This document shows, piece by piece, positions 1-64,000 of a DNA stretch of 64,000 bases. Source of the stretch: Streptomyces sp. NBC_01231 (lineage in GTDB: Bacteria; Actinomycetota; Actinomycetes; Streptomycetales; Streptomycetaceae). The notes below the pieces were generated by a model, which was not told the origin of the DNA, did no database searches, and was given only the letters and a program-made list of their open reading frames with translations. Where the stretch lies: NCBI GenBank assembly GCA_035999765.1, contig CP108521.1, positions 7,688,001-7,752,000 on the forward strand, written 5' to 3'. Positions within the stretch are counted from its first letter, which is position 1. The number at the start of each line of letters is the position of its first letter. A program made the translations under genes and the position numbers.

Positions 1-687
1 AAGGGCAAGCTGGCCAAGGACCTCAACGAGACCATCCGCTACACCCTCTGGTCCGTCTTCCAGCTGAAGGACGTGCTCCCCGAGGACCGCGCGGGTTACG
101 CCGACGAGGTCCAGGAGCTGTTCGACCAGCTCGCCGCCAAGGACGTGACCATCCGCGGCACCTACGACGTGTCCGGTCTGCGCGCCGACGCCGACCTCAT
201 GATCTGGTGGCACGCGGAGACCAGCGACCAGCTCCAGGAGGCGTACAACCTCTTCCGCCGCACCAGGCTGGGCCGCGCCCTCACGCCGGTGTGGTCGAAC
301 ATGGCGCTGCACCGCCCCGCCGAGTTCAACCGCGCGCACATCCCGGCGTTCCTCGCCGACGAGAAGCCCCGCGACTACGTCAGCGTCTACCCCTTCGTGC
401 GCTCCTACGACTGGTACCTGCTCCCCGACGAGGACCGCCGCCGCATGCTCGCCGACCACGGCAAGATGGCACGCGGCTACCCGGACGTGCGCGCCAACAC
501 CGTCGCCTCGTTCTCCCTCGGCGACTACGAGTGGATCCTCGCCTTCGAGGCCGACGAGCTGTACCGCATCGTCGACCTCATGCGCCACCTGCGTGCCTCC
601 GAGGCCCGGATGCACGTCCGTGAAGAGGTCCCGTTCTACACGGGCCGCCGCAAGTCGGTCGCCGACTTGGTCGCCGGGCTCGCCTGA
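1..687 (+). CDS. hemQ: Coproheme decarboxylase HemQ/ChdC (chlorite dismutase family), 5' partial
   Basis: The reading frame is open from the first base, so the N-terminus lies outside the window and 228 residues are visible. HemQ converts coproheme III to heme b, the last step of the coproporphyrin-dependent heme pathway of Gram-positive bacteria, in the cytoplasm. The visible start ([19 protein letters not shown]), the [13 protein letters not shown] segment and the stretch [19 protein letters not shown], followed by SFSLGDYEW, are typical of actinobacterial family members. A GTG at 73 is only an internal codon. The last 52 bp overlap the convergent S33 peptidase gene on the other strand. Family identity is firm; the exact catalytic residues were not assigned. 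Confidence 0.93.
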
Positions 688-2258
688 CGCGGTTCCGGTT
701 CCGGGTGCGGCGCACACGCGGCGCGCCGCACCGGAAGCCGCCCTTCCAACAGGTACGCGTCGAGGTACCCGTTGACGCACGGGTTCGGCCCACCCGCGAT
801 CCCGTGCGTCCCCGCGTCCCGCTCCGTCACCAGCACCGCCCCCGACAACCGCCGGCGCAACTCCAGCGCCCCCTCATAGGGCGCGGCAGCGTCCCGCTCG
901 GCCGCCAGGATCAGCGTCCCCGGCACCTCACCAGGACCGGTACGCACGTCGAGGGGCCGCTGACGCGGCGCGGGCCAGTACGCGCAGGACAGGTTCGTCC
1001 ACACGTTGTCCCAGGTCTCGAAGGGTGCCACCCGCGCGAGCCGGGTGTTGTCCCGGTCCCACACCTGCCAATCCGTGGGCCAGGGCGCGTCGTTGCACTC
1101 GACGGCCGTGTAGACCGCGTGCGCGTTCTCCGCCTCGGCCGCCGTCTCCGGATGCGGCCCGGCCTGCTCGACCAGCGGCTCCGGGTCGCCCTTCAGATAC
1201 GCCGACAGCGCCTGCGCGCGGTGCGGCCAGTAGTCGTCGTAGTACCCGACCGACAGGAAGGCCTCCTGCAACTGGCCGGGGCCGACCGTCCCGCCCGCCG
1301 GCTTCGCGGCCAGCCGTGCCGCGGCCTTCTCGTAACTGCGCAGCACCTCGCCGGCCGTGTCACCCAGTGAGTACACGTCGTCGTGCCGGGCGGCCCACTC
1401 CCGGAAGTCCTGCCAGCGTCCCTCGAACGCGGCCGACTGGGCGAGGTTGCTGCGGTACCAGACCTGGTCGGGGTCCGGGTTCACCGCGGCGTCGAACACC
1501 ATCCGCCGTACGTGCGACGGGAAGAGGGTCGCGTACAGCGCCCCCAGGTAGGTGCCGTACGACGCGCCCACGAACGTCAGCCTCGACTCGCCGAGCGCGG
1601 CGCGCAGGACGTCCAGGTCACGGGCGTTGTTGAGGGAGGTGTAGTGCCGCAGGGCGTCTCCGGCGCGCTGGGCGCAGCCGCGCGCGTACGCCTTCGCCTG
1701 CGCGATGCGTTCCTTCTTGTACGCCTCCGAGGGGTGCGTCGGCGCCTGTGTCGGAGCCTTGAGGAACGTCTTGGGGTCCTCGCAGGACAGGTGCGCGGAC
1801 CGGCCCACGCCGCGCGGGGCGTAGCCCACGAGGTCGTACGCCGCCGCGAGCCGTTTCCACTCCGGGAGAGCGCCGATCAGCGGGAAGTACATGCCGGAGC
1901 CGCCCGGCCCGCCCGGGTTGAAGACCAGGGAGCCCTGCCCGGGCACCCGGCGCTTGCTGTTGCTCGGGTCCTTGTGGGTGGCCGGCACCCGGCTCACGGT
2001 CAGTTCGATCTGCCGGCCGTCGGGCCGGGCGTAGTCGAGCGGCACGGACACGGTGCCGCACCGCACGGTCTCCGGCAGGTCCTCGGTGGCGGGGCAGGCA
2101 CCGAAGTCGATGCCCCTCGCCCCGGCGCGCGCGGCGGCCACCACGGTGCCGCGCAGCTCGGCCACGCCCGGCGCCCCGGGGGCGCTGCCGGCCGGGGCCG
2201 CGGTGAGTGTGGTCAGGAGCAGGGTCCCGGCGGCCGAGTAGAGGGCGGGGGCTCTCAT
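636..2258 (-). CDS. Secreted alpha/beta hydrolase, peptidase S33 (tripeptidyl aminopeptidase-like)
   Basis: The 540-residue protein begins with a signal-like segment ([20 protein letters not shown], cleavage probably after residue 25-30). The hydrolase fold shows the oxyanion segment NPGGPGGSG, the nucleophile elbow GASYGTYLG (Ser near residue 232), an acidic residue in AAERDAAAP and a catalytic His in [10 protein letters not shown] (near 484). The family removes N-terminal peptides outside the cell. The ATG at 2258 was chosen because the signal peptide follows it directly; the frame is open further upstream but reads as non-coding. The last 17 or so residues, after CAPHPEPEP, are encoded antisense to the hemQ end and may be a run-on past a lost stop. 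The gene is probably monocistronic. Confidence 0.88.
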
Positions 2259-2386
2259 CGCGTATCCCTTCGGTGCATGACAGCAACAAAAGGGATGTTT
2301 CGTTCGGCCGTTGTCGAAGGCAAGCACCGCCCGGCCGGTGTCGGCCCCAATGCCCCCGTGCGCCCCCGGGACCGGCCGGACAGGTC

Positions 2387-2572
2387 CTAGGCGCGCCAGT
2401 CCTGCTGCTCCCGGAGGGCGAAGGCCGCACGCAGGTCCGGTTCGCCGATCGCGCGGACGCCGTGGACGGCCACCGAGGTGAGATCCGTACGGTCGTCCCG
2501 GCCGCGGCGCCTGGGCAGGGCGCCGAGCAGCCGCTGACCGGCCGGGGACGCCCAGCGCGAGTAGGGGTACGA
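2387..2572 (-). pseudogene. Probable C-terminal remnant of a TIGR04222-domain protein
   Basis: In a third reading frame with no usable start codon, 61 codons ending in TAG encode a plausible protein end: SYPYSRWASPAGQRLL, then VAVHGVRAIGEPDLRAAF. The pattern of GQxLL followed by a VAxxGxxAIxxPxLRAA segment is what I remember of the last part of TIGR04222-domain proteins. The gene at 2747-3379 lacks exactly that part. About 170 bp of non-coding-looking sequence (2573-2746) separates the two pieces. I infer an interrupted gene; the alternative is a chance open frame. Confidence 0.4.
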
Positions 2573-2746
2573 AGCTGTTGGCGACGTAGTGAGCGGGAGT
2601 GAGTTCGGGTGAGTGTGAGTGCCGTGGCCGGATGTGTGTGGGTCCGGTCGTCTGCGGTGCGCCGGGGGTGTTCTCTGCTGCCAAGGGGGGTTCTGAGCTT
2701 CGCCCGCCTGTGGGGAACGGGAGTTCTTGGGTCGAATGGGTGACCT

Positions 2747-3379
2747 TTATGGGTGGTGGTCGTTGACTGCGGTGACAGGGACCTCGATCCGGGCGATGGC
2801 GAGACAGCTCAGGGTGAGCGCGAAGGGCAGCCCGAACCAGAGGGCGACCAGGCCGCGCGGCACGTCCGACTGGGCCGGCGTCAGCAGCGCGGTCGCGCCC
2901 AGCGCCAGCACGGCAAGCGCGGCGAACTGCACCTGGCGGATCCCGGCGGCGACTCCCTCCCGGGCGCCGTCGGACACGGCGAGCCCCGCGCTGACCAGCC
3001 GGTCGGAGATGCCGTTCACGGCGTCCGCGGTGGCCGCGGCAGCCCGTACCGGGGCGATGCGCGACTGCCCCTCCGGCCCGATGGCACCTATCACCGACCG
3101 CTCCATGTCGTCCCGCCCGCGCGGATCGACGACGGTCGCCCAGCCGGTGCGCGCGAGCAGCAGCCGTCTCTGGCGCGCCATGGAGACGAGGGTCAGATCG
3201 GCGACCCGTCGGGGACCGCCGGACGGGAAGGCCGCCTCGTACAGCGTCAGATCGTGTGCCCGGCCCGCGTCCGCGTCTTCCGCGTCCACGGCACCCGCGT
3301 GGACGGCGGCCAGGCACAGCCGCGTACACGCCGTGCCGGCGGCGGCCCAGGTCGGCAGCAGGAGAAGGACCCAGAACAT
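2747..3379 (-). CDS. TIGR04222-domain membrane protein, probably C-terminally truncated
   Basis: The 210-residue protein has an N-terminal membrane helix (MFWVLLLLPTWAAAG), a hydrophilic middle with the family hallmark LTLYEAAFPSGGPRRVADLTL (residues about 45-65), and two C-terminal membrane segments (AALAVLALGATALL and WFGLPFALTLSCLAI). It stops soon after the last helix with the odd tail VTAVNDHHP, whereas relatives continue with a GQxLL/LR-containing segment, here found detached at 2387-2572. The function is unknown. From memory, TIGR04222 genes often lie near DUF692 (MNIO) genes, and one lies about 1.3 kb upstream here. Many relatives end in a Gly/Cys-rich tail, which is missing in both pieces. 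No clear ribosome-binding site precedes the ATG. Confidence 0.68.
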   Translation of the reverse strand: MFWVLLLLPTWAAAGTACTRLCLAAVHAGAVDAEDADAGRAHDLTLYEAAFPSGGPRRVADLTLVSMARQRRLLLARTGWATVVDPRGRDDMERSVIGAIGPEGQSRIAPVRAAAATADAVNGISDRLVSAGLAVSDGAREGVAAGIRQVQFAALAVLALGATALLTPAQSDVPRGLVALWFGLPFALTLSCLAIARIEVPVTAVNDHHP

Positions 3380-3477
3380 AGGCAATTTTCTATGCGACGG
3401 GACCCCTGTGACGCCATGCCTTGTGCACAGTCGGGAAGGAGTGTGGTCGGTATGTGACGTTCCGGTGCGTGTCCGGG

Positions 3478-4272
3478 TCAGGAGGTCTCGGGGGCCGGCG
3501 GAGGCGGGTTGGAGGCGGCCGGCGGGAGCGGATAGGTCGGGGACGGCGACGGCGTCGTCGGGAGCGGGACCACCGGGCCCGGGTCGGTGATCGTGCCCGG
3601 CGGGGCGGGGGAGTTGGTGATCGGGGGAGTGCTGTCGGCCGCCAGGTCCCGGGCCAGGGCGTCGAAGTCGACGTACCCCGTGGCCTCCAGGACCTTGATG
3701 TGGTCCAGCACGGTCGTGTTGGCGTCGTCGGCGAGGGCGCGGACGAGCGAGTTGCGGGTGGCGGCCCGTACCTGGGCGACGACTGAGAACACCCTGCCGT
3801 GCGCCAGCCGCAGGATGTTGGCGAACTGGCGGTCGTAGTCGACGCCTTGGGCGGTGTTCAGGGTCGCGAGCCACCCCTGCTGCTGCTCGGTCGGCTCGTT
3901 GGGCAGTTCCAGGCCGAGCTGGGTGGCCACGTCCCGGACCCGCTCGTCCAGGAACGTGTGGCCCTCGACCAGGTGCGTGCCCGCCGTTCGTACGGCCTCG
4001 GTGGTGCCCTTCTGCTGCGCCTGCTGACCGGCGGGCAGTTCCCACAGGCCGGCCAGCCTGACCTTCGTGACGAAGTCCCGGTCGAGGGCGGACAGCGGCC
4101 CGTACCGCGTCGACACGGTCTCGGCGTTGAGTACGTCCAGGCCGGTACCGGACCGGTCGTCGTACGACCAGATCGGGAAGATCAGCGCCACGAGGGTCGC
4201 GATCAGGCCGACGATGATGACGCCTGTGCCGGTGAAGATGCCTCTGCCGTTGACGGGGGGACGGGGTCGCAT
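3478..4272 (-). CDS. DUF4142 exported/anchored protein
   Basis: 264 residues: a single N-terminal hydrophobic anchor (about residues 12-32, GTGVIIVGLIATLVALIFP), then a helical DUF4142 (ferritin-like) domain of about 150 residues containing DRDFVTKVRLAGLWEL and LVEGHTFLDERVRDVATQLG, then a Pro/Ser/Thr-rich tail of about 40 residues likely to lie at the cell wall. AGGAGG stands five bases before the ATG, which fixes the start. The biochemical role of DUF4142 is not established. It sits between the MNIO gene and the TIGR04222 gene on the same strand, with 98 bp to the latter, so co-transcription is possible. Confidence 0.85.
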   Translation of the reverse strand: MRPRPPVNGRGIFTGTGVIIVGLIATLVALIFPIWSYDDRSGTGLDVLNAETVSTRYGPLSALDRDFVTKVRLAGLWELPAGQQAQQKGTTEAVRTAGTHLVEGHTFLDERVRDVATQLGLELPNEPTEQQQGWLATLNTAQGVDYDRQFANILRLAHGRVFSVVAQVRAATRNSLVRALADDANTTVLDHIKVLEATGYVDFDALARDLAADSTPPITNSPAPPGTITDPGPVVPLPTTPSPSPTYPLPPAASNPPPPAPETS

Positions 4273-4667
4273 GGTGCCTCCTGTTGCGGCACCGCACGCT
4301 AGTGCGTTTGGTGTGCGGGGTTGGCATGTTACTGCGGGGTCTACGCCAACTGCCGTACGGGGGAGGAAGGTTGCATCAGGGGCGAGGTGGGATGAATGGG
4401 GGAAGAAGGGCGAGGGGCATATATGAGCAAACCCGATGGAAGTGGGTGATCGGGCCTGACTCGGTGTCAGGAGTGTTAACCCTGGCACACCTGGGGGCGG
4501 ACGGCGGGGGGCGCGCGCCTAGTGGGGGAGTCCGGGCTGGCGTAGGTGGCCCGGGCCACGTGGCTGGACGCCCCGGGCCGACGGGCTGCGGATGGCGGTG
4601 TCCGGCGGCCCGGCCGGCCGCGGACGGATGGCGTCGGTCGGCCACCGGCCGACGGCGCGGCTTGTGG
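4273..4667. other. Intergenic region between the DUF692 and DUF4142 genes
   Basis: 395 bp with no convincing gene on either strand. It must hold the promoter of the DUF4142 gene if that is not read through from the MNIO gene. A small inverted repeat (CCTGAC-TCGGT-GTCAGG, 4455-4471) is visible but too weak to call a terminator. Confidence 0.5.
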
Positions 4668-6269
4668 TCAGCGGCGCAGCAGGACCCGGCGTGTGGCGCG
4701 AGCCAGCCGTGCCGTGGGGCGCTGCGAGCGCGGTTCCGGTCCCGACCGCTCCAGCCACCATTCCCGTAGGTGACGCCGTGCCGTGGGGTCCTCCAACTGC
4801 CCGGCGAGCAGCACCTGCTCGGCGAAGTCCAGGGCGTCGCGGCGGTAGCCGTCCGTCATCGGGTGGCCGTGGGCGTAGGCGAGGAAGGCCGGGCGGTAGG
4901 CCGAGCCGAGGATGGCCGGGAGGTCGGGCGCGACCTTCGCCACGACGTCCGCCCGCTTCCCGCCGAGAGCGCGGGCCTGGACGCCGAGGCGCACCCGGTC
5001 GAACCCCTCCGGGACGGGCGTACCGGCGACCAGCGCGGACAGCAGCGCCGTCTGCGCGAGGGCCAGCCGCTGACGGGCGAGGTCGTCGGCCCGTGCGGCC
5101 GGGGCCGGAACCTGGGCCGGTGTCGGAGCCGAGTCCGGACTCGGAACCGGGTCCGCAGCCGGAGGGGTGACCGGGGCCGGAAGCGGGCCCGCAGCGGGAT
5201 CCGTCACCGGGGCCGGAGCCGTCAGCGGAGTCGAATCGAGAACCCGCGCAGAGTCTGGACTCGGAACGGGGTTCGGACTCGGGAGCGTGACTGGATCCGC
5301 AGCCGGAGCCGTCAGCGGATCCGCAGCCGAAGCCGCAGCCGTCAGCGGAATCGGAGCCGAAGCCGGATCCGGAGCCGGTGTGGTCGTCACGTCCGCAGGG
5401 TGGGTGGTGTCGGACCGGGGCCCGGAGGGCACCGTGACCCTCGCGCCGCCCTTCTCCAGCGCCTCCCGGATCGCCCCCAACTCCCCTTCCAGCTCGGCCG
5501 GCTCGGGGAAGTTCTCGTCGCGTTCCAGCAGGACGCCCGGCGGGGAGACCCGGGACGCCAGATCGGTCAGGATGTCGAGGACCGGGCGGGGGACGGGGTG
5601 GGCATGGCTGTCGTGCCAGACACCGTCGCGTTCGAAGCCGCCCGCGACATGGACGTAGGCGATGGCCTCCAGGGGGAGGTCGGTCAGCGCCTCGGCCGGG
5701 TCCTCGCCACGGTTGACGTGGTTGGTGTGCAGGTTCGCCACGTCGATGAGCAGGCGCACTCCGGTGCGGTCGGCCAGCTCGTACAGGAACTGCCCCTCGG
5801 TCAGCTCCTCGCCGGGCCAGGAGATCAACGCGGCGATGTTCTCGACGGCGAGTGGTACCGGCAGCGCGTCCTGCGCGACGCGGACGTTCTCGCACAGCAC
5901 GTCGAGGGCGTCGCGGGTGCGCGGCACCGGCAGCAGATGTCCCGCCTCCAGGCGGGGGGAGACCGTCAGCGGGCCGCCCGCCCGGACGAACGCGATGTGC
6001 TCGGTGACCAGCGGTGAGCCCAGCGCCTGCGCCCGATCGGCGAGGGCGGTCAGACGTCCCGCGTCGGGACGGTCGGCGCCGCCGAGGCCGAGCGAGACGC
6101 CGTGCGGGACAATGGTGATCCCGCGCTCCCGCAGCCGCAGCAGGGACTGCGGGAGGTGTTCGGGGCAGGTGTTCTCCGCCACGACCTCGACCCAGTCGAT
6201 GCCCGGCATGCGTTCTACGGCGTCCGCGATCTCCGGCCGCCACCCGATGCCCGTCCCCAGTCGCTCCAT
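4668..6269 (-). CDS. DUF692/MNIO-family iron enzyme fused to a C-terminal helical domain
   Basis: 533 residues in three parts. Residues 1-280 are a DUF692 TIM barrel with the expected metal-ligand candidates: H56 (PHGVSLGLG), E90-H91 (TEHIAF), E143-N144, D176/N179/H181 (DVANLHTNH), H207, D220/H222 (HDSHAH) and E249/D251 (ERDENFP). MNIO enzymes use two or three iron ions to modify Cys, Asp or Asn residues of ribosomal peptides (MbnB, TglH and ChrH are examples). Residues about 285-390 are a low-complexity Pro/Ala/Ser/Asp linker. Residues about 392-533 are helical, with [11 protein letters not shown] and [20 protein letters not shown], and resemble the separate partner proteins of other MNIOs. 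GGAGGAGG stands before the ATG at 6269. No obvious Cys-rich precursor peptide lies nearby, so the substrate is unknown. Confidence 0.85.
5085..5390 (-). repeat. Repetitive coding linker inside the DUF692 gene
   Basis: Short, imperfect in-frame repeats such as GCAGCCGGAGCCGTCAGCGGA-like units encode runs of ADP, APA and PSPDS. Boundaries are approximate. The repetition opens a misleading frame on the + strand (5167-5658) that should not be called a gene. Confidence 0.7.
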
Positions 6270-6820
6270 GGTCTCCTCCTCCGCACGGCCACACGCCTTG
6301 AACCCGCTGAGTCGTCTCCCTCGAGTCGTCCCCTTCGACGCTCCTTCGATGTGACGTGGGTATGGCCCGGGCACGTCGACTCGAACCGCTGGGCGTCCGC
6401 GTTCAGAGCAACATTTGAGGTTCGGGTCGGACCGGTGCCGAGCCGGCCGTGCCGGGTGCGGCCGGCGTCAGAAGGTACGCGCGGGACGGCCAGGGCGTTC
6501 AAACGACCGTCGGCCACCGCTCCGGCGCCCGCCCCAGCAGCCGAAGCGCCTGCGTCGGCGGTGCCGCCCCCTCGGGCACGTCCAGCGCGGTGGCGAACGC
6601 GAACCCCGGCCCGCGCACCGCCGGGTCCGTGGGGGACCCGCCGGGCCAGCTCTTGCCGGGAGCCGAACAGCGCGACCCCCCGATCTTGCTCAGCCCCGGG
6701 TTACCGGCGAGCCGCCTCAAGCGGGCACGCCTCATGCTCCTCGGCGGAGCCCAGGTCGACCGCTTCGCAGTACTGACTGACGTGTCAGGTTGCCCCGTTC
6801 GACCCTGCCGTCCAGGCGGG
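6270..6820. other. Intergenic region, possibly with a decayed gene
   Basis: 551 bp between the DUF692 start and the peptidyl-tRNA hydrolase stop. A 78-codon frame on the minus strand (6499-6735) has acceptable composition (GPGFAFATALDVPEG) but no recognisable family, no ribosome-binding site and an atypical N-terminus, so it is not called. A short palindrome CTGAC-GT-GTCAG lies at 6777-6788. The promoter of the DUF692 gene should lie near 6270-6420. Confidence 0.4.
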
Positions 6821-7570
6821 TCACCGCAACGCCGGGTGGTCCGCGACGACGGTGCAGGACCCGGGCGCGATCTCGGTGAACCCGGCGTCCCGCACCAACG
6901 GCAGTCCGCTCGTGGTCAGTTCACCCCAGCGGCCGGGGTCGGCGGGACGTACGGCCAGCGGGAATCCCGCGTCGCGCCAGCCGGACCGCTCCTCCTGGGA
7001 CAGTTCCCACCAGGCGAGTTGGGCCCCGTGACCGGCCTGCGCCATCGCCTTCCCGGCCGACATGTCCAGGTCCGGGTTCAGCCAGAGCACGGGCGCCGAC
7101 GGGTCTGCGGCCACCGGCGGCTCCGGATCGTCGAGGTCGGTGCCCGACACCTGGAGCCGGGCCAGGTCCTTGGGCCACCCGTCCAACGGCACCGGCGGGA
7201 AGACCCGCACCTCCGCCGACTTCCCGGCCACGGTGATCCCGGGCAACGCCACGGCCCGCCGCCACTCCGCGCCCCGGGCCCGCCGCACGACCTTGCGGAT
7301 CCGCGCGTCCTGCCAGTCCCGGATCGCCCGCGCCCACTCGCCCGCGCCGGCGGACCGCTCGTCGGCCAGCATGAGGAGCACGGCTCGGGCGGCCGTCTCC
7401 AGGGCGTCGGTGCGGGCCGGGGGAGCGTCCCGCTCGATGCGGACGACCAGGGGCAGCACGAACTGCGGCGCGTGGTCCCGTGCGCTGGGGTCGGACCGGA
7501 AGGGGCTGTCGTCGCTCGACGTCGAATCTTCGCTCACAGGGTCAGTCTGCCAATCCCGGGGACGCGACAT
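6821..7570 (-). CDS. Peptidyl-tRNA hydrolase, PTH2-type
   Basis: 249 residues. The C-terminal half carries the PTH2 signature LNPDLDMSAGKAMAQAGHG followed by AQLAWWEL, the archaeal/eukaryotic type of peptidyl-tRNA hydrolase that frees tRNA from stalled peptides. The N-terminal 120 residues are Streptomyces-type sequence of unknown role (LPLVVRIERDAP). I chose the ATG at 7570 because GGGGGA stands five bases upstream; an in-frame ATG at 7582 would add four residues. Its start codon overlaps the divergent ABC ATPase start. Bacteria normally rely on the unrelated Pth1, so this is a second enzyme. Confidence 0.82.
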   Translation of the reverse strand: MSRPRDWQTDPVSEDSTSSDDSPFRSDPSARDHAPQFVLPLVVRIERDAPPARTDALETAARAVLLMLADERSAGAGEWARAIRDWQDARIRKVVRRARGAEWRRAVALPGITVAGKSAEVRVFPPVPLDGWPKDLARLQVSGTDLDDPEPPVAADPSAPVLWLNPDLDMSAGKAMAQAGHGAQLAWWELSQEERSGWRDAGFPLAVRPADPGRWGELTTSGLPLVRDAGFTEIAPGSCTVVADHPALR

Positions 7571-8480
7571 GATGTCCCCCATGCAGAACGCTCTACGGCT
7601 GGAGAACGTGGGCCGCCGCTACGGCCTGAGCGGCTCCTGGGTCCTGCGTGGCGTCGACCTGACCGTCGACCCCGGCGACCTCGTCCGGGTCGAGGGAACC
7701 AACGGCACCGGAAAGTCCACCCTCCTCCGCCTCCTGGCGAGGATCGACGCCCCCACCACGGGCCGCATCAGCGGCCGCCCCCGAACGGCCTACGTTCCCG
7801 AACGCTTCCCGTCGGCCCTGCCCTTCACCCCGTCCGGCTACCTCGCCCACCTCGGCGCCGTGCACGGTCTGAGCCGCGCCGCCGCCGCACGGGCCGCCGA
7901 CGAGTGGCTCGACCGTTTCGGCGCGACGGCCCAGGCCCGCACCCCGATGACCCGACTGTCGAAGGGCAGCAGCCAGAAGGTCGCCGTAGCCCAGGCCCTG
8001 CTCGCCGAACCCGAACTGCTCGTCCTCGACGAGGCGTGGACGGGACTGGACACCGACGCCCGGGCCGAACTGGAGCGAGCCGTGGCCGAACGCACCGCCG
8101 CCGGCGGGGCCGTGGTGTTCGTCGACCATGACCCGCGCCGCCTGGCGGGCGTGCCCGACGCCACCTACCGCGTCCACGACGGCACTCTCGAACGCCGTAC
8201 GGAACAGGCGACTTCGCCGTCCGGCCCGCAGGTCGTCGTCGAAGCGCAGGGCCCGCCCGGCGGACAGCTCCCCTCCGTCACCGTCACCGTCACCGTCACC
8301 GTCACGGCCGCCGAGGAGACCGTCCCGGGCACGTACCACCTCAGCGTCCCCGCGTCCCACTCGGACGTCCTCCTCCAGGAACTGCTCACGGCCCGCCCGC
8401 CGTGGCACGTGCGCAGCGTGACCCGCGCCGATGCCCCCACCCCCACCGACACCCCCGACGGTCAGGAAGACCCCAGGTGA
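7569..8480 (+). CDS. ABC transporter ATP-binding protein
   Basis: 303 residues from the ATG at 7569, preceded by GGGGA with six-base spacing; 7581 is an alternative start. Walker A is GTNGTGKST, the signature is the unusual LSKGSSQKVAVAQ, and Walker B is LLVLDEAWTGLD with the D-loop. About 90 residues after the nucleotide-binding domain are poorly conserved and contain VTVTVTVTVT. The stop overlaps the GTG of the next gene, whose product is the membrane partner. Substrate is unknown; a two-gene ATPase/permease layout with no binding protein suggests an exporter. Confidence 0.88.
   Translation: MMSPMQNALRLENVGRRYGLSGSWVLRGVDLTVDPGDLVRVEGTNGTGKSTLLRLLARIDAPTTGRISGRPRTAYVPERFPSALPFTPSGYLAHLGAVHGLSRAAAARAADEWLDRFGATAQARTPMTRLSKGSSQKVAVAQALLAEPELLVLDEAWTGLDTDARAELERAVAERTAAGGAVVFVDHDPRRLAGVPDATYRVHDGTLERRTEQATSPSGPQVVVEAQGPPGGQLPSVTVTVTVTVTAAEETVPGTYHLSVPASHSDVLLQELLTARPPWHVRSVTRADAPTPTDTPDGQEDPR
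8277..8305 (+). repeat. Hexanucleotide tandem repeat (GTCACC)
   Basis: Nearly five copies of GTCACC encode alternating Val-Thr in the C-terminal extension of the ABC ATPase. A change by whole units would keep the frame, so copy number could vary between strains. Confidence 0.9.
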
Positions 8481-9148
8481 CCGCCCTCCTCCGCTACCAG
8501 GCCGCCCTCCTCGTCCGCTCCCAGCGGTGGCTGCCGCCCTTCATCCTGTACGCGGCGTTCCTGGGCGTCGGGGTGCAGGGCGGCCAGCCGGTGCTCGACT
8601 CGCTCGGGTACACGGCCGCCGCGCTGCTGCCCGTCGCCGCCTGGCTGGTACGGATCTGCGTCACGGGCGAGCCGGCTGCGGCCGGCCACTGCGTGGCCGC
8701 GGCGACCGGGCCCGGGCGGGCGCACCTGGGCCGGCTGCTGGTGGCGCTGGGCGCGTCGGCGGCGCTCGGCGCGCTCGCGACGGTGATCGTGACGTGGATC
8801 AGTGATCCGGCGAGCTCCGACCACCAGACCCGGGTGCCCCTGCTCCCCGCGGGCGCGGCCGGGCTGCTCGCCGTGCTGGCCTGTGCCCTGCTCGGCACGG
8901 CCGTCGGCGCGCTCACCAGCTGGCCCTTGCTGCGGTCACCCGGCCGGGCGGTCCCCGCGCTGCTGCTCGCGGCGCTGCTGGCGCTGGTGGTGTCCGGCTC
9001 TCCGGCCCGGGCGGCGGTCAGCGGCCTGGTCACCGGCTCCCGCTCCGGCACGGTCGAGCCGCCCCTGCTGCCGCTCGCCGGGGCCGCCCTGCTCGCGGCC
9101 GCCGCCACCGCGACGGCCTGCGCGCTCACCTCCCGCAGATCACCCTGA
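8477..9148 (+). CDS. ABC transporter membrane subunit
   Basis: 223 residues; the GTG start overlaps the upstream stop as GTGA, showing translational coupling with the ATPase. About six hydrophobic segments are visible (WLPPFILYAAFLGVGVQ, LGYTAAALLPVAAWLV, LVALGASAALGALATVIV, AAGLLAVLACALLGTAVGAL, AVPALLLAALLALVVS, LAGAALLAAAATATACAL). No sequence family gives a substrate. It ends 20 bp from the stop of the convergent small zinc-ribbon gene. Confidence 0.82.
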   Translation: MTALLRYQAALLVRSQRWLPPFILYAAFLGVGVQGGQPVLDSLGYTAAALLPVAAWLVRICVTGEPAAAGHCVAAATGPGRAHLGRLLVALGASAALGALATVIVTWISDPASSDHQTRVPLLPAGAAGLLAVLACALLGTAVGALTSWPLLRSPGRAVPALLLAALLALVVSGSPARAAVSGLVTGSRSGTVEPPLLPLAGAALLAAAATATACALTSRRSP

Positions 9149-9168
9149 GGGCGCCGCCCCCCACGGGG

Positions 9169-9348
9169 TCACCCCGAACAGGCCGTGCGCTGCGCTTCCT
9201 GCCACTCGCACACCGGACACAGCGTGATCCCCTTGTACGACTCCGGGTACTCCGTCGGCTTCCGGCACAGCACGCACTCCGCGTACGGCTGCCCGTCCGC
9301 CTGCGGCGGCTTCCCGCTCTCGCCGATCGTGCGGTGGTCCTCGCTCAT
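9169..9348 (-). CDS. Small zinc-ribbon-like protein (59 residues)
   Basis: A complete 59-codon gene from ATG 9348 to TGA 9169. Two CxxC knuckles are visible, C25-V-L-C28 and C44-P-V-C47, spaced as in a zinc ribbon, with an extra Cys at 57. The sequence between them is conserved in character (RKPTEYPESYKGITL). The function is unknown; a structural zinc site is inferred. It lies 66 bp beyond the Rieske oxidoreductase stop region, between two opposing transcription units. Confidence 0.72.
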   Translation of the reverse strand: MSEDHRTIGESGKPPQADGQPYAECVLCRKPTEYPESYKGITLCPVCEWQEAQRTACSG

Positions 9349-9414
9349 GTCTCCAGCGTAGGACGGCCGGCCCCGGCCAGTTCCGGGTTCCGGCCGGACG
9401 CGGCTCCCGCCCGC

Positions 9415-10935
9415 TCAGATCTCCCGCTGCTCCAGCGGCCGGACCGCCGGCCCCTGGACCACCTTGCCGTCCGTGTCGAAGCGCGACCCGTGGCAGGGGC
9501 ACTCCCAGGCGCGCTCGGCGGTGTTGAACGCGACCAGGCAGCCCAGATGGGTGCAGCGCGCGGAGAGGGCGTGCAGATGGCCGGCCTCGTCCCGGTAGAC
9601 CGCGAGCCGGCCGCCGTCGGTGCGGACGACGGCGCCCTCGCCGGGCGGCAGGGACTCGACCGGCGGCGAGGGCCGCAGCCGGTCACCGACGAAGTGGCGG
9701 GCGACCTCCGCCTGCGTCTTGAGGAACGACGGCGCCTCGCGCACCGTCGAGCGCAGTCGCCGCGGGTCGTACAGCTCGCTCCACGCGGACCCCTCGCCGG
9801 TGATCAGCGAGGTGAGCAGCCGGCCCGCCATCATCCCGCCGCTCAGTCCCCAGCCGCCGAAGCCGGTGGCCAGGTAGGTGTGGTGCGCGCCCGGGTGCAT
9901 CGGGCCGACCAGCGGGACGGTGTCCGTGGGGTCGTTGTCCTGGGTGGCCCAGGCGTGCGTGAGGGTGACGTCGGCGAAGTGCTCGGCCGCCCAGTCGGCC
10001 AGGTGCCGGAAGCGCGCGCGGGTGTTGCCGGTGCCGGGCGTGAAGTGCTCCCCGGTGACCACCAGGAGGCGCTCCCCGGCCCCGCCGGACGGTGCCGTAC
10101 GGACCGAACGCGTGCCCTCGTCCGGCGTGATGTACATGCCCTCCGGGTCGCGGTCCGCGGCCATCGTCCCGGCGACGACCAGCTCACGACGCGGGGAGAG
10201 CCGGGTGAACAGCAGGGACCGGTCGAAGACCGGGTAGTGCGTGGCGACCACCACGTCCCGCGCGGTCACCGTCGCCCCCGTGTCGGTGGTCAGCCGGCAC
10301 GGCCGGCCCTCCTCCAGCCCGACGACCGTGGTGTGCTCGTAGACGTGCGCACCCCGCGCCACCAGGTCCTCGGCGAGGGCCAGCAGATACCTGCGCGGAT
10401 GGATCTGGGCCTGCCCGGTGACCTTCACGGCGCCCGCCACCGGGAACGGCAGCCCGGTCTCCGTCACGAACGACGCCGGCAGCCCGGCCTCGTGCGCCGC
10501 CTTCGCCTCGGCCTGCAGCTCCTGCACCCGGTCCGGGTCACGGGAGTACGTGAAGGCGCTCCGGCGCTCCCAGTCGCAGTCCACGCCGAGCTCGTCCGCG
10601 ATCTCCGCGGCCCGCTCGATCGCCTCGGTCTGCGAGCGGGCGTACAGCCGGGCTCCCTCGGGGCCGCGGGTGCGCCGCAGCTTGTCGTAGATCAGGGTGT
10701 GCAGGGCGGTGAGCTTGGCGGTGGTGTGCCCGGTGACGCCGGCCGCGACCCGGTCGGCCTCCAGCACCGCCACCTGCCGGCCGGCCCGCGCGAGCTCCCA
10801 CGCCGTGCTCAGTCCGGCGACCCCGGCGCCGATGACGGCCACGTCCACCGTGAGGTCGTCGGCCAGTGCGGGGCGCTGTGGACCAGGCGCGGTCTGGAGC
10901 CAGTACGAGCCGCTGACGTGCGGGTTCTCGGTCAT
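9415..10935 (-). CDS. FAD-dependent oxidoreductase with C-terminal Rieske [2Fe-2S] domain
   Basis: 506 residues. The N-terminal DAO-type fold starts with the dinucleotide motif VIGAGVAGLSTAWELA (about residues 33-48) and has the family block GHTTAKLTALH. The last 90 residues are a Rieske domain with ligands in CTHLGC and CPCHGSRF. The substrate is not predictable: such proteins are widespread in actinomycetes and are usually annotated only by fold. The ATG at 10935 gives a full FAD domain. The gene is followed by the zinc-ribbon gene region on the same strand. Confidence 0.92.
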   Translation of the reverse strand: MTENPHVSGSYWLQTAPGPQRPALADDLTVDVAVIGAGVAGLSTAWELARAGRQVAVLEADRVAAGVTGHTTAKLTALHTLIYDKLRRTRGPEGARLYARSQTEAIERAAEIADELGVDCDWERRSAFTYSRDPDRVQELQAEAKAAHEAGLPASFVTETGLPFPVAGAVKVTGQAQIHPRRYLLALAEDLVARGAHVYEHTTVVGLEEGRPCRLTTDTGATVTARDVVVATHYPVFDRSLLFTRLSPRRELVVAGTMAADRDPEGMYITPDEGTRSVRTAPSGGAGERLLVVTGEHFTPGTGNTRARFRHLADWAAEHFADVTLTHAWATQDNDPTDTVPLVGPMHPGAHHTYLATGFGGWGLSGGMMAGRLLTSLITGEGSAWSELYDPRRLRSTVREAPSFLKTQAEVARHFVGDRLRPSPPVESLPPGEGAVVRTDGGRLAVYRDEAGHLHALSARCTHLGCLVAFNTAERAWECPCHGSRFDTDGKVVQGPAVRPLEQREI

Positions 10936-10981
10936 GCGGGCCGAGTACCCCGTCCGGACCGGTTCACCGCCCGAGCAGTCG

Positions 10982-11017
10982 CCGACGGTCCGCCCCGACG
11001 TCGAGGCGGACCGTCGG
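10982..11017 (-). terminator. Hairpin terminator after phoX
   Basis: A perfect 13-bp stem (10982-10994 with 11005-11017) and a 10-base loop lie seven bases beyond the PhoX stop. There is no U-run, as is usual in Streptomyces. Confidence 0.75.
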
Positions 11018-11023
11018 ACAGGG

Positions 11024-12391
11024 CTACCTTCGCCACGGTCCCCTCACCGCGAACGTCGTTCCGGGCGTGTAGCAGTTCACGTACATCGTCTCGCCGTCGG
11101 GGGAGAAGGTCACTCCGGCGAACTCGCCCCACTCCGGTTTCTCGGGGGTCCCGATGTTCTGGCGGCCCCGTGCCATTGGGTACACCTCGCCGCGCCGGGT
11201 GACGCCGAAGACGTGCTGGGCGCCGTTGCCGTCCTCGCAGACCATCAGGCCGCCGCTGGGGGCGAGACAGATGTTGTCCGGGGACTCGCCCGGCAGCTGG
11301 ACGTCGGTGTCCGGTCCGAAGACGATCACCAGGGTCAGCCGTCGCGCCGACGGGTCGTAACGCCAGATCTGACCGAAGTGGTCGGCCGCCGAACCCTCCG
11401 CGCTGTGCGCGAACGACGACACGAAGTAGACGCTCTTCCCGCCCCAGTAGCAGCCCTCCAGCTTCTGCGCGTGCGTGATGCCCTTCGGGCCGAAGTCCTG
11501 GAGGCGGACCGGGGTTTCGGCGGCGAGCGGGTCCGGCACGTCGACCCACTCGATGCCCTCGAACATGGCGCCCGTCTCCTGGATCGAGGACAGGTCGGGT
11601 ACGCCGGGCACCCGCATCGCCTGGAGCCGGCCGCCCGCGCGCAGCGAACCCGTGCCGCCCAGCGGCTTCTCGGGCAGGAAGCGGTAGAAGAGGCCGAAGG
11701 GCTTGAGGAAGGCGTCCTCGGTCTCGTAGACGACGCCCCGCTTCGGGTCGACGGCGATCGCCTCGTGCTGGAAGCGGCCCATCGCGGTCAGCGGGACCGC
11801 GCCCGAGCGGTGCGGGTCGACCGGGTCGACCTCGAAGATGAAGCCGTGGTCCTTGGTGTAGCCGTTGGTGCCGGCCTTGTCCTCGGTCTCCTCGCAGGTC
11901 AGCCAGGTGCCCCAAGGGGTGGGCCCGCCGGCGCAGTTGACGGCCGTACCGCCGATCGCGACCCGCTCCGACAGCACGTCGCCCCGGGAGTCCAGCGTGA
12001 GGGCCGTACAGCCGCCCTTGCCCGACGGGTCGTAGGTGAGGCCCTTGACCGTCGGGACGGGGAGGGTGGCCGTGTTGCGGTTCTCGTGGTTGCGGACCAG
12101 GTGGACGCGACCGTGTCTGCCGGGGAAGGCCGACATGCCGTCGTGGTTCGAGGGGACCTTGCCCTCGCCGGAGCGGAGCGGGTCGCCCTCGCGGGAGAGG
12201 ACCTTGTAGCGGAAACCCTTCGGCAGATCCAGCAGGCCCTTCGGGTCGGGGACCAGGGGACCGTAGCCGGTGTGGCCGAGGGACTGTGCGGCGGCGGTGC
12301 CCGCGAAGAGTTCGGGGAGGGCTCCCGTGAAGGCGATGCCCAATCCCAGGGCGCCGGACCGGGCAAGGACGTGACGTCGTGTTGCGGACAT
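11024..12391 (-). CDS. PhoX-family secreted alkaline phosphatase (DUF839)
   Basis: 455 residues. A twin-arginine signal peptide (SATRRHVLARSGALGLG, cleavage near AAAQS at about 36) sends the folded enzyme out by the Tat route. The rest is the PhoX/DUF839 beta-propeller, with NHDGMSAFPG, LVRNHENR and GGTAVNCAGGPTPWGTWLTCEE, the last block typical of the family. PhoX enzymes use iron and calcium to release phosphate from organic esters. No PHO-box-like direct repeat was seen upstream, so phosphate control is not supported by the sequence. Confidence 0.9.
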   Translation of the reverse strand: MSATRRHVLARSGALGLGIAFTGALPELFAGTAAAQSLGHTGYGPLVPDPKGLLDLPKGFRYKVLSREGDPLRSGEGKVPSNHDGMSAFPGRHGRVHLVRNHENRNTATLPVPTVKGLTYDPSGKGGCTALTLDSRGDVLSERVAIGGTAVNCAGGPTPWGTWLTCEETEDKAGTNGYTKDHGFIFEVDPVDPHRSGAVPLTAMGRFQHEAIAVDPKRGVVYETEDAFLKPFGLFYRFLPEKPLGGTGSLRAGGRLQAMRVPGVPDLSSIQETGAMFEGIEWVDVPDPLAAETPVRLQDFGPKGITHAQKLEGCYWGGKSVYFVSSFAHSAEGSAADHFGQIWRYDPSARRLTLVIVFGPDTDVQLPGESPDNICLAPSGGLMVCEDGNGAQHVFGVTRRGEVYPMARGRQNIGTPEKPEWGEFAGVTFSPDGETMYVNCYTPGTTFAVRGPWRR

Positions 12392-12482
12392 GGCGGTGCG
12401 ACCTTCCTGCTGGCGGACAGGAACTGTGACGCCGCTGTGTCTATCACCTGGGTCGGGCTCGCGGAACCACGCGCGTAGCGTG

Positions 12483-13259
12483 TCAACGGTCCGCCGGGTG
12501 TTCCTGCGCCCTTTCCAGGAAGCGCAACAGCTCCACCGGGAAGGGCAGGACCAGCGTGGAGTTCTTCTCGGCGGCGACCGCCACGATCGTCTGCAGCAGC
12601 CGCAACTGGAGGGCCGAGGGGGTGTCCTCCATCTGCTGGGCGGCCTCGGCGAGCTTCCTGGATGCCTGGAGTTCGGCGTCCGCGTTGATGATCCGGGCCC
12701 GCCGCTCGCGGTCCGCCTCGGCCTGCCGGGCCATGGAACGCTTCATCGTGTCCGGCAGCGAGACGTCCTTGATCTCCACACGGTCGATCTGGACGCCCCA
12801 GCCGACGGCCGGACTGTCGATCATCAGCTCCAGGCCCTGGTTGAGCTTCTCGCGGTCGGACAGCAGGTCGTCCAGATCGCTCTTGCCGATGATCGAACGC
12901 AGCGAGGTCTGCGCCATCTGCGAGACCGCGAACCGGTAGTCCTCGACCTGGACGAGGGCGTTGGCCGCGTCGACCACCTTGAAGTACACGACGGCGTCCA
13001 CCCGCACGGTCACGTTGTCGCGGGTGATGCCCTCCTGGCCCGGCACCGGCATCGTGACGATCTGCATGTTCACCTTGTACAGCCGCTCGACGAACGGCAC
13101 CACCGTCGTGAATCCCGGCGACCGTACGTCACCGGCGAGCCGTCCGAGGCGGAAGACCACGCCGCGCTCGTACTGCTTGACGACCCGCGCCGCCGCGGAG
13201 ATGTACACGATCCCGGCGGCACCGGCGGCCACGGCCGCCGTCACAAGCTCCTGGAGCAT
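12483..13259 (-). CDS. SPFH-domain membrane protein, stomatin/slipin-like
   Basis: 258 residues: one N-terminal membrane segment (about residues 5-22), then an SPFH/band-7 domain (VVKQYERGVVFRLGRL, NVTVRVDAVVYFKV, RSIIGKSDLDDLLSDRE) and a helical C-terminal region rich in Ala/Glu/Gln that should form a coiled coil (ADRERRARIINADAELQASRKLAEAA). Stomatins organise membrane microdomains and often work with NfeD proteases, but no nfeD is next to it. It reads alone, bounded by the PhoX gene downstream and a strong hairpin upstream. Confidence 0.92.
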   Translation of the reverse strand: MLQELVTAAVAAGAAGIVYISAAARVVKQYERGVVFRLGRLAGDVRSPGFTTVVPFVERLYKVNMQIVTMPVPGQEGITRDNVTVRVDAVVYFKVVDAANALVQVEDYRFAVSQMAQTSLRSIIGKSDLDDLLSDREKLNQGLELMIDSPAVGWGVQIDRVEIKDVSLPDTMKRSMARQAEADRERRARIINADAELQASRKLAEAAQQMEDTPSALQLRLLQTIVAVAAEKNSTLVLPFPVELLRFLERAQEHPADR

Positions 13260-13310
13260 CCCGACCTCCTCGGGAAGAGGTCTGCTGTGTCTGCTCCTGC
13301 AACGATATGC

Positions 13311-13356
13311 CCGGTGCCTGGTCCGGGGCCATGACAGGCCCCGGACCAGGCACCGG
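13311..13356 (-). terminator. Strong hairpin terminator of the carbonic anhydrase-SulP operon
   Basis: A perfect 20-bp GC-rich stem (13311-13330 with 13337-13356) and a six-base loop ATGACA stand 66 bp beyond the SulP stop and 52 bp before the stomatin start. This is the strongest hairpin I found in the window. Confidence 0.85.
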
Positions 13357-13421
13357 TGCGACTACGGAGCGGTGGTCTTCACCGACTCCTCCATCGACTC
13401 CTCGACGGACTTCGTGAGGGA

Positions 13422-14927
13422 CTACGCCGTGGTGACTTTCACCGGCTCGGGCTCCGGCTCGGTGACCCGGACCGGTTCCGTACCGACCGCGCTGTGCCGT
13501 TCGGCCCAGTTCTCCAGTGCCGTACGGCAGGCGTGGTCCAGGTGGTGCAGCCCGGACAGGTCGAGCTCGACCGGGCGGTCCTGGGGCAGCGCCTCCAGGC
13601 TGTCGAGGATCTTCGGCAGCCTCAGGAAGGTCGCGTTGCCCGACAGATGCGCCTGGACGGGGCCGGCGCCCTTGTCGACGACCTCCATCTTGAGGTGCGA
13701 GGCCTCCCAGGCGGTCTTGACGACGGACAGCGCCAGACCGATCAGTACGCCCTCGAACATGTTCACCGCGACGATGGACACGGCCGTGACCATCAGGATC
13801 AGTGCCTCGCCACGGTGGCCCCGCCACAGCGAGACGATCTCGCGGAAGGGGATCAGCTTCCAGCCCGCGTGGACCAGGATGCCGGCGAGCGCGGGCAGCG
13901 GGATCAGTGCCAGGGTCGACGGCAGCAGCACCGCGAACAGCACCAGCCACACACCGTGCATCACCCGGGACGCCTTGGTCTTGGCGCCCGCCTGGACGTT
14001 GGCGGAGCTGCGCACGATGACCGCGGTCATCGGCAGCGCGCCGAGCGCGCCGCACACCGCGTTGCCCGCGCCCTGGGCCATGAGCTCCTTGTCGTACTGG
14101 GTGCGCGGACCGTCGTGCAGGCGGTCCACCGCGGCCGCGCTGAACAGACTCTCGGCGGAGGCGATCAGGGTGAAGGCGATGATCGTGCCGAAGATGGCCG
14201 GGTTGGCCAGCTCGCCGAAGGCGTCCATGCCGGGCGGTTGGATGGAGTCCAGCAGGCCGTTCACCTCGACGGTGGCGATCGGCAGACCGAACACCTGCGT
14301 GACCGCCGTGGCCAGGACGACCGAGGCGAGCGCGCCGGGGACCGTCCGTACCTGCTTCGGGAGCCGCTTCCACAGCACCATCACCGCGATCGCGCCGGCA
14401 CCGACCGCGAGCGAGGCGAGCGCCTCGGTGCTGCCGAGCGCGTCGGCCGCGGCCCCGGGCAGCCCCAGGATCTTGTCGAGGCCGGAGGTGGGGGCCTTCA
14501 GGCCCGCCGCCGAGTACAGCTGGCCGGCGATGAGCACGAGGCCGATGCCGGCCAGCATGCCCTCGACGACCGAGACGGATATCGCCCGGAACCAGCGCCC
14601 CAGCTTCAGGGCGCCCATGATGAGCTGGAGCAGGCCGGCGGCCAGCACGATCACACCGAGCGCGGGCAGTCCGAACTCGTTCACCGCCTCGAAGACGAGG
14701 ACGGTCAGACCCGCCGCGGGCCCCGAGACCTGGAGGCTGCTGCCCCGCATCAGGCCGGTGACGAGGCCGCCGACGATGCCGGTGACGAGCCCGAGCTCGG
14801 CCGGCACCCCGGAGGCGACGGCCACGCCGACGCACAGCGGCAGCGCGACCAGGAAGACGACGAGGGAGGCGGCGAAGTCCTGCCTCAGATAAGGGAACTT
14901 GCTTCGGTTCTCCACGGCGGCCCTCAC
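13422..14927 (-). CDS. SulP-family inorganic anion transporter
   Basis: 501 residues with 10 or more membrane segments (SLVVFLVALPLCVGVAVASG, GLVTGIVGGLVTGLMRGSSL, AAGLTVLVFEAV and later ones), the SulP helix-3 motif QVSGPAAGLTVLV, and a C-terminal STAS-like region (residues about 390-490, DLSGLHHLDHACRTALENWA). The start is a GTG overlapping the carbonic anhydrase stop as GTGA. Pairing with a carbonic anhydrase is known for bicarbonate-carrying SulP proteins, so bicarbonate is a likelier cargo than sulfate. An in-frame extension of 19 codons follows the TAG stop. Confidence 0.9.
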   Translation of the reverse strand: MRAAVENRSKFPYLRQDFAASLVVFLVALPLCVGVAVASGVPAELGLVTGIVGGLVTGLMRGSSLQVSGPAAGLTVLVFEAVNEFGLPALGVIVLAAGLLQLIMGALKLGRWFRAISVSVVEGMLAGIGLVLIAGQLYSAAGLKAPTSGLDKILGLPGAAADALGSTEALASLAVGAGAIAVMVLWKRLPKQVRTVPGALASVVLATAVTQVFGLPIATVEVNGLLDSIQPPGMDAFGELANPAIFGTIIAFTLIASAESLFSAAAVDRLHDGPRTQYDKELMAQGAGNAVCGALGALPMTAVIVRSSANVQAGAKTKASRVMHGVWLVLFAVLLPSTLALIPLPALAGILVHAGWKLIPFREIVSLWRGHRGEALILMVTAVSIVAVNMFEGVLIGLALSVVKTAWEASHLKMEVVDKGAGPVQAHLSGNATFLRLPKILDSLEALPQDRPVELDLSGLHHLDHACRTALENWAERHSAVGTEPVRVTEPEPEPVKVTTA

Positions 14928-15502
14928 AGTGCGCGGTAGGTGTCGGAGGAAACGTCATGGGTCAGGACCGACCCGGTGTGCACCTCGTAGTACCAGGCGT
15001 GCAAGGTCAGTTGATCCTCCGCCAGCTTCTTCTCGATGAACGGGTAGGAGCGCAGCCGCAGTACCTGGGCCAGGACGTGGCTCTGCACTCCCTCGGCCAC
15101 ACACGGGTCCTCGACCGCGCCCGTCGGGCGCGGGGTGGCGTGTGTGAGCCAGTCGCGCACGGCCGGTACGGAGGTCAGGTCGTCGCCGCGGACCAGGGCG
15201 CCGACGGCACCGCAGTGCGAGTGGCCGCAGACCACGATGTCGCGGACGCCCAGCACCTCCACGGCGTACTCGATGGTGGCAGCCTCGCTGGTGGGGTGCT
15301 CGGAGGCGTACGGGGGGACGATGTTGCCCGCGGTGCGCAGTTCGAAGAGCTCGCCGGGACGGGCGCCCGTGATCAGCGCCGGGACGACCCGGGAATCGGA
15401 GCAGGTGATGAACAGGACCTGCGGGGACTGGCCTTGGGCCAGCTGGGCGAACTCCTCAGGGCGCTGTCCGAACGTGCGGGCGTTGTCGATGAGGGGCTGC
15501 AT
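14924..15502 (-). CDS. Beta-class carbonic anhydrase
   Basis: 192 residues, matching the compact bacterial beta class. Zinc ligands and the catalytic dyad are visible: C34-S-D36-S-R38 (CSDSRV), H94 and C97 (GHSHCGAV). The enzyme interconverts CO2 and bicarbonate in the cytoplasm. AGGAGGAG precedes the ATG at 15502. Translationally coupled to the SulP transporter (four-base overlap), so the pair probably supplies bicarbonate to carboxylases or balances pH. Confidence 0.94.
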   Translation of the reverse strand: MQPLIDNARTFGQRPEEFAQLAQGQSPQVLFITCSDSRVVPALITGARPGELFELRTAGNIVPPYASEHPTSEAATIEYAVEVLGVRDIVVCGHSHCGAVGALVRGDDLTSVPAVRDWLTHATPRPTGAVEDPCVAEGVQSHVLAQVLRLRSYPFIEKKLAEDQLTLHAWYYEVHTGSVLTHDVSSDTYRAL

Positions 15503-15581
15503 ATGTGGTGACTCCTCCTGGCGCGCCGAAGGCGCGTCGGGCTTACATGACAGAGGGTGGGGGGTAATTACTGCTCTGCTG

Positions 15582-15974
15582 TCAGCAGCGGAAGACCTGG
15601 AGTGCGGCCGGAGAGTGCGCTGTCGAGGGTCTCGACAGGTGGAACGCGCCGGGCGGCACTTGTTCGCGCGCGTCCGCCCGGGCCTGAGCCGGCGCCGGGC
15701 GCGCGGACCCCTCGGGGACCAGGTCGACGGCGCGATGCCGGTCGCGGGTGTGCAGGGGACCGGTCGGGTCTCCCTCGGTACCGCAGTGTCGGTGCGTGGC
15801 GATCTCGTCACGCAGCGCCTTCCCCGGGTGTTTGATTCCGGGCTGAGCTTTGGCCACTGCTTGACGGGGTGTATGCGCGGTTGCGAAGGACGCGGCGGGT
15901 GCGAAGAACTGGAGGGCGAGGAGGGCGGCGGTGAGCAGAGCCAACGCGGTGCGTACCGGTGTACCTCGGAACAT
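15582..15974 (-). CDS. Small secreted protein of unknown function
   Basis: 130 residues. Residues 1-34 form a clear signal peptide (TALALLTAALLALQFFAPAASF, cleavage near ATAHT). The mature part is hydrophilic, His/Arg/Pro-rich and without known domains; it has two Cys (in HRHCGTEGD and at the very end, FRC) that could pair. GGAGGGG six bases before the ATG fixes the start. The carbonic anhydrase gene follows 79 bp downstream on the same strand. The promoter region carries a palindromic operator. Confidence 0.72.
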   Translation of the reverse strand: MFRGTPVRTALALLTAALLALQFFAPAASFATAHTPRQAVAKAQPGIKHPGKALRDEIATHRHCGTEGDPTGPLHTRDRHRAVDLVPEGSARPAPAQARADAREQVPPGAFHLSRPSTAHSPAALQVFRC

Positions 15975-16009
15975 GTGCCCCCCTCCAGGCAAGTTGCGTC
16001 TCCGGCCCA

Positions 16010-16038
16010 TCTCTAGTCCGGACCAACGGTTGGTCAAT
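16010..16038 (-). promoter_or_regulatory. Promoter with embedded TetR-like operator for the secreted protein gene
   Basis: On the minus strand TTGACC (16038-16033) and TAGAGA (16015-16010) are separated by exactly 17 bp, placing the transcription start near 16003, about 29 bp before the ATG. Between and over them lies the palindrome GACCAAC-C-GTTGGTC (16021-16035), of the size and type bound by TetR-family repressors. No regulator gene is adjacent. Confidence 0.6.
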
Positions 16039-16056
16039 TGCAGGTCAAGAAACACA

Positions 16057-16086
16057 TTAACCCGGCAAAGACATTTGCTGGGTTAA
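16057..16086. repeat. Long inverted repeat TTAACCC...GGGTTAA
   Basis: Arms of 13 bases (16057-16069 and 16074-16086) match at 12 positions, with a GACA loop. The arms are AT-rich at the ends, unlike the GC-rich terminators here, and the element lies about 20 bp upstream of the secreted protein promoter, so an operator is as likely as a structured RNA. Confidence 0.6.
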
Positions 16087-16177
16087 CTTAACGTTTCGAG
16101 CTGAAGAGAGGCTGAAGCGTGCGCGCTGGGTGGCGTGAACCGGCTCTTGATCTTGGGGAGTCGGTGGGGTAAGAGCG

Positions 16178-16208
16178 GAGGGGACCGATCGGTGAGATCG
16201 GTCCCCTC
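16178..16208 (-). terminator. Hairpin terminator after zapE
   Basis: A perfect 13-bp stem (GAGGGGACCGATC, 16178-16190, with 16196-16208) and a five-base loop stand about 75 bp past the ZapE stop. Confidence 0.8.
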
Positions 16209-16218
16209 AGTCACGTCT

Positions 16219-16267
16219 GTCAGGTTTGTCAGGCCGTCAGGTCTGTCCGGTCTGTCCGGCTGTCAGG
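16219..16267. repeat. Six short tandem copies of GTCMGG
   Basis: GTC(A/C)GG recurs at 16219, 16228, 16236, 16245, 16254 and 16262, with spacings of 9, 8, 9, 9 and 8. The block lies between the ZapE stop and its terminator. Role unknown. Confidence 0.6.
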
Positions 16268-16282
16268 AGTTGATCGGCGGGA

Positions 16283-17398
16283 TCAGCTCGACTCGACGAG
16301 CCCCTTGGCGTCCCGGGCCAGAGCGGTCAGGCGCGAGATCGCACGGAAGTACTTCTTGCGGTAGCCGCCGTTCAGCATCTCCTCGCTGAACAGTCGGTCG
16401 AAGGGCGCACCCGAGGCCAGGACCGGGACTTCACGGTCGTAGAGCCGGTCCGCGAGGACGACGAGCCTGAGGGCCGTCGACTGGTCGGGCACAGCCTGGA
16501 CGCCGGTGAGACAGACCGCCCGCAGGTCGTCGGTCAGGGCGCCGTAGCGGCTCGGGTGGACGCGGGCGAGGTGCTCCAGCAACTGCGGGAAGGCGTCCAG
16601 TGAGGCGCCCGGCGTGGCCAGCGCGGCCTGGGTGACCTGCTCGTCGCTGTAGGGCGCCGGGGCCTCGGGCAGGCCGCGGTGGCGGTAGTCCTCGCCGTCG
16701 ATGCGCAGCGCGTGGAAGTGCGCGGACAGGCCCTGGATCTCACGCAGGAAGTCGGCGGACGCGAAGCGGCCCTCGCCGAGCTTGCCCGGCAGGGTGTTGG
16801 AGGTGGCGGCGAGGGCGACACCCGCGTCGACCAGCTTGCCGAGCAGGGTCGAGACGAGAACGGTGTCGCCGGGGTCGTCCAGCTCGAACTCGTCGATGCA
16901 CAGCAGACGGTGACCGGAGAGGGTCTGGACGGTCTTCTGGAAGCCGAGGGCGCCGACGAGGTTGGTGAGCTCGACGAAGGTGCCGAACGCCTTGAGCGCG
17001 GGCTCGGCCGGGGTGGCGTGCCAGAGGGAGGCGAGCAGGTGGGTCTTGCCGACGCCGTATCCGCCGTCGAGGTAGACACCGCGGGGGCCGGCGGGGGTCC
17101 GGGGCGCCTTGGGCCTGCCGAAGCCGAGGAAGCCGCCGCGCCGGCCGGCGCCGGTGGCGTGCGCGCCGCCGAGTCCGGCGGCGAAGGACTCGAGGACCCC
17201 GACCGCCTCCGTCTGGCTCGGCTGGTTCGGGTCCGGGATGTACGTACTGAAACGCACCGAGTCGAACCGCGGCGGCGGCACCATCTCGGCGACCAGCCGA
17301 TCCGCGGGGACATGCGGCTCACGGGCGCACAGGGACAGCGGGGCGGCGTCGGCTATGGAGCCGAATCCGGACGCGGCGGGGGTGGTAGACACGGTCAC
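16283..17398 (-). CDS. zapE: Cell division protein ZapE (AFG1-like ATPase)
   Basis: 371 residues. Walker A is GGYGVGKTHLLASL, Walker B is LLCIDEFELDDPGD and sensor-like TSNTLPGKLGEGRF follows, the standard ZapE/AFG1 order. ZapE is an ATPase acting at the Z-ring in other bacteria; its role in Streptomyces is less clear. The start is uncertain: GTG at 17398 or 17392, neither with a good ribosome-binding site. It is divergent from the RibD-like gene with 167 bp between them. Confidence 0.88.
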   Translation of the reverse strand: MTVSTTPAASGFGSIADAAPLSLCAREPHVPADRLVAEMVPPPRFDSVRFSTYIPDPNQPSQTEAVGVLESFAAGLGGAHATGAGRRGGFLGFGRPKAPRTPAGPRGVYLDGGYGVGKTHLLASLWHATPAEPALKAFGTFVELTNLVGALGFQKTVQTLSGHRLLCIDEFELDDPGDTVLVSTLLGKLVDAGVALAATSNTLPGKLGEGRFASADFLREIQGLSAHFHALRIDGEDYRHRGLPEAPAPYSDEQVTQAALATPGASLDAFPQLLEHLARVHPSRYGALTDDLRAVCLTGVQAVPDQSTALRLVVLADRLYDREVPVLASGAPFDRLFSEEMLNGGYRKKYFRAISRLTALARDAKGLVESS

Positions 17399-17565
17399 CC
17401 ATGCTAGGCCCTGTGGGAGCGGGCCGGATGGCCGCTTCGGTGGGGCCGGAGGCGCCCGCGGGGCGGCGCCGCACCGGTGGTTTGGCCCCTGGGCCCGCCA
17501 GGGCGGCCCGAACGTCCGGGCTTTCGGGACGTGAGGTTTCCCGTCCGCGTGGAACACTCCACGGC

Positions 17566-18369
17566 ATGCGACGCCTGTTCCCTGTGACCGACGAGACAGC
17601 CGAGACGGTGGCCCGGACCCGCGGTGAGGGTGAGTGGAGCCTTGCCGAGCTGGCCGAGGCCTATGCCTACCCCGAGCCGGAACCCGAGGCCGGCGCCGGC
17701 GGGCCGGGGGTCTGGTTGCGGGCCAACATGGTGTCCACCCTCGACGGGGCCGGCCAGCACGACGGACGTTCGCAGCCCATCTCCAGCGCGGCCGACATGC
17801 GGATCTTCGGCACCCTGCGGGCCCTCGCGGACGTGGTCGTCGTCGGTGCGGAAACGGTACGTCTGGAGGGGTACCGTCCGGCACGCGCGCGGGACGAGTT
17901 CACCGAGGCCCGACAGGCCGCCGGGCAGGGCCCCGCACCGGCGATCGCGGTGGTCAGCGCGAGCCTGGAGCTGGACTTCTCGCTCCCGCTGTTCACCTCG
18001 CCCCTGGTGCCCACCCTGATCCTCACGGGCGCCGCTGCCGCCCCGGACCGGATCGCCACCGCCGAGAAGGCGGGCGCCCGGGTGGTGACCGCCGGGGACG
18101 GCGTCGGCGTGGAGCCCGCCCGTGCCGTCCGGGCGCTGGCCGAGCTCGGTCACACCCGGCTGCTCACCGAGGGCGGCCCGCGGCTGCTCGGTCAGCTGGT
18201 GACCGCCGGAGTGCTCGACGAGCTGTGTCTGACCGTGTCCCCGATGCTCACCGCGGGAGACGCGCAGCGCATCGCCGGGGGGCCCTCGGTCAGGGTGCCG
18301 CAGCGGTTCGCCCTGGTGTCACTGCTGGAGGAGGAGGGTTTCCTGTTCAGCCGGTACCGGCGGACCTGA
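17566..18369 (+). CDS. Pyrimidine reductase family protein (RibD C-terminal-like)
   Basis: 267 residues of the RibD C-terminal/dihydrofolate reductase-like fold: LRANMVSTLDGAGQ, ISSAADMRIFGTLRALADVVVVGAETVR and the NADPH-site block LLTEGGPRLLGQLV are visible. In riboflavin synthesis this fold reduces the ribosyl side chain of the pyrimidine intermediate; stand-alone copies in actinomycetes are numerous and their substrates mostly unknown. The chosen ATG follows a small inverted repeat (CGTGGA-ACAC-TCCACG, 17548-17563) and lacks a strong ribosome-binding site. Confidence 0.85.
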   Translation: MRRLFPVTDETAETVARTRGEGEWSLAELAEAYAYPEPEPEAGAGGPGVWLRANMVSTLDGAGQHDGRSQPISSAADMRIFGTLRALADVVVVGAETVRLEGYRPARARDEFTEARQAAGQGPAPAIAVVSASLELDFSLPLFTSPLVPTLILTGAAAAPDRIATAEKAGARVVTAGDGVGVEPARAVRALAELGHTRLLTEGGPRLLGQLVTAGVLDELCLTVSPMLTAGDAQRIAGGPSVRVPQRFALVSLLEEEGFLFSRYRRT

Positions 18370-18588
18370 GCCCGGTCGGGCGAACAGTGTCGTTTGTTCT
18401 GAAATGGGACGACCAATGCTGCTGGGCCCCGACATCGCCGGAATGTTTTCGTTCGGTTCGGTTTCCGGCGGGCACACTGAATCCGGCAGTACCCGTGCGA
18501 TCACGGGGCAGGATGGTTTCCGCAGGGCCTGGCAGGCCGACGCGGAAGAGAAGATCCGCCCGGGTCTTCGAAGGAGAAGGGGCGTTTG

Positions 18589-19062
18589 GTGTTCACAAGC
18601 GTTTTGATGATCGAGAAGGCCCTGACGTCCGCCGATGTGGAGTTCGTCACCACCTTGCACGGTGACGAGCAGGTCGGGTTCCATGTGCTGCTGCAGCCGC
18701 GCGGCGACCAGGCGGACCGGCTGCTGCGGGCCATTGACGACGTCGCGCTCGGCGAGCTCGACGATGCGGCGCGGGAGCGGGAGACGCCGGAGGGCCAGGA
18801 GGCGAGGGGGCCCGCGGAGCAGGCGCTCGACGTGTCCCTGAGGGCCCTGCGGGCGGCCGGCAGCGAGGCGGACGGGCGGCTGATCGAGGACCACCCGCTG
18901 GACGCGCTGAAGTCCCTCGTGGAGGAGATCGGCGCGGACGAGGTCATCGTGCTGACCGACCCTCACTACGTCGAGGAGTTCTTCCACCGGGACTGGGCGT
19001 CGCGGGCGCGGCACAAGGTGGGGGTGCCGGTGCTGAAGCTGTTCTCCCACAGCAAGACGTAG
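18589..19062 (+). CDS. Conserved actinobacterial protein, universal-stress-like C-terminus
   Basis: 157 residues from a GTG preceded by AAGGAGAAGGGG. The N-terminus (MFTSVLMIEKALTSADVEFV) and the C-terminal block DALKSLVEEIGADEVIVLTD followed by WASRARHKVGVPVLKL resemble the Rossmann-like end of universal stress proteins and related permease tails. Relatives are, as I recall, sometimes labelled indole-3-glycerol phosphate synthase, which the sequence does not support: no TIM-barrel motifs are present. It precedes murC and msrB on the same strand. A tandem repeat begins at its stop codon. Confidence 0.7.
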   Translation: MFTSVLMIEKALTSADVEFVTTLHGDEQVGFHVLLQPRGDQADRLLRAIDDVALGELDDAARERETPEGQEARGPAEQALDVSLRALRAAGSEADGRLIEDHPLDALKSLVEEIGADEVIVLTDPHYVEEFFHRDWASRARHKVGVPVLKLFSHSKT

Positions 19063-19118
19063 CCGTCAGCTGGATGTAGTCGTCGGCGAGACGTAGTCGT
19101 CAGCAAGGCGTAGCCGTC
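19059..19118 (+). repeat. Four 17-bp tandem repeats starting at a stop codon
   Basis: GTAGYCGTC occurs at 19059, 19076, 19093 and 19110, exactly 17 bp apart, within longer similar units (CAGCAAGACGTAGCCGTCAG-type). The first copy contains the TAG of the upstream gene. Confidence 0.85.
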
Positions 19119-19144
19119 CGGGTGCGGGTCCGTCGTGGCTGGTC

Positions 19145-19161
19145 GCGCGGTTTCCCCGCGC
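19145..19161 (+). terminator. Hairpin upstream of murC, Streptomyces repeat-like
   Basis: GCGCGG-TTTCC-CCGCGC forms a six-bp stem. The surrounding GGTCGCGCGGTTTCCCCGCG resembles an intergenic repeat I remember as common downstream of Streptomyces genes. It may end transcription of the preceding gene. Confidence 0.45.
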
Positions 19162-19237
19162 CCCTGGGTCTGCCGCGACCGCCCCGCGCAATAAGGTGGG
19201 GCCTCACCGTCGTATCGCACCCCTGGGAGAAACACAC

Positions 19238-20632
19238 ATGGCACCCGGCCTCCCCACCGCCATGGACCGACCGCACTTCATCGGCATCGGCGGCGCCGGG
19301 ATGTCGGGCATCGCGAAGATCCTCGCGCAGCGCGGGGCCCGGGTGGCGGGAAGCGACGCCAAGGAGACCGAAACCGCCCAGGCGCTGCGGGCACTGGGCG
19401 CGACCGTGCACATCGGGCACGCGACGGAGCATCTGGCCGACGACGCCACCTGTGTCGTCGTCTCGTCGGCGATCCGGGCCGACAACCCGGAGCTGGCGCG
19501 GGCGGCCGAGCTGGGCATCCCGGTGGTCCACCGTGCGGACGCCCTCGCCCGGCTGATGGACGGCCTGCGTCCGATCGCGGTCGCCGGCACCCACGGCAAG
19601 ACCACGACCACGTCGATGCTCGCCGTGTCGCTGAGCGAGCTGGGCCTTCAGCCGTCGTACGCGATCGGCGGGGACCTGGACGTCCCGGGCTCCAACGCCC
19701 GGCACGGCGACGGCGAGATCTTCGTCGCAGAGGCGGACGAATCGGACCGCAGCTTCCACAAGTACGCCCCCGAGGTCGCGATCGTCCTCAACGTCGAGCT
19801 CGACCACCACGCGAACTACGCGTCGATGGACGAGATCTACGAGTCCTTCGAGACGTTCGCCGGTCGGGTCACCCCGGGCGGCACGCTGGTGATCGCGGCG
19901 GACCAGGGCGGCGCGCGCGAGCTGACGCGTCGGGTGGCGGCCGGTGACCTGCGCGTGGTGACGTACGGCGAGTCCGACGACGCGGACGTACGGATCCTGT
20001 CCGTGACGGCCCAGGGGCTGAAGAGCGAGGTCGCCGTCCTCCTGGACGGCGAGGAGCGCACCTTCGCGGTCTCCGTGCCCGGCCGGCACTACGCGCACAA
20101 CGCGGTGGCCGCGCTGGCCGCCGGTGTGGCGCTGGGCGTCCCGGCCGCCGAACTGGCGCCGGCGCTGGCCGCGTACACGGGCGTCAAGCGGCGCCTCCAG
20201 CTGAAGGGCGAGGAGGCGGGTGTGCAGGTCATCGACTCCTACGCGCACCACCCGACCGAGATGACGGCGGACCTGGAGGCCATGCGTGCGGCGGCCGGGG
20301 ACGCGCGCATCGTGGTCGTCTACCAGCCGCACCTGTTCTCCCGCACCCAGGAGCTGGGCAAGGAGATGGGCGAGGCCCTGGCCCTGGCCGACGCCTCGGT
20401 CGTCCTCGACATCTACCCGGCCCGCGAGGACCCGATCCCCGGGGTGACGAGCGAGCTGATCATGGCGGCGGCCAGGGCCGCGGGCGCGGACGTGACCGCG
20501 GTCCACGACAAGGGCGAGGTGCCGGAGCTCGTCGCGGGAATGGCGAAGCCCGGTGATCTCGTTCTCACCATGGGCGCGGGAGATGTGACGGACCTCGGCC
20601 CGCGCATCCTGGACCGTCTCGCACAGAAGTGA
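19238..20632 (+). CDS. murC: UDP-N-acetylmuramate--L-alanine ligase MurC
   Basis: 464 residues. The N-terminal Rossmann motif HFIGIGGAGMSGIAKIL, the Mur ligase ATP loop AGTHGKTTTTSM (near residue 115), the magnesium/substrate block EADESDRSF and the C-terminal SYAHHPTEMTADLEA are all in the expected order. MurC adds L-alanine to UDP-MurNAc, the first amino acid of the peptidoglycan stem peptide, in the cytoplasm. GGGAGA precedes the ATG at 19238. The end of the gene is duplicated in tandem, with a second stop 15 bp later. Lying outside the dcw cluster is normal for Streptomyces murC. Confidence 0.96.
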   Translation: MAPGLPTAMDRPHFIGIGGAGMSGIAKILAQRGARVAGSDAKETETAQALRALGATVHIGHATEHLADDATCVVVSSAIRADNPELARAAELGIPVVHRADALARLMDGLRPIAVAGTHGKTTTTSMLAVSLSELGLQPSYAIGGDLDVPGSNARHGDGEIFVAEADESDRSFHKYAPEVAIVLNVELDHHANYASMDEIYESFETFAGRVTPGGTLVIAADQGGARELTRRVAAGDLRVVTYGESDDADVRILSVTAQGLKSEVAVLLDGEERTFAVSVPGRHYAHNAVAALAAGVALGVPAAELAPALAAYTGVKRRLQLKGEEAGVQVIDSYAHHPTEMTADLEAMRAAAGDARIVVVYQPHLFSRTQELGKEMGEALALADASVVLDIYPAREDPIPGVTSELIMAAARAAGADVTAVHDKGEVPELVAGMAKPGDLVLTMGAGDVTDLGPRILDRLAQK

Positions 20633-20647
20633 CTCGCACAGAAGTAA
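20618..20647 (+). repeat. 15-bp tandem duplication spanning the murC stop
   Basis: CTCGCACAGAAGTGA (20618-20632) is followed immediately by CTCGCACAGAAGTAA (20633-20647), 14 of 15 identical and in the same frame. This gives two stops separated by a repeated Leu-Ala-Gln-Lys. Confidence 0.95.
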
Positions 20648-20661
20648 AGGGGTTGGCCAAC

Positions 20662-21069
20662 ATGTCGTACGACGTCGAGAAGCCGGACGAGCAGTGGCGC
20701 GCGGAGCTGACCCCGTCCGAGTACGCCGTGCTGCGTCAGGCGGGGACCGAGCCCGCCTTTACGGGTGAGTACACCGACACCAAGACCCAGGGCGTCTACT
20801 CCTGCCGTGCCTGCGGTGCCGAACTGTTCACCTCCACGACGAAGTTCGAGTCGCACTGCGGCTGGCCGAGCTTCTTCGATCCACGCGATTCGGATGCCGT
20901 GGAACTCGTGGCCGACGGTTCGCACGGAATGGTGCGTACCGAAGTGCGGTGTGCGCGGTGCGGCTCGCATCTCGGGCATGTCTTCGAGGGTGAGGGCTAT
21001 CCCACTCCGACCGATCAGCGGTACTGCATCAACTCGATTTCGCTGCGTTTGGTGCCGGGCGAGGGATGA
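20662..21069 (+). CDS. msrB: Peptide-methionine (R)-S-oxide reductase MsrB
   Basis: 135 residues, a standard single-domain MsrB. The structural zinc is held by C48/C51 (CRAC) and C97/C100 (CARC), the catalytic Cys is C122 in RYCINSISL, and HCGWPSFF is present. It repairs methionine-R-sulfoxide in proteins using thioredoxin. The ATG at 20662 was chosen because family members start close to it; a frame open to 20629 would add 11 residues. It is 29 bp from the murC stop and probably co-transcribed. Confidence 0.95.
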   Translation: MSYDVEKPDEQWRAELTPSEYAVLRQAGTEPAFTGEYTDTKTQGVYSCRACGAELFTSTTKFESHCGWPSFFDPRDSDAVELVADGSHGMVRTEVRCARCGSHLGHVFEGEGYPTPTDQRYCINSISLRLVPGEG

Positions 21070-21088
21070 GAAGTACTCAAAAGGGCCG

Positions 21089-21622
21089 ATGATGCAGCGA
21101 TATGCGGTGCGGGCGGCGGCGGTGCTCGGCCTGGTGGCGGTCTTCTGCACGGGGTGCGGCGGTTCCGGAGGCGAGGCGCGTTCGGCCCGGCCGTCGGGCA
21201 GTTCCGCGCCGTCGTCGAGCGAGCCGCCCGCACCGACCAAGGCGGAGATCGCCGAGAAGGTGAAGAACGCTCTGGAGGAGCGCATCTCGGCGGACGAGGA
21301 GAAGCTCGGGTCAGGTGTGGAGTCCTCGTGTTCGCCGACGTCACCCCAGCTCTTCACCGCCAAGTGCCAGGCGGCGGCCGACGTCACATCCGACGCCGCC
21401 GGTCTGGCCTTGCGTGAAATCGACGGGCGTGCGGGATTCGCGACGCTGGACGCCAGTGCGCGGAAAGTCCAGGCGGCCGTACGCAGGTACGCGTCCCTGG
21501 GGTGCGCGACCGAGCCCGCAGCAGCCGACATCCGTCGGGCCTGCCTCGACCCGGCAGCCGTGATAGCGCAGGGATTCTCGGACCTGCGCGACGGGGCCAA
21601 CCTGGGCCTGGCGGGCAAGTAG
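21089..21622 (+). CDS. Putative lipoprotein of unknown function
   Basis: 177 residues. Signal peptide with lipobox-like VFCTGC-GG (Cys at 24, position -3 unusual), then a Ser/Pro/Glu-rich linker to about residue 50 and a helical domain of 125 residues with four Cys in two pairs (SSCSPT, AKCQAA, LGCATE, RRACLD) that could form disulfides outside the membrane. It follows msrB by 19 bp with AAGGG upstream, so it may belong to the same transcript. The start could also be the adjacent ATG at 21092. No known domain recognised. Confidence 0.75.
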   Translation: MMQRYAVRAAAVLGLVAVFCTGCGGSGGEARSARPSGSSAPSSSEPPAPTKAEIAEKVKNALEERISADEEKLGSGVESSCSPTSPQLFTAKCQAAADVTSDAAGLALREIDGRAGFATLDASARKVQAAVRRYASLGCATEPAAADIRRACLDPAAVIAQGFSDLRDGANLGLAGK

Positions 21623-21773
21623 GTGGTAGCGGTGGCTCGAAACCGGTTCGACCTCGGCACGCAGAAGGTCACCACCGACCGGCATCTCCAACGGCCTTAT
21701 GGCCCGCAACAGTTGCAAACGGACGAGGGCTGAGCCGAGGCGCCGGCACTGGTGCTGACGCAGCCCGGCGGGG

Positions 21774-23105
21774 TCAACTCCCGTTCGGCGCGCCCTGACC
21801 CCGTCGGGGGCGGAGCCGGCCGCGCAGCCGGTCGAAGCGGAACGGGGCCAGTTCCTCGGGGCGGCGGCCGGTGCGGACGAACTCGGCCAGCCGGTGGCCG
21901 GTGGCCGGGCCCAGGGTGACGCCCAGCATGCCGTGACCGGTCGCCGCGTAGACGTTGTCGTGGCCCGGTACGCGGTCGATGACCGGGAGCCCGTCCGGGA
22001 GGAAGGGCCGGCCGCCCACCCAGGGATCGCGGATCAGGCCGACCAGGTCGTCCGGATCGTCGAACCAGGGGCCCAGGTAGTGCCGGCTGGCGAGGGCCAC
22101 GGCGACCACCCGACGCCAGTCGAGGCGGTTGTTGTTGCCGCTGAGTTCCATCGTGCCGCCGATCCGCGTGGTCGTGCCGATCGGTGAGGCGACGGCCCGG
22201 CGTTCCCCGAAGTACAGGGTGTGCCGGGGTGCCGGGGTCAGGTCGACGGAGAAGCTGTAGCCCTTGCCCGCCTGCAGCGGCAGCGGGGCGCCGAGGTCGC
22301 TCAGCAGCCGCGCGGAGCGCATCCCGGCCGCGACGACGACGGCGGCACAGGGGATCTCACCCTGGGTGGTCCGCACGGCGGCGACGCGTCCGGCCGAGGA
22401 CCGGAACCCGGTGACGTCCGCCTGCTCGTGGATCTTCACCCCGGCCGCGGCGAGGGACTCTCCCAGTCCTCGGGCGAACGCCTCCGGGTCCACCACGCCC
22501 TCGCCCTCGACGAGGTACGCCGCGCGCACCCCGCTCGACAGGGCGTCGTCCAGCAGCCGGGCCCGGTCGCCGGTGACGACGTCGTCGGGGATCGGGTAGC
22601 GGCCCTCGGCCATCTCCCGCTGGACGGCGAGGTGGTGGCGCGCCTCGGCCGGGGACAGGAAGGCGTGCACCATCCCGGGACGCGTCAGGGTCGTCTCGAC
22701 GCCGGCCTCGCGCAGACCGTCGAAGAGGTCGAACGTGGTGCGGTTCAGCTCGGCGATCGCCGCGTAGCCGCGCCGGAAGGTGTCCGGTGTGCTGCTGCGC
22801 CAGAACCGCCACAGCCAGCGTACGAAGGCCGGGTCAGGGAGCGGACGCAGATACAGCGGCGAGTCCGGGCGCCCCAGTGAGCGCAGCGCGTAGCGGACGA
22901 CACCCGGCGCGGGGACGGGCGTCGAGTGGCTGAGGCAGATCCAGCCCGCGTTGCCCCGGGACACCCCGGAGCCCAGTCCACGCCGCTCGACGATCTCGAC
23001 CGGCAGCCCGGCCGCCGCCAGGTAGTACGCCGTGCACAGGCCGACGACACCGCCCCCCACGACCACGACGGGTCCGGCGCCGGCCGGGCCGGGTGCCGCG
23101 TTCAT
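21774..23105 (-). CDS. FAD-dependent D-amino-acid dehydrogenase-like oxidoreductase (DadA family)
   Basis: 443 residues with the FAD motif VVVVGGGVVGLCTAYYLAAAG, the DadA block GSGVSRGNAGWICLSHSTP and the C-terminal GHGMLGVTLGPATGH. The family oxidises D-amino acids, glycine or cis-4-hydroxy-D-proline at the membrane or in the cytoplasm. Its start overlaps the stop of the amino-acid ABC ATPase (ATGA), so it is the last gene of a four-gene operon, and its substrate is probably what the importer brings in. A D-amino acid or hydroxyproline derivative is a reasonable guess. Confidence 0.85.
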   Translation of the reverse strand: MNAAPGPAGAGPVVVVGGGVVGLCTAYYLAAAGLPVEIVERRGLGSGVSRGNAGWICLSHSTPVPAPGVVRYALRSLGRPDSPLYLRPLPDPAFVRWLWRFWRSSTPDTFRRGYAAIAELNRTTFDLFDGLREAGVETTLTRPGMVHAFLSPAEARHHLAVQREMAEGRYPIPDDVVTGDRARLLDDALSSGVRAAYLVEGEGVVDPEAFARGLGESLAAAGVKIHEQADVTGFRSSAGRVAAVRTTQGEIPCAAVVVAAGMRSARLLSDLGAPLPLQAGKGYSFSVDLTPAPRHTLYFGERRAVASPIGTTTRIGGTMELSGNNNRLDWRRVVAVALASRHYLGPWFDDPDDLVGLIRDPWVGGRPFLPDGLPVIDRVPGHDNVYAATGHGMLGVTLGPATGHRLAEFVRTGRRPEELAPFRFDRLRGRLRPRRGQGAPNGS

Positions 23106-23896
23106 GACGTGGATCCGAACGCGGCGAGGAACTCCCGGGTGCGGGCCTGTGCGGGGTTGTCGATGACGTCCTGCGGCCTGCCCTCCTCCACGATCCGGCC
23201 GCCGTCGACGAAGACGACGTGGTCGGACACCTCCCGGGCGAAGGGGAGTTCGTGGGTGACCAGCAGCATCGTCATTCCGTCGGCGGCCAGTTCGCGCATC
23301 ACGCTCAGCACCTCCCGGGTGGCCTCCGGGTCCAGGGAGGAGGTGGGTTCGTCGAAGAGCAGCACCTCGGGCCTCAGCGCCAGCGCCCTGGCGATGGCGA
23401 CGCGCTGCTGTTCTCCGCCGGAGAGCTGCTCGGGCTGGGCGAGGCCGCGGTGGGCCACGCCGACCCGGCGCAGCAGCGCCACGGCGCGCTCCAGCGCCTC
23501 CTGCTCCGGGATGCCCGCCCTGCGCTGGGCGAGGACGACGTTCTCCACCGCCGTGAGATGCGGGAACAGATGGAAGCGCTGGAACACCATGCCGACGGTG
23601 CGGCGCAGGCGCGGCAGGTCACGGCAGACCGTCCGGCCGTCCTGGTGCACCACTTCGCCGGCCACCTCGACCGTTCCCCGGTCCGGGCGTTCCAACAGGT
23701 TGACGCAGCGCATCAGGGTCGTCTTGCCGCCGCCGCTCTGTCCGATGACGCTCACGATGCGGCCCCGGCCGACCTCCAGGTCCACGTCGTCGAGAACCAC
23801 CCGGCCGTCGAAGGACTTGCGCAGGCCCTCGATGCGGACGACCGCGTCGGTGCGGGCCGGTGGAACGGCTTCCGCCGTGGTGAGGGGCTCGGTCAT
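23102..23896 (-). CDS. Amino-acid ABC transporter ATP-binding protein
   Basis: 264 residues, the usual size for polar amino-acid importers (GlnQ/HisP type). Walker A GQSGGGKTTLMRCVNLLE, Q-loop MVFQRFHLFPHLTA, signature LSGGEQQRVAIARAL, Walker B VLLFDEPTSSLDPE and H-loop VTHELPFAREV are intact. AGGAGG precedes the ATG at 23896. Four-base overlaps on both sides tie it to the permease upstream and the oxidoreductase downstream. Confidence 0.94.
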   Translation of the reverse strand: MTEPLTTAEAVPPARTDAVVRIEGLRKSFDGRVVLDDVDLEVGRGRIVSVIGQSGGGKTTLMRCVNLLERPDRGTVEVAGEVVHQDGRTVCRDLPRLRRTVGMVFQRFHLFPHLTAVENVVLAQRRAGIPEQEALERAVALLRRVGVAHRGLAQPEQLSGGEQQRVAIARALALRPEVLLFDEPTSSLDPEATREVLSVMRELAADGMTMLLVTHELPFAREVSDHVVFVDGGRIVEEGRPQDVIDNPAQARTREFLAAFGSTS

Positions 23897-24648
23897 GCCG
23901 CCGCCTCCTTCCGTGCGATGTCCGTGCCGAGGTCGGCCGCGAGCAGCACGCGGGCCGCGCGCACCCTGCGTCGTCGCCACGGGGACAGGGGGACGCCCGC
24001 CCGCACCTTCCGTTCCAGGAGCAGCAGGAGCTGGGAGAGCGGATAGCACAGGGCGAAGTAGAGGCCGGAGATGACCAGATACACCTCCAGGGCCCGGAAC
24101 GTGGCCGAGGTGATCAGCCGTCCCTCGGACATCAGCTCGGCCGCGGAGACGGTGACCAGCAGGGAGGTGGACTTCAGCAGGTCGACCAGCATGGTGTTGG
24201 TGCCGGGCAGCGCCTGGCGGACGGCCTGCGGCAGCACCACCTGGCCGAAGATGCCCGCCCTGCCGAGCCCCAGTGCCTCGCCCGCCTCGGTCTGTCCGGC
24301 GTGCACCCCGCCGATCGCGGAGCGGAAGATCTCGGAGAGGTAGGCGGCGTAGAAGACGACGAGGCTGACGCAGCCGGCCGTGAACACGTCCAGCCGGACG
24401 CCGGCCGACGCCAGGCCGAAGTACGTCAGGAAGATGATGGCCAGCAGCGGGATGTTCTTGAACACCTCGGTGTAGACGGCGGCCAGAGCCCGCGCGGGCC
24501 AGGCGCGGCTCAGGCGGAGCAGGGCCACCGCGAGGCCGAGCAGTACCGCGCCGACGAAGCTGACCACCGTGTACGAGACGGTACGGCCGAGGGCGTCGAG
24601 CAGGTCGGGCCGGTAGTCGGACCACGGGACCTGGAAGAGACCGGACAT
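23893..24648 (-). CDS. Amino-acid ABC transporter permease
   Basis: 251 residues with the HEAT-type amino-acid permease fold: TVSYTVVSFVGAVLLGLAVALL, EVFKNIPLLAIIFLTYFGLA and the EAA loop EAGEALGLGRAGIFGQVVLPQ that contacts the ATPase. It lies nine bases after the binding-protein stop. A single permease implies a homodimer. The last 30 residues are basic and cytoplasmic. Confidence 0.93.
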   Translation of the reverse strand: MSGLFQVPWSDYRPDLLDALGRTVSYTVVSFVGAVLLGLAVALLRLSRAWPARALAAVYTEVFKNIPLLAIIFLTYFGLASAGVRLDVFTAGCVSLVVFYAAYLSEIFRSAIGGVHAGQTEAGEALGLGRAGIFGQVVLPQAVRQALPGTNTMLVDLLKSTSLLVTVSAAELMSEGRLITSATFRALEVYLVISGLYFALCYPLSQLLLLLERKVRAGVPLSPWRRRRVRAARVLLAADLGTDIARKEAAA

Positions 24649-24657
24649 GTCATCCCC

Positions 24658-25596
24658 TCACTGACCGGCGGGTGCGACGGACGGCGGTGTCCAGTCGGCG
24701 GGCCGGTCCACTCCGCGGCGCGCGGTGGCGACATCGGCGGCCGGCTTCAGGAACTGATCGGGATCACCGCCGTACTTCTTGACCAGCTTCGCCAGCTCGC
24801 CGTTGGTGTACATGGCGTCGATCTGCGCGGAGATCGCCTTCTCCAGCCGCGTGGCCTTCTTGGGGAGGTAGAAGCCGGTCTGGTACGGCTGGAAGTACTG
24901 GTAGGCGGGCTGGGCCTTGACCTGCGCGGCGGTCGGCGGTGTCAGGTACTCCGTGGCGATCTTCAGGTCCGGGCGCTGTTTCTGCGCCGCGATGATGATC
25001 AGCGGGTCGAGGAAGCCGACGTCGACACGGCCCGCGCCGAGGTCGTCGAAGACGCCGTTGGCGTCCGGGTAGGCGTGCAGCTTCGCACCGGGTACGGCCT
25101 GGATCGACTTGACCCAGACATAGCCCTCGACGGTGCCCAGGTTCCGGCCCTTCAGGTCGTCGACGGTCTTGTACGTCTTTCCGTCGCGCACCGCCATCGC
25201 CGGGGGAGAGTAGTAGGGCGGGTCGGTGAACAGGCCCTGTTTCTGCCGGTCGGCGGTCCAGGCGACGCCGCCGATGGTGATGTCCACCCGGCGGGACTGG
25301 ACCCCGGCGAGCATCCCGGCGAAGTCCGTGACCTGGGGCTCGACCTGCAGACCGAGTTTCTTGGCGACGTAGCCGAGGATGTCGCCGTCCAGGCCGACGA
25401 TCGTGTCGTGCTGGACGCTGGTGTAGGGCGCGTACGGCTGCACGGCGACCTTGATGACGCCGGGGGTGAGCGTGCCCAGCGCGGCGGTCTTCGCCGAGAC
25501 TTTCTTCGGGGCGTCGCTGTCCGAACCGCACGCGGCGACCGTGGACAGCGACAGCAGGGCGGACAGGGCGAGAGCGAGCGAGCGCGCACGGATCAT
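24658..25596 (-). CDS. Amino-acid ABC transporter substrate-binding lipoprotein (family 3)
   Basis: 312 residues. Lipoprotein signal with lipobox VAAC-G (Cys near 24), then a two-lobed family-3 binding domain: GVIKVAVQPYAPYTSV, GLDGDILGYVAKKLGL, ITIGGVAWTADRQKQ and LGTVEGYVWVKSI. It should hold polar amino acids or similar small ligands at the cell surface. The start at 25596 is the ATG nearest the signal peptide. First gene of the operon; its promoter lies in the 210-bp region shared with the divergent regulator. Confidence 0.92.
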   Translation of the reverse strand: MIRARSLALALSALLSLSTVAACGSDSDAPKKVSAKTAALGTLTPGVIKVAVQPYAPYTSVQHDTIVGLDGDILGYVAKKLGLQVEPQVTDFAGMLAGVQSRRVDITIGGVAWTADRQKQGLFTDPPYYSPPAMAVRDGKTYKTVDDLKGRNLGTVEGYVWVKSIQAVPGAKLHAYPDANGVFDDLGAGRVDVGFLDPLIIIAAQKQRPDLKIATEYLTPPTAAQVKAQPAYQYFQPYQTGFYLPKKATRLEKAISAQIDAMYTNGELAKLVKKYGGDPDQFLKPAADVATARRGVDRPADWTPPSVAPAGQ

Positions 25597-25806
25597 CGGC
25601 ACGGGCCTTCCGTATCGGCACTGAAGGAACCCGCCGTTCACTGCGCTGTGCCCCCGGCGGGGAGGTGGTGGGGCCATACGTTATGGAGCGGCCCCGTGGC
25701 GCGTCACCGTTCACTCCGTACGAAGTTGTGGCCGGAATCGCTCGCTCCCCTGTACGTTGCGTCCAGTCCGGCTCGTCCGGCTCGCCCCAGGACGGGAGGA
25801 ACGCTC
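25597..25806. promoter_or_regulatory. Divergent promoter region of the importer operon and its regulator
   Basis: 210 bp between two divergent starts. It contains an inverted repeat CCATA-CGT-TATGG (25674-25686) about 80 bp upstream of the importer start, a candidate operator for the neighbouring regulator. No clear -35/-10 pair could be assigned with confidence. Confidence 0.45.
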
Positions 25807-27066
25807 GTGCTGAGCCCGTCACTCGCGCAGGAGATCGCCGGGGACACCTCCGCCGTCATCGGTTTCAACGTGCTGATCACCGACGCGGAGGGCATGGTCA
25901 TCGGCAGTGGTGACAGCAGCCGGGTCGGCAGCTTCCACGAGGCGTCCGTCGAGGTCATCCGCACCAAGGAGCCCGCCACGCACAACGCCTCGCAGGCCCA
26001 GCTACTGCGCGGTGTGCGCCCCGGCGTCACCCTGCCGCTGGTCACCGACGGGCAGGCGGTGGGGACCGTCGGCATCACCGGTACGCCCGCCCAGGTGCGG
26101 CGCTTCGGACTGCTGGTGAAACGCCAGACGGAGATCCTGCTGCGGGAGTCGGTCATGCTGCGCTCCCGGCTGCTGGCGGAACGGGCGACCGAGAAACTGC
26201 TCGCCGACATCGCCTCCTACGATCCCCAGGTCGTCGAAGGGGATTTCCTGGCGTACCGGGCCGCCGAACTCGGCGTCGACCTGCGGCTGCGACGGGTCGC
26301 GGTGGCGTTCGAGGTGGCCGTGCCCGCGACGGCCCTCCGTCGGCCGGGAGCCCCCGGCCGGGACATGGCGCTGGTCCGCTCGGAACTGCTGCGCACCGTC
26401 CGCGACGTCTTCGCCGACTCCCAGGACATCGTGGCCGGCACCGCTCCCGGCTGGATCGGCGTCCTGCACCGGCTCCCCGCCCGGCGTTCCACGGCCGCCC
26501 TGGTCGCCGACTGCCGCCGGGTCGTCGACGTCATCGCGGCGCAGGACGGTCTGACAGCCCGGGCCGGCATCGGCGAGCCGGCCACCTCCGTGGGCGGACT
26601 GCACGACTCCTACCAGGACGCGTGCGACGCGCTGCGCCTCGGCGCCCGGCTGACCGGCGGCTCCCCCGTCCAGCTCGTCAGCGACCTGCGGGTCCACCAG
26701 GTCCTGGCGGGAGTGAACCAGTCCGCCCGCAACCGCCTGATCGAGCTCACCACGGCCGAACTGCGGGCCCAGCCGGACTGGCCGGCGCTCCGCGACACCA
26801 TCACCGCCTGGTGCGAGAGCGGCTTCAACCTGGTCCGGGCCTCAGCGGCCCTGCACATCCACCGCAACACCGTGGTCTACCGCATGCACAAGATCGAGCA
26901 GCTCACCGGCCGCCCGCTGCGCGAACACCGGACCACGATGGCCCTCTACCTCGCCTGCCTGGCGGATCAACTGGGCGGTGGCGGCCCGGCTCACCCGGCG
27001 GGAGACGCGCACAGGTCCTCCGGCGGGCGGAACGAGCGGTCGGCGGGCGACTCCTCGGCCACCTGA
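25807..27066 (+). CDS. CdaR/PucR-family transcriptional regulator
   Basis: 419 residues. The N-terminal sugar-diacid-recognition-type sensor domain (residues about 1-135, EIAGDTSAVIGFNVLITDAEG) is followed by a GGDEF-like middle domain and a C-terminal PucR/CdaR helix-turn-helix (ASAALHIHRNTVVYRMHKI, about 365-385). Such proteins are mostly activators of nutrient catabolism. GTG at 25807 follows GGGAGGAA. It is divergent from the amino-acid importer/oxidase operon, so that operon is the likely target. Its last 76 bp overlap the convergent binding-protein gene, making a non-conserved Gly/Ser-rich tail. Confidence 0.88.
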   Translation: MLSPSLAQEIAGDTSAVIGFNVLITDAEGMVIGSGDSSRVGSFHEASVEVIRTKEPATHNASQAQLLRGVRPGVTLPLVTDGQAVGTVGITGTPAQVRRFGLLVKRQTEILLRESVMLRSRLLAERATEKLLADIASYDPQVVEGDFLAYRAAELGVDLRLRRVAVAFEVAVPATALRRPGAPGRDMALVRSELLRTVRDVFADSQDIVAGTAPGWIGVLHRLPARRSTAALVADCRRVVDVIAAQDGLTARAGIGEPATSVGGLHDSYQDACDALRLGARLTGGSPVQLVSDLRVHQVLAGVNQSARNRLIELTTAELRAQPDWPALRDTITAWCESGFNLVRASAALHIHRNTVVYRMHKIEQLTGRPLREHRTTMALYLACLADQLGGGGPAHPAGDAHRSSGGRNERSAGDSSAT

Positions 27067-28286
27067 GCCCGTACCGTGTCCAACTGCCGTAGCAGCAAGT
27101 CTAGTTGCTCCATGTCAGGGGTCCCGAAGAACTCCAGGACCGCGCGGTGGAAGGCGTCCCGCAGCTCGGGCGGCATGACGTCGGAGGCGTCGAAGCACAG
27201 GGTCCGGGCGCCCGAGGTGAGCAGGGTGTCGATCTTCCGCTCGGTCGGGTTCGCGGGCGGCGGCCCGGGGGCGTCCGGGAACAGCGGGCGCGCCTCCGGG
27301 GCCGCCGCCGCCCGCCAGCGGGCCCGCCCGGTCGCGCTCGACAGCCGTTCCACCAGCTGCTGGGCCGCCGGGTCGGCACTGAAGACCGCGGCCATGTCGC
27401 CGGACACCTCGTAGGTGTCGCGGTACGCGGCCCGGCCGTCCAGGAAGCCGGCCGACGGCTCCATACGGAGGTCGTCGCCCGCGTACACGTATCGGATGAA
27501 GGCGCTCTGGTGCTCGTGCGTGCAGTCGAAATCGGGGGAGTTCAGCAGGCCGAGGGGCGCTCCCGGGCCGTCCGGGCCGGCAGCGCCCTCGTACGAGGTG
27601 ATGAGGGAGTTCTTGATCGAGGTGTCGGTGCGCTTGCCGAGCAGCCGGGCCCAGGTCGTCCAGGCCCGCCGGACGGCCGGGTCCTGCCAGCTGAGCCTGC
27701 CGGCGGCCCACTTCGTGTAGAGCGCCGGGCCCGCCTGGTGGAGCAGGATGTCCTCGACCCAGTCCGTGCCGGGCCAGCCCGAGGTGGCCTGCGAGGCCAG
27801 GCCCACGCACCAGGTCGGGGCCGCGTCCGAGGTGCCTTGCTTGCTCCACACCAGGCTCTTCAGGTCGACCTTCAGCGGCACCCAGTACGTACCGCGCTTG
27901 CCGTCCACGAGCAGTGTCGGCGCCCACGGCGGGTACGCGCGCCCGGCCATCGTTTCGGGCAGGGGATTCAGCAGGCCGCGGCGGGCGTACTCGGTGAGTT
28001 CGCCGATGCTGTTGAGGATCGCCACGTCCGGCGGGTCGTCGGCCTCCAGCTGTGAGACCAGCGTCTCGCGCAGCGATCGGGTGCCCTCGTAGGTGTACGT
28101 CCGTCCCGTCCCGTCGTCGAGCCGCTTCAGGGCCGCCTCGAAGGCGTCGCCCTCCACGCCCGTCCACGGGCCCAGGACCACGAGGGGGACGGGGGCCTTC
28201 GAGGCACAGCCGGGCACGAGGGCCATGGTGAGCAGGCAGAGCGCGGCGAGCAGGGTGCGCAGGGCGCGGTTCGGGACGGCTCTCAT
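26991..28286 (-). CDS. Carbohydrate-type extracellular substrate-binding lipoprotein in a PknG-like operon
   Basis: 431 residues with lipobox VPGC-A (Cys near 26). The fold is that of family-1 (MalE-like) binding proteins: LVVLGPWTGVEGDAFEAALK, DDPPDVAILNSIGELTEYAR and TDWVEDILLHQAG. No permease is adjacent, so it is probably a sensor subunit and not an importer part. It is translationally coupled (ATGA) to the four-helix membrane protein and is the last gene after the PknG-like kinase, the place that glnH holds relative to glnX and pknG in mycobacteria. GlnH itself is a family-3 amino-acid binder, so the ligand class seems to have changed. GGGAGG precedes the ATG. Confidence 0.85.
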   Translation of the reverse strand: MRAVPNRALRTLLAALCLLTMALVPGCASKAPVPLVVLGPWTGVEGDAFEAALKRLDDGTGRTYTYEGTRSLRETLVSQLEADDPPDVAILNSIGELTEYARRGLLNPLPETMAGRAYPPWAPTLLVDGKRGTYWVPLKVDLKSLVWSKQGTSDAAPTWCVGLASQATSGWPGTDWVEDILLHQAGPALYTKWAAGRLSWQDPAVRRAWTTWARLLGKRTDTSIKNSLITSYEGAAGPDGPGAPLGLLNSPDFDCTHEHQSAFIRYVYAGDDLRMEPSAGFLDGRAAYRDTYEVSGDMAAVFSADPAAQQLVERLSSATGRARWRAAAAPEARPLFPDAPGPPPANPTERKIDTLLTSGARTLCFDASDVMPPELRDAFHRAVLEFFGTPDMEQLDLLLRQLDTVRAQVAEESPADRSFRPPEDLCASPAG

Positions 28287-29497
28287 ACGGCGCCTCCCGG
28301 GCGGGCCACCACGAGGTACTCGCGGCGGTACGTGTGCAGGGCGCCGCCGACGAGGCCGGCCGTGGCCAGGCCGGCCGGGATCACGAACGGGCCCACCCCG
28401 TCCAGGAAGGCGAGCCGTCCCTCGGCGAGACCGTCGTCGATCCGGTCGGCCAGGACCTCGACGGCTTGCGGGTCGGGGGTGGCGAAGGGGTGCTCCTCGG
28501 CGACCGCCTCCGTGTCGGGCGAGGTCCGCTCGGCGAGCGTGTCCGCCACGGGGAGGGCGTCGTTCTGCGCCCGCTGGGCGAGCACCGCGTCGACGGTCAG
28601 CAGGGGTAACGCGAGCAGGGGCAGGGCGGCGGCCGCCAGCGGGACGCTCAGCCGGATCCGGAAGCGGTGGTGCAGGAAGTCCAGCGTCCGCCAGAGCCCG
28701 ACGGCGAACAGGGCGAGGGCGAGTGCGGAGACCACGGCGGCGGCGAGCACGCGCCCGCCCCAGACCGCCCGGTCCGCGAGCCGCTCGCGCAGTGTCCGCT
28801 CCAGGGCGGACACCCGGTCCACGATCGCGGTCGCGCTCGAACCGGTCGTGGCCTCGCACGACGGATAGTGCCCGCCGCCGGCCGCGGGGGCGAGCCGGGT
28901 CGAGCAGAGCATGCTGCGCGCGTAGGCCAGCACGGCCTCCCGCAGCATCTCGTCCCCGATCTCGTCCCGGGTGGGCTCCTGGGCCTGGCCGATATAGCCC
29001 GTGTAGCCCACCAGCAGCGCGGACACCACGCGCAGCTCCTGCTCCTCGGCCACGGTCAGGGCCCCGCTGCTGATGACCTGGTTCAGGCTCTGCGTGGCCC
29101 GCGTCACCCGGGTCCGGTACCGGTCGCCGAGCCCGCCGATCCCCGCGGCCCGGCCCTCGCCGATGTTCTTCTCCGCGGCACCCTGCGCGATGAACAGCGA
29201 GGTCCTGGCGTCGGCGAGGCCGACCAGCGCGGGCGTCAGCCGGTCCCGCACGAACGCCGAGTCACCGCGGACTTCCGCGTGCGCCCAGCCGAACGCGGAG
29301 AAGCCCACGACGGCGAGCAGCGGCAGCGCGACCAGCCGGTCCCGCAGGAACACGCGGTTACGGACACCGTCCGCCGTCGGCCACAGACAGCGCCGGACGA
29401 GGCGGCCGATCTGCACGGCCACCGCCCAGACGGACCGGGCTCCGCGGGGGAGGCGTGCGGGCAGCGGGACGCGGGAGCCCGCGTGAGGCAGGCTCAC
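28283..29497 (-). CDS. GlnX-like membrane sensor protein
   Basis: 404 residues. Membrane segments are visible at about 55-72 (LVALPLLAVVGFSAFGWA), 262-285 (VLAAAVVSALALALFAVGLW), 300-320 and 378-396; between the first two lies an extracytoplasmic all-helical domain of about 190 residues. This is the layout described for mycobacterial GlnX, which relays the state of the binding protein GlnH to the kinase PknG. The start is GTG, overlapping the kinase stop as GTGA. A TTA leucine codon lies at 28607-28609. Similarity is by topology and gene order; I see little direct sequence identity. Confidence 0.78.
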   Translation of the reverse strand: MSLPHAGSRVPLPARLPRGARSVWAVAVQIGRLVRRCLWPTADGVRNRVFLRDRLVALPLLAVVGFSAFGWAHAEVRGDSAFVRDRLTPALVGLADARTSLFIAQGAAEKNIGEGRAAGIGGLGDRYRTRVTRATQSLNQVISSGALTVAEEQELRVVSALLVGYTGYIGQAQEPTRDEIGDEMLREAVLAYARSMLCSTRLAPAAGGGHYPSCEATTGSSATAIVDRVSALERTLRERLADRAVWGGRVLAAAVVSALALALFAVGLWRTLDFLHHRFRIRLSVPLAAAALPLLALPLLTVDAVLAQRAQNDALPVADTLAERTSPDTEAVAEEHPFATPDPQAVEVLADRIDDGLAEGRLAFLDGVGPFVIPAGLATAGLVGGALHTYRREYLVVARPGGAV

Positions 29498-31803
29498 TCG
29501 CCGTCCTCCCGCGTGCTCTTCGTGGTCCGTGCGGACGACGGCGGGCGGGCGACCGTCCGCAGCCAGTCGCCGGCCCGCTTTCCGAGCCATGGGCTGTCCC
29601 TGTGGTGCCGGAAGGCGAGCGGACGTACCTCGTAGGCGCGGTCCAGCAGGGTCTCCGCGACGGCCGCGTCCTCGGGGACGGCGGACCGGGCCGCCTGCCG
29701 GGCGAGGGCGAGGTAGAGACGGGACAGGTCCCTGCGCAGTCCGGCGTCGTCGGACGGCAGCCCGAGCCGTACGTCGGCGCCCGCCGCCAGCGCGACCAGG
29801 CCCGGCGCGTCGAGGACACCCCGGGTGAGCGCGTCCCGTACGGCCTCCCACACCTCCGCCGTCATCCGGACCCGGGCCTCCTCGTCCGTCAGCCCGTGCG
29901 CGTGGAAGAGCCGGGCCAACCGCGCCAGCACCTCCTGGAGCCGCTCGGTCACCTCGTCGGGGTGTTCGGAGGTCCGCACGTGTTCCACTCCGATGCGTAC
30001 GGCGGCGGTGCGCGCGGCGGTCCGGTGCCGCGAGTGCTGCGGCACCGCGTCCAGCGCCTGGACGGCGTCGTCCCGGGCACGCTCGCCGCCGAGCGCGAGG
30101 CGGGCCCGCACCGCGCCGAACGTCGCGCTGCCCAGGGACGGGTTGCGCAGCCGCACCGCCTCGTAGAAGGTCAGCGCCTCGTGCCGTTGGCCGAGGCGTT
30201 CGGCGCAGTGCCCGAGCGCGAGCTTGGGCGCGTACTCGCCCGGGATCGCCGCGTAGACCCGGTCGAAGTGCCACCAGGCCGCGTCCACCTGGTCCCGGCC
30301 GAGGGCGAGCAGCCCGCGGTGCCAGTCGAGCCGCCAGTCGTACGGGGCGCGCTCGGGCCCGATCAGTGCCTCGGCGGCCTTCAGTTCGCGCTCGGCGTCC
30401 TCGGTCGCGGCGCCGGGAACCCGCAGTTGTACGCGGCAGCGCAGCAGATGGACCTCCGGGGACTCCCGCCAGTCCACGGTGTGCTGGAGCAGCGCCTCGG
30501 GTGCCGCGTCGGCGAGTCTGCTCAACTCCGCGTGGTGGGCGTCGTCCGGATCGGGCCGCGGGACGGGCAGCCGCTGCGCGACCACGGCGGGCGTCGGCGG
30601 CGCGTACGCGTCGGGGCCGTCCGGTACGGGGGTGTCCGGCGCGGCCCAGCGGGCCAAGGGCGGGGCGGACCCGAGTTCACCGTCGAGGGCGTACGGCGAC
30701 TGGAGGAACAGCGGTGACGGCTCGAAGGTCTCCGTCCCGGTGCGCAGCGAGCGTAACTCCCGGAACACGCCCAGCAGTTGCTGTTCCATCTCGTGCGCGG
30801 TGGCGAACCGCTCGGCGCCCTCGCCGCGGGTCGCGCGGTGCAGGACCCGGGCGAGCGAGAGGAGGCCGAGTCCTCGGGGCGCGGGTGCCGTCATTCCGTA
30901 TGTCTGAGGGACCGTGCCCGACGCGTCCAGCTCGCCGAGCATGTCGAGGGCGCCCAGCTCCGCCAGGTGCTGCGGCGACTGGCCGAGTCCGCTGAGCCGT
31001 CGCAGCGTCTCGCCCAGGCTGAACAGGTCGTCCTGACCGGTGGATTCACCGTCCGGGCCGACCGTCGGGGCGCGAAAGCCCTCCGTGGTGAGGCCGCGCA
31101 TACCGGCCGCGCGGACGCTCCCCACGTCGACGATCTTCGTCGTGGTGCCGTCGTGCATGACGTTGTCCGGCTTCAGGTCGCCGTAGACCTTGCCCACCCG
31201 GTCGCTGTGCAGATAGCCCAGCGCGGCGAGGATGCGCACTCCGTAGGCGAGCACGAACTCGTGGAAGCGGCTGCCGCCGAACTCGGCCGGGTTCGCCCGG
31301 GCCCGGGCCCGCACCTCCTCCAGCGTGAGCCCGTCCACGTACTGCAGCACGAGGAAGTCGCCGATCTCGGGATGATGCCCGTAGTTGAAGACCCGGATGA
31401 TGTCGTCGTGGCTGAGATCGACCAGCGCCCGCCGCTCCCGGACCAGGGCGACTGCCGCCCGCTCGGGGTGCAGGATCTTGATGGCGACCTCGCGGTGGTC
31501 GACCTTGGTGTCGAGGGCGAGGTGGACCTCGCCCATCCCGCCGTAGCCGAGCTTGCGGATCAGCTTGTACTGCCCGGCCAGCAGCTCGCCCGCCGGCAGC
31601 GGCAGGCCGTCCGGGTCGGCACCCCGGGACGCCGCGCGCTCCCGCAGCGTGATCGTGGGCAGCAGGCTCGGGTCGGGACTCTCCTCGGGCAGTTCCACCT
31701 GCGCGTCCCGTGGAGAGGGTGGCGGCGCGACGATCAGCGGCCCGAACGATCCGTCGGAGTACGGTGGTTCACTGAACGCGCCCGTGCCCGAAGCCCCCTC
31801 CAT
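29494..31803 (-). CDS. PknG-like serine/threonine protein kinase with TPR domain
   Basis: 769 residues. The kinase domain (about 78-340) has the glycine loop KLGYGGMGEVH (85-93), K109 in VAIKIL, catalytic D209 and N214 in YGDLKPDNVM, and D226 in DVGS in place of DFG, as in PknG. The C-terminal half has PknG-type TPR repeats (WWHFDRVYAAIPGEYAPKLA, HEALTFYEAVRL). The N-terminal 75 residues contain no cysteine, so the rubredoxin module of mycobacterial PknG is absent. PknG controls central nitrogen/TCA flux through the FHA protein GarA/OdhI. A TTA codon lies at 30754-30756. First gene of a three-gene operon with overlapping ends. Confidence 0.9.
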   Translation of the reverse strand: MEGASGTGAFSEPPYSDGSFGPLIVAPPPSPRDAQVELPEESPDPSLLPTITLRERAASRGADPDGLPLPAGELLAGQYKLIRKLGYGGMGEVHLALDTKVDHREVAIKILHPERAAVALVRERRALVDLSHDDIIRVFNYGHHPEIGDFLVLQYVDGLTLEEVRARARANPAEFGGSRFHEFVLAYGVRILAALGYLHSDRVGKVYGDLKPDNVMHDGTTTKIVDVGSVRAAGMRGLTTEGFRAPTVGPDGESTGQDDLFSLGETLRRLSGLGQSPQHLAELGALDMLGELDASGTVPQTYGMTAPAPRGLGLLSLARVLHRATRGEGAERFATAHEMEQQLLGVFRELRSLRTGTETFEPSPLFLQSPYALDGELGSAPPLARWAAPDTPVPDGPDAYAPPTPAVVAQRLPVPRPDPDDAHHAELSRLADAAPEALLQHTVDWRESPEVHLLRCRVQLRVPGAATEDAERELKAAEALIGPERAPYDWRLDWHRGLLALGRDQVDAAWWHFDRVYAAIPGEYAPKLALGHCAERLGQRHEALTFYEAVRLRNPSLGSATFGAVRARLALGGERARDDAVQALDAVPQHSRHRTAARTAAVRIGVEHVRTSEHPDEVTERLQEVLARLARLFHAHGLTDEEARVRMTAEVWEAVRDALTRGVLDAPGLVALAAGADVRLGLPSDDAGLRRDLSRLYLALARQAARSAVPEDAAVAETLLDRAYEVRPLAFRHHRDSPWLGKRAGDWLRTVARPPSSARTTKSTREDGE

Positions 31804-31948
31804 GCGTCCTCAGAATAGCCGCGCGGGCCCGGAATGGCTCCGGTGTCGCATGAGGAGGTGGTGTGTCCACGTCGCACACGGTGCGGTGCCGACTCCTGCC
31901 TCGACGACGCGGGCGCCTCGGAATCGTCCTCCTCGCCCCCGCTCTTTG

Positions 31949-31963
31949 TGAATCAATGAATCA
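31949..31963. promoter_or_regulatory. Candidate glycan-regulon operator upstream of nagZ
   Basis: TGAATCAATGAATCA matches the perfect palindrome at 41451-41465 at 12 of 15 positions. It lies just upstream of a possible promoter for the GH3 gene. Confidence 0.5.
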
Positions 31964-31971
31964 TCGATCTG

Positions 31972-32000
31972 TTGACTTTCGGCTGATCGAGCCAGAGTAT
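31972..32000 (+). promoter_or_regulatory. Possible promoter of the GH3/nagZ gene
   Basis: TTGACT (31972-31977), 17 bp, then GAGTAT (31995-32000). The expected transcription start coincides with the ATG at 32008, which would give a leaderless mRNA and explain the missing ribosome-binding site. The -10 match is weak. Confidence 0.35.
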
Positions 32001-32007
32001 GGGCGGG

Positions 32008-33516
32008 ATGACCCATGTCGAGCACCTGTCCCTGAGCGCCGCTCTCCCCGTCGACCTCGACGAGGCCGCCCATCGCTGTCTCGTCGCCGGGTTCGAGGGG
32101 ACCACGGTGGTTCCCGACACGCTGAAGCGGCTCGTCGACCGCGGTCTCGGCGGGGTCATCCTGTTCACCCGGAACGTGCGGGACGCCGAGCAGGTGCGAC
32201 GCCTCACCGACACCCTGCGGGCCATGCGTCCCGACCTGCTGGTGGGAATCGACAACGAGGGCGGCGGCATCGGCCACCTGGTCGGCGCCGGCGCCCCCGA
32301 CGTCCCCGGCAACTTCGCCCTCGGTGTCGTCGACGATCCCCGGCTCACCGCCCGCTGCGCCGACGCGCTCGCCGGGCATCTGGCCGTGCTCGGTATCACC
32401 GCCTCCTACGCACCCGTCGCCGACGTCCAGCGGCAGCCGGACAACCCGATCGTGCGCACCCGCGCCTTCGGCACGGACCCCGAGCTGGTCTCCCGTCATC
32501 TGCGGGCCTGGATCGAGGCCACCGAGGCACGCGGCATCGCCTCCTGCGCCAAGCACTTCCCCGGGCACGGCGGCACCCTCACCGACAGCCACCACGACGT
32601 CGCCGTCGACCCGCGCCCGTACGACGACCTCGACCTCGCTCCCTTCCGGGCCGCCATCACCGCGGGCGTGCCGATGCTGATGAGCGCCCACGTGGTGTTC
32701 CCGCAGCTGGACGCCAACCGGCCTGCCACCCTCAGCCGCCGCATCCTGAACGATCTGCTGCGACTCGACCTCGGCTTCGAGGGTGTGCTGGTCAGCGACG
32801 CCCTGGAGATGAAGGCGATCGCCGACCTCTACGGCGAGGCGGCCGGGGCCCGGATCGCGCTCGCCGCGGGAGCGGACCAGGTGATCGTGGCCGTCCCGGA
32901 TCTGGAGGTCACCCTGTCCTGTCGGGACGCGCTGCTGGGCGCGCTGAACTCCGGCTTGCTGTCCGAGGAGCGCGTGCTGGAGGCCGCCGGGCGGGTGCGG
33001 CGGCTCGCCGAGCGGTACGCGACGCCGGTGACCGCTGTCGCCGCGTGGGACCCGGAGGCCGGGATGGAGGCCGCGCGCCGTGCCGTTCACGGCCAGGATG
33101 GATTCGGGCCGGTGCGAGGCGCCCACGTGGTCGACCTGTTCCCGCCGCCGCATCCGGCGCTCAACTGGGGCGGCGAGGACCTGCTGAGCGAGCTGCGGGC
33201 CGTCGACCTCACCGCCACGGGCACCACCGTCACCGGCGAGGCCGCGGATCCGGTCTCCCTCGCCGACGGGACCGCCCGCGTCTCCGAGGGCGCGCCCCTG
33301 ATCGTCGCCACCTGCGACGCCGACCTGCACCCCTGGCAGCGGCACATGCAAGGCGCCCTGCTGGCCCGACGGCCGGACGCGATACGGGTGGCCACCGGGC
33401 TGCCGGACGGCGACGCCCTGTGCTCGTACGGCCGGGGGCGGGCGAACCTGCGGGCGGTGGCGGAGGTCCTGACGGGCGTCGGCGCGGTCGGTCGGCTGAG
33501 TCCGCAGGGCCGCTGA
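32008..33516 (+). CDS. Beta-N-acetylhexosaminidase, GH3 NagZ-like
   Basis: 502 residues. The GH3 barrel carries the NagZ signature CAKHFPGHGGTLTDSHHDVA, whose flexible-loop His acts as general acid in this subfamily, and the nucleophile Asp in VLVSDALEM. About 150 residues follow the barrel as a second domain. No signal peptide, so it works in the cytoplasm on imported GlcNAc-ended sugars. The start could be 32008 or 31999; neither has a good ribosome-binding site. It leads the 31.9-51.5 kb glycan locus and has an operator-like sequence upstream. Confidence 0.9.
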   Translation: MTHVEHLSLSAALPVDLDEAAHRCLVAGFEGTTVVPDTLKRLVDRGLGGVILFTRNVRDAEQVRRLTDTLRAMRPDLLVGIDNEGGGIGHLVGAGAPDVPGNFALGVVDDPRLTARCADALAGHLAVLGITASYAPVADVQRQPDNPIVRTRAFGTDPELVSRHLRAWIEATEARGIASCAKHFPGHGGTLTDSHHDVAVDPRPYDDLDLAPFRAAITAGVPMLMSAHVVFPQLDANRPATLSRRILNDLLRLDLGFEGVLVSDALEMKAIADLYGEAAGARIALAAGADQVIVAVPDLEVTLSCRDALLGALNSGLLSEERVLEAAGRVRRLAERYATPVTAVAAWDPEAGMEAARRAVHGQDGFGPVRGAHVVDLFPPPHPALNWGGEDLLSELRAVDLTATGTTVTGEAADPVSLADGTARVSEGAPLIVATCDADLHPWQRHMQGALLARRPDAIRVATGLPDGDALCSYGRGRANLRAVAEVLTGVGAVGRLSPQGR

Positions 33517-33547
33517 GCAGGGCCGCTGAGCCGGGCATCTGAGCCGG
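33509..33547 (+). repeat. Three 13-bp tandem repeats spanning the nagZ stop
   Basis: Units of the type GCCGCTGAGCMGG follow one another with TGA at 33514, 33527 and 33540. The first TGA is the gene's stop codon. Confidence 0.85.
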
Positions 33548-33566
33548 CGGAATCAGACGGAGAGAT

Positions 33567-33592
33567 CGGGTGCGCGATCGCTCGCGCACCCG
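33567..33592. terminator. Bidirectional terminator between convergent GH3 and GH5 genes
   Basis: A perfect 11-bp stem (CGGGTGCGCGA, 33567-33577, with 33582-33592) and a TCGC loop sit in the 101-bp gap between the two stops. Confidence 0.8.
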
Positions 33593-33617
33593 CGTGGCCG
33601 GGCCTCGCGGCCGGCGC

Positions 33618-34868
33618 TCAAGGCAGGTGGACGACCTCCTTGATCCCGCGCGCGGCCAGGTGTTCCGGGTCGTCGGCCCGGGTCGCCAGGACCACCGCCG
33701 GGCGGGTGCCCTCCGTGCGCAGGCGCATCCACGCCTCGAAGTACGCACCGCCCGGACCGGACACCGAACGCGTGGCCGGGGTGCAGTCCAGGACCAGGGC
33801 GGTCTCGCGCGGTTGGGGTGCGGGCGGCTGGGCGCGCAGGTCGGCGACGGTGGCGGCGAGGGCCCGGGCGATCGGCTTGGCGCGGCCCGCCGAGTCGAAC
33901 AGGCCCAGGGTGTACTCGAGTTCCGGGTAGTCGGCCAGGGCGCGGTCCACGTCGTGGGAGCACCACCAGGTCACGCCCCACAGACCCGTGCACCCGGCCG
34001 CGTTCCGTACGGTCGCCTCCGCGAACCCGGGCGCGTCGGCGGCCGGGATGTGCGGCTCGGGCGCGCCCGTCTCCTGGACCCAGACGGGCCGGGCCGGATC
34101 GTCGGCGTACGCCTTCGCCAGTTCCGTGCCGTACTCGGCGAGGTGCAGCACCTGCGGGGAGCCAGGGCCGTAGCGGCGGGCGCAGTCGCCGGAGAACACC
34201 CACGGGTGCACGGTGGTCAGATCGCCCTTGCGGGCCGAGGCCTCGGGGGTGAAGGGGTGGTCGTCGCCGTACCAGGCGGCGTCGTACGCGGAGTGCGTGG
34301 CCAACTGGCCGGGGCGCAGGCCCTCACGGGCGGCGGCCAGCAGGGTGTCGAGGTAGTGGTCGACCTCCTGGGCCGTCGCCGGGTTGTGCTCGACCATGTT
34401 GTTGAGCTCGTTGCCGAGCTGGAGTCCGAGGAGGTTGGGGCGGTCGGCCAGGGCGTGACCGAGGGTGCGCAGGAGTTCGGCCTGTGCCGCGATGGCCTCC
34501 GGGTTCGTGAACACGTTGCGGTGGTGCCAGGCGCGGGTCCACTCCGGGTAGAAGTCGAAGCTCGACAGATGGCCCTGCACGCCGTCCACGAGGACGTCCA
34601 GACCGGCCTCGCCCGCCAGGTCGACGAGCCGCGCCAGCTGGTCCACGGCGGCGGTACGCACGAGCGTGCGGTTGGGCTGGAGGAGCGGCCAGAGGTGGAA
34701 GACCCGGACGTGGTCGAGGCCGAGCCCGGCTATCTGCTCCAGGTCCTCGCGCGCGTGCGCGGGGTCGAAGTCGTGCCAGGAGTGGAACCAACCGCGGCGG
34801 GGCGTGTAGTTGACGCCGAAGCGGAGCGTGTCGATGGGATCCTCCTCGGGTCCGGGCTTGTCCTGCAC
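33618..34868 (-). CDS. GH5-type glycosidase, probably GH5_18 beta-mannosidase
   Basis: 416 residues from GTG 34868. The clan-A barrel has the acid/base Glu in LQLGNELNNM and the nucleophile Glu in VWVQETGAPEP; TLRFGVNYTPRRGWFHSWHD near the N-terminus is typical of GH5_18, a subfamily known in bifidobacteria to split Man-beta-1,4-GlcNAc from N-glycan cores. No signal peptide. The start is uncertain: ATGs at 34892 and 34886 are in frame but lie inside the operator/-10 region. A strong GAGGAGG stands before an in-frame ATC codon at 34829-34827 (approximate). Divergent from the GlcNAc kinase. Confidence 0.82.
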   Translation of the reverse strand: MQDKPGPEEDPIDTLRFGVNYTPRRGWFHSWHDFDPAHAREDLEQIAGLGLDHVRVFHLWPLLQPNRTLVRTAAVDQLARLVDLAGEAGLDVLVDGVQGHLSSFDFYPEWTRAWHHRNVFTNPEAIAAQAELLRTLGHALADRPNLLGLQLGNELNNMVEHNPATAQEVDHYLDTLLAAAREGLRPGQLATHSAYDAAWYGDDHPFTPEASARKGDLTTVHPWVFSGDCARRYGPGSPQVLHLAEYGTELAKAYADDPARPVWVQETGAPEPHIPAADAPGFAEATVRNAAGCTGLWGVTWWCSHDVDRALADYPELEYTLGLFDSAGRAKPIARALAATVADLRAQPPAPQPRETALVLDCTPATRSVSGPGGAYFEAWMRLRTEGTRPAVVLATRADDPEHLAARGIKEVVHLP

Positions 34869-34869
34869 G

Positions 34870-34914
34870 AATGTATCAACCACCATAGTCATCGATGGGC
34901 AATGATTTGAACCA
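34870..34914. promoter_or_regulatory. Divergent operator/promoter between the GH5 and GlcNAc kinase genes
   Basis: AATGTATCAACCACCAT (34870-34886) matches the sequence in front of the RpiR gene (47425-47441) at 15 of 17 positions; on the minus strand it contains the -10-like TACATT. On the plus strand CATAGT (34884-34889) is a -10 candidate placing the start of transcription on the kinase ATG. A further half-site TTTGAACCA lies at 34906-34914. Confidence 0.5.
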
Positions 34915-35902
34915 GACGTTGGGCGAGGAACTCGTCGTGGGCCTCGACGCGGGCGGCACCCGCACGCGTGCCGTGCTCGCCGTCGCCCATGCCGACGGGC
35001 CCCTGTTGGGCGAGGGCGCCGCCGGGCCGGGCAACGCGCTGACCGTGCCGGTGCCGCAGCTCACCGACCACCTCACCGAGGCCGTCGCCGACGCGGTCCC
35101 GGAGCGGCTGCGGGGGAGCGTCGTCTCCGTGGTCGGCGGTTTCGCGGGCGCCACGGCGGCGTCCCCGGACGACCCGGGGCACGTCAACGCCCGGTCCGCC
35201 CTCACCGCGGCGCTCCGACGACTGGGCGTCCCGGCCGGGCCGGTCGGCATCTGCAGCGACATCGAGGCCGCCTTCGCCGCCGCGCCCGGCACCCCGGCCG
35301 ACGGACTGGCGCTGGTGGCAGGCACCGGCGCGGTCGCCATGCGCATCACCGACCGGCACGCCACGGCCACCGTGGACGGCGACGGCTGGCTGCTCGGCGA
35401 CGACGGCAGCGGCTTCTGGATCGGACGGGCGGCGGTACGGGCCGCGTTGCGGACGGCGGACGGACGGGGGCCGGCGACCGTGCTGGCGGAGAGCGTCGGG
35501 CGGGCTCTGGGGCTTCCGGACGAGGTGGTGCCGAGCGGCCGGTGGACCCGCGCCGCACGCGAGGCCTACCGCATGCACCTGCTTCCCGCCGTGATGGCCG
35601 AGCCCCCGATCCGGCTCGCGCGGTTCGCCCCACTGGTGGCCGAGGCGGCCGCCGCGAAGGACACCGTGGCCCAGGCCGTTCTGGACGAGGCGGCCGGCCT
35701 GCTGACCGACACCGTACGGGCGCTGGAACCGAACCCCGGTGAGCGGATCGTTGCCACCGGCGGCCTCCTCGGCCCCGACGGCCCGCTCACACCCCGTCTG
35801 ACCACACGCCTGGACGCACTCGGCCTGACCCTCGACTGGGTCGCCGACGGCTCCCGGGGCGCCGTGGCCCTCGCCCGACTCGCGCACGGCGGTGCCCGTT
35901 GA
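34895..35902 (+). CDS. BadF/BadG-family N-acetylglucosamine kinase
   Basis: 335 residues with the ASKHA ATPase motifs: phosphate-1 VVGLDAGGTRTRAVLAV, phosphate-2 LVAGTGAVAMRI and the block DGWLLGDDGSGFWIGR, all typical of eukaryotic-type NagK and bacterial MurK-like amino-sugar kinases. It should phosphorylate GlcNAc freed by the neighbouring glycosidases to GlcNAc-6-P. There is no ribosome-binding site before the ATG at 34895; a leaderless transcript is likely. The stop overlaps the TTG start of the GH3 gene, so the two are co-translated. Confidence 0.87.
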   Translation: MGNDLNQTLGEELVVGLDAGGTRTRAVLAVAHADGPLLGEGAAGPGNALTVPVPQLTDHLTEAVADAVPERLRGSVVSVVGGFAGATAASPDDPGHVNARSALTAALRRLGVPAGPVGICSDIEAAFAAAPGTPADGLALVAGTGAVAMRITDRHATATVDGDGWLLGDDGSGFWIGRAAVRAALRTADGRGPATVLAESVGRALGLPDEVVPSGRWTRAAREAYRMHLLPAVMAEPPIRLARFAPLVAEAAAAKDTVAQAVLDEAAGLLTDTVRALEPNPGERIVATGGLLGPDGPLTPRLTTRLDALGLTLDWVADGSRGAVALARLAHGGAR

Positions 35903-38148
35903 GCACTCCGACGAGCACGCCGAAACCTGACGAAACCGCCGCGCTCTACCGCGACCCCGCCGCCCCCCTCGACGCCCGCGTGAGCGACCTGCTCTCCCGG
36001 ATGACCCTGCGCGAGAAGGTCGGTCAGCTCAACCAGCGGATGTACGGCTGGGACGCCTACCGCCGCACCCCCGACGGCCGCTTCGAACTCACCCAAGCCC
36101 TCTACGCCGAGACCGAGCGCTTCGCCGGACTGGGCGCCCTGTACGGACTCCAGCGCGCCGACGCCTGGTCCGGCGTCGACCACACCAACGGTCCGGGCAC
36201 GGTGGACGGCGCCGCCCTCGCCGACCTGGTGCAGCGGCATGTCGTCGAGCACAGCCGGCTCGGCATCCCCGCCCTGTTCGTGGAGGAGGTGCCGCACGGC
36301 CACATGGCCCTCGACGGCACCGTCCTGCCCGTCAACCTGGCCGTGGGCGCCGGATGGGACCCCGCCCTGTACGAGCGTGCAGCCGCCCACGCCGCCGCCG
36401 AACTGCGCGCCCGCGGCGGCCACGTGGCCCTGGTGTCCGCCCTCGACCTCGCCCGCGACCCGCGCTGGGGTCGCACCGAGGAGTGCTTCGGCGAGGACCC
36501 GCACCTCGCCGCCCGGCTCACCGAGGCGCTGGTGCGGGGCATGCAGGGAGAGTCCGCCGAGCGGTTCGCCGACGACAAGGCCCCCGTGGTCCTCAAGCAC
36601 TTCGCGGCACAGGGGGCCACCGTCGGCGGTCGCAACTCCGCCGAGTCCGAGGTAGGCCCGCGTGAACTCCACGAGATCCACCTGCCCGCCGCCCGCGCCG
36701 GCGTCCGCGCCGGAGCCGCCGCCGTGATGGCCGCCTACAACGAGGTCGACGGGATGCCCTGCTCCGGCAACCGGGCCCTGCTCACCGGGCTGTTGCGGGA
36801 CAGTTGGGGCTTCGACGGACTGGTCATGGCCGACGGCCTCGCCGTGGACCGGCTGGCCCGGGTCACCGGCGACAAGGTGTCCGCGGGCGCCCTCGCGCTC
36901 AACGCCGGTGTCGATCTGAGCCTTTGGGACGAGGGCTTCACCCACCTGGAGGAGGCGGTCGAGCGCGGACTGGTGGACGTGGACACCCTGGACGCGGCCG
37001 TCTCCCGGGTACTCGGCCTCAAGTTCCGTCTGGGCCTGTTCGAACAGACCGGCACCACAGCGTCCTTCCCGGCCGGTGGAAGAGAGGTGAGCACGGCCCT
37101 CGCCCGGGCCTCGATCACCCTCCTCCACAACGACGGCGGCGCCCTGCCCGTCGCGCCGAGCGTCTCCCGTATCGCCGTCCTGGGACCACAATCCGCGGGC
37201 TTCGCCCACCAGTTGGGCGACTACACCGCCCCGCAACGCCCCGGTGCGGGCGCCGGTGTGCTCGACGGGCTACGGCGACTCGCCCCGCCCGGCGTCGACA
37301 TCCGGCACGCCCACGGCTGCGCGCTCACCGGCGGCGACCTCTCCGGCATCCCCGAGGCGGTCGCCGCGGCAGCCGCCTCCGACCTGGCCGTGCTCGTGCT
37401 GGGCGGCAGCAGCGCCCGCACCCCGGACACCGAGTTCGCCGCCAACGGGGCGGCACGGGAAGCCGTGTCCGAGATGACCTGCGGCGAGGGCGTGGACCTC
37501 GCCGGGCTGCGGCTCGGTTCCGCCCAGTACGCGCTCATGGACGCGGTCGTCGCGACCGGCACACCGACGGCGGTGGTGCTGATCCAGGGACGCCCGCACG
37601 TCGTGCCCGACACCGCGGCGGCGCTGCTCACCGCCTGGTACCCCGGTCCGTGGGGCGGCGAGGCACTCGCCGAGGTGCTGCTGGGCATCGCGGAGCCGAC
37701 CGGCCGGCTCCCCGTCTCCGTCCCGCGCTCGGCGGCCCAACTCCCCGTCTACTACAACCACAAGGACATCGAGTACGGCTCCTACGTGGACGAGAGCGCC
37801 GAGCCGCGCTACTCCTTCGGCCACGGACTGTCGTACACCAGCTTCGCGTACGGCCCGCCGCGCCTGTCGGGCCGCACGGTCGAGGTCGATGTCACCAACA
37901 CCGGGGAGCGGTACGGACGTACGGTCGTGCAGGTCTATCTGAGACGCCTGATCACGTCCGTCTGGCCGCGCACCCTCGAACTGTGCGCGTTCGAGGGCGT
38001 CGGCCTCGCGCCGGGCGAGCGCCGTACGGTCACCATGACCCTCGAAGCAGACCGACCGGAGCGGGCCGACACCGTCGAGATCCGCGTCGCGGAGTCGGCC
38101 CGGGCCGCGCTGAGTGCCGTGCCCGTCGTGCTGGACCTCAGAGTTTGA
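35899..38148 (+). CDS. GH3 beta-glycosidase (three-domain type)
   Basis: 749 residues. The N-terminal barrel has the nucleophile region GLVMADGLAVDRL and the upstream block DLARDPRWGRTEECFGEDP with VLKHFAAQGAT; a C-terminal alpha/beta sandwich and a fibronectin-III-like domain (RYSFGHGLSYTSFAYG) complete the usual beta-glucosidase/beta-xylosidase layout. No signal peptide. TTG start overlapping the kinase stop (TTGA). Exact specificity is not predictable; beta-glucosidase, beta-xylosidase or beta-mannosidase are possible. The last 11 bp overlap the convergent permease gene. Confidence 0.9.
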   Translation: MSTPTSTPKPDETAALYRDPAAPLDARVSDLLSRMTLREKVGQLNQRMYGWDAYRRTPDGRFELTQALYAETERFAGLGALYGLQRADAWSGVDHTNGPGTVDGAALADLVQRHVVEHSRLGIPALFVEEVPHGHMALDGTVLPVNLAVGAGWDPALYERAAAHAAAELRARGGHVALVSALDLARDPRWGRTEECFGEDPHLAARLTEALVRGMQGESAERFADDKAPVVLKHFAAQGATVGGRNSAESEVGPRELHEIHLPAARAGVRAGAAAVMAAYNEVDGMPCSGNRALLTGLLRDSWGFDGLVMADGLAVDRLARVTGDKVSAGALALNAGVDLSLWDEGFTHLEEAVERGLVDVDTLDAAVSRVLGLKFRLGLFEQTGTTASFPAGGREVSTALARASITLLHNDGGALPVAPSVSRIAVLGPQSAGFAHQLGDYTAPQRPGAGAGVLDGLRRLAPPGVDIRHAHGCALTGGDLSGIPEAVAAAAASDLAVLVLGGSSARTPDTEFAANGAAREAVSEMTCGEGVDLAGLRLGSAQYALMDAVVATGTPTAVVLIQGRPHVVPDTAAALLTAWYPGPWGGEALAEVLLGIAEPTGRLPVSVPRSAAQLPVYYNHKDIEYGSYVDESAEPRYSFGHGLSYTSFAYGPPRLSGRTVEVDVTNTGERYGRTVVQVYLRRLITSVWPRTLELCAFEGVGLAPGERRTVTMTLEADRPERADTVEIRVAESARAALSAVPVVLDLRV

Positions 38149-39019
38149 CGGCCCCCGACGAGACACCCTTGTAGAACCACCGCTGTGTGATCACGAACAG
38201 CACCAGCACCGGGATCACGGAGATCACCGACCCGGCCATGACCATCCGCTGGTCGTAGCCGAACGACGAGCTCTGCAACCGGGACAGGCCCAGCGTGAGC
38301 GTCATGTGGTTCTCCGAGCGCAGCACGATCAGCGGCCAGAGGAAGTCGTCCCAGGCGCTGATGAAGGTGTTGATGACGACCACCAGGATCGCGCCCCACG
38401 CGGACGGCAGGTACAGGTGCCGGAAGCGCTGCCACTCGTTCGCGCCGTCGAGCATGCCCGAGTCCTCGATCTCGCGCGGCACTGCCAGGAACGCGCCGCG
38501 CATCAGCAGGACGTTGATGGCCCCGACGAACCCGGGTAGCCACACGCCCGCCAGGCTGTCGACCAGCCCCAGGTCGCGGATGCTCAGGAACAGCGACACC
38601 ATGATCGACTCGAAGGGGAACATCATCGAGGCGACCAGCACGACCCAGACCGCCTTGCGGCCCTTCCAGCCGGGCTTGGAGAGCATGTAGCCGGCCGTGG
38701 TGGAGAACACCAGCTGGCTGGTGACCGACAGAACGACCACGATCAGGCTGTTCCTGATGTACGTGGCCACCGGCACCTGGTCGAAGACCGTCCGGTAGGC
38801 CCGCAGGGTCGGGTGCTGCGGCAGCAGGGAGGCGTTCGCCCCGAAGACGTCCTCGCCGGTGCTCTTCAGCGAGGCCAGCAACTGCCAGACCAGTGGCCCG
38901 ACGGTGATGCCGAGCACGAGGAACAACAGCAGGTAACGGACGATCAGTTCGCGCGGGCGGCCGTAGTCCCGCCAACGGGGCATCAGGCGGCGGCGCTTGG
39001 CCACAGCGGCGGTCGTCAT
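38138..39019 (-). CDS. Carbohydrate ABC transporter permease (MalG-like)
   Basis: 293 residues with six membrane segments (YLLLFLVLGITVGPLVWQLLAS first) and the EAA loop EIEDSGMLDGANEWQRFRHLYLPSA that docks the ATPase. Sequence matches MalG-type sugar permeases. Last gene of a three-gene import operon; no ATPase is encoded nearby, so the shared Streptomyces ATPase MsiK probably energises it. Four-base overlap with the MalF-like gene. Confidence 0.93.
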   Translation of the reverse strand: MTTAAVAKRRRLMPRWRDYGRPRELIVRYLLLFLVLGITVGPLVWQLLASLKSTGEDVFGANASLLPQHPTLRAYRTVFDQVPVATYIRNSLIVVVLSVTSQLVFSTTAGYMLSKPGWKGRKAVWVVLVASMMFPFESIMVSLFLSIRDLGLVDSLAGVWLPGFVGAINVLLMRGAFLAVPREIEDSGMLDGANEWQRFRHLYLPSAWGAILVVVINTFISAWDDFLWPLIVLRSENHMTLTLGLSRLQSSSFGYDQRMVMAGSVISVIPVLVLFVITQRWFYKGVSSGAVKL

Positions 39020-40035
39020 GCGTCGTCCTCTTTCGTCAGGCGCTGCGCCACCAGGGTCAGCCCGAGCGTCAGCAGGAACAGGGCCACGCTGACCGCCGAG
39101 CCGTAACCGGCGTTGCCGGTGAGGGGGTCCAGGCCGACGTCCCGGATGTAGAAGGGCAGGGTGCGGTCGGCGCCGCCGGGGCCGCCGGTGGAGCTGCCGA
39201 GCATGTAGATCTCCGTGAACACCCGCAGCGAGCCGATGCCGGTGAGCGTGCCGACGAGCATCATGGCCTGCCGCACGCCGGGGACCGTGATGTGCCAGAA
39301 GCGGCGGGCCGCACCGGCGCCGTCCATGGACGCCGCCTCGTGCAGTTCCCTGGGCACGTTTCCGAGCGCGGCCAGGTAGAAGATCATGTACCAGCCCAGG
39401 CCCTTCCACAGCGTCAGGCCCATCGCGGACAGCAGGATCAGCCAGGAGTCGGACAGGAACGGGATGGCGTCCCTGATCAGATGGGCCTTCTCCAGCCAGG
39501 TGTTGACCAGCCCGTCGTCGGCCAGCAGCCACTGCCAGCTCAGACCCACGACCACGCTCGAGGCGAGCACCGGCGTGTAGAAGGCCGACCGGAAGAACCC
39601 GATGCCGGGCAGGTTCTTCTCCACCAGGACGGCAAGCAGCAGCGGCAGCAGCACCATCAGCGGTACGACGATCAGCGCGTACAGGATGCTGTTGCGGGTC
39701 GCCAGCCAGAAGTCGGAGTCGTCCAGCATCCGCGTGTAGTTGTCGAGACCGACGAAGTTCGCGGCGCCGCCGAGCGGCTTGGCGTTGGTGAACGACAGCA
39801 GGAGCGTGTTGAGGAAGGGGAACACCCCGAAGACCACCGCGCAGCCGATCGCGGGAGCGGTCCACAGCCAGGGCAGCCACCAACGGCGGTACATCGCCGC
39901 TCCGTTGGCACCGGGAGCGGGGCCGGGCAGCACCGCCCGGGAGGGTCGTCGTATGCGGGACGGGGCCGGGCCCGGCACGGAGGCCGTGGCCTCCGCACCG
40001 GGCACGGACACCGGGTTCGTGATCTGCGCCGTCAC
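39016..40035 (-). CDS. Carbohydrate ABC transporter permease (MalF-like)
   Basis: 339 residues. After about 45 Pro/Ala/Arg-rich residues come six membrane segments (WLPWLWTAPAIGCAVVFGVF first) and the EAA loop ELHEAASMDGAGAARRFWHITVP. The GTG at 40035, two bases after the binding-protein stop, gives tight coupling; a later ATG near 39895 would remove the extension. The partner of the MalG-like permease. Confidence 0.92.
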   Translation of the reverse strand: MTAQITNPVSVPGAEATASVPGPAPSRIRRPSRAVLPGPAPGANGAAMYRRWWLPWLWTAPAIGCAVVFGVFPFLNTLLLSFTNAKPLGGAANFVGLDNYTRMLDDSDFWLATRNSILYALIVVPLMVLLPLLLAVLVEKNLPGIGFFRSAFYTPVLASSVVVGLSWQWLLADDGLVNTWLEKAHLIRDAIPFLSDSWLILLSAMGLTLWKGLGWYMIFYLAALGNVPRELHEAASMDGAGAARRFWHITVPGVRQAMMLVGTLTGIGSLRVFTEIYMLGSSTGGPGGADRTLPFYIRDVGLDPLTGNAGYGSAVSVALFLLTLGLTLVAQRLTKEDDA

Positions 40036-40037
40036 CG

Positions 40038-41408
40038 TCAGCCTGCCTGCTTCAGCAGCTCGTTGGCCTTCTCCTGGGCGTCCTTCACGGCCTGTTCGGG
40101 GCTCTTCTTGCCCTGCATCGCCAGCTGCACCTGGGAGACGATGGCGTTCTGCACGGCCGGGGAGAGGTTGGTCTGATAGGCCGTGGTCGTCTTCAGCTGC
40201 TCGGCGACGAGCTTGCGGGCCTCGGAGAACGGGTCGCTGCCGGTCACGTTCTGGAAGAACGGGTCGTTCAGCGAGGTCGTGGTCGTCGGGAAGATCACCA
40301 CGTTCGGGTCCTTGCACCAGGCCGTCTGGTTCTCGGCGTTGGTGAGGAACTCGCCGAAGGCGAGGGCGGCGGCGGCGTGCTTGCTGGTCGAGGCGACCCC
40401 GATGTACTGCGGGGCGGCGGTGACGTGGCCGAGCTGGTCGTAGGGCTGCTGACCGACGCCGGTCTTGTCGTAGACCGACGGGCTGTTCTGCTTCACGAAG
40501 CGCACGAAGCTCGGGTTCGTCGAGCCGTAGGCGACCTTGCCCTGGCTGTACAGGGTGGAGGGGTCGTTGCTGGAGGACAGCGAGTCCTTCGGCATGGCGC
40601 CCTCCTTGTAGAGCTTCGCCATCCAGGCGACCCACTGGGTGGTCCGCGGATCGTTCGCGAACACCGCGGACTTGCCGTCGGCGGAGAGCGTCTTGATGTT
40701 CATCTGGTCGAAGTCGGCCGGTATCCGCCAGATCGGATTGGCCATCGTCGCGTAGTACTCGCCCTTGGCCGACTTGGCGACCTTCTCGTAGTCGGCGAAC
40801 AGCCCGAACAGGGTCGTCGGCGGCTTCGCGGGGTCGACACCGGCCTTCTTCAGCAGATCGGTGTTGTACGTCAGCAGGATGCCGCCGGTGTACCAGGGGA
40901 AGACGGTGTGCGCCGAGGTGCCCGAGGCGTCCTTGAAGGTGCTGGACTTCCAGAACGCCGGGACGAACGGCTTGGCCGAGTCGGGGTCCTTGACGCCCAG
41001 GTTGAGCAGGTAGCCCGCCTTGGTGAGGCTGGTCGCCGTCTCGGCGTTGAGGTTGAGGACGTCCGGCAGGGTGCAGGCCTGGGCGTCGGCGACGGTGCGC
41101 TGGGTGAACGTGTTGTCGCCGGGGTCGTCGATCCACTTGACCTTGGCGTCGGGGTGGGCCTTCTCGAAGTCCTTGATCACTCCGTTGAAGAAGTCCCCGA
41201 AGTCTTTCTTCAGGTTGGTCGTCTGGAAGGTGATCTGGCCCTTGACGTCGCCGGTGAGCTTCCCCGACCCGACGTTGCCCTTGTCGACCTTGCAGCCGCC
41301 GGCGGTGGAGTCACCGCTGTCCGAACCGCCGGACAGGCCGCATCCGGCGGCGGCCAGGGACAGGGCGGCGATACAGGTCAGGGTGCGGGTCAGTCTTCTT
41401 GCGCGCAT
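40038..41408 (-). CDS. Sugar-binding lipoprotein of ABC importer (family 1)
   Basis: 456 residues with lipobox AAAGC-G (Cys near 23), a Gly/Ser-rich tether and a MalE-like domain (GQITFQTTNLKKDFGDFFN, VLNLNAETATSLTKAGYLLNL, PWYTGGILLTYNTDLLKKAGV). It presents an oligosaccharide to the two permeases. AGGAGGGCCC stands before the ATG. The promoter region contains the best copy of the locus palindrome. The neighbouring glycosidases suggest a mannose/GlcNAc-containing ligand. Confidence 0.93.
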   Translation of the reverse strand: MRARRLTRTLTCIAALSLAAAGCGLSGGSDSGDSTAGGCKVDKGNVGSGKLTGDVKGQITFQTTNLKKDFGDFFNGVIKDFEKAHPDAKVKWIDDPGDNTFTQRTVADAQACTLPDVLNLNAETATSLTKAGYLLNLGVKDPDSAKPFVPAFWKSSTFKDASGTSAHTVFPWYTGGILLTYNTDLLKKAGVDPAKPPTTLFGLFADYEKVAKSAKGEYYATMANPIWRIPADFDQMNIKTLSADGKSAVFANDPRTTQWVAWMAKLYKEGAMPKDSLSSSNDPSTLYSQGKVAYGSTNPSFVRFVKQNSPSVYDKTGVGQQPYDQLGHVTAAPQYIGVASTSKHAAAALAFGEFLTNAENQTAWCKDPNVVIFPTTTTSLNDPFFQNVTGSDPFSEARKLVAEQLKTTTAYQTNLSPAVQNAIVSQVQLAMQGKKSPEQAVKDAQEKANELLKQAG

Positions 41409-41450
41409 GTGGTGGGCCCTCCTGCGACCGGGCGAGTCAGGTGATGTGGC

Positions 41451-41465
41451 TGGTTCAATGAACCA
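41451..41465. promoter_or_regulatory. Perfect palindromic operator of the sugar importer operon
   Basis: TGGTTCA-A-TGAACCA, a perfect 7-1-7 palindrome 43 bp upstream of the binding-protein start. A further half-site TGGTTGATGA lies at 41476-41485. Used here as the reference for the other copies. Confidence 0.7.
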
Positions 41466-41549
41466 ACTTCGACTCTGGTTGATGAAAAGGTGGACCAGAA
41501 TTCATCGGAGGTCAATGGTTTCCGTGTTGCTTTTCGGTTCCGTGCGAGA

Positions 41550-42182
41550 TCAGTGCCGGTGCTCGTGGTCCGGATGCGACGGATCGCCCGGGTGCTCGTG
41601 CCCGTGCGCGTACACCACACCCGCGCGCGCCCGGTCCAGCCAGTCGAAGAAGGCCCGTCGGCCCGCCGCCCGCCGCAGCTCGCCCACGACCCCCTCGCGG
41701 ACCTCCTGGTACGGCAGGAAGTCCCCCTCGGACTCCCCGCCGAAGGGGTCCACCCCGCGCCTGAGCGCCTCCGGGGTGAGGAAGCGGTCCCGGTTGCGGT
41801 CGTAGTAGTCCCGTACCGCCGCTTCGGGCACGTCCTGCCCGGCCTCCAGCTCGGCCAGCAGCAGCCGCGCCGCCGGGGAGTGGGCGAGCGCCGCCGCGAC
41901 GATGCTGCCCAGGTCGGCCACGTCGGCCTCGGCCACGGCGAGCACCTCCGGCGACACCTCCGCCGGGGGTGCGAGCCCCCGGTCCGCGCAGGCCCGGCGG
42001 GCGAGTTCGTCGGTGACCACGACCTGGGTGGCCCAGCGCCGCCGCTGCCGTTCGGCACGGGCGAGGGCCTCGGGACGGGTCTCGCGGTCGCGGGGCGGGA
42101 CCGCCCGCAGGAGGGCGTCCACGCGGTCCCCGCTGATCGCGGCGCCGTCCACCACGGCGGCGTACCCGGTCGGAGGGCTCAT
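41550..42182 (-). CDS. SurA/parvulin-like protein with His-rich tail, coupled to the alpha-mannosidase
   Basis: 210 residues. The opening VVDGAAISGDRVDALLRAV and the later VPEAAVRDYYDRNRDRFLTPEAL are the pattern of SurA/PrsA-type foldases (short N-terminal helix pair, then the DYYxxxxxRF segment). The parvulin isomerase domain itself seems missing or reduced. The last 20 residues hold six His and four Asp/Glu (HGHEHPGDPSHPDHEHRH), a likely metal-binding tail. No signal peptide, so it is cytoplasmic. The ATG overlaps the alpha-mannosidase stop (ATGA). Inference: a dedicated chaperone or zinc donor for the zinc-dependent mannosidase. Confidence 0.7.
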   Translation of the reverse strand: MSPPTGYAAVVDGAAISGDRVDALLRAVPPRDRETRPEALARAERQRRRWATQVVVTDELARRACADRGLAPPAEVSPEVLAVAEADVADLGSIVAAALAHSPAARLLLAELEAGQDVPEAAVRDYYDRNRDRFLTPEALRRGVDPFGGESEGDFLPYQEVREGVVGELRRAAGRRAFFDWLDRARAGVVYAHGHEHPGDPSHPDHEHRH

Positions 42183-45100
42183 GGCGTCACCTCCAGCGTG
42201 ACCGCCTCCGTGTAGGCGACCAACCCGTGCCAGGCGACCTTCGCCAGCAGCCAGTACGCCCCCGGCGGCACCGCCGACCCGTCCACCTCGATCACGCACT
42301 CCAGCTCCTGCCCGCCGTCCACCGTGAACCCCTGGCAGCCGGGCCCGACCCCCGCCCAGGTGCCCCACGACGACAGCGCCCACAACTGCCCGCTCACCGG
42401 GCCCCGGGTGGGGTTCCGCACGGTCACCGGCACCCGGGCGCGCTCGCCCCGGCGCACGGTGACCCGCTCCACGCCCAGCCGGGACACCAACGTCGGTCCG
42501 GTGTGCCCGTCGGGCACGTCCAGCGCCACGACGTCCTCGTACGTCTGCCCGTCGTGCGACAGCCGGGCCGCCAGCCAGTGCCGGCCCGGCTCGGCGTCCG
42601 GCGGCGGGGTCACCGTGACCTCGCCGAGGCTGAACCCGCCCGGGCCCAGCGCGTACGGCAGTTCGGCGGGCTCGGCCGACCAGCCGGGCGGCACCTGGAA
42701 GGTCACCGTGCCCCGCGCCGGCGCGTCGGTCAGCTCCGAGCCGACCCGGACGGTCGCGGTGACGGGAGCGGAGGCGGTCAGCGCGGCGGGGGAGAGGTAG
42801 ACGGCCACGGGCAGGTTGCCGCGGGGCGCGGGCCCGGAGTTGTGCAGCCAGTAACGGGTGTGGACGGGCTGGGCGGGCTCGTGGGCCGCGACCGAGGGGC
42901 CCGGGGACGGTGCGGTGTCCACCGCGGGCGTGCCGAGGACCGTCGCCACCTCGAAGCCGGTCAGCGAGACGTCCAGCACGCCTTCCCCGTCCGGCGCCAG
43001 CGGCTCCCCGGGCCTCTCCAGTACGTCCGCCCGGGCGCCGTCCAGCCATCGCGCCGGCCCCCGCAGCCGTGCCCGCACCGGCCGCCCGTTCACCTCGTGC
43101 ATCCGGACGACGACCCCGCCCTGCGGTTCGACGGGGGCCATGCTGCCCCGGGCGAGCGGGGAGCCGGCCGGTTTGAGCGCGTCGAGGAGGACCTCGCGGG
43201 CCGGCTCCAGGGTGAGCAGGGAGACGGTCCTGGGCAACACGGAGGTCGCGTCCGCGTCCCGCCGCCGGGCGGTCAGCGGATGGTTGAACTCGTGTCCCCG
43301 CGCGGGCAGTCGCAGCTCCCGCCAGTCGCCCTCGCCGGCCACGACGGCGTACTCGAAGGTGTGGGACCAGCGCTGGAGCTGGAAGGCGGAGCCGTCCGGA
43401 GCCGTGCGGCGCGGCGGGTCGATCCAGATGCCGGACGGCCAGCCGGTGCAGGACCGCATCAGCGACAGGTAGAGGTCGCCGGACGCGGTGACCACGCAGC
43501 CGGGCGTGCCCCGGTTGAGGACGGCGAAGCCGCGCCCGTCCCAGGCGTCGCCCGGAGGCAGCGCCTCGCCGCCGCCCGCCGCGGTGGCCGTGACGCTGAA
43601 GTCGTCCAGGTCGGCGATCAGCGCGTCGACCGCTTTGACGTCGTCCTCGGGCCGGGCCCCCGCCACCACGAGCAGCGGCAGCCGCTCCAGGTCGCGCAGG
43701 TCGGCCCCGGGCACCCACTCCTCGCGCAGCGAGGCGCGCGGCGCGACCCACACGGCCGCCACCCCCCGCTCGGCCAGCTGCCGTGCGAGTTCGCGTCCGG
43801 CGGCCGGGTCCCAGCCGAGGGCCTCCTCGACCACCGGGTTGCGGTCGGGGCCGCCGACGGCGATCCGGATGTCGGGGAGGTTGGAGTCGATCTCCAGGTC
43901 GCCGTAGCGGGGGCCGCCCGCAATCGTCGAGGTCGCGGTGACACCCGCGCGCACCAGGGCGGCAGCGAGCGGAGTACCGAGGTCACCGGCGGCGCCCCAG
44001 TCCGCGTACACCAGCTCCGCGACACCGATCGAACGGTGACCGAGGAACGTACCGGAGTCGTCGTGGACCGCGACCCGGGCGGTGGAGCCCAGCCCGAACC
44101 AGGTGTTGGCCGGGTTGTCCAGCGTCCACGGGAACTGCTCGCTGTCCACCTCGACGAACCCGAACCCGCGCCCGATGACGGCGTCCGCCACCTCGTGCAC
44201 CGGCAGTCCGCCGCGTACGTCGGAGGGCCAGCGCACCCTGATCAGCCGGTCGGCGCCGTCGTAGCCGTCGACGGTCGTGGTGACGTCCAGGCGGTCGACG
44301 CCCGCCCACAGCGTCAGCCGCTGGGTGTACCGGAAGAGCCCGAGGTCGGCGCGGACGGTGATCCGCGATCCGGCGGGGGAGCGCTCGACCTCGACCTCGG
44401 CGCTCACGTCCCCGCTGCGGGCGGCGGTCGTGCCGGTGGGCGTGAGGTGCCAGGGGCCCTCGCCGAAGTGCGGGTGGCGCGGGTACTCCTCCTGGACGAC
44501 GAGTTCGTTGCCGATGTCGCCGGGGCGCAGCAGGTCCCGGCCGCCCTCCTCGGCGAGCGCGCGCAGACCGCTGACGGCACCGCCGCGTCCGGGATCGACC
44601 GTCACCTCGTAGAACTCGTTGCGAATGGTCGTTCCCTCGCCGGGCGTCCACCCGGGCACCGATCCCTGGGCCAGGGGGAGGGCCTTGAGTCCCATGCCCG
44701 GCACCTCCGGTACGACGACCCTGAGCCGGCCGTCGTCCTCGCGGACGGCGGGCAGCGGCCGCGAGGCGTCGTCCACGGGGACCAGGCCCGGGTCCTCGAC
44801 CGTGAGGACGTCCCGGCGCTGCCAGGTCGCGGAGTTGAAGACCACCAGGTCGGGGCCGCTGCCCGGGGCCACCCGGTCGGCGAGGGCCCGGGTCGCGTCG
44901 GCGTGCACGGTCTCGGCGAGGTCGTACAGCTCCCGCCAGCCGGTGAGCAGGTCGATGTAGACCTGGTCGGACTCGGAGCCGGTGACGGCGTCGTGGTGGG
45001 CGCCGTAGACGAGTTGCCGCCACGCCTTGTCGAGGGCCGCGTCGGGATAGGGGTGGCCGGTGACCAGCGAGGCGAGCGTCGCCCAGGCCTCCGCGTCGGC

Positions 45101-46411
45101 GAGCAGGGCCTCGCCGTGTCGCTGGGCCTGCTTGGTGTCGATGTAGGAGACGTCCTTGCCGGTGTAGATCGGGTTCATGTCCCGCGTCTGCGGGGAGGCC
45201 CTGCGGCCTTCCTCGTCGAGCTGTGCGCGGACGGCGGCGAAGAAGTCCCGGGGGACGGCGCTGACGAACCGCGGCCACACGTACCGGTCGTTCCAGTCGT
45301 GGTGGATGTCCATCACCCAGCGGCACGGCGGCGCGTAGTCCCCGCCGACCGGCAGCAGCACGTTCCGGGTGAGCGCGACCTTCTTCAGCCCCTTGAACAG
45401 CTTGAGGGCCGCGGCCTCCGCCTCGGGCAGGGCGGGTGCGCTGTCGATCACCCAGCCGGCGGCGTAGTGGTTGACCATGTACGCGGTCAGCAGCCCGCGT
45501 CCCGAGGGCGCGATCCACTCGAACTCGGCGGGGAACTGCATCCGGCCGGGGTCGCGCGGCTCCTCGCCGAACACGGACATCGTCGGTCCCCACTGGTGGT
45601 ACGGCCCGCGCGCCCACGAGCTGGAGGTGACCCCCGCGTCCGCCATCAGCCCCGGGAACTGCGGATCGTGCCCGAACGCGTCCAGCTGCCAGGCGGTCTC
45701 GGGGGACGCCCCCATGATCCCGCGCTGGAACCCGTCGCCGTACAGCGCGTTGCGTACGGTCGCCTCGGCGCCGGTGAGGTTGGTGTTCGGCTCGTTGTAG
45801 GTACCGCCCATGACCTCGACGCGTCCGGTGCGGATCAGCTCACGCAGGAAGGCGCGCTCCTCGGGGAAGGCGTCCCAGTAGGGCTTGAGGTAGTCGACCT
45901 CGGCGAGCACGAAGGTGTACGCCGGGTCGCGCCGGGCCAGGTCGGAGTGGGCCCGCACCAGGCTCATGCCGGAGTCGCCGCGGTAGCCGAAGGGGCGGGC
46001 GGGCAGGCCCGTGGAGGCGGGGTCGTCGCGGACGTCCCAGGTCTCGGTGTAGGCGGCCTGGGTGTTCCACCAGACGGGGTCGTAGTGGAAGTGGCTGACC
46101 ATGAACATCGTCCAGCCGGGCTCGGCGGCGACGAACTCACCTGTGTGGTGGGCTAGTTGGTCCCCGTCGGCGGCGGTGACCGTGATCGCGCGGCGCTCGC
46201 CGACGGCCAGATCGGCGGTCACCGGTATCTCGGCGCGCAGGGTGCCGTCCTCGGTCACCGTGGCGTCCACGGTGCCGTGCACGCCGGGGCCCTCGACGGT
46301 GAGCCGGACCGTCCGGCCGGGGGTGTGGCTCAGCTCGACGGCCACCACCTGGCGCGGCTGCTCGGTGGTTCCGACGAAGAGCTCGGTCGACTCGACACAG
46401 GACACGCGCAT
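42179..46411 (-). CDS. Alpha-mannosidase, GH38, with extra C-terminal beta domains
   Basis: 1410 residues, longer than typical GH38 enzymes of about 1000. The catalytic barrel starts near residue 100 with the zinc site VSHFHYDPVWW (H109, D111) and has the nucleophile Asp in QLDAFGHDPQFPG. GH38 enzymes need zinc or a similar divalent metal and remove alpha-linked mannose. Residues about 1150-1410 look like NEW3/immunoglobulin-like beta domains (TVRVGSELTDAPARGTVTFQV). No signal peptide despite these domains. TAGGAG precedes the ATG at 46411. Its stop overlaps the start of the His-tailed protein. Confidence 0.93.
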   Translation of the reverse strand: MRVSCVESTELFVGTTEQPRQVVAVELSHTPGRTVRLTVEGPGVHGTVDATVTEDGTLRAEIPVTADLAVGERRAITVTAADGDQLAHHTGEFVAAEPGWTMFMVSHFHYDPVWWNTQAAYTETWDVRDDPASTGLPARPFGYRGDSGMSLVRAHSDLARRDPAYTFVLAEVDYLKPYWDAFPEERAFLRELIRTGRVEVMGGTYNEPNTNLTGAEATVRNALYGDGFQRGIMGASPETAWQLDAFGHDPQFPGLMADAGVTSSSWARGPYHQWGPTMSVFGEEPRDPGRMQFPAEFEWIAPSGRGLLTAYMVNHYAAGWVIDSAPALPEAEAAALKLFKGLKKVALTRNVLLPVGGDYAPPCRWVMDIHHDWNDRYVWPRFVSAVPRDFFAAVRAQLDEEGRRASPQTRDMNPIYTGKDVSYIDTKQAQRHGEALLADAEAWATLASLVTGHPYPDAALDKAWRQLVYGAHHDAVTGSESDQVYIDLLTGWRELYDLAETVHADATRALADRVAPGSGPDLVVFNSATWQRRDVLTVEDPGLVPVDDASRPLPAVREDDGRLRVVVPEVPGMGLKALPLAQGSVPGWTPGEGTTIRNEFYEVTVDPGRGGAVSGLRALAEEGGRDLLRPGDIGNELVVQEEYPRHPHFGEGPWHLTPTGTTAARSGDVSAEVEVERSPAGSRITVRADLGLFRYTQRLTLWAGVDRLDVTTTVDGYDGADRLIRVRWPSDVRGGLPVHEVADAVIGRGFGFVEVDSEQFPWTLDNPANTWFGLGSTARVAVHDDSGTFLGHRSIGVAELVYADWGAAGDLGTPLAAALVRAGVTATSTIAGGPRYGDLEIDSNLPDIRIAVGGPDRNPVVEEALGWDPAAGRELARQLAERGVAAVWVAPRASLREEWVPGADLRDLERLPLLVVAGARPEDDVKAVDALIADLDDFSVTATAAGGGEALPPGDAWDGRGFAVLNRGTPGCVVTASGDLYLSLMRSCTGWPSGIWIDPPRRTAPDGSAFQLQRWSHTFEYAVVAGEGDWRELRLPARGHEFNHPLTARRRDADATSVLPRTVSLLTLEPAREVLLDALKPAGSPLARGSMAPVEPQGGVVVRMHEVNGRPVRARLRGPARWLDGARADVLERPGEPLAPDGEGVLDVSLTGFEVATVLGTPAVDTAPSPGPSVAAHEPAQPVHTRYWLHNSGPAPRGNLPVAVYLSPAALTASAPVTATVRVGSELTDAPARGTVTFQVPPGWSAEPAELPYALGPGGFSLGEVTVTPPPDAEPGRHWLAARLSHDGQTYEDVVALDVPDGHTGPTLVSRLGVERVTVRRGERARVPVTVRNPTRGPVSGQLWALSSWGTWAGVGPGCQGFTVDGGQELECVIEVDGSAVPPGAYWLLAKVAWHGLVAYTEAVTLEVTP

Positions 46412-46461
46412 GGGGCTCCTACGAGGATGCTCGGCGAAACCCCATCGTGGCACCGGAAGGA

Positions 46462-46476
46462 TGATTCAAACAACCA
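46462..46476. promoter_or_regulatory. Candidate operator of the alpha-mannosidase gene
   Basis: TGATTCAAACAACCA matches the reference palindrome at 12 of 15 positions, 51 bp upstream of the start. A second, weaker copy TGGTTCATCCATACA is at 46494-46508. Confidence 0.5.
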
Positions 46477-46533
46477 TCATTGTGTAATTCCGGTGGTTCA
46501 TCCATACACATTCGGCCGCGCGCGCCGCGACCC

Positions 46534-47418
46534 TCAGCGCGCGCGCCGGTTCTTCACCGTGTGCCGTCCCGCGATGTGGTCGGTCAGCGCGAGCGTGGAG
46601 CTCGCGCGCTGGTAGGTGAGCTGGGCGACCCGGACGTAGAGGCAGTCGATGAGGACCAGGACGGAGTGCCGGGCGCCGATGATGCCGGTGGGGAAGCTGG
46701 TCTCCGAGGTGGAGGAGATGAGCCGGATGTCGGCGGCGCGGGCGAGCGGCGAGCGGGGGTCGGCGGTGATCGCGACAGTCGTGGCGCCGCGCTCGTTGGC
46801 GAGCTCGAACGGCTCGATGGTCTCGCGGGTCGCCCCGGAGTGCGAGATGGCGATGGCGACGTCCGCCGGGGTGAGCAGGGCGGCGGAGGTGCTGGCCGCG
46901 TGCACCTCGGTCCAGCCGCGGACCGTGCAGCCGATGCGGAACAGCCGGGTCTCGGTCTCCTCGGCCACCGCGCCGCTGCCGCCCACGCCGTACACGTCGA
47001 TCCGGCGGGCGCGGGCCATGGCCTGGGCGCCGCGCTCGATCGCGTCGAGGTCGATCCGGTCGATGGTCTGCTGGACCGCGCGCAGATCGGCGCTGCCCAC
47101 GACCTGGACGACCCGCTCGAGGTCGTCGTCGGGGGAGACGTCCGGGCCGATCTCGGCGGTGCCCCAGTCGGAGGCCTGGCCGCGACCGTGCTCCTGGGCC
47201 AGCTCGATCAACAGGTGCTGGTAGGAGTCGAGGCCGATCGCGCGGCAGAACCGGGTCACCGTTGCCTGGGAGGTGCCGGTGCGGCGGCCCAGCTCCGCGG
47301 CCGAGCAGTGGGTGACGGCGGCCGGATCCTCCAGGATCAGCTCGCCGACCTTCCGCAGGGAGCCGGCCAGCCGGGGCAGCTCGGTGCGGATGAGGGTGGT
47401 GACGTCCGTCGGGGGCAT
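46534..47418 (-). CDS. RpiR-family transcriptional regulator with SIS domain
   Basis: 294 residues: an N-terminal RpiR helix-turn-helix (GELILEDPAAVTHCSAAELG, RTGTSQATVTRFCRAIGLDSY, about residues 20-65) and a C-terminal SIS sugar-phosphate domain (ARRIDVYGVGGSGAVAEETE, VAIAISHSGATRETIEPFEL). RpiR proteins sense phosphosugars such as MurNAc-6-P, GlcNAc-6-P or glucose-6-P. It sits between the alpha-mannosidase and the divergent SIS-protein gene, in the centre of the locus, and is the most likely reader of the palindromes. A TACATT -10 element lies exactly so that transcription would start on the ATG (leaderless). Confidence 0.92.
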   Translation of the reverse strand: MPPTDVTTLIRTELPRLAGSLRKVGELILEDPAAVTHCSAAELGRRTGTSQATVTRFCRAIGLDSYQHLLIELAQEHGRGQASDWGTAEIGPDVSPDDDLERVVQVVGSADLRAVQQTIDRIDLDAIERGAQAMARARRIDVYGVGGSGAVAEETETRLFRIGCTVRGWTEVHAASTSAALLTPADVAIAISHSGATRETIEPFELANERGATTVAITADPRSPLARAADIRLISSTSETSFPTGIIGARHSVLVLIDCLYVRVAQLTYQRASSTLALTDHIAGRHTVKNRRAR

Positions 47419-47424
47419 GGGAAG

Positions 47425-47441
47425 AATGTATCAGCCACCGT
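47425..47441 (-). promoter_or_regulatory. Promoter/operator of the RpiR gene
   Basis: AATGTATCAGCCACCGT; on the minus strand TACATT (47430-47425) is seven bases before the ATG at 47418. The sequence is shared with 34870-34886, suggesting autoregulation or shared control. Confidence 0.5.
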
Positions 47442-47473
47442 TCATGGGGCGGATTGAATACCAGGACCGTGCA

Positions 47474-47522
47474 TGATTTATTGATTCACCTCTTGAGATG
47501 TATAGGGTGGTTCAATCCATCA
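47474..47522 (+). promoter_or_regulatory. Promoter with two candidate operators before the SIS-protein gene
   Basis: TGATTTATTGATTCA (47474-47488, 10 of 15 to the reference) covers a -35 candidate, TATAGG (47501-47506) is a -10 candidate, and TGGTTCAATCCATCA (47508-47522, 12 of 15) covers the expected transcription start. Confidence 0.5.
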
Positions 47523-47537
47523 ACAGGGGAGTGTCGC

Positions 47538-48302
47538 GTGTCCGTCGAGTCCGTCAGCGCCCAGGGGTTCGCGCGCGCGAGCCTGGCCGTCCTCCAGCAC
47601 ATCACCGAGTCCGCCCGCGAGGACGTGGCCCGCGCCGCCGGACTGATCGCCGACACCATCCGTGCGAACGGCGTCATACAGGCCTTCGGCACCGGCCATT
47701 CCCAGGCGATCGTCCTCGAACTCGCGGGCCGTGCCGGGGGGTTGGTGCCCACGAACCGGCTGAGCATCGCCGACCTCGTCCTGTACGGCGGCGACGACCC
47801 CACCGTCCTCGACGACCCGCTGCTGGAACGTCAGGCCGGTGTCGCCGCGCGGCTCTACGACCTCGCCGCCCCGCATCCCCAGGACCTCTTCGTCGTCATC
47901 TCCAACTCCGGCGTCAACAACGTGATCGTCGAGATGGCCCTGCGCGCCAAGGAGCAGGGCCACCGGATCCTGGCCATCACCTCCCTCACCCACACCCGGG
48001 CGGTCCCCGCCGGCCACCCGAGCGGCAAGAAGCTCGCCGACCTCGCCGACGTCGTCCTCGACAACGCGGCCCCACGCGGCGACGCCCTCCTGGAACTCCC
48101 GAACGGCGGCGCGGTGTCCGCCCTGTCCACGCTCACCGGCGTGATGCTGGTCCAGATGGCGGTCGCGGAGGCCTCCGCCCTGCTCCTCGCCGCCGGTGAG
48201 AACCCTCCGGTGTACGTCTCGGCCAACGTGCCCGGCGGCTTCGAGGGCAACCTGGAGCTGGAGAAGCGGTACGCGGGCCGGATCCGGCGTACCGCGAGCT
48301 GA
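47538..48302 (+). CDS. UPF0309-type SIS-domain protein, possible GlcNAc-6-P-processing enzyme
   Basis: 254 residues from GTG 47538, preceded by GGGGAG. One SIS domain: IQAFGTGHSQAIVLELAGRAGG, LFVVISNSGVNNVIVEMALR and SGKKLADLADVVLDN. The UPF0309 family includes the S. coelicolor protein SCO4393, which I recall being described as NagS, acting on GlcNAc-6-P; this is from memory and should be checked. Divergent from rpiR and flanked by two operator-like sites. It fits a step after the GlcNAc kinase. Confidence 0.85.
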   Translation: MSVESVSAQGFARASLAVLQHITESAREDVARAAGLIADTIRANGVIQAFGTGHSQAIVLELAGRAGGLVPTNRLSIADLVLYGGDDPTVLDDPLLERQAGVAARLYDLAAPHPQDLFVVISNSGVNNVIVEMALRAKEQGHRILAITSLTHTRAVPAGHPSGKKLADLADVVLDNAAPRGDALLELPNGGAVSALSTLTGVMLVQMAVAEASALLLAAGENPPVYVSANVPGGFEGNLELEKRYAGRIRRTAS

Positions 48303-48312
48303 GCCGTCGGAG

Positions 48313-48356
48313 GGAACGGTGGCCGGGGCCCGGCAGTTGGCCCCGGCCACCGTTCC
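48313..48356. terminator. Bidirectional terminator between the SIS-protein and GH84 genes
   Basis: A perfect 18-bp stem (48313-48330 with 48339-48356), an eight-base loop and a following GTTT lie in the 59-bp gap between two convergent stops. Confidence 0.85.
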
Positions 48357-48361
48357 GTTTC

Positions 48362-51300
48362 CTACTCGACCGGTACGGGTGTCAGCGCGACGGCGAGCGG
48401 ATACGCCCCGGTCGTCAGAGGCGCGCCCGTGGTGCCCTTCGCGGTGTCGACCGGTACCAGGGTGTTGCCGTCGGCGGTGGTCACGTACGCCGTGGCGCCG
48501 TTCCAGTCGAGGCCGACGTCGAAGGCCGACCTGCCGACCTCGATGCTCGGGCCGGGTGCGCCGGTGACCGTGTCGACCGGGGTGACCGAGTCGCCGTTGC
48601 TGGGGCTGATCCAGAGGGTGCGGCCGTCGGGTGAGAGGGCGAGGCCGTAGGCCTGGCCCGAGACCAGGAGCGTCGGCTCGGTGTCGTTGGTGGCGGTGTC
48701 GATGGGAGTGACCGTCGAGCCGCCGGAGTTGGACACGTAGACCGTCTTCCCGTCGGGCGCGGCCACCACGTTGAAGGGGCTGGGGCCCACCGGGACCGGG
48801 TCCTTCGCCGTGCCGGTGGTGAGGTCCACCGGGGTCACGGTGTTGTCGTGGATGTTCGCCACGTAGAGGGTCGTGCCGTCGGGCGTGATCGCCATGTTCT
48901 CCGGTCCGGAGCCGACCGTGACGGGAGTGCCCGCCTTCAGGGTGCCGGTGTCCACGGGCTGGACCGTGCCGTCCGTGTAGTTGGCGACCCAGAGGGTGTC
49001 GCCGTCGGGGGTGAGGGCGAGGCCGGCCGGGACGTGGCCCACGGCGACCGTGGCGGTGACCCTGCCGCTCGCCACGTCGATCACGCTGACCGTGTTCGAG
49101 CCCTGGTTGGCGGCGTAGGCGGTGCGACCGTCGGAGCTCACGACCACCTCGCCGGGGTTGTTGCCGACGGTGATGTTCGTGCTCGTGCCGGAGGCCAGGT
49201 CGACCGAACTGACCGACGCCCCGCTGAAGTCGGCGGTCAGCGCGCGGGACGAGCCCGCGCCGTCGGTGACCTGGATCGGGATCGCGCAGTCGAGGAGTCC
49301 CGTGCCCGACACGACGACGGAGTGGACCCCTTGCGCGACGGCGGTCAGAGTGACGGCGACCGAGGCGCTCCCCCCGGCCGGGACGGTCGCGGTGCCCTCG
49401 GCGGGCGAGGCGGTGACGCCGTCGGGTACGTCGAGCTTCCAGGTGACGGTCTTCGCGGATGTGGACCGCTTGTCGGACAGGGCGAGGGTCACCGTCTCGG
49501 AGGCTCCGGGCTTCAGGGAGAGGGAGGAGGGGGCGAAGGAGGCGTCGACGCCGGGGTCGGGCGCGTTCTCCAGCATCGTCGTGTAGAGGAACTGGTCCAT
49601 GACGCCAGGGGAGACCTGCTGCGGAATCGCGTCGAGCTTCTTGCGCTCGGTCCTGAGCTCGTTCCAGTACGTGGTGACGGCGTCCGTGTCGCCCCGCTTG
49701 TTGGCGAGGAGCAGGTCCACCGCCGTGCGCCCCGCGGTGCCGTAGCGGCCGAGTTTGTCGAGCCACGCGGAGGTCTCGTCGAGGAAGCCGGGGTTGTCGA
49801 GGTGGGCGCGCAGTTCGGCCGGAGTCGCGGCCATGTCGGTGAAGTACGACGTCAGCCGGGCGGCCGCGCGGTCGAGCCCCTTGTCCTGCTCGTAGGCCGT
49901 GCGGAAGTCCGCGATGAGCCGGGCGAGGGTGGGGGACTCCGTCGTGTCGAGCTGGGAGGAGTAGTTGTTCTCGGCGAAGACGCGCAGCCATCGCGCCGCT
50001 TCGGGACCGGCGAGGTCGCGGGCGGAGGCGAGGAAGGCGGCCCGGGGGTCGTAGGCGTGCGGGTTCCACAGGTAGGCGGCGGAGGTGAACAGGGCGATCC
50101 GGCTCGCCTCGCCCTGGACCATGGGGTTCGCGGTCACCCCGGTCGCGGCGCTGGCGACTCCCGGCTCCCGGCCCGTGTAGGGGCCGAGCAGCAGCCGGCT
50201 GGTGACGTAGTCGTTCACCGGGTAGTTGTCCCAGACCAGGATCGGATGGCCGTACACCTGGCGGGCCTGCGTGACCTGGTCCGCGGTGATGGTCGGCGCG
50301 ATGACGCCGACGCCGGTCCACTCCACGACCACGGACGGGTCGAGCTTGTCCCGCAGCGCCTTCTTGTACGGGGAGTCGGCGAGGTCGGAGTACTCGGTGG
50401 GGACCATCTCCAGCGGTTCCAGGTCCGGGTGTTCACCGGAGAACTCCTGCCAGACCCGGTTGAGGAGATGCGCCTGCGCGGCACCCGCCGCCCCGCCCCC
50501 GGTGCCGAACTCCTTCTCGTCGGCGTCGCAGTTCCACTTGGTGTAGCTGATGTCGTCCAGCGGGATCGCGAAGGAGCGGACGCCGATGGCGTAGAGCGAG
50601 TCGAACTTGTCCGTCAGGGCCTTGATGTCGGCGTCGGAGGAGTAGCAGACGGACAGACCGGGGGAGAGGGCGTAGGTGAAGCGGACGTGGTTGGCGGCGG
50701 CCCGGTCGACGAGTTCCTTCAACCGGCCCAGTTCGGCGGCCGGATAGGCGTCGCGCCAGCGGGCGCGCAGGTACTCGTCGTCCTTGGGGGAGTAGACGTA
50801 GACGTTCTGTTTTGTACGGCCGTAGAAGTCCAGCTGGTTCAGGCGCTCGGACTGGGTCCACGGAGTGCCGTAGAAACCCTCGATCACTCCGCGGAGCGCG
50901 GCGGTGGGCCAGTCGCGGACGGTCACCTCGGGCAACACCCGTGCGGATCCGAGGAGTTGGCGCAGGGTCTGGGCCGCGTAGAAGGTGCCCGTGGTGTCCA
51001 CGCCGGAGAGGGCGAGGAGCGCCCGCCCGTTGCTCCGTCCGGAGGACAGGACGTAGCCGCCGGAGGCCAGGCCGGTCGGCGGGGTGGCGCCCAGCCGTTT
51101 CAGTGCCGTGCCCGTCGCGGTGTTCTCGTCGGGGCCGCCGAGATAGACGGTGAGTCCGGCCGCGGGTGGCCGGTCACCGGCGTCGACGGTGGTGATCCGG
51201 TCGGCTCCGGCGGCGCGCAGGGCGGTCTCGACGACCCGCCGGGCCGAGGGGTCGGTGCCGTGGCCGACGACCTCCACCACCCGGTCGGGGACGGTGATCC

Positions 51301-51451
51301 GACCCGGTCCCGTGCGCATGCTCTGGGGTGTCGGCCACACCTGCGGCACGCTCTGCCGGGGTTCCGCCGAGGCGTGTCCCGCGGGGACCGCGAGACCGAT
51401 GGCCAGCAGCAGGGCGACGACGGTACGTCTGACGCGTGAGGGTGGAAGCAC
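48362..51451 (-). CDS. Secreted GH84 beta-N-acetylglucosaminidase fused to a YVTN beta-propeller
   Basis: 1029 residues from a GTG preceded by GAGGAGAACCC. Signal peptide (VVALLLAIGLAVPAGHASA, residues about 10-29), a GH84 N-terminal beta domain, the catalytic barrel with ALRGVIEGFYGTPW and the paired catalytic Asp in IPLDDISYTKW, a helical region, an immunoglobulin-like domain (FAPSSLSLKPGASETVTLAL), then about seven YVTN-type blades from residue about 720 to the end (SSDGRTAYAANQGSNTVSVI and similar). GH84 enzymes remove beta-linked GlcNAc from proteins, glycans or hyaluronan. It is the only clearly secreted glycosidase of the locus. Confidence 0.92.
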   Translation of the reverse strand: MLPPSRVRRTVVALLLAIGLAVPAGHASAEPRQSVPQVWPTPQSMRTGPGRITVPDRVVEVVGHGTDPSARRVVETALRAAGADRITTVDAGDRPPAAGLTVYLGGPDENTATGTALKRLGATPPTGLASGGYVLSSGRSNGRALLALSGVDTTGTFYAAQTLRQLLGSARVLPEVTVRDWPTAALRGVIEGFYGTPWTQSERLNQLDFYGRTKQNVYVYSPKDDEYLRARWRDAYPAAELGRLKELVDRAAANHVRFTYALSPGLSVCYSSDADIKALTDKFDSLYAIGVRSFAIPLDDISYTKWNCDADEKEFGTGGGAAGAAQAHLLNRVWQEFSGEHPDLEPLEMVPTEYSDLADSPYKKALRDKLDPSVVVEWTGVGVIAPTITADQVTQARQVYGHPILVWDNYPVNDYVTSRLLLGPYTGREPGVASAATGVTANPMVQGEASRIALFTSAAYLWNPHAYDPRAAFLASARDLAGPEAARWLRVFAENNYSSQLDTTESPTLARLIADFRTAYEQDKGLDRAAARLTSYFTDMAATPAELRAHLDNPGFLDETSAWLDKLGRYGTAGRTAVDLLLANKRGDTDAVTTYWNELRTERKKLDAIPQQVSPGVMDQFLYTTMLENAPDPGVDASFAPSSLSLKPGASETVTLALSDKRSTSAKTVTWKLDVPDGVTASPAEGTATVPAGGSASVAVTLTAVAQGVHSVVVSGTGLLDCAIPIQVTDGAGSSRALTADFSGASVSSVDLASGTSTNITVGNNPGEVVVSSDGRTAYAANQGSNTVSVIDVASGRVTATVAVGHVPAGLALTPDGDTLWVANYTDGTVQPVDTGTLKAGTPVTVGSGPENMAITPDGTTLYVANIHDNTVTPVDLTTGTAKDPVPVGPSPFNVVAAPDGKTVYVSNSGGSTVTPIDTATNDTEPTLLVSGQAYGLALSPDGRTLWISPSNGDSVTPVDTVTGAPGPSIEVGRSAFDVGLDWNGATAYVTTADGNTLVPVDTAKGTTGAPLTTGAYPLAVALTPVPVE

Positions 51452-51474
51452 GGGTTCTCCTCAGAGGCCGCGGG

Positions 51475-51522
51475 TGAATTCATCCACCAAGTGATGTTAG
51501 AGATGTTGAATTGAGCATTCAA
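51475..51522 (-). promoter_or_regulatory. Promoter and operators of the GH84 gene
   Basis: On the minus strand TTGAAT (51522-51517) and TAACAT (51499-51494) are exactly 17 bp apart, so transcription should start near 51487. TTGAAT-TGAGC-ATTCAA (51506-51522) is an inverted repeat over the -35, and TGAATTCATCCACCA (51475-51489, 9 of 15 to the reference) covers the start site. Confidence 0.55.
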
Positions 51523-51571
51523 TGGGGATGGGCCGACCGAGGTGGGTCAATGGGGTGGAGGGGAGCCGGGT

Positions 51572-52705
51572 TCAGTCCCGGCGGGCGACCAGTCGATAGG
51601 CGTTGGAGAGTCCGAGCCGATGGGAGAGGCGCTTGACGACCAGGCGGTCCAGGGCCGTGCCGAGGAGGAAGGCCGGGATGCCGGCGATCAGGACGGCGGC
51701 GCGCAGGACGCGGCGCAGGGCGGTCGGCGGGCCGGGGAGCCACGGGAGGTCGTCACGGGGCGCCGCCGTGTCCAGGGCCAGCCAGACCGCGGCCAGGAGG
51801 TCGACCGGGTCGTGGGGTTCGGCGTGCTGTTCCGCGACCACGGTGAAGCCGAGGTCCGTGAGGCGGGCGCGCAGGTTCCCGACGGGGACGAAGTGCAGGT
51901 GCTGCGGCTGGAGCCAGGGCAGCCACCAGCGGCCGAGGAGGCGGGCGTAGCGGCTGTCGGGGTCGGGGACCTCGATCAGCAGGTGACCGCCGGGACGGAT
52001 CGCCCGGTGCGCGGCCCGCAGTTCGAGGTCGGGCCGGGTGCTGTGTTCCAGGTAGTGGAACATGCTGACGACGTCGTAGTGGCCGGAGAGGTCCGGGGCG
52101 AGTTCGGGAAAACTGCCTCGGTAACCGCGCTCCACACGGCCCGCGCGCTCGGCGAGTTCGGCGCCGTCGGTGAAGTCGAGGCCGTCGAACGTGGTGTCCG
52201 CGTACACCGTGCGGGCCGCCTCGCAGAAGTGGCCGTGTCCGGTACCGACGTCCAGCCAGTTCTTCGGGGCCGCGGCGAAGGGGAGCAGGGACTCGGCGCG
52301 CTCCTCGTACATACGAGTGCGGCCCGCGAAGGTGTTGCCGAGCTGCTTCTCGCCCAGACCGTCGTAGAAGTCCCGGTAGTAGAACTCCAGCCCCGCCTCG
52401 CTCAGTCGGGGGTTCTGGAAGGTGTGCCGGCAGTCCTGGCAGCGGTCCAGGACGAAGCGGCCCGGCTTGTGCTGGAGGAGGTCGGTGGTGCGCAGCCTGG
52501 TCTCGAGACGCGCCGAGCCGCACCAGGGACAGGTGGTGCGCGGGGGCTCGAAGAAGCGGTCCAGGCCCTCGGCCAGATCGGCCGCGTACCCGGGCCGCAG
52601 GGCGGAGACCTGGTCGGCGCGGCTCGGCGGAGCCGGTTCCGGCATGGCGCCGGTGCCGGCCTCGGACCCGGACTCGGGCTGTTGCGCGCTGCTCACGTCG
52701 CTCAC
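51572..52705 (-). CDS. Class I SAM-dependent methyltransferase with zinc-binding N-terminus
   Basis: 377 residues. Residues about 55-95 hold two Cys pairs (TTCPWCGS, LDRCQDCRH), a zinc-binding lead found in sugar C-methyltransferase-like proteins. The SAM fold follows: WLDVGTGHGHFCEAA, FDGLDFTDGAEL, DVVSMFHYLEHSTRPDLELR. A long C-terminal helix region ends it. GTG start overlapping the glycosyltransferase stop (GTGA). Likely tailors the sugar or acyl product of the PKS operon; it is the last gene of that operon. Confidence 0.87.
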   Translation of the reverse strand: MSDVSSAQQPESGSEAGTGAMPEPAPPSRADQVSALRPGYAADLAEGLDRFFEPPRTTCPWCGSARLETRLRTTDLLQHKPGRFVLDRCQDCRHTFQNPRLSEAGLEFYYRDFYDGLGEKQLGNTFAGRTRMYEERAESLLPFAAAPKNWLDVGTGHGHFCEAARTVYADTTFDGLDFTDGAELAERAGRVERGYRGSFPELAPDLSGHYDVVSMFHYLEHSTRPDLELRAAHRAIRPGGHLLIEVPDPDSRYARLLGRWWLPWLQPQHLHFVPVGNLRARLTDLGFTVVAEQHAEPHDPVDLLAAVWLALDTAAPRDDLPWLPGPPTALRRVLRAAVLIAGIPAFLLGTALDRLVVKRLSHRLGLSNAYRLVARRD

Positions 52706-53904
52706 GGGGTCTCCTTCGGGGCTGCGCCGGTGGCCAGTCGTTCCAGGTGAGTCGCTGCCGCCCCGGTGCCGCCGGCCGCGCGGAACGCCGTACGGACACG
52801 GTCGGCCGCGACCCGGTACCCGGGCTCGTGGAGCACCGCGTCGATCGCCGCTCCCAGCTTGGCCGCGGTGACCCGGCCGAACCGGACCCGGACGCCCGCC
52901 CCCGCGTCGGTCACCTGCGCGGCGACCACCGGCTGGTCGTCGCGGATGGGCGCCACGACGAGCGGGACGCCGTGCCACAGGGCCTCGCAGACGGTGTTGT
53001 GCCCGGCGTGGCAGACGACCGCGTCGACCCGTTCGAGAAGCGGGAGTTGAGGGACCGAGGAACGGACCAGTACGTCCTTGTCGTCGTCCGCCTGCGTCGC
53101 GAGGACCCCTCCCGGGTCGGCGACGACCGCCTGCACGCGGTCCGCCCGGGCGCGCAGAGCGGTCAGGCACTCGGTGAGGAACCGCACGCCCACATCGGTG
53201 TTGGCGGTGCCGAGGGTGACCAGGACCGTGGCGCGCGCGGGGTCCAGCCGGTCCCAGGGGAAGTCGGACCCGGCCGGGCGGCGGGCGATCGACGGGCCGA
53301 CCCAGTGGACGGGGCCGTTCGTCATGGCGTGGGCACCGACCAGCTCCGGAGTGCTGAACGCGAGTACCAGATGCGGGGAGAAGCGGGGGTCGGCGGTCCC
53401 CGACGGGCTCCCGCCGACGCGGGCCCGCAGACCCTCCAGGCACGTCTCCATCCAGGTGGTGATCCCGGGCAACCCGGAAAGCGCGCCGCCGAGTTCGGCC
53501 GTCGTGGTCGCCGACGTGGCCCACCGCACGCCCGTCGACTCGGCGACCAGCCCGCCGGCGAAGGCCTGCTGGTCGGCGACCACCACATCCGGGCGGAACT
53601 CCTCGACGGCCGCCCGCACGCCCGGCGCCATCGCCTCGGCGAGCGGCACCAGGTACCACTCCCAGAGGAACTTCAGCGCCTGCGGCCCGCGCAGTTCAGG
53701 GGGGCGCCTCGCGCCGTCCGCGCCCAGGACCGGTCCGGCGCACGGGAACACCTCGGCGCCCGCTCCCGCGAGCCGCAGCACCAGTGCGGGATCGGCGCAC
53801 GCCCACGCCACCCGGTGCCCGTGCCCCGCGAGTTCGGCCGCGACACCCACCGCCGGGTTGATGTGACCGACCAACGGCGGTACGACGAACAGGAATCCGC
53901 TCAC
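52702..53904 (-). CDS. GT1-family (macrolide-type) glycosyltransferase
   Basis: 400 residues with the GT-B fold. The N-terminal VVPPLVGHINPAVGVAAEL binds the acceptor side, and the C-terminal VDAVVCHAGHNTVCEALWHG is the nucleotide-sugar signature of antibiotic glycosyltransferases. GTG start, coupled to the hydrolase stop (GTGA). Predicted to glycosylate the polyketide or fatty-acid-like product. No deoxysugar genes are in view, so a common UDP-sugar may be the donor. Confidence 0.9.
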   Translation of the reverse strand: MSGFLFVVPPLVGHINPAVGVAAELAGHGHRVAWACADPALVLRLAGAGAEVFPCAGPVLGADGARRPPELRGPQALKFLWEWYLVPLAEAMAPGVRAAVEEFRPDVVVADQQAFAGGLVAESTGVRWATSATTTAELGGALSGLPGITTWMETCLEGLRARVGGSPSGTADPRFSPHLVLAFSTPELVGAHAMTNGPVHWVGPSIARRPAGSDFPWDRLDPARATVLVTLGTANTDVGVRFLTECLTALRARADRVQAVVADPGGVLATQADDDKDVLVRSSVPQLPLLERVDAVVCHAGHNTVCEALWHGVPLVVAPIRDDQPVVAAQVTDAGAGVRVRFGRVTAAKLGAAIDAVLHEPGYRVAADRVRTAFRAAGGTGAAATHLERLATGAAPKETP

Positions 53905-54797
53905 CTGGTGACCGCCTCGGCCTCGGTCTGGGGCCTGGTCTCGGTTCTGGTCTCGCCATCGGTCTCGGCTGTCGCCGCAGCCGCAGCCGCAGCCGCAACT
54001 GAAGCTGTAGCCGTCTGCTGGATGAGGGTCAGGATGTGACCGCCGACCGCTCCCGCCGCCTCGACCAGGACGGAGTGCTCGTGACCCGGCAGCACCACGG
54101 TCCGGCAGTCCGGCAGCAGCGCCTGGAGCCACGGCACCAGCAGCGCGAGTTCCGAGTCGCCGCCGTACAGCCCGAGCACCGGGCAGCGCACCGCCCGGAT
54201 CTGGTCCTCCGTCAGCACCCTGCTGGCCGGGATGTCCTGGGCGAGGGTCGTCTCGCGGGCCAGGCGGGCCGCGCCCCTCGCCAGGCGGGCCGTGTTACGG
54301 CTGCGGTTGGTGCTGATCCAGGCGAGGGCCTCGGTCTCGTTGTGGGCCAGCTCGTGCAGCACCTGGCGCAGCACACCGCCCATGGTCCGCGCCCAGGCCG
54401 CGGTCGCCGGCTGCGACTCGACCAGGGAGACGCTGGCCGCCCGCTGAGGACGACGGGCCGCGTACCCGAAGGCGATCGTGCCGCCGTAGGAATTGCCGAC
54501 CAGATGGACCGGGCCGGTCACCGCCAGCCGGTCCAGCAGGGCCTCCAGGTCGTCGACGCCGTCGTCGAGGGTGTAGCCGCTCGCCGGACGCCCGCTGCGG
54601 CCGTGACCGCGCAGGTCGTACATGACGACGTCGAGGCCGGCCGCCGCGAACGACGGGGCGACGGTGAAGTAGTAGCTGGCCAGGCTGTCGGTGAGCAGAC
54701 CGTGCACCAGCACCACCGTGGCGGTCGCCGGACGGTCGTCGCGCGGGCCCATCCTCTGTACGTGCAGCCGGAGTTGACCGGTGTCGACCATCGCCAT
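53901..54797 (-). CDS. Alpha/beta hydrolase of the PKS operon
   Basis: 298 residues with TVVLVHGLLTDS, nucleophile elbow LVGNSYGGT, acid region LYGGDSELALL and the catalytic His in PGHEHSVLV. It may release the chain from the ACP as a type II thioesterase, or act on the product. The C-terminus is a low-complexity Ala run followed by a Thr/Glu-rich tail, encoded by a short GCCGCA-type repeat near 53970-54000. The start may be 54797 or the next ATG at 54791. Five bases follow the ACP stop. Confidence 0.87.
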   Translation of the reverse strand: MAMVDTGQLRLHVQRMGPRDDRPATATVVLVHGLLTDSLASYYFTVAPSFAAAGLDVVMYDLRGHGRSGRPASGYTLDDGVDDLEALLDRLAVTGPVHLVGNSYGGTIAFGYAARRPQRAASVSLVESQPATAAWARTMGGVLRQVLHELAHNETEALAWISTNRSRNTARLARGAARLARETTLAQDIPASRVLTEDQIRAVRCPVLGLYGGDSELALLVPWLQALLPDCRTVVLPGHEHSVLVEAAGAVGGHILTLIQQTATASVAAAAAAAATAETDGETRTETRPQTEAEAVTR

Positions 54798-54802
54798 CGG
54801 AC

Positions 54803-55129
54803 TCAGCCCGCCGGCTCGGTGGCCCGGAGACTGCGCACGACGTACTCGACGAGCCGGCCGACCGTGAGCTCGATGATCTCGTCGAAATCCATGCCCGCCA
54901 GGAACTCGGCGAAGTTGACCCGCCTGCCGTACCGCTCCTCCAGCAGACCGGCCAGCGTCACCAGGTCGATGCTCTCCAGTTCCAGGTCGCGGTTGAAGGT
55001 CGTCGTCATGCCGATCTCGACGTCGTCGAGGCCGTACTCGTCCTCCAGGAGGCGCGCGAGCATGCCCGCGATGTCGGAGAGGACCGCCTCCTCGTCCGGG
55101 GCGGTGGTGGGGCGGGGGGCGGTGTTCAT
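54803..55129 (-). CDS. Acyl carrier protein
   Basis: 108 residues. The phosphopantetheine Ser is S53 in DLELESIDLVTL. Its acidic helices (LEDEYGLDDVEIG, GMDFDEIIELTVGRLVEYV) fit a discrete carrier protein. It overlaps the PKS stop by four bases. A free ACP next to an iterative PKS may take over the finished chain or deliver a starter. Confidence 0.92.
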   Translation of the reverse strand: MNTAPRPTTAPDEEAVLSDIAGMLARLLEDEYGLDDVEIGMTTTFNRDLELESIDLVTLAGLLEERYGRRVNFAEFLAGMDFDEIIELTVGRLVEYVVRSLRATEPAG

Positions 55130-58100
55130 CGCTCGTAGCTCTCCTCTTCGTGCGTGGGGCCCGTCGTCCAGGCCACGACGTAGGTGCGGTCCGGCAGGGC
55201 GGTGGGATTGGCGGCGGGCGCGCAGTGCACGGCGTAGGCGCGTTCCAGGCGGCCCGAGACCAGCAGCAGGTCCTCGGCCGCTTCGAGGACCCGGAAGTCA
55301 CGTGGCCGTCCTCCGAACCCGCTGCCCTCCGCCTTGGCGACGGCCTCCTTGGCGGCCCAGAAGCGGGTGAACCACAGGGCCTCGGACTCGCCGGAACGCG
55401 TGCACCGGGTGCGCAGGAGGCTCAGTTCGTCGGCTCCGAGGGCGGTGGCGACAGTGGCCGAGTCCCGCGCGACGACCTCCTCGATGTCGATACCGGGGCC
55501 GGGACCCGGCGTGTGCGGTCGTACGATCGCGACCGCCGCCTCGGCCCGGTGGGCCAGCGAGACGTCCAGCGGGGGCAGGCTCCGGCCGTGCAGCCCGGTG
55601 ACGTAGGGGCGGCCCGACTCCTCGTTGTGCACCCGGATCTCCGCCGGGAACACCGGGCCCTCGCCGTGGTCCCACAGCCACTGCCGTACGGCGTCCTTGG
55701 CGGCGATCCGGCCGAGCAGCCACTGCCGACGGCCTCGCGGGGCGCGCTCCGCGTACTGCGAACGCTCCGTGCCGCTCAGCGAGTTGCGCATGATCAGCTC
55801 GCGCGAGGCGAGGTCCGGCCACCGCTCGTGCAGCAGGGACCAGCCGCCGGGGCGGGTCTCGGACAGGGTGTTGCGTTCGGGGAAACGCTCGACGGGGCGG
55901 GTCTTCGGGTCGTTGTCGAAGCGACGGTCCTGCCAGCCGGTGAGCTCCGCCCACACGGTGTCGTCGACGGCCAGTTGGACGTCCGCTTCCAGCACGGTGT
56001 CGGTGAGTGAGGTGATCCGGACCAGGCACTCCACCTCGGTGCCGGGGCGCGGGTGCGGTCCGAAGAACCGCAGCCGACGCATCTGGACGGGGAAGACGAC
56101 GGTCCGTTCGGTACGGGTCGCCATGATCCAGTAGCCGAGGATCTGGCCCACGTTGTCCAGCAGGGCGCCGGGCGCGGGAGGTGTGGTGATGGTGCCGCGT
56201 ACGTGGTGGTCGCCGAGGGCGGTGAGAGCGGTGACGCCCTGGAACGCCGGTCCGTGGAACATCCAGCGCTCGGCGTAGAGCTGGGTCGCGGTGTGGTCGG
56301 GGGTGCGTTCGGGGCCGGTGTGCCGGCGGAGCGGGGGTGCGGCCGGGTAGTGCGGGGCGAGTTCCACGGTGCCGCGAGCGCCGGAGCCGACGGTGACCGC
56401 GAGGTGGCCGGCGTCGTCGGGGGTCACGGTGACCGGCGTGTCGCTGGGCGGGGTCGCGGTCAGCCACTGGTCGAAGCGGGCGTGGTGGACGGCGACCGCG
56501 CGCATGCCGGGGGCCGTCTGCTCGGCCGCGTCCATCATGTGCCGCACGATCGTGGTCGCCGGGACCACCGGCCACCGGTCGGCGACGTCGGGCCAGCCCG
56601 GGCGCTGCGGGAAGAAGCAGTGGTCGAGGAGGTACGGCATGGTGTCGGGGGAGACGCGGAGGATGCTGCGGTGTTCCCGCCGGGGGGTGCGGGGCGTCGC
56701 GGGGGCTGGTGTGGGGGTGCGGGTGGGGTGGGGGCGGTCGGCCGGGGGGACGGGGGTCCGGGGGAGGGGGGCTTGGGGAACGGGGGGCGACACGCTGGTG
56801 GGAGCCGGACGTCGGGGAGTGGTGGGAAGCGGCCGTGGAGGGGACGCGGGGAGCGGGGGTCCGGCTGGGGCGGGCGCGGTGGCAGGGGCCGTTCGGTGGG
56901 TGCCGGCGGTGATCACGGCGGCAGCCGTGTCGGCGGTGTCGCGCAGGAGGGCGGACAGCTCGGCGGCCATGGGGGAGCGGGCGGCGAGGGCCTCCAGTGA
57001 CGTGGTGACGCTCGGCGAGGTGGTCCCGGCTGTCGTCGGATCCGCGGCCGGGGCATGGACGCCCGGGCTGTCGGCGCCCGGAACGTGGACCTGAGGCCTG
57101 GCGGCCGGTGGGGCCGGAGCCGGAGAGGGAGGGGAGGCCGGAGAGGGGACTGGAGAGGGGGCTGGGTGCGGGGTGCGCCCCGCCGCACTCCCGGTCGTCC
57201 TCAGCTCGGCACGTAGTTCCGCGAGTGTGCGGCTCTCCAGTGACACCAGCGCACCGCTCAGGTCGAGCCGGACCGGCGGCAGGCTTCCGCGCCCGGACCG
57301 TGGGGAGCGTGCGGGACGGACCGATGGTGGCAGCGTCGGGGCCACCGTCCTGCCCGCCGTCCACAGGGCCGTGGCCACTCGCAGGAGTTGGGCGAGGCCG
57401 GTGCGGTGGGGGGAGTTGGCGGGCACGACCAGGTGGTCGCGGCCGCTCAGCGTGTCACCGATCAGGGAGCCGAGCTGCCCGGTGCCCACCTGCACGAAGA
57501 CGCGGTGGCCGGCCGCGTACAGGGCCTCGACGAGCTGCCGGAAGCGCACCGGCTCCAGCAGATGGCGGACGAACAGGTCATGTACCGCCCGCTCGTCCGA
57601 CGGGAACGGCGACGCGGTCGTCCCGGACCACAATGGGATGCTCGGGGGCCGCAGCCGGAGCGTCCGCGCCGCCTCCTCGATGGGCGCGAGGTAGGGCTTC
57701 AGCATCGGCGTGTGGAATCCGGACCGGAACGGCAGTACCTGACTGAGCACGCCCTGTGCCCGGAAGGACCGGACGAGCTCTTCCACGGCCTCGTCCGGCC
57801 CGCACACCATGGACTGCTTGGGCGCGTTGTCGTGGGAGAGCACGACCCCGGCCGCGGCCCATCCGTCGTCCAGCGCGGCCAGCACCCGTGTCGCGGGCGC
57901 GCCGATCGCGGCGAACGCCAGGCCCGGGACGGTCAGTGTGTCGGGGTCGAACGAGTCCATGAACGCGCTGACTTCGTCGTCCGCGTACATCCCGGCCGCC
58001 GCCATCGCCGTCCACTCGCCGACGCTGTGCCCGGCGACCGCGTCCGGGACGACACCCATACGGCGCATCGCGGTGTCGAGGAGCCGTCCGACGGCGACGA

Positions 58101-60321
58101 CGCCGAATCCGTGCCGGCCCACGTCCCCGACGTGCCCGCCGGCACCGGAGGCGACCAGAGACAGACCGAAGTGCGCGGCCACGTCGTCGACCCGGGGCGT
58201 GAAGTCCCCTTCGAGACCGGGGAAGACGAAGGCCAGCTTCCCGGAACCGGGGTCAGTCAGGGGGCCGGTTCCGGATCCGGCGCCGGTCAGGGGACCGGGT
58301 GTGAACCACACGTCACCGCGCCCCTGCCAGGCACCCCCCTTCGCGACCGCCCGGCGGGCCAGCGCGAGCCGCTTCGCGGTCGGGTCGACGATCCCGAGCC
58401 GGGCCCGCCCCGCCGACGGGTGCGGGTGGCCGGTGTCGAGGCCCGCGGCCAGGACGGCGGAGTCGTCGGCGTCCAGCAACGCGGCGAGATCCCCGGGACC
58501 GTCCGCGGCCAACACGAGCACCCGCTCCGGCTCGGTGACGGTCACCGACCTGGGCGCGCGTTCCGGCTCCGTGAAGGTCATCGATCCCGCCACGCGTTCC
58601 GGCTCGGTGCCCGGCACCGACGCCCGCGGGTGGGCGGACGCCGGACCCGCCGGCCTCTGCGCCGGTAGCGAGTCGGGTGCGGAAGCTGAGGCCGCGGGCC
58701 TCGGTCGCGTGTCGGGTGCCGAAGCCGGACCTGCGGGCCGTAGGCGTGTGTCGGGCGTGGAAGCTGAGGTCAAGGGCCGCGGTCGGGAGTCGGGTGCGGA
58801 GGTCGCGGGTTCCGGTCGCGAGTCGGGTGCCGAGACAGGGCCCGCGGGCCCCGGTCGCCATACGGGCACGGAAACCGAACCCGCGGGCCCCGGCCGTGAG
58901 CTGGGAGCCTCCTCCAGCACCACATGCGCGTTGATCCCGCCGAACCCGAACGCGTTCACTGCCGCCCGCCGCACCGGCTGTCCGGCCGAGGTCTCCCATG
59001 CTGTCGCCTTCCCCAGCGGGCGGAAACGCGTGGCCGTCAGCGCGGGGTGCGGGTCGTCGCAGTGGAGGGTCGGCAGGAGCATGCCGTGGTGGACGGCGAG
59101 CGCGGCCTTGACCAGGCCCGCCACCCCGGCGGCCGGCATCGTGTGGCCGATCATCGACTTCACGGAGCCGATCACCGCACGGCCGTCGGCAGCTGCCCCG
59201 CCCGGCCCGAACACCGCCGCCAGCGTGGCCAGTTCGGCGGCGTCACCGGCAGGCGTCGCGGTGCCGTGCGCCTCCAGGAGCCCGAGCGAACCGGACGCGG
59301 CCGGATCCAGCCCCGCGACACGCCAGGCCTGGCGTACGGCGTGGGTCTGGCCGGCCGAGTCGGGGTTCACGAGGCTCGCGGTGCGCCCGTCGCTGGCCAC
59401 GCCGGTGCCCCGGATGACGGCGTAGACACGGTCACCGTCGCGTTCGGCGTCGGCGAGCCGCTTCAGGACGACCACGCCCGTGCCCTCGCCGATCAGGATG
59501 CCGTCGGCACCCCGGTGGAAGGGGCGGATGCGCTGGCTCGGGGACAGCGCGCGCAGCTGGGAGAAGACGCTCCACAGGGTGATGTCGTGGCAGTGGTGCA
59601 CGCCACCGGCGAGCATCAGGTCACAGCGGCCGGCGGTGAGTTCGGACACCGCCTGGTCGACGGCGACCAGCGAGGACGCGCAGGCCGCGTCCACGGTGTA
59701 CGCGGGTCCGCGCAGGTCGAGGCGGTTGGCGACCCGGGACGCCGCGAGGTTCGGCACCAGTCCGATGGCCGACTCGGGGCTCTCGGGGCCGAGCCGGTCG
59801 GTGAACGCGGCCCGTACGCGGTCGAGTTGACCGCTGGTGAGGTCGGGCAGCAACTCGCCCAGCGTGCGGACGAGTTGTCCCGCCGTACGGACGCGCTGGT
59901 CGAGCCGTACCAGGCCGGGGGTGAGGTAGCCGCCCCGGCCGAGGACGACTCCGACGCGATGCCGGTCGGGCAGGCGGTCCTCGCCGCCCGCGTCGGCGAT
60001 GGCCTGGGCGGCCACCTTCAGGGCGATGAGCTGGTCGGGCTCGGTGCCGGCCACCGAGGTCGGCATGATGCCGAACCGGGTGACCTCGACCTCCGCCAGC
60101 GTGTCCACGAACCCGCCGCGCCGGCAGTACACCTGGTCGGCGGCGGCCGGGCCGGCCGCGGACCCCGGCCGGTAGTAGTCCGCGTCCCACCGCCCTTCGG
60201 GTACGTCGGTGATGGCGTCCGTGCCGTCCAGCAGATTGCGCCAGTAGGCGTCGAGGTCGGCGGCGCCGGGCAACAGCACCGCCATCCCCACGATCGCCGC
60301 GGCGTGCGGGGGCTGTGTCAT
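55126..60321 (-). CDS. Iterative type I polyketide synthase, KS-AT-DH-PPTase
   Basis: 1731 residues. KS (1-465) with active Cys in VDAACASSLV (near 213), His in EAHGTATPAGD and Lys/His in SVKSMIGHTMPAAG. A repetitive Pro/Ala/Ser/Arg linker (465-600). AT (about 690-980) with GHSVGEWTAM. A second Pro-rich linker. DH (about 1215-1470) with LLDHCFFPQRPGW and LLDNVGQILGYW, close in type to enediyne and heterocyst-glycolipid synthases. C-terminal phosphopantetheinyl transferase (about 1500-1700) with GPGIDIEEV and WFTRFWAAKEAVAKAEG. No ACP or KR, which are in the partner protein. One base separates it from the upstream PKS stop. A fused PPTase suggests self-activation. Confidence 0.92.
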   Translation of the reverse strand: MTQPPHAAAIVGMAVLLPGAADLDAYWRNLLDGTDAITDVPEGRWDADYYRPGSAAGPAAADQVYCRRGGFVDTLAEVEVTRFGIMPTSVAGTEPDQLIALKVAAQAIADAGGEDRLPDRHRVGVVLGRGGYLTPGLVRLDQRVRTAGQLVRTLGELLPDLTSGQLDRVRAAFTDRLGPESPESAIGLVPNLAASRVANRLDLRGPAYTVDAACASSLVAVDQAVSELTAGRCDLMLAGGVHHCHDITLWSVFSQLRALSPSQRIRPFHRGADGILIGEGTGVVVLKRLADAERDGDRVYAVIRGTGVASDGRTASLVNPDSAGQTHAVRQAWRVAGLDPAASGSLGLLEAHGTATPAGDAAELATLAAVFGPGGAAADGRAVIGSVKSMIGHTMPAAGVAGLVKAALAVHHGMLLPTLHCDDPHPALTATRFRPLGKATAWETSAGQPVRRAAVNAFGFGGINAHVVLEEAPSSRPGPAGSVSVPVWRPGPAGPVSAPDSRPEPATSAPDSRPRPLTSASTPDTRLRPAGPASAPDTRPRPAASASAPDSLPAQRPAGPASAHPRASVPGTEPERVAGSMTFTEPERAPRSVTVTEPERVLVLAADGPGDLAALLDADDSAVLAAGLDTGHPHPSAGRARLGIVDPTAKRLALARRAVAKGGAWQGRGDVWFTPGPLTGAGSGTGPLTDPGSGKLAFVFPGLEGDFTPRVDDVAAHFGLSLVASGAGGHVGDVGRHGFGVVAVGRLLDTAMRRMGVVPDAVAGHSVGEWTAMAAAGMYADDEVSAFMDSFDPDTLTVPGLAFAAIGAPATRVLAALDDGWAAAGVVLSHDNAPKQSMVCGPDEAVEELVRSFRAQGVLSQVLPFRSGFHTPMLKPYLAPIEEAARTLRLRPPSIPLWSGTTASPFPSDERAVHDLFVRHLLEPVRFRQLVEALYAAGHRVFVQVGTGQLGSLIGDTLSGRDHLVVPANSPHRTGLAQLLRVATALWTAGRTVAPTLPPSVRPARSPRSGRGSLPPVRLDLSGALVSLESRTLAELRAELRTTGSAAGRTPHPAPSPVPSPASPPSPAPAPPAARPQVHVPGADSPGVHAPAADPTTAGTTSPSVTTSLEALAARSPMAAELSALLRDTADTAAAVITAGTHRTAPATAPAPAGPPLPASPPRPLPTTPRRPAPTSVSPPVPQAPLPRTPVPPADRPHPTRTPTPAPATPRTPRREHRSILRVSPDTMPYLLDHCFFPQRPGWPDVADRWPVVPATTIVRHMMDAAEQTAPGMRAVAVHHARFDQWLTATPPSDTPVTVTPDDAGHLAVTVGSGARGTVELAPHYPAAPPLRRHTGPERTPDHTATQLYAERWMFHGPAFQGVTALTALGDHHVRGTITTPPAPGALLDNVGQILGYWIMATRTERTVVFPVQMRRLRFFGPHPRPGTEVECLVRITSLTDTVLEADVQLAVDDTVWAELTGWQDRRFDNDPKTRPVERFPERNTLSETRPGGWSLLHERWPDLASRELIMRNSLSGTERSQYAERAPRGRRQWLLGRIAAKDAVRQWLWDHGEGPVFPAEIRVHNEESGRPYVTGLHGRSLPPLDVSLAHRAEAAVAIVRPHTPGPGPGIDIEEVVARDSATVATALGADELSLLRTRCTRSGESEALWFTRFWAAKEAVAKAEGSGFGGRPRDFRVLEAAEDLLLVSGRLERAYAVHCAPAANPTALPDRTYVVAWTTGPTHEEESYER
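58610..58915 (-). repeat. Repetitive coding linker in the PKS
   Basis: Imperfect in-frame units of about 36-45 bp encode variations of SAPDSRPRPATSA between KS and AT. Boundaries approximate. Confidence 0.7.
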
Positions 60322-60322
60322 G

Positions 60323-63300
60323 TCACCAGCCCGACGCGGTGTAGACGACGGCGCGGTCCGACTCGTCGCCCCAGGCGAGCTCGCCCAGCAGGGCCGCGGC
60401 CCCCTCCTCCGGGTCGATCAGGGTGATCCCGCGCCGGGCGTACTCGCGGCCGAGTTCGGGGGTCACCATGCCGCCCGCGGCGGGCGCCCACGGCCCCCAG
60501 TGCACGGTCAGCGCACGCCGGCCGGTGCGGGCGCTCCAGGCGGTGCCGAGGCTCTCCAGGGCGTCGTTGGCGGCGGCGTAGTCCACCTGGCCGCGATTGC
60601 CGAGGACGGCGGAGACGCTGCCGAACAGGACGGCGAACGACGGCCCGCCCGGAAGTTCCTCCAGCGCCCCCAGCAGCGTCTCGGCGCCCTCGGTCTTCGT
60701 GCCGTAGACCCGTTCGAAGGACTCCGCGGTCTTCTCGGCGATCAGCCGGTCCTCGATCACCCCGGCCGCGTAGACCACCCCGTCGAGGCGGCCGTGCTCG
60801 GCGTGGATCTCCTTCACGGCCTGGAGCACGGCGTCGGGTTCGCGGAAGTCGACGGAGCGGTAGCGGGCCGGGCTGCCGAGCGCGGCGAGTTCCGCCAGGG
60901 TGGCGGTGATCTCCCGCTGGGCCAGCAGGAGTTCGGCGGCGCGGTTCACCTCGGCGGGCGTTTGGCCGCCCGGTGCGGCGAGGGCCGCGCGCAGTTCGGC
61001 CGCCGTGCGGGCGGCGGCGGTCGTCGGGTCCTCGGGGCCGGTCGGCGCGGGCGTCCGCCCGAGCAGTTCGACCCGGCACCGGGATGCCGACGCCAGCGCG
61101 CGAGCGAACCTCGCGGTGATGCCCCGGGCACCGCCGACCAGCAGCACCACCGAGTCCCGGTCCAGCCCGACGGCGGCGGCCTCGGCGGCTCCGGCGCCGG
61201 CCGGTCCGGCGCCGCTGGTGGCGAGGGCCCCGAGCGGCGCCTCGGTCATCTCGAAGTCGTGGCGGCCGGACGCCGTACGCAGCACCACCGGGGCGGACTC
61301 GGACTCGGAGTCGGGGACGGTCAGTTCGGCGATCAGCGCGTCGGCGACGGCGGCCGGAGCGGTGTCGTCGAGGTCGACGATCCTGGCGACCGTCTCCGGG
61401 TACTCGCGGGCGACCGTCCGGAACAGTCCGTGCAGTCCCGCCGAGCGCGGGTGCGTGGTGCCGGGGCGGACGGCGAGCAGCCGGCGCGGGCCGCGCTCCA
61501 GGGCCGCCCGGACGACCGGGAACGCCCCGGGCAGCACCGGCGGCCGGGCGGCGGCGAGGGGGTCGAGCCAGAGCACGCCGTCCACCGGGCCGTCCGCCTC
61601 GGTCACCAGATGATCGGCGGCACGGGTCACCGCCTCGGCGCCGTACGAGACGAGCCGGGTCGCGACCTCCTGGGCCGCAGCCCCGCCGTCGTCGTCACCG
61701 AGCAGGACGAATCGCCTGCCGGTCAGGACGGCGGACGGGTCCGTCGACCCGTCACCGTCCTGGTGCGCCAGGAGCACGGGCCGCAACTGGAAGCGCTTCG
61801 GCGCCTCGGCGGTCGGCAGGGGGGCATGCGTGACGTCCGAGGGCGGCTCCGACCTCACCGGTTCGGAGGCGGGAACGGGAACGGACGAGGGGGCGACAGC
61901 GGTCGCGGGCGCCCCCAGCCGCGCCGTCAGCCAGCCGGTCACCGCCGCCGCCGTACGGGCCTTCGCCAGATCCTCCAGCTCCGCGTCGCCCAGCGAGGCG
62001 ATGTCCACACCGCCGCCGGCACCCAGCCGGCGCGCCAGTTCGCCCGCGATCTCGGCCCGCTTGATGGAGTCGACGCTGAGGTCCGCCTCCAGGTCGAGGT
62101 CGGGCTCGATCATGTCGACGGGGTAGCCGGTGCGTTCGCTGATGATCTCCAGGACGACCTGGAGGACGTCCGCCTCCGTGACCGTGCCGACCGGGGCCTC
62201 CGGCACCGGCGGGGGGACCGCCGCGGGCGCCTCGACGGCGGCGGCGAGCGCCGGCACCCGCGGGACGGCGGCCACCGGTGCGGGCGGCGCCCACTGCTGT
62301 CCGGGTGCCGCCCCGAGGTACGTCAACAACACGTCCCGCTGCGCGGCGACCATCTCACGGCTGGTGCGCAGGAAGTCGGCGATCAGCTGGTCCCGGTCGG
62401 CCGGGGCACCGCCCGGCTGGTTCGTGGTCACAGTCGTCTCCACAACGCGTCGGGCCGGTGCGAGCGCACCGGGGAGGAGTTCGCCGGCGGCGGTCCGCAC
62501 GAGCTGGCCGTCGACCGTCCAGCCGGGCCGCCGGGGTGCGGGGGTGCGGACCGCGTCGACGGCGTCGCGCCCCTGGAACAGCCATCCGGTACGGACCGGC
62601 AGCCCCGCGACGGCCAGTTGGGCCAAGGCGTCCAGCCAGCCGCCGAGGCCGCTGTCGGGGCGCGGGTCACAGGCAACGGTCCGGTGCGGGCGGTCCCCGA
62701 GGATCTTCGCGACCAGCCGGGTCAGGACGGTCCCCGGGCCCGCCTCGACGAAGATCCTCGCGCCGGCCTCGTACATCGCCTCGATCTGCGCGACGAAGCG
62801 GACGGGCGCGCCGATCTGGGCGGCGAGTTCCGCGCGGACCGCGTCGGCGTCGTCGCCGTAGGGCGCGGCGGTGCGGTTGGCGAACACCGGGAACTCCGGC
62901 GGCCGCACGGGCCTGGCCCGGAGCGCCCCGGCGAACCGCTCGCCCGCGCCCGCGACCAGCGGGCTGTGGAACGCGCAGGCCACGGGGATCCGCTTGGCGC
63001 CGAATCCGGCGGCGCGCAGCAGTCGTACGGCGGTGTCGACGTCCTCGGTCGGACCGGAGATCACGGTCTGCTCGGGCGCGTTGTGGTTGGCGAGGACCAC
63101 TGACCCGGGTGCGCCGCTCGCACGCAGGGCCCGTTCGACGTCCGCGCCGCCGGCCGACACCGCGGCCATGGTGCCGGGGTCGTCCTCGCCGGTGGCCGTG
63201 AGGATGGCCAGGGCCCGTTCGGTGCTCAGCTCCAGCAGTGTCCGAGGTCCGATCGCGCCCGCCGCGCACAGGGCCGCCAGCTCGCCGTAACTGTGTCCGG

Positions 63301-64000
63301 CCGCCATGTCCGGCCGTACGCCGGCCGCGGTGAGCAGGGCGTGCGCGGCCAGCGAGGTGATGCCGAGCGCCGGCTGGGCGACCCGGGTGTCGGTGAGGCC
63401 GGCCCGCTGCCGCTCCCGCGTGGCCTCGTCGAACGCGGTCGGCGGGTACAGCGCGGCGGCGTGCTCGCGGCCGAGGTGCAGATAGTGCTGGAGCTCGGGG
63501 AACGCGACGAACACCTCTGCGAGCATCCCGGGTCGCTGACTGCCCTGGCCGGGGAAGAGGAAGGCCACCTTGCCCTCTTCAGGGGGCGTTGCCGGGTGGG
63601 CCCCGGTCGTTGCGGGGTGCGCCCCGGCCGTCGCCAGGTGGATCCCGGCGGCCGGATCGTGCTCCCCCGCCAGAGCCCGCCGCAACTGCCCGGTCAGTCC
63701 CGCCACGCTCGTGGCGACGACCGCGATCTGTACGGGCTCCGGCCGGGCGTCCGACCGGCGGGACACGCTCAGCGCGAGGTCGCGCAGCCGCCACGGCAGC
63801 GGGCCGTCCGGTCCGGCGGACTCGGCGGCCGTGAGCACGTCCTCGACGGCACGCCGGGCCGCCGCCCGGTCCGCTCCCCGGAACGTGAACAGCTCGGCGG
63901 GCCAGGCGTCCAGGGCGTGGGCGGGCGGTACGGCGTCGCCGTGAGCGCTGAGCACCGCGTGGAAGTTGGTGCCGCCGAACCCGAACGCGCTCAGTCCCGC
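60323..64000 (-). CDS. Iterative type I polyketide synthase, KS-AT-ACP-KR (5' partial)
   Basis: 1225 residues visible; the frame is open to the window edge, where the KS ends (AFGFGGTNFHAVLSAHG). AT (about 145-470) with VAFLFPGQGSQRPGM and GHSYGELAAL; one ACP (about 600-690) with DLSVDSIKRAEI, the PfaA/enediyne-type phosphopantetheine motif; KR (about 780-1200) with LLVGGARGITARFA and the catalytic-region block VLFGSVSAVLGNRGQVDYAAAN. This is the PfaA-like order but with one ACP in place of a tandem array. Together with the next protein it holds a complete iterative set KS-AT-ACP-KR-DH-PPTase, plus a second KS-AT. Confidence 0.9.
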   Translation of the reverse strand, partial: AGLSAFGFGGTNFHAVLSAHGDAVPPAHALDAWPAELFTFRGADRAAARRAVEDVLTAAESAGPDGPLPWRLRDLALSVSRRSDARPEPVQIAVVATSVAGLTGQLRRALAGEHDPAAGIHLATAGAHPATTGAHPATPPEEGKVAFLFPGQGSQRPGMLAEVFVAFPELQHYLHLGREHAAALYPPTAFDEATRERQRAGLTDTRVAQPALGITSLAAHALLTAAGVRPDMAAGHSYGELAALCAAGAIGPRTLLELSTERALAILTATGEDDPGTMAAVSAGGADVERALRASGAPGSVVLANHNAPEQTVISGPTEDVDTAVRLLRAAGFGAKRIPVACAFHSPLVAGAGERFAGALRARPVRPPEFPVFANRTAAPYGDDADAVRAELAAQIGAPVRFVAQIEAMYEAGARIFVEAGPGTVLTRLVAKILGDRPHRTVACDPRPDSGLGGWLDALAQLAVAGLPVRTGWLFQGRDAVDAVRTPAPRRPGWTVDGQLVRTAAGELLPGALAPARRVVETTVTTNQPGGAPADRDQLIADFLRTSREMVAAQRDVLLTYLGAAPGQQWAPPAPVAAVPRVPALAAAVEAPAAVPPPVPEAPVGTVTEADVLQVVLEIISERTGYPVDMIEPDLDLEADLSVDSIKRAEIAGELARRLGAGGGVDIASLGDAELEDLAKARTAAAVTGWLTARLGAPATAVAPSSVPVPASEPVRSEPPSDVTHAPLPTAEAPKRFQLRPVLLAHQDGDGSTDPSAVLTGRRFVLLGDDDGGAAAQEVATRLVSYGAEAVTRAADHLVTEADGPVDGVLWLDPLAAARPPVLPGAFPVVRAALERGPRRLLAVRPGTTHPRSAGLHGLFRTVAREYPETVARIVDLDDTAPAAVADALIAELTVPDSESESAPVVLRTASGRHDFEMTEAPLGALATSGAGPAGAGAAEAAAVGLDRDSVVLLVGGARGITARFARALASASRCRVELLGRTPAPTGPEDPTTAAARTAAELRAALAAPGGQTPAEVNRAAELLLAQREITATLAELAALGSPARYRSVDFREPDAVLQAVKEIHAEHGRLDGVVYAAGVIEDRLIAEKTAESFERVYGTKTEGAETLLGALEELPGGPSFAVLFGSVSAVLGNRGQVDYAAANDALESLGTAWSARTGRRALTVHWGPWAPAAGGMVTPELGREYARRGITLIDPEEGAAALLGELAWGDESDRAVVYTASGW

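Follow-up and report, generated by a model that had tools for sequence, protein, structure and literature searches.

Genes and palindromic boxes of the locus

The window, a 64,000-nucleotide stretch of the Streptomyces sp. NBC_01231 chromosome, holds a locus whose genes point to the degradation of sugar chains. They encode a nagZ-like GH3 beta-N-acetylhexosaminidase (31999-33516, + strand; scoring slightly below the NCBIfam cut-off, with an uncertain start codon), a GH5_18 exo-beta-mannosidase acting on the N-glycan core (33618-34892, - strand; PDB 7lr7 ScGH5_18, E 1.6e-145), a BadF-type GlcNAc-kinase-like protein (NagK; 34895-35902, + strand), the sugar-binding protein (SBP) of an ABC importer (40038-41408, - strand) followed by permeases at about 38138-40040, a GH38 alpha-mannosidase (42179-46411, - strand; the ATG at 46411 is the chosen start) and a probably secreted GH84 beta-N-acetylglucosaminidase (48362-51451, - strand). 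No Pfam match was found for the gene at 41550-42194. The SIS gene, for a sugar-isomerase-domain protein of the PRK02947 family (47538-48302, + strand; the frame suggests a GTG start at 47538), adjoins a gene for an RpiR-type regulator (46534-47418, - strand). The regulator has the N-terminal HTH_6 (Pfam, 6.2e-12) and C-terminal SIS (6.7e-22) domains of the RpiR family, and the locus genes that were scanned showed no further DNA-binding domain. A further trait of the family, short (pseudo)palindromic sites at sugar-gene promoters, is also seen here, as 15-bp boxes in six gaps that are conserved in relatives.

These boxes form a family of short mirror-image sites. Bit scores are those of a matrix whose training set was solely the RpiR/SIS gap in other Streptomyces (79 usable gaps). 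The perfect palindrome described by the sequence-only reading, TGGTTCAATGAACCA, is present at 41451-41465, upstream of the SBP gene, and a related sequence stands at the same place in relatives. The sites said to match it at 12 of 15 positions, beginning at 31949, 46462 and 47508, are likewise there, and on reading the sequence we agree with the weaker ones at 47474 (10/15) and 51475 (9/15). The nagZ box, TGAATCAATGAATCA (31949-31963), lies directly 5' of a -35-like element (TTGACTT); it is the top matrix match of the window (28.9 bits) and takes first place in the whole-genome profile search. Upstream of the GH38 gene are a conserved box 2, TGATTCAAACAACCA (46462-46476; 21.3 bits), in which TTGAAT on the other strand may serve as a -35 element, and box 1, TGGTTCATCCATACA (46494-46508; 17.0 bits), 32 bp away. 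The RpiR/SIS gap has box B, TGATTTATTGATTCA (47474-47488), recovered with at most three substitutions in 79/79 usable gaps of other species, and 34 bp from it box A, TGGTTCAATCCATCA (47508-47522), recovered at the same threshold in 65/79. At the GH84 promoter, box 2, TGAATTCATCCACCA (51475-51489; 15.3 bits; GGTGGATGMATTCACC is kept in most of the GH84 rows listed), lies 32 bp from box 1, TGAATTGAGCATTCA (51507-51521; 13.8 bits). The GH5_18/NagK gap contains box 1 (34868-34882; 12.9 bits) and, 32 bp away and overlapping the NagK start, box 2, CAATGATTTGAACCA (34900-34914), both conserved in relatives. The boxes at 34868, 34900, 46494 and 51507, and the regular pairing, go beyond the earlier reading.

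A 17-mer had been proposed as a second shared motif. It does occur exactly at both 34870-34886 and 47425-47441; its standing as an independent motif was rejected, since each copy overlaps a box of the family described above, a firm one at 34868 and a weak one at 47423 (7.7 bits), and it is probably a weaker, degenerate member of that family. The second copy, which reads GGTGGCTGATACATTCTTCCCATG on the RpiR strand, overlaps a -10-like TACATT six bases before the RpiR ATG. GGTGGCTGATACMTTC is found with at most two substitutions no more than 250 bases upstream of RpiR in 79/80 loci. Neither a consensus promoter nor a terminator turned up in a promoter scan of 46380-47560.

The boxes are nearly confined to the locus

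With up to three mismatches, the palindrome matches the window six times against 0.53 expected, a number reached by 0/100 shuffles. The claim that matches lie only in intergenic DNA fails, as two of these six fall outside the locus gaps and inside genes: one (31765-31779, 13/15) in a protein-kinase gene and one (8795-8809, 12/15) in a 248-aa open frame (8402-9148) whose product resembles a membrane protein. By the matrix, the ten best window matches are all in the six promoter gaps. Eight window matches score at least 14 bits, compared to a mean of 0.08 in 50 approximate dinucleotide shuffles, one of which reached 19.7 bits.

The same pattern is seen on the 11.3-Mb chromosome. A profile trained on other species hit four places at E<=10, all in the locus, with E-values of 4 to 9 that are individually not significant. 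A relaxed palindrome gave three perfect matches, all at the locus, and its reversed control gave none. Thus, the genome scans did not find the motif equally common at unrelated promoters, the outcome that had been named as telling against a single regulon.

Away from the locus the chromosome has 15 one-mismatch sites, 13 of them outside the frames called by a crude filter. The best (9604998, 20.2 bits) falls in the gap that separates a ROK regulator gene from that of a sugar-binding protein, and another (5366193, 18.6 bits) precedes an alpha-amylase gene. At a distance of 31-34 bp, no neighbour of any of the 15 scores above 6 bits, and none of these sites was accepted as a regulon member. Off-locus site L104, beside a sulfate-permease-like gene, has one neighbour of 15.3 bits at -17 and another of 12.4 bits at +30; it comes near to fitting and may be a member, though it was not accepted. 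Off-locus site L106 has several neighbours at 15-43 bp.

Boxes are mostly paired at a regular distance

In five of the six promoters the box centres are 31-34 bp apart. Three partner boxes are weak, each scoring below the 95% level of shuffles: the nagZ candidate (31980-31994, 31 bp from the 31949 box; 1.7 bits against 5.5), the NagK box at 34900 (5.2 against 6.2) and a possible second box at the importer promoter (41476-41490, 25 bp away; 5.4 against 8.8). Pairing is firm at three promoters and weak at the others. Across relatives, a 32-bp spacing is found at 83/94 GH38 and 7/9 GH84 promoters. The second-best box lies at 31 bp in 10/16 nagZ promoters, and for SBP promoters at 32 bp in 55/90 and at 25 bp in 17/90.

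A more ambitious reading takes this spacing as a code, in which the whole RpiR regulon would be built of paired operators about three helical turns (31-34 bp) apart, read by a sugar-phosphate-controlled RpiR tetramer that clamps both boxes. The spacing persists where RpiR has diverged by 35-40% and no mannosidase gene was found. We hold this reading tentatively, at slightly less than even odds.

The boxes accompany RpiR across Streptomyces

We surveyed 199 Streptomyces genomes, 29 with an RpiR orthologue (at least 63% identity) and 170 without. The motif is present in 28/29 of the former and 31/170 of the latter (Fisher p 1.3e-16). Sites outnumbered reversed controls by 58 to 10 in genomes with RpiR, compared to 39 to 31 in those without. 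Among the 45 listed of those 58 sites, 37 are no more than 25 kb from rpiR; for two of the 28 genomes, the sites found are on contigs other than that of rpiR. RpiR and the locus share their inheritance, and so co-occurrence by itself cannot distinguish RpiR from the neighbouring genes.

Diverged loci extend the comparison. Three with RpiR at 63-81% identity retain box pairs. Where RpiR is 63-64% identical and has the same HTH stretch, boxes and 32-bp pairs are kept although no mannosidase was found; of the window's genes, only relatives of SIS and/or NagK were found near diverged RpiR. Two loci with RpiR at 87-89% identity have a single box and no partner. Five RpiR relatives at 45-46% identity, with a different HTH, have no boxes at their loci. 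A box of at least 12 bits is present at 18/18 GH5 promoters in genomes with RpiR, compared to 0/20 GH5_18-paralogue promoters in genomes without an orthologue (highest 8.7 bits). These paralogues are about 57-61% identical and sit in other loci, so missing boxes are expected under several readings.

The conservation of the box family, its near-confinement to the locus and its link to the RpiR gene are computed results. Together, the matrix and profile matches in the locus gaps and the tracking of the motif with the RpiR orthologue support the earlier prediction of one regulon.

A proposed model for joint repression by RpiR

From these sequence comparisons we infer, with a probability of roughly 0.86, that the boxes serve as operators for the RpiR-type protein, their likely binder, which would jointly repress the locus until GlcNAc-6-phosphate binds. 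One RpiR dimer would recognise one 15-bp box, TGRWT-N5-AWYCA. In most promoters the two boxes, 31-34 bp apart, would lie on the same helix face, so that two dimers or one tetramer could hold both. When substrate is lacking, RpiR would keep the importer, glycosidase, kinase and SIS genes, and rpiR itself, low. Imported N-glycan pieces would be broken down to GlcNAc, which the NagK-like kinase would convert to GlcNAc-6-phosphate; binding of this product to the SIS domain of RpiR would release the genes. GlcNAc-6-phosphate is a better guess for the effector than mannose-6-phosphate because SIS and the GlcNAc-kinase-like gene, rather than mannosidases, are seen near diverged RpiR.

The sign of regulation could be the opposite, with an upstream box recruiting RNA polymerase once a sugar phosphate stabilises the RpiR tetramer, as proposed for pneumococcal NanR. 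Box positions upstream at nagZ and SIS would permit activation, and there is a precedent in SpNanR, where excerpts of PMC12713135 describe a tetramer stabilised by the effector and a degenerate half-site 23 bp downstream of the site. However, on a reading of the sequence the GH38, SBP, NagK and GH84 boxes appear to lie across the presumed core promoter or downstream of it, which suits repression better. We consider activation unlikely.

Less probable still is that the boxes serve a regulator encoded elsewhere (ROK, LacI or GntR, such as DasR) and that RpiR regulates something else. The 20.2-bit site next to a ROK gene and the motif-bearing genomes that lack an RpiR orthologue fit such a regulator, but sites in those genomes barely exceed their control, and boxes accompany diverged RpiR at loci in which SIS and/or NagK relatives were the sole counterparts of window genes found. 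The consensus of the DasR site, dre, is TGGTCTAGACCA. At up to three mismatches it has 22 matches in the window against 14.7 expected (3/100 shuffles reach 22) and none in the locus gaps, and DasR was rejected as the box binder, although in Streptomyces it governs how GlcNAc is taken up and metabolised (excerpts of PMC12680351). Finally, several boxes touch -35- or -10-like sequences (TTGAAT, TACATT), but the notion that they are simply promoter elements which AT-rich gaps share in a GC-rich genome, with no dedicated regulator, is very improbable given their near-palindromic form, their varying placement relative to such sequences, the lack of perfect matches to the reversed pattern against three to the true one, and the absence of profile hits (E<=10) in the rest of the chromosome.

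Comparison with known systems

Joint repression by RpiR would make this a new regulon of a known regulator family. A literature search, with most subscription journals beyond its reach, found no report of such a Streptomyces RpiR regulon. Such a regulon would supply an operator, a regulator and a set of targets, all open to testing, for the way many Streptomyces break down N-glycans; it seems to stand apart from the DasR network, which ties GlcNAc to development and antibiotics. The DasR regulon resembles it in controlling GlcNAc metabolism in the same genus (excerpts of PMC12680351); DasR itself differs in being a GntR-family regulator.

Known RpiR sites include 15-bp pseudo-palindromes, TGTAGT-N3-ACTACA, and the Pseudomonas RpiR-family proteins RccR/HexR use a 15-bp pseudo-palindrome with two 6-bp half-sites (excerpts of PMC5489143). 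Their target aceE has two such sites with apparent cooperativity, but these are 68 bp apart compared to about 32 here, and the half-site (TGTAGT), ligand (KDPG) and central-metabolism targets differ (same excerpts). In gene content, N-glycan locus 1 of Cutibacterium acnes is alike in grouping GH38, GH5_18, hexosaminidase, ABC-importer and regulator genes, whereas it has GH20 rather than GH84/GH3; the excerpts of PMC6160142 describe no operator for it. The SIS protein is homologous to NagS (SCO4393; PDB 9eol, E 6.7e-31), but was rejected as its orthologue given its neighbourhood: the SIS gene is flanked by rpiR and GH84, whereas nagS adjoins the divergent dmdR1 (excerpts of PMC12680351).

SpNanR of Streptococcus pneumoniae differs in having an 18-bp site, TCTGAAAGTACTTTTAGA, for which an additional half-site is proposed, in being an activator and in serving the sialic-acid pathway (excerpts of PMC12713135). 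It is alike in being an RpiR protein of a clustered host-glycan locus with several near-palindromic sites, and it has an amino-sugar-6-phosphate effector and dimer-tetramer behaviour, whose counterparts here are proposals (same excerpts). A tetramer on paired sites is still a proposal for SpNanR in those excerpts (PMC12713135), and the regular box spacing described here offers a natural system in which to test RpiR tetramers on such sites.

Candidate operator boxes in the promoter gaps of the locus

All sites of the palindromic operator family that the sequence-only reading had assigned to a glycan locus were located, as were both exact copies of a second shared 17-mer. When up to three mismatches are allowed, the palindrome TGGTTCANTGAACCA is matched at 6 places in the 64-kb window, where 0.53 would be expected. 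The claim that such sites occur only in intergenic DNA held for four of these six literal matches and failed for two, at 8795 and 31765, which lie within reading frames outside the locus gaps.

A symmetrised matrix was trained solely on boxes A and B from other species, the two 15-bp near-palindromes in the gap between the RpiR regulator gene (46534-47418, minus strand) and the sugar-isomerase-domain (SIS) gene (47538-48302, plus strand), and then scanned across the window. Ranks 1-10 all fall in locus gaps, namely those of nagZ, RpiR/SIS (B and A), the sugar-binding protein (SBP), GH38 (two), GH84 (two) and GH5/NagK, plus a match at 31953, which is the nagZ box again in a shifted, overlapping register. 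This test is independent for five of the six gaps, which were absent from training; it is not independent for the RpiR/SIS gap, the orthologue of those used in training. The best match outside the locus gaps, at 8795, ranks 13th (11.8 bits). Eight matches reach at least 14 bits, compared to a mean of 0.08 in 50 approximate dinucleotide shuffles (top shuffle score 19.7).

The boxes are conserved among Streptomyces relatives (best 80 of 123 confirmed loci, RpiR orthologues at 84-94% identity). With up to three substitutions, box B (TGAATCAATAAATCA) is present in 79/79 usable RpiR/SIS gaps and box A (TGATGGATTGAACCA) in 65/79; at least 7 of the 14 gaps missing box A carry the related GGTGGATCAAACCACC. 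Boxes also form conserved islands upstream of SBP, GH38, GH84, nagZ and NagK among the rows listed.

On the 11,338,389-bp chromosome, the relaxed pattern TGRWTNANTNAWYCA has three perfect matches, all inside the locus, and its reversed control has none. Since the window's own sites supplied the pattern, its presence here is circular, and the informative part is its absence elsewhere. One mismatch gives 21 places (4 for controls): 5 belong to the locus, 1 is the window's site at 8795 and the other 15 lie elsewhere. A profile from other species (each of 24 boxes entered in its two orientations; 48 of 92 candidate rows) listed four chromosome places at E<=10, every one inside the locus: the nagZ and SBP boxes and the two of the RpiR/SIS gap. 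Taken singly they have E-values of 4-9, so that the weight rests on all four lying within one 16-kb stretch. The weaker GH38, GH84 and NagK boxes are missing from this E<=10 list.

Four off-locus sites are recorded separately. A palindrome-like site at 9604998 (20.2 bits) lies between ROK regulator and sugar-binding-protein genes and is perhaps the operator of that ROK regulator itself. At 5366193, GATGGTTCAAAGATCCATC (18.6 bits) has no partner box; it stands about 80 bp upstream of an alpha-amylase gene. Three box-like sites (15.3, 9.6 and 12.4 bits) occupy about 50 bp at 5663588, upstream of a sulfate-permease-like gene. The long palindrome GTGAAGTGGATTGGTTATCCACTTCAC, upstream of an alpha/beta-hydrolase gene at 8024042, is an unrelated candidate operator.

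Paired spacing of the boxes

Distances between best and second-best box in the window are 31 bp for nagZ, 32 for NagK/GH5, 32 for GH38, 34 for RpiR/SIS, 32 for GH84 and 25 for SBP. Among 2000 shuffles keeping the best box, none placed four or more promoters within 31-34 bp and 14 placed three, for a range picked post hoc with the data already seen. Partner boxes of GH38, RpiR/SIS and GH84 score far over the shuffle 95% level; those of nagZ, NagK and SBP fall under it. The commonest distances in relatives are 31 bp for nagZ (10/16), 32 for NagK (13/23), SBP (55/90), GH38 (83/94) and GH84 (7/9), and 34 for SIS (82/99), in rows that are non-independent (kin species, some perhaps counted both as locus and as genome). 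From the RpiR side, where the stretch is shorter and often without box A, the 34-bp distance appears in only 25/101.

Co-occurrence with RpiR

An RpiR match at E<=1e-60 was found in 37 of 199 Streptomyces genomes; 29 hold an orthologue (at least 63% identity), and the other 8 (42-43%) were scored as lacking RpiR. The perfect motif occurs in 28/29 genomes with RpiR versus 31/170 without, with 58 sites against 10 for the control in the former and 39 against 31 in the latter. For 45 of the 58 sites the distance to rpiR was obtained: 37 lie within 25 kb and 8 do not, including the sole sites of genomes G063 and G084. The exception among the RpiR genomes is G061 (locus L143): it lacks a perfect site but carries two imperfect boxes upstream of SIS, at a distance of 31 bp. 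Together with the matrix ranking, this distribution supports well the prediction of one regulon across the locus.

L119 (RpiR 64%) and L144 (63%) keep the boxes, paired at 32 bp, and the HTH stretch AAELGRRTGTSQATVTRFC of the window's RpiR; neither L119 (3.8 kb) nor L144 (20 kb) has a mannosidase match. The pair in L116 is 34 bp apart. L092 and L094 (RpiR 87-89%, SIS and NagK close by) have one box only and no GH38 match. In five loci of another family, where RpiR is at 45-46% and accompanied by SIS and a NagK-like gene, no site exceeds 8.3 bits, and the HTH differs from the window's. What these RpiR-SIS-NagK-like modules (L120-L124) have in common is a different conserved element in the gap, GAGAATTCTTTCTACC, which may serve that RpiR branch as operator.

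Close GH5_18 proteins (81-100% identity) occur in 25 genomes, our own included, all with RpiR; a paralogue at 49-62% is widespread. GH5 promoters reach at least 12 bits in 18/18 RpiR loci and paralogue promoters in 0/20 genomes without the orthologue (maximum 8.7), the latter picked from a list, four of them (G118, G136, G152, G192) carrying the 42-43% relative, and the 12-bit line being fixed before scoring them and after viewing the positive promoters. The recurrent best weak match upstream of the paralogue, CGTCAAGGGCTGAmCC (8/20 stretches, L151-L162), is perhaps the site of another regulator.

Gene content and proposed regulation

The locus comprises a nagZ-like GH3, GH5_18, a NagK-like kinase, a second GH3, two permeases, SBP, one gene without any Pfam match, GH38, RpiR, the SIS protein and GH84. 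The GH5 protein resembles solved GH5_18 enzymes (top match 7lr7, ScGH5_18), and, in an excerpt of PMC6160142, GH38, GH5_18, a hexosaminidase and an importer are proposed to dismantle the N-glycan core in C. acnes. Given this resemblance, the glycan locus is most likely one for N-glycans. The neighbour of nagZ at 29494-31803 is a PknG-like protein kinase with a TPR domain.

The box family is real, and RpiR is likely its regulator. Boxes of GH38, GH84, SBP and NagK seem, in our reading of the promoters, to overlap the presumed core promoter or lie downstream of it, an arrangement in favour of repression. The copy of the 17-mer before RpiR overlaps a -10-like TACATT, six bases upstream of the ATG, suggesting that RpiR is autoregulated and its message leaderless; 79/80 loci keep the element. 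A consensus promoter scan of the GH38-RpiR-SIS stretch found no promoter. Since SIS and/or NagK sit near diverged RpiR (SIS and NagK in L143, NagK alone in the 3.8 kb of L119, SIS and a partial NagK match in L144), our first guess at the effector is GlcNAc-6-phosphate.

As described in excerpts of PMC5489143 and PMC12713135, known RpiR proteins bind short pseudo-palindromes and are often tetramers via the SIS domain, the sugar-phosphate binding site. Boxes three turns apart on the same helix face would suit two cooperating dimers or one tetramer. This is a new regulon under a known regulator family, ordinary in principle; what is new here is the paired spacing.
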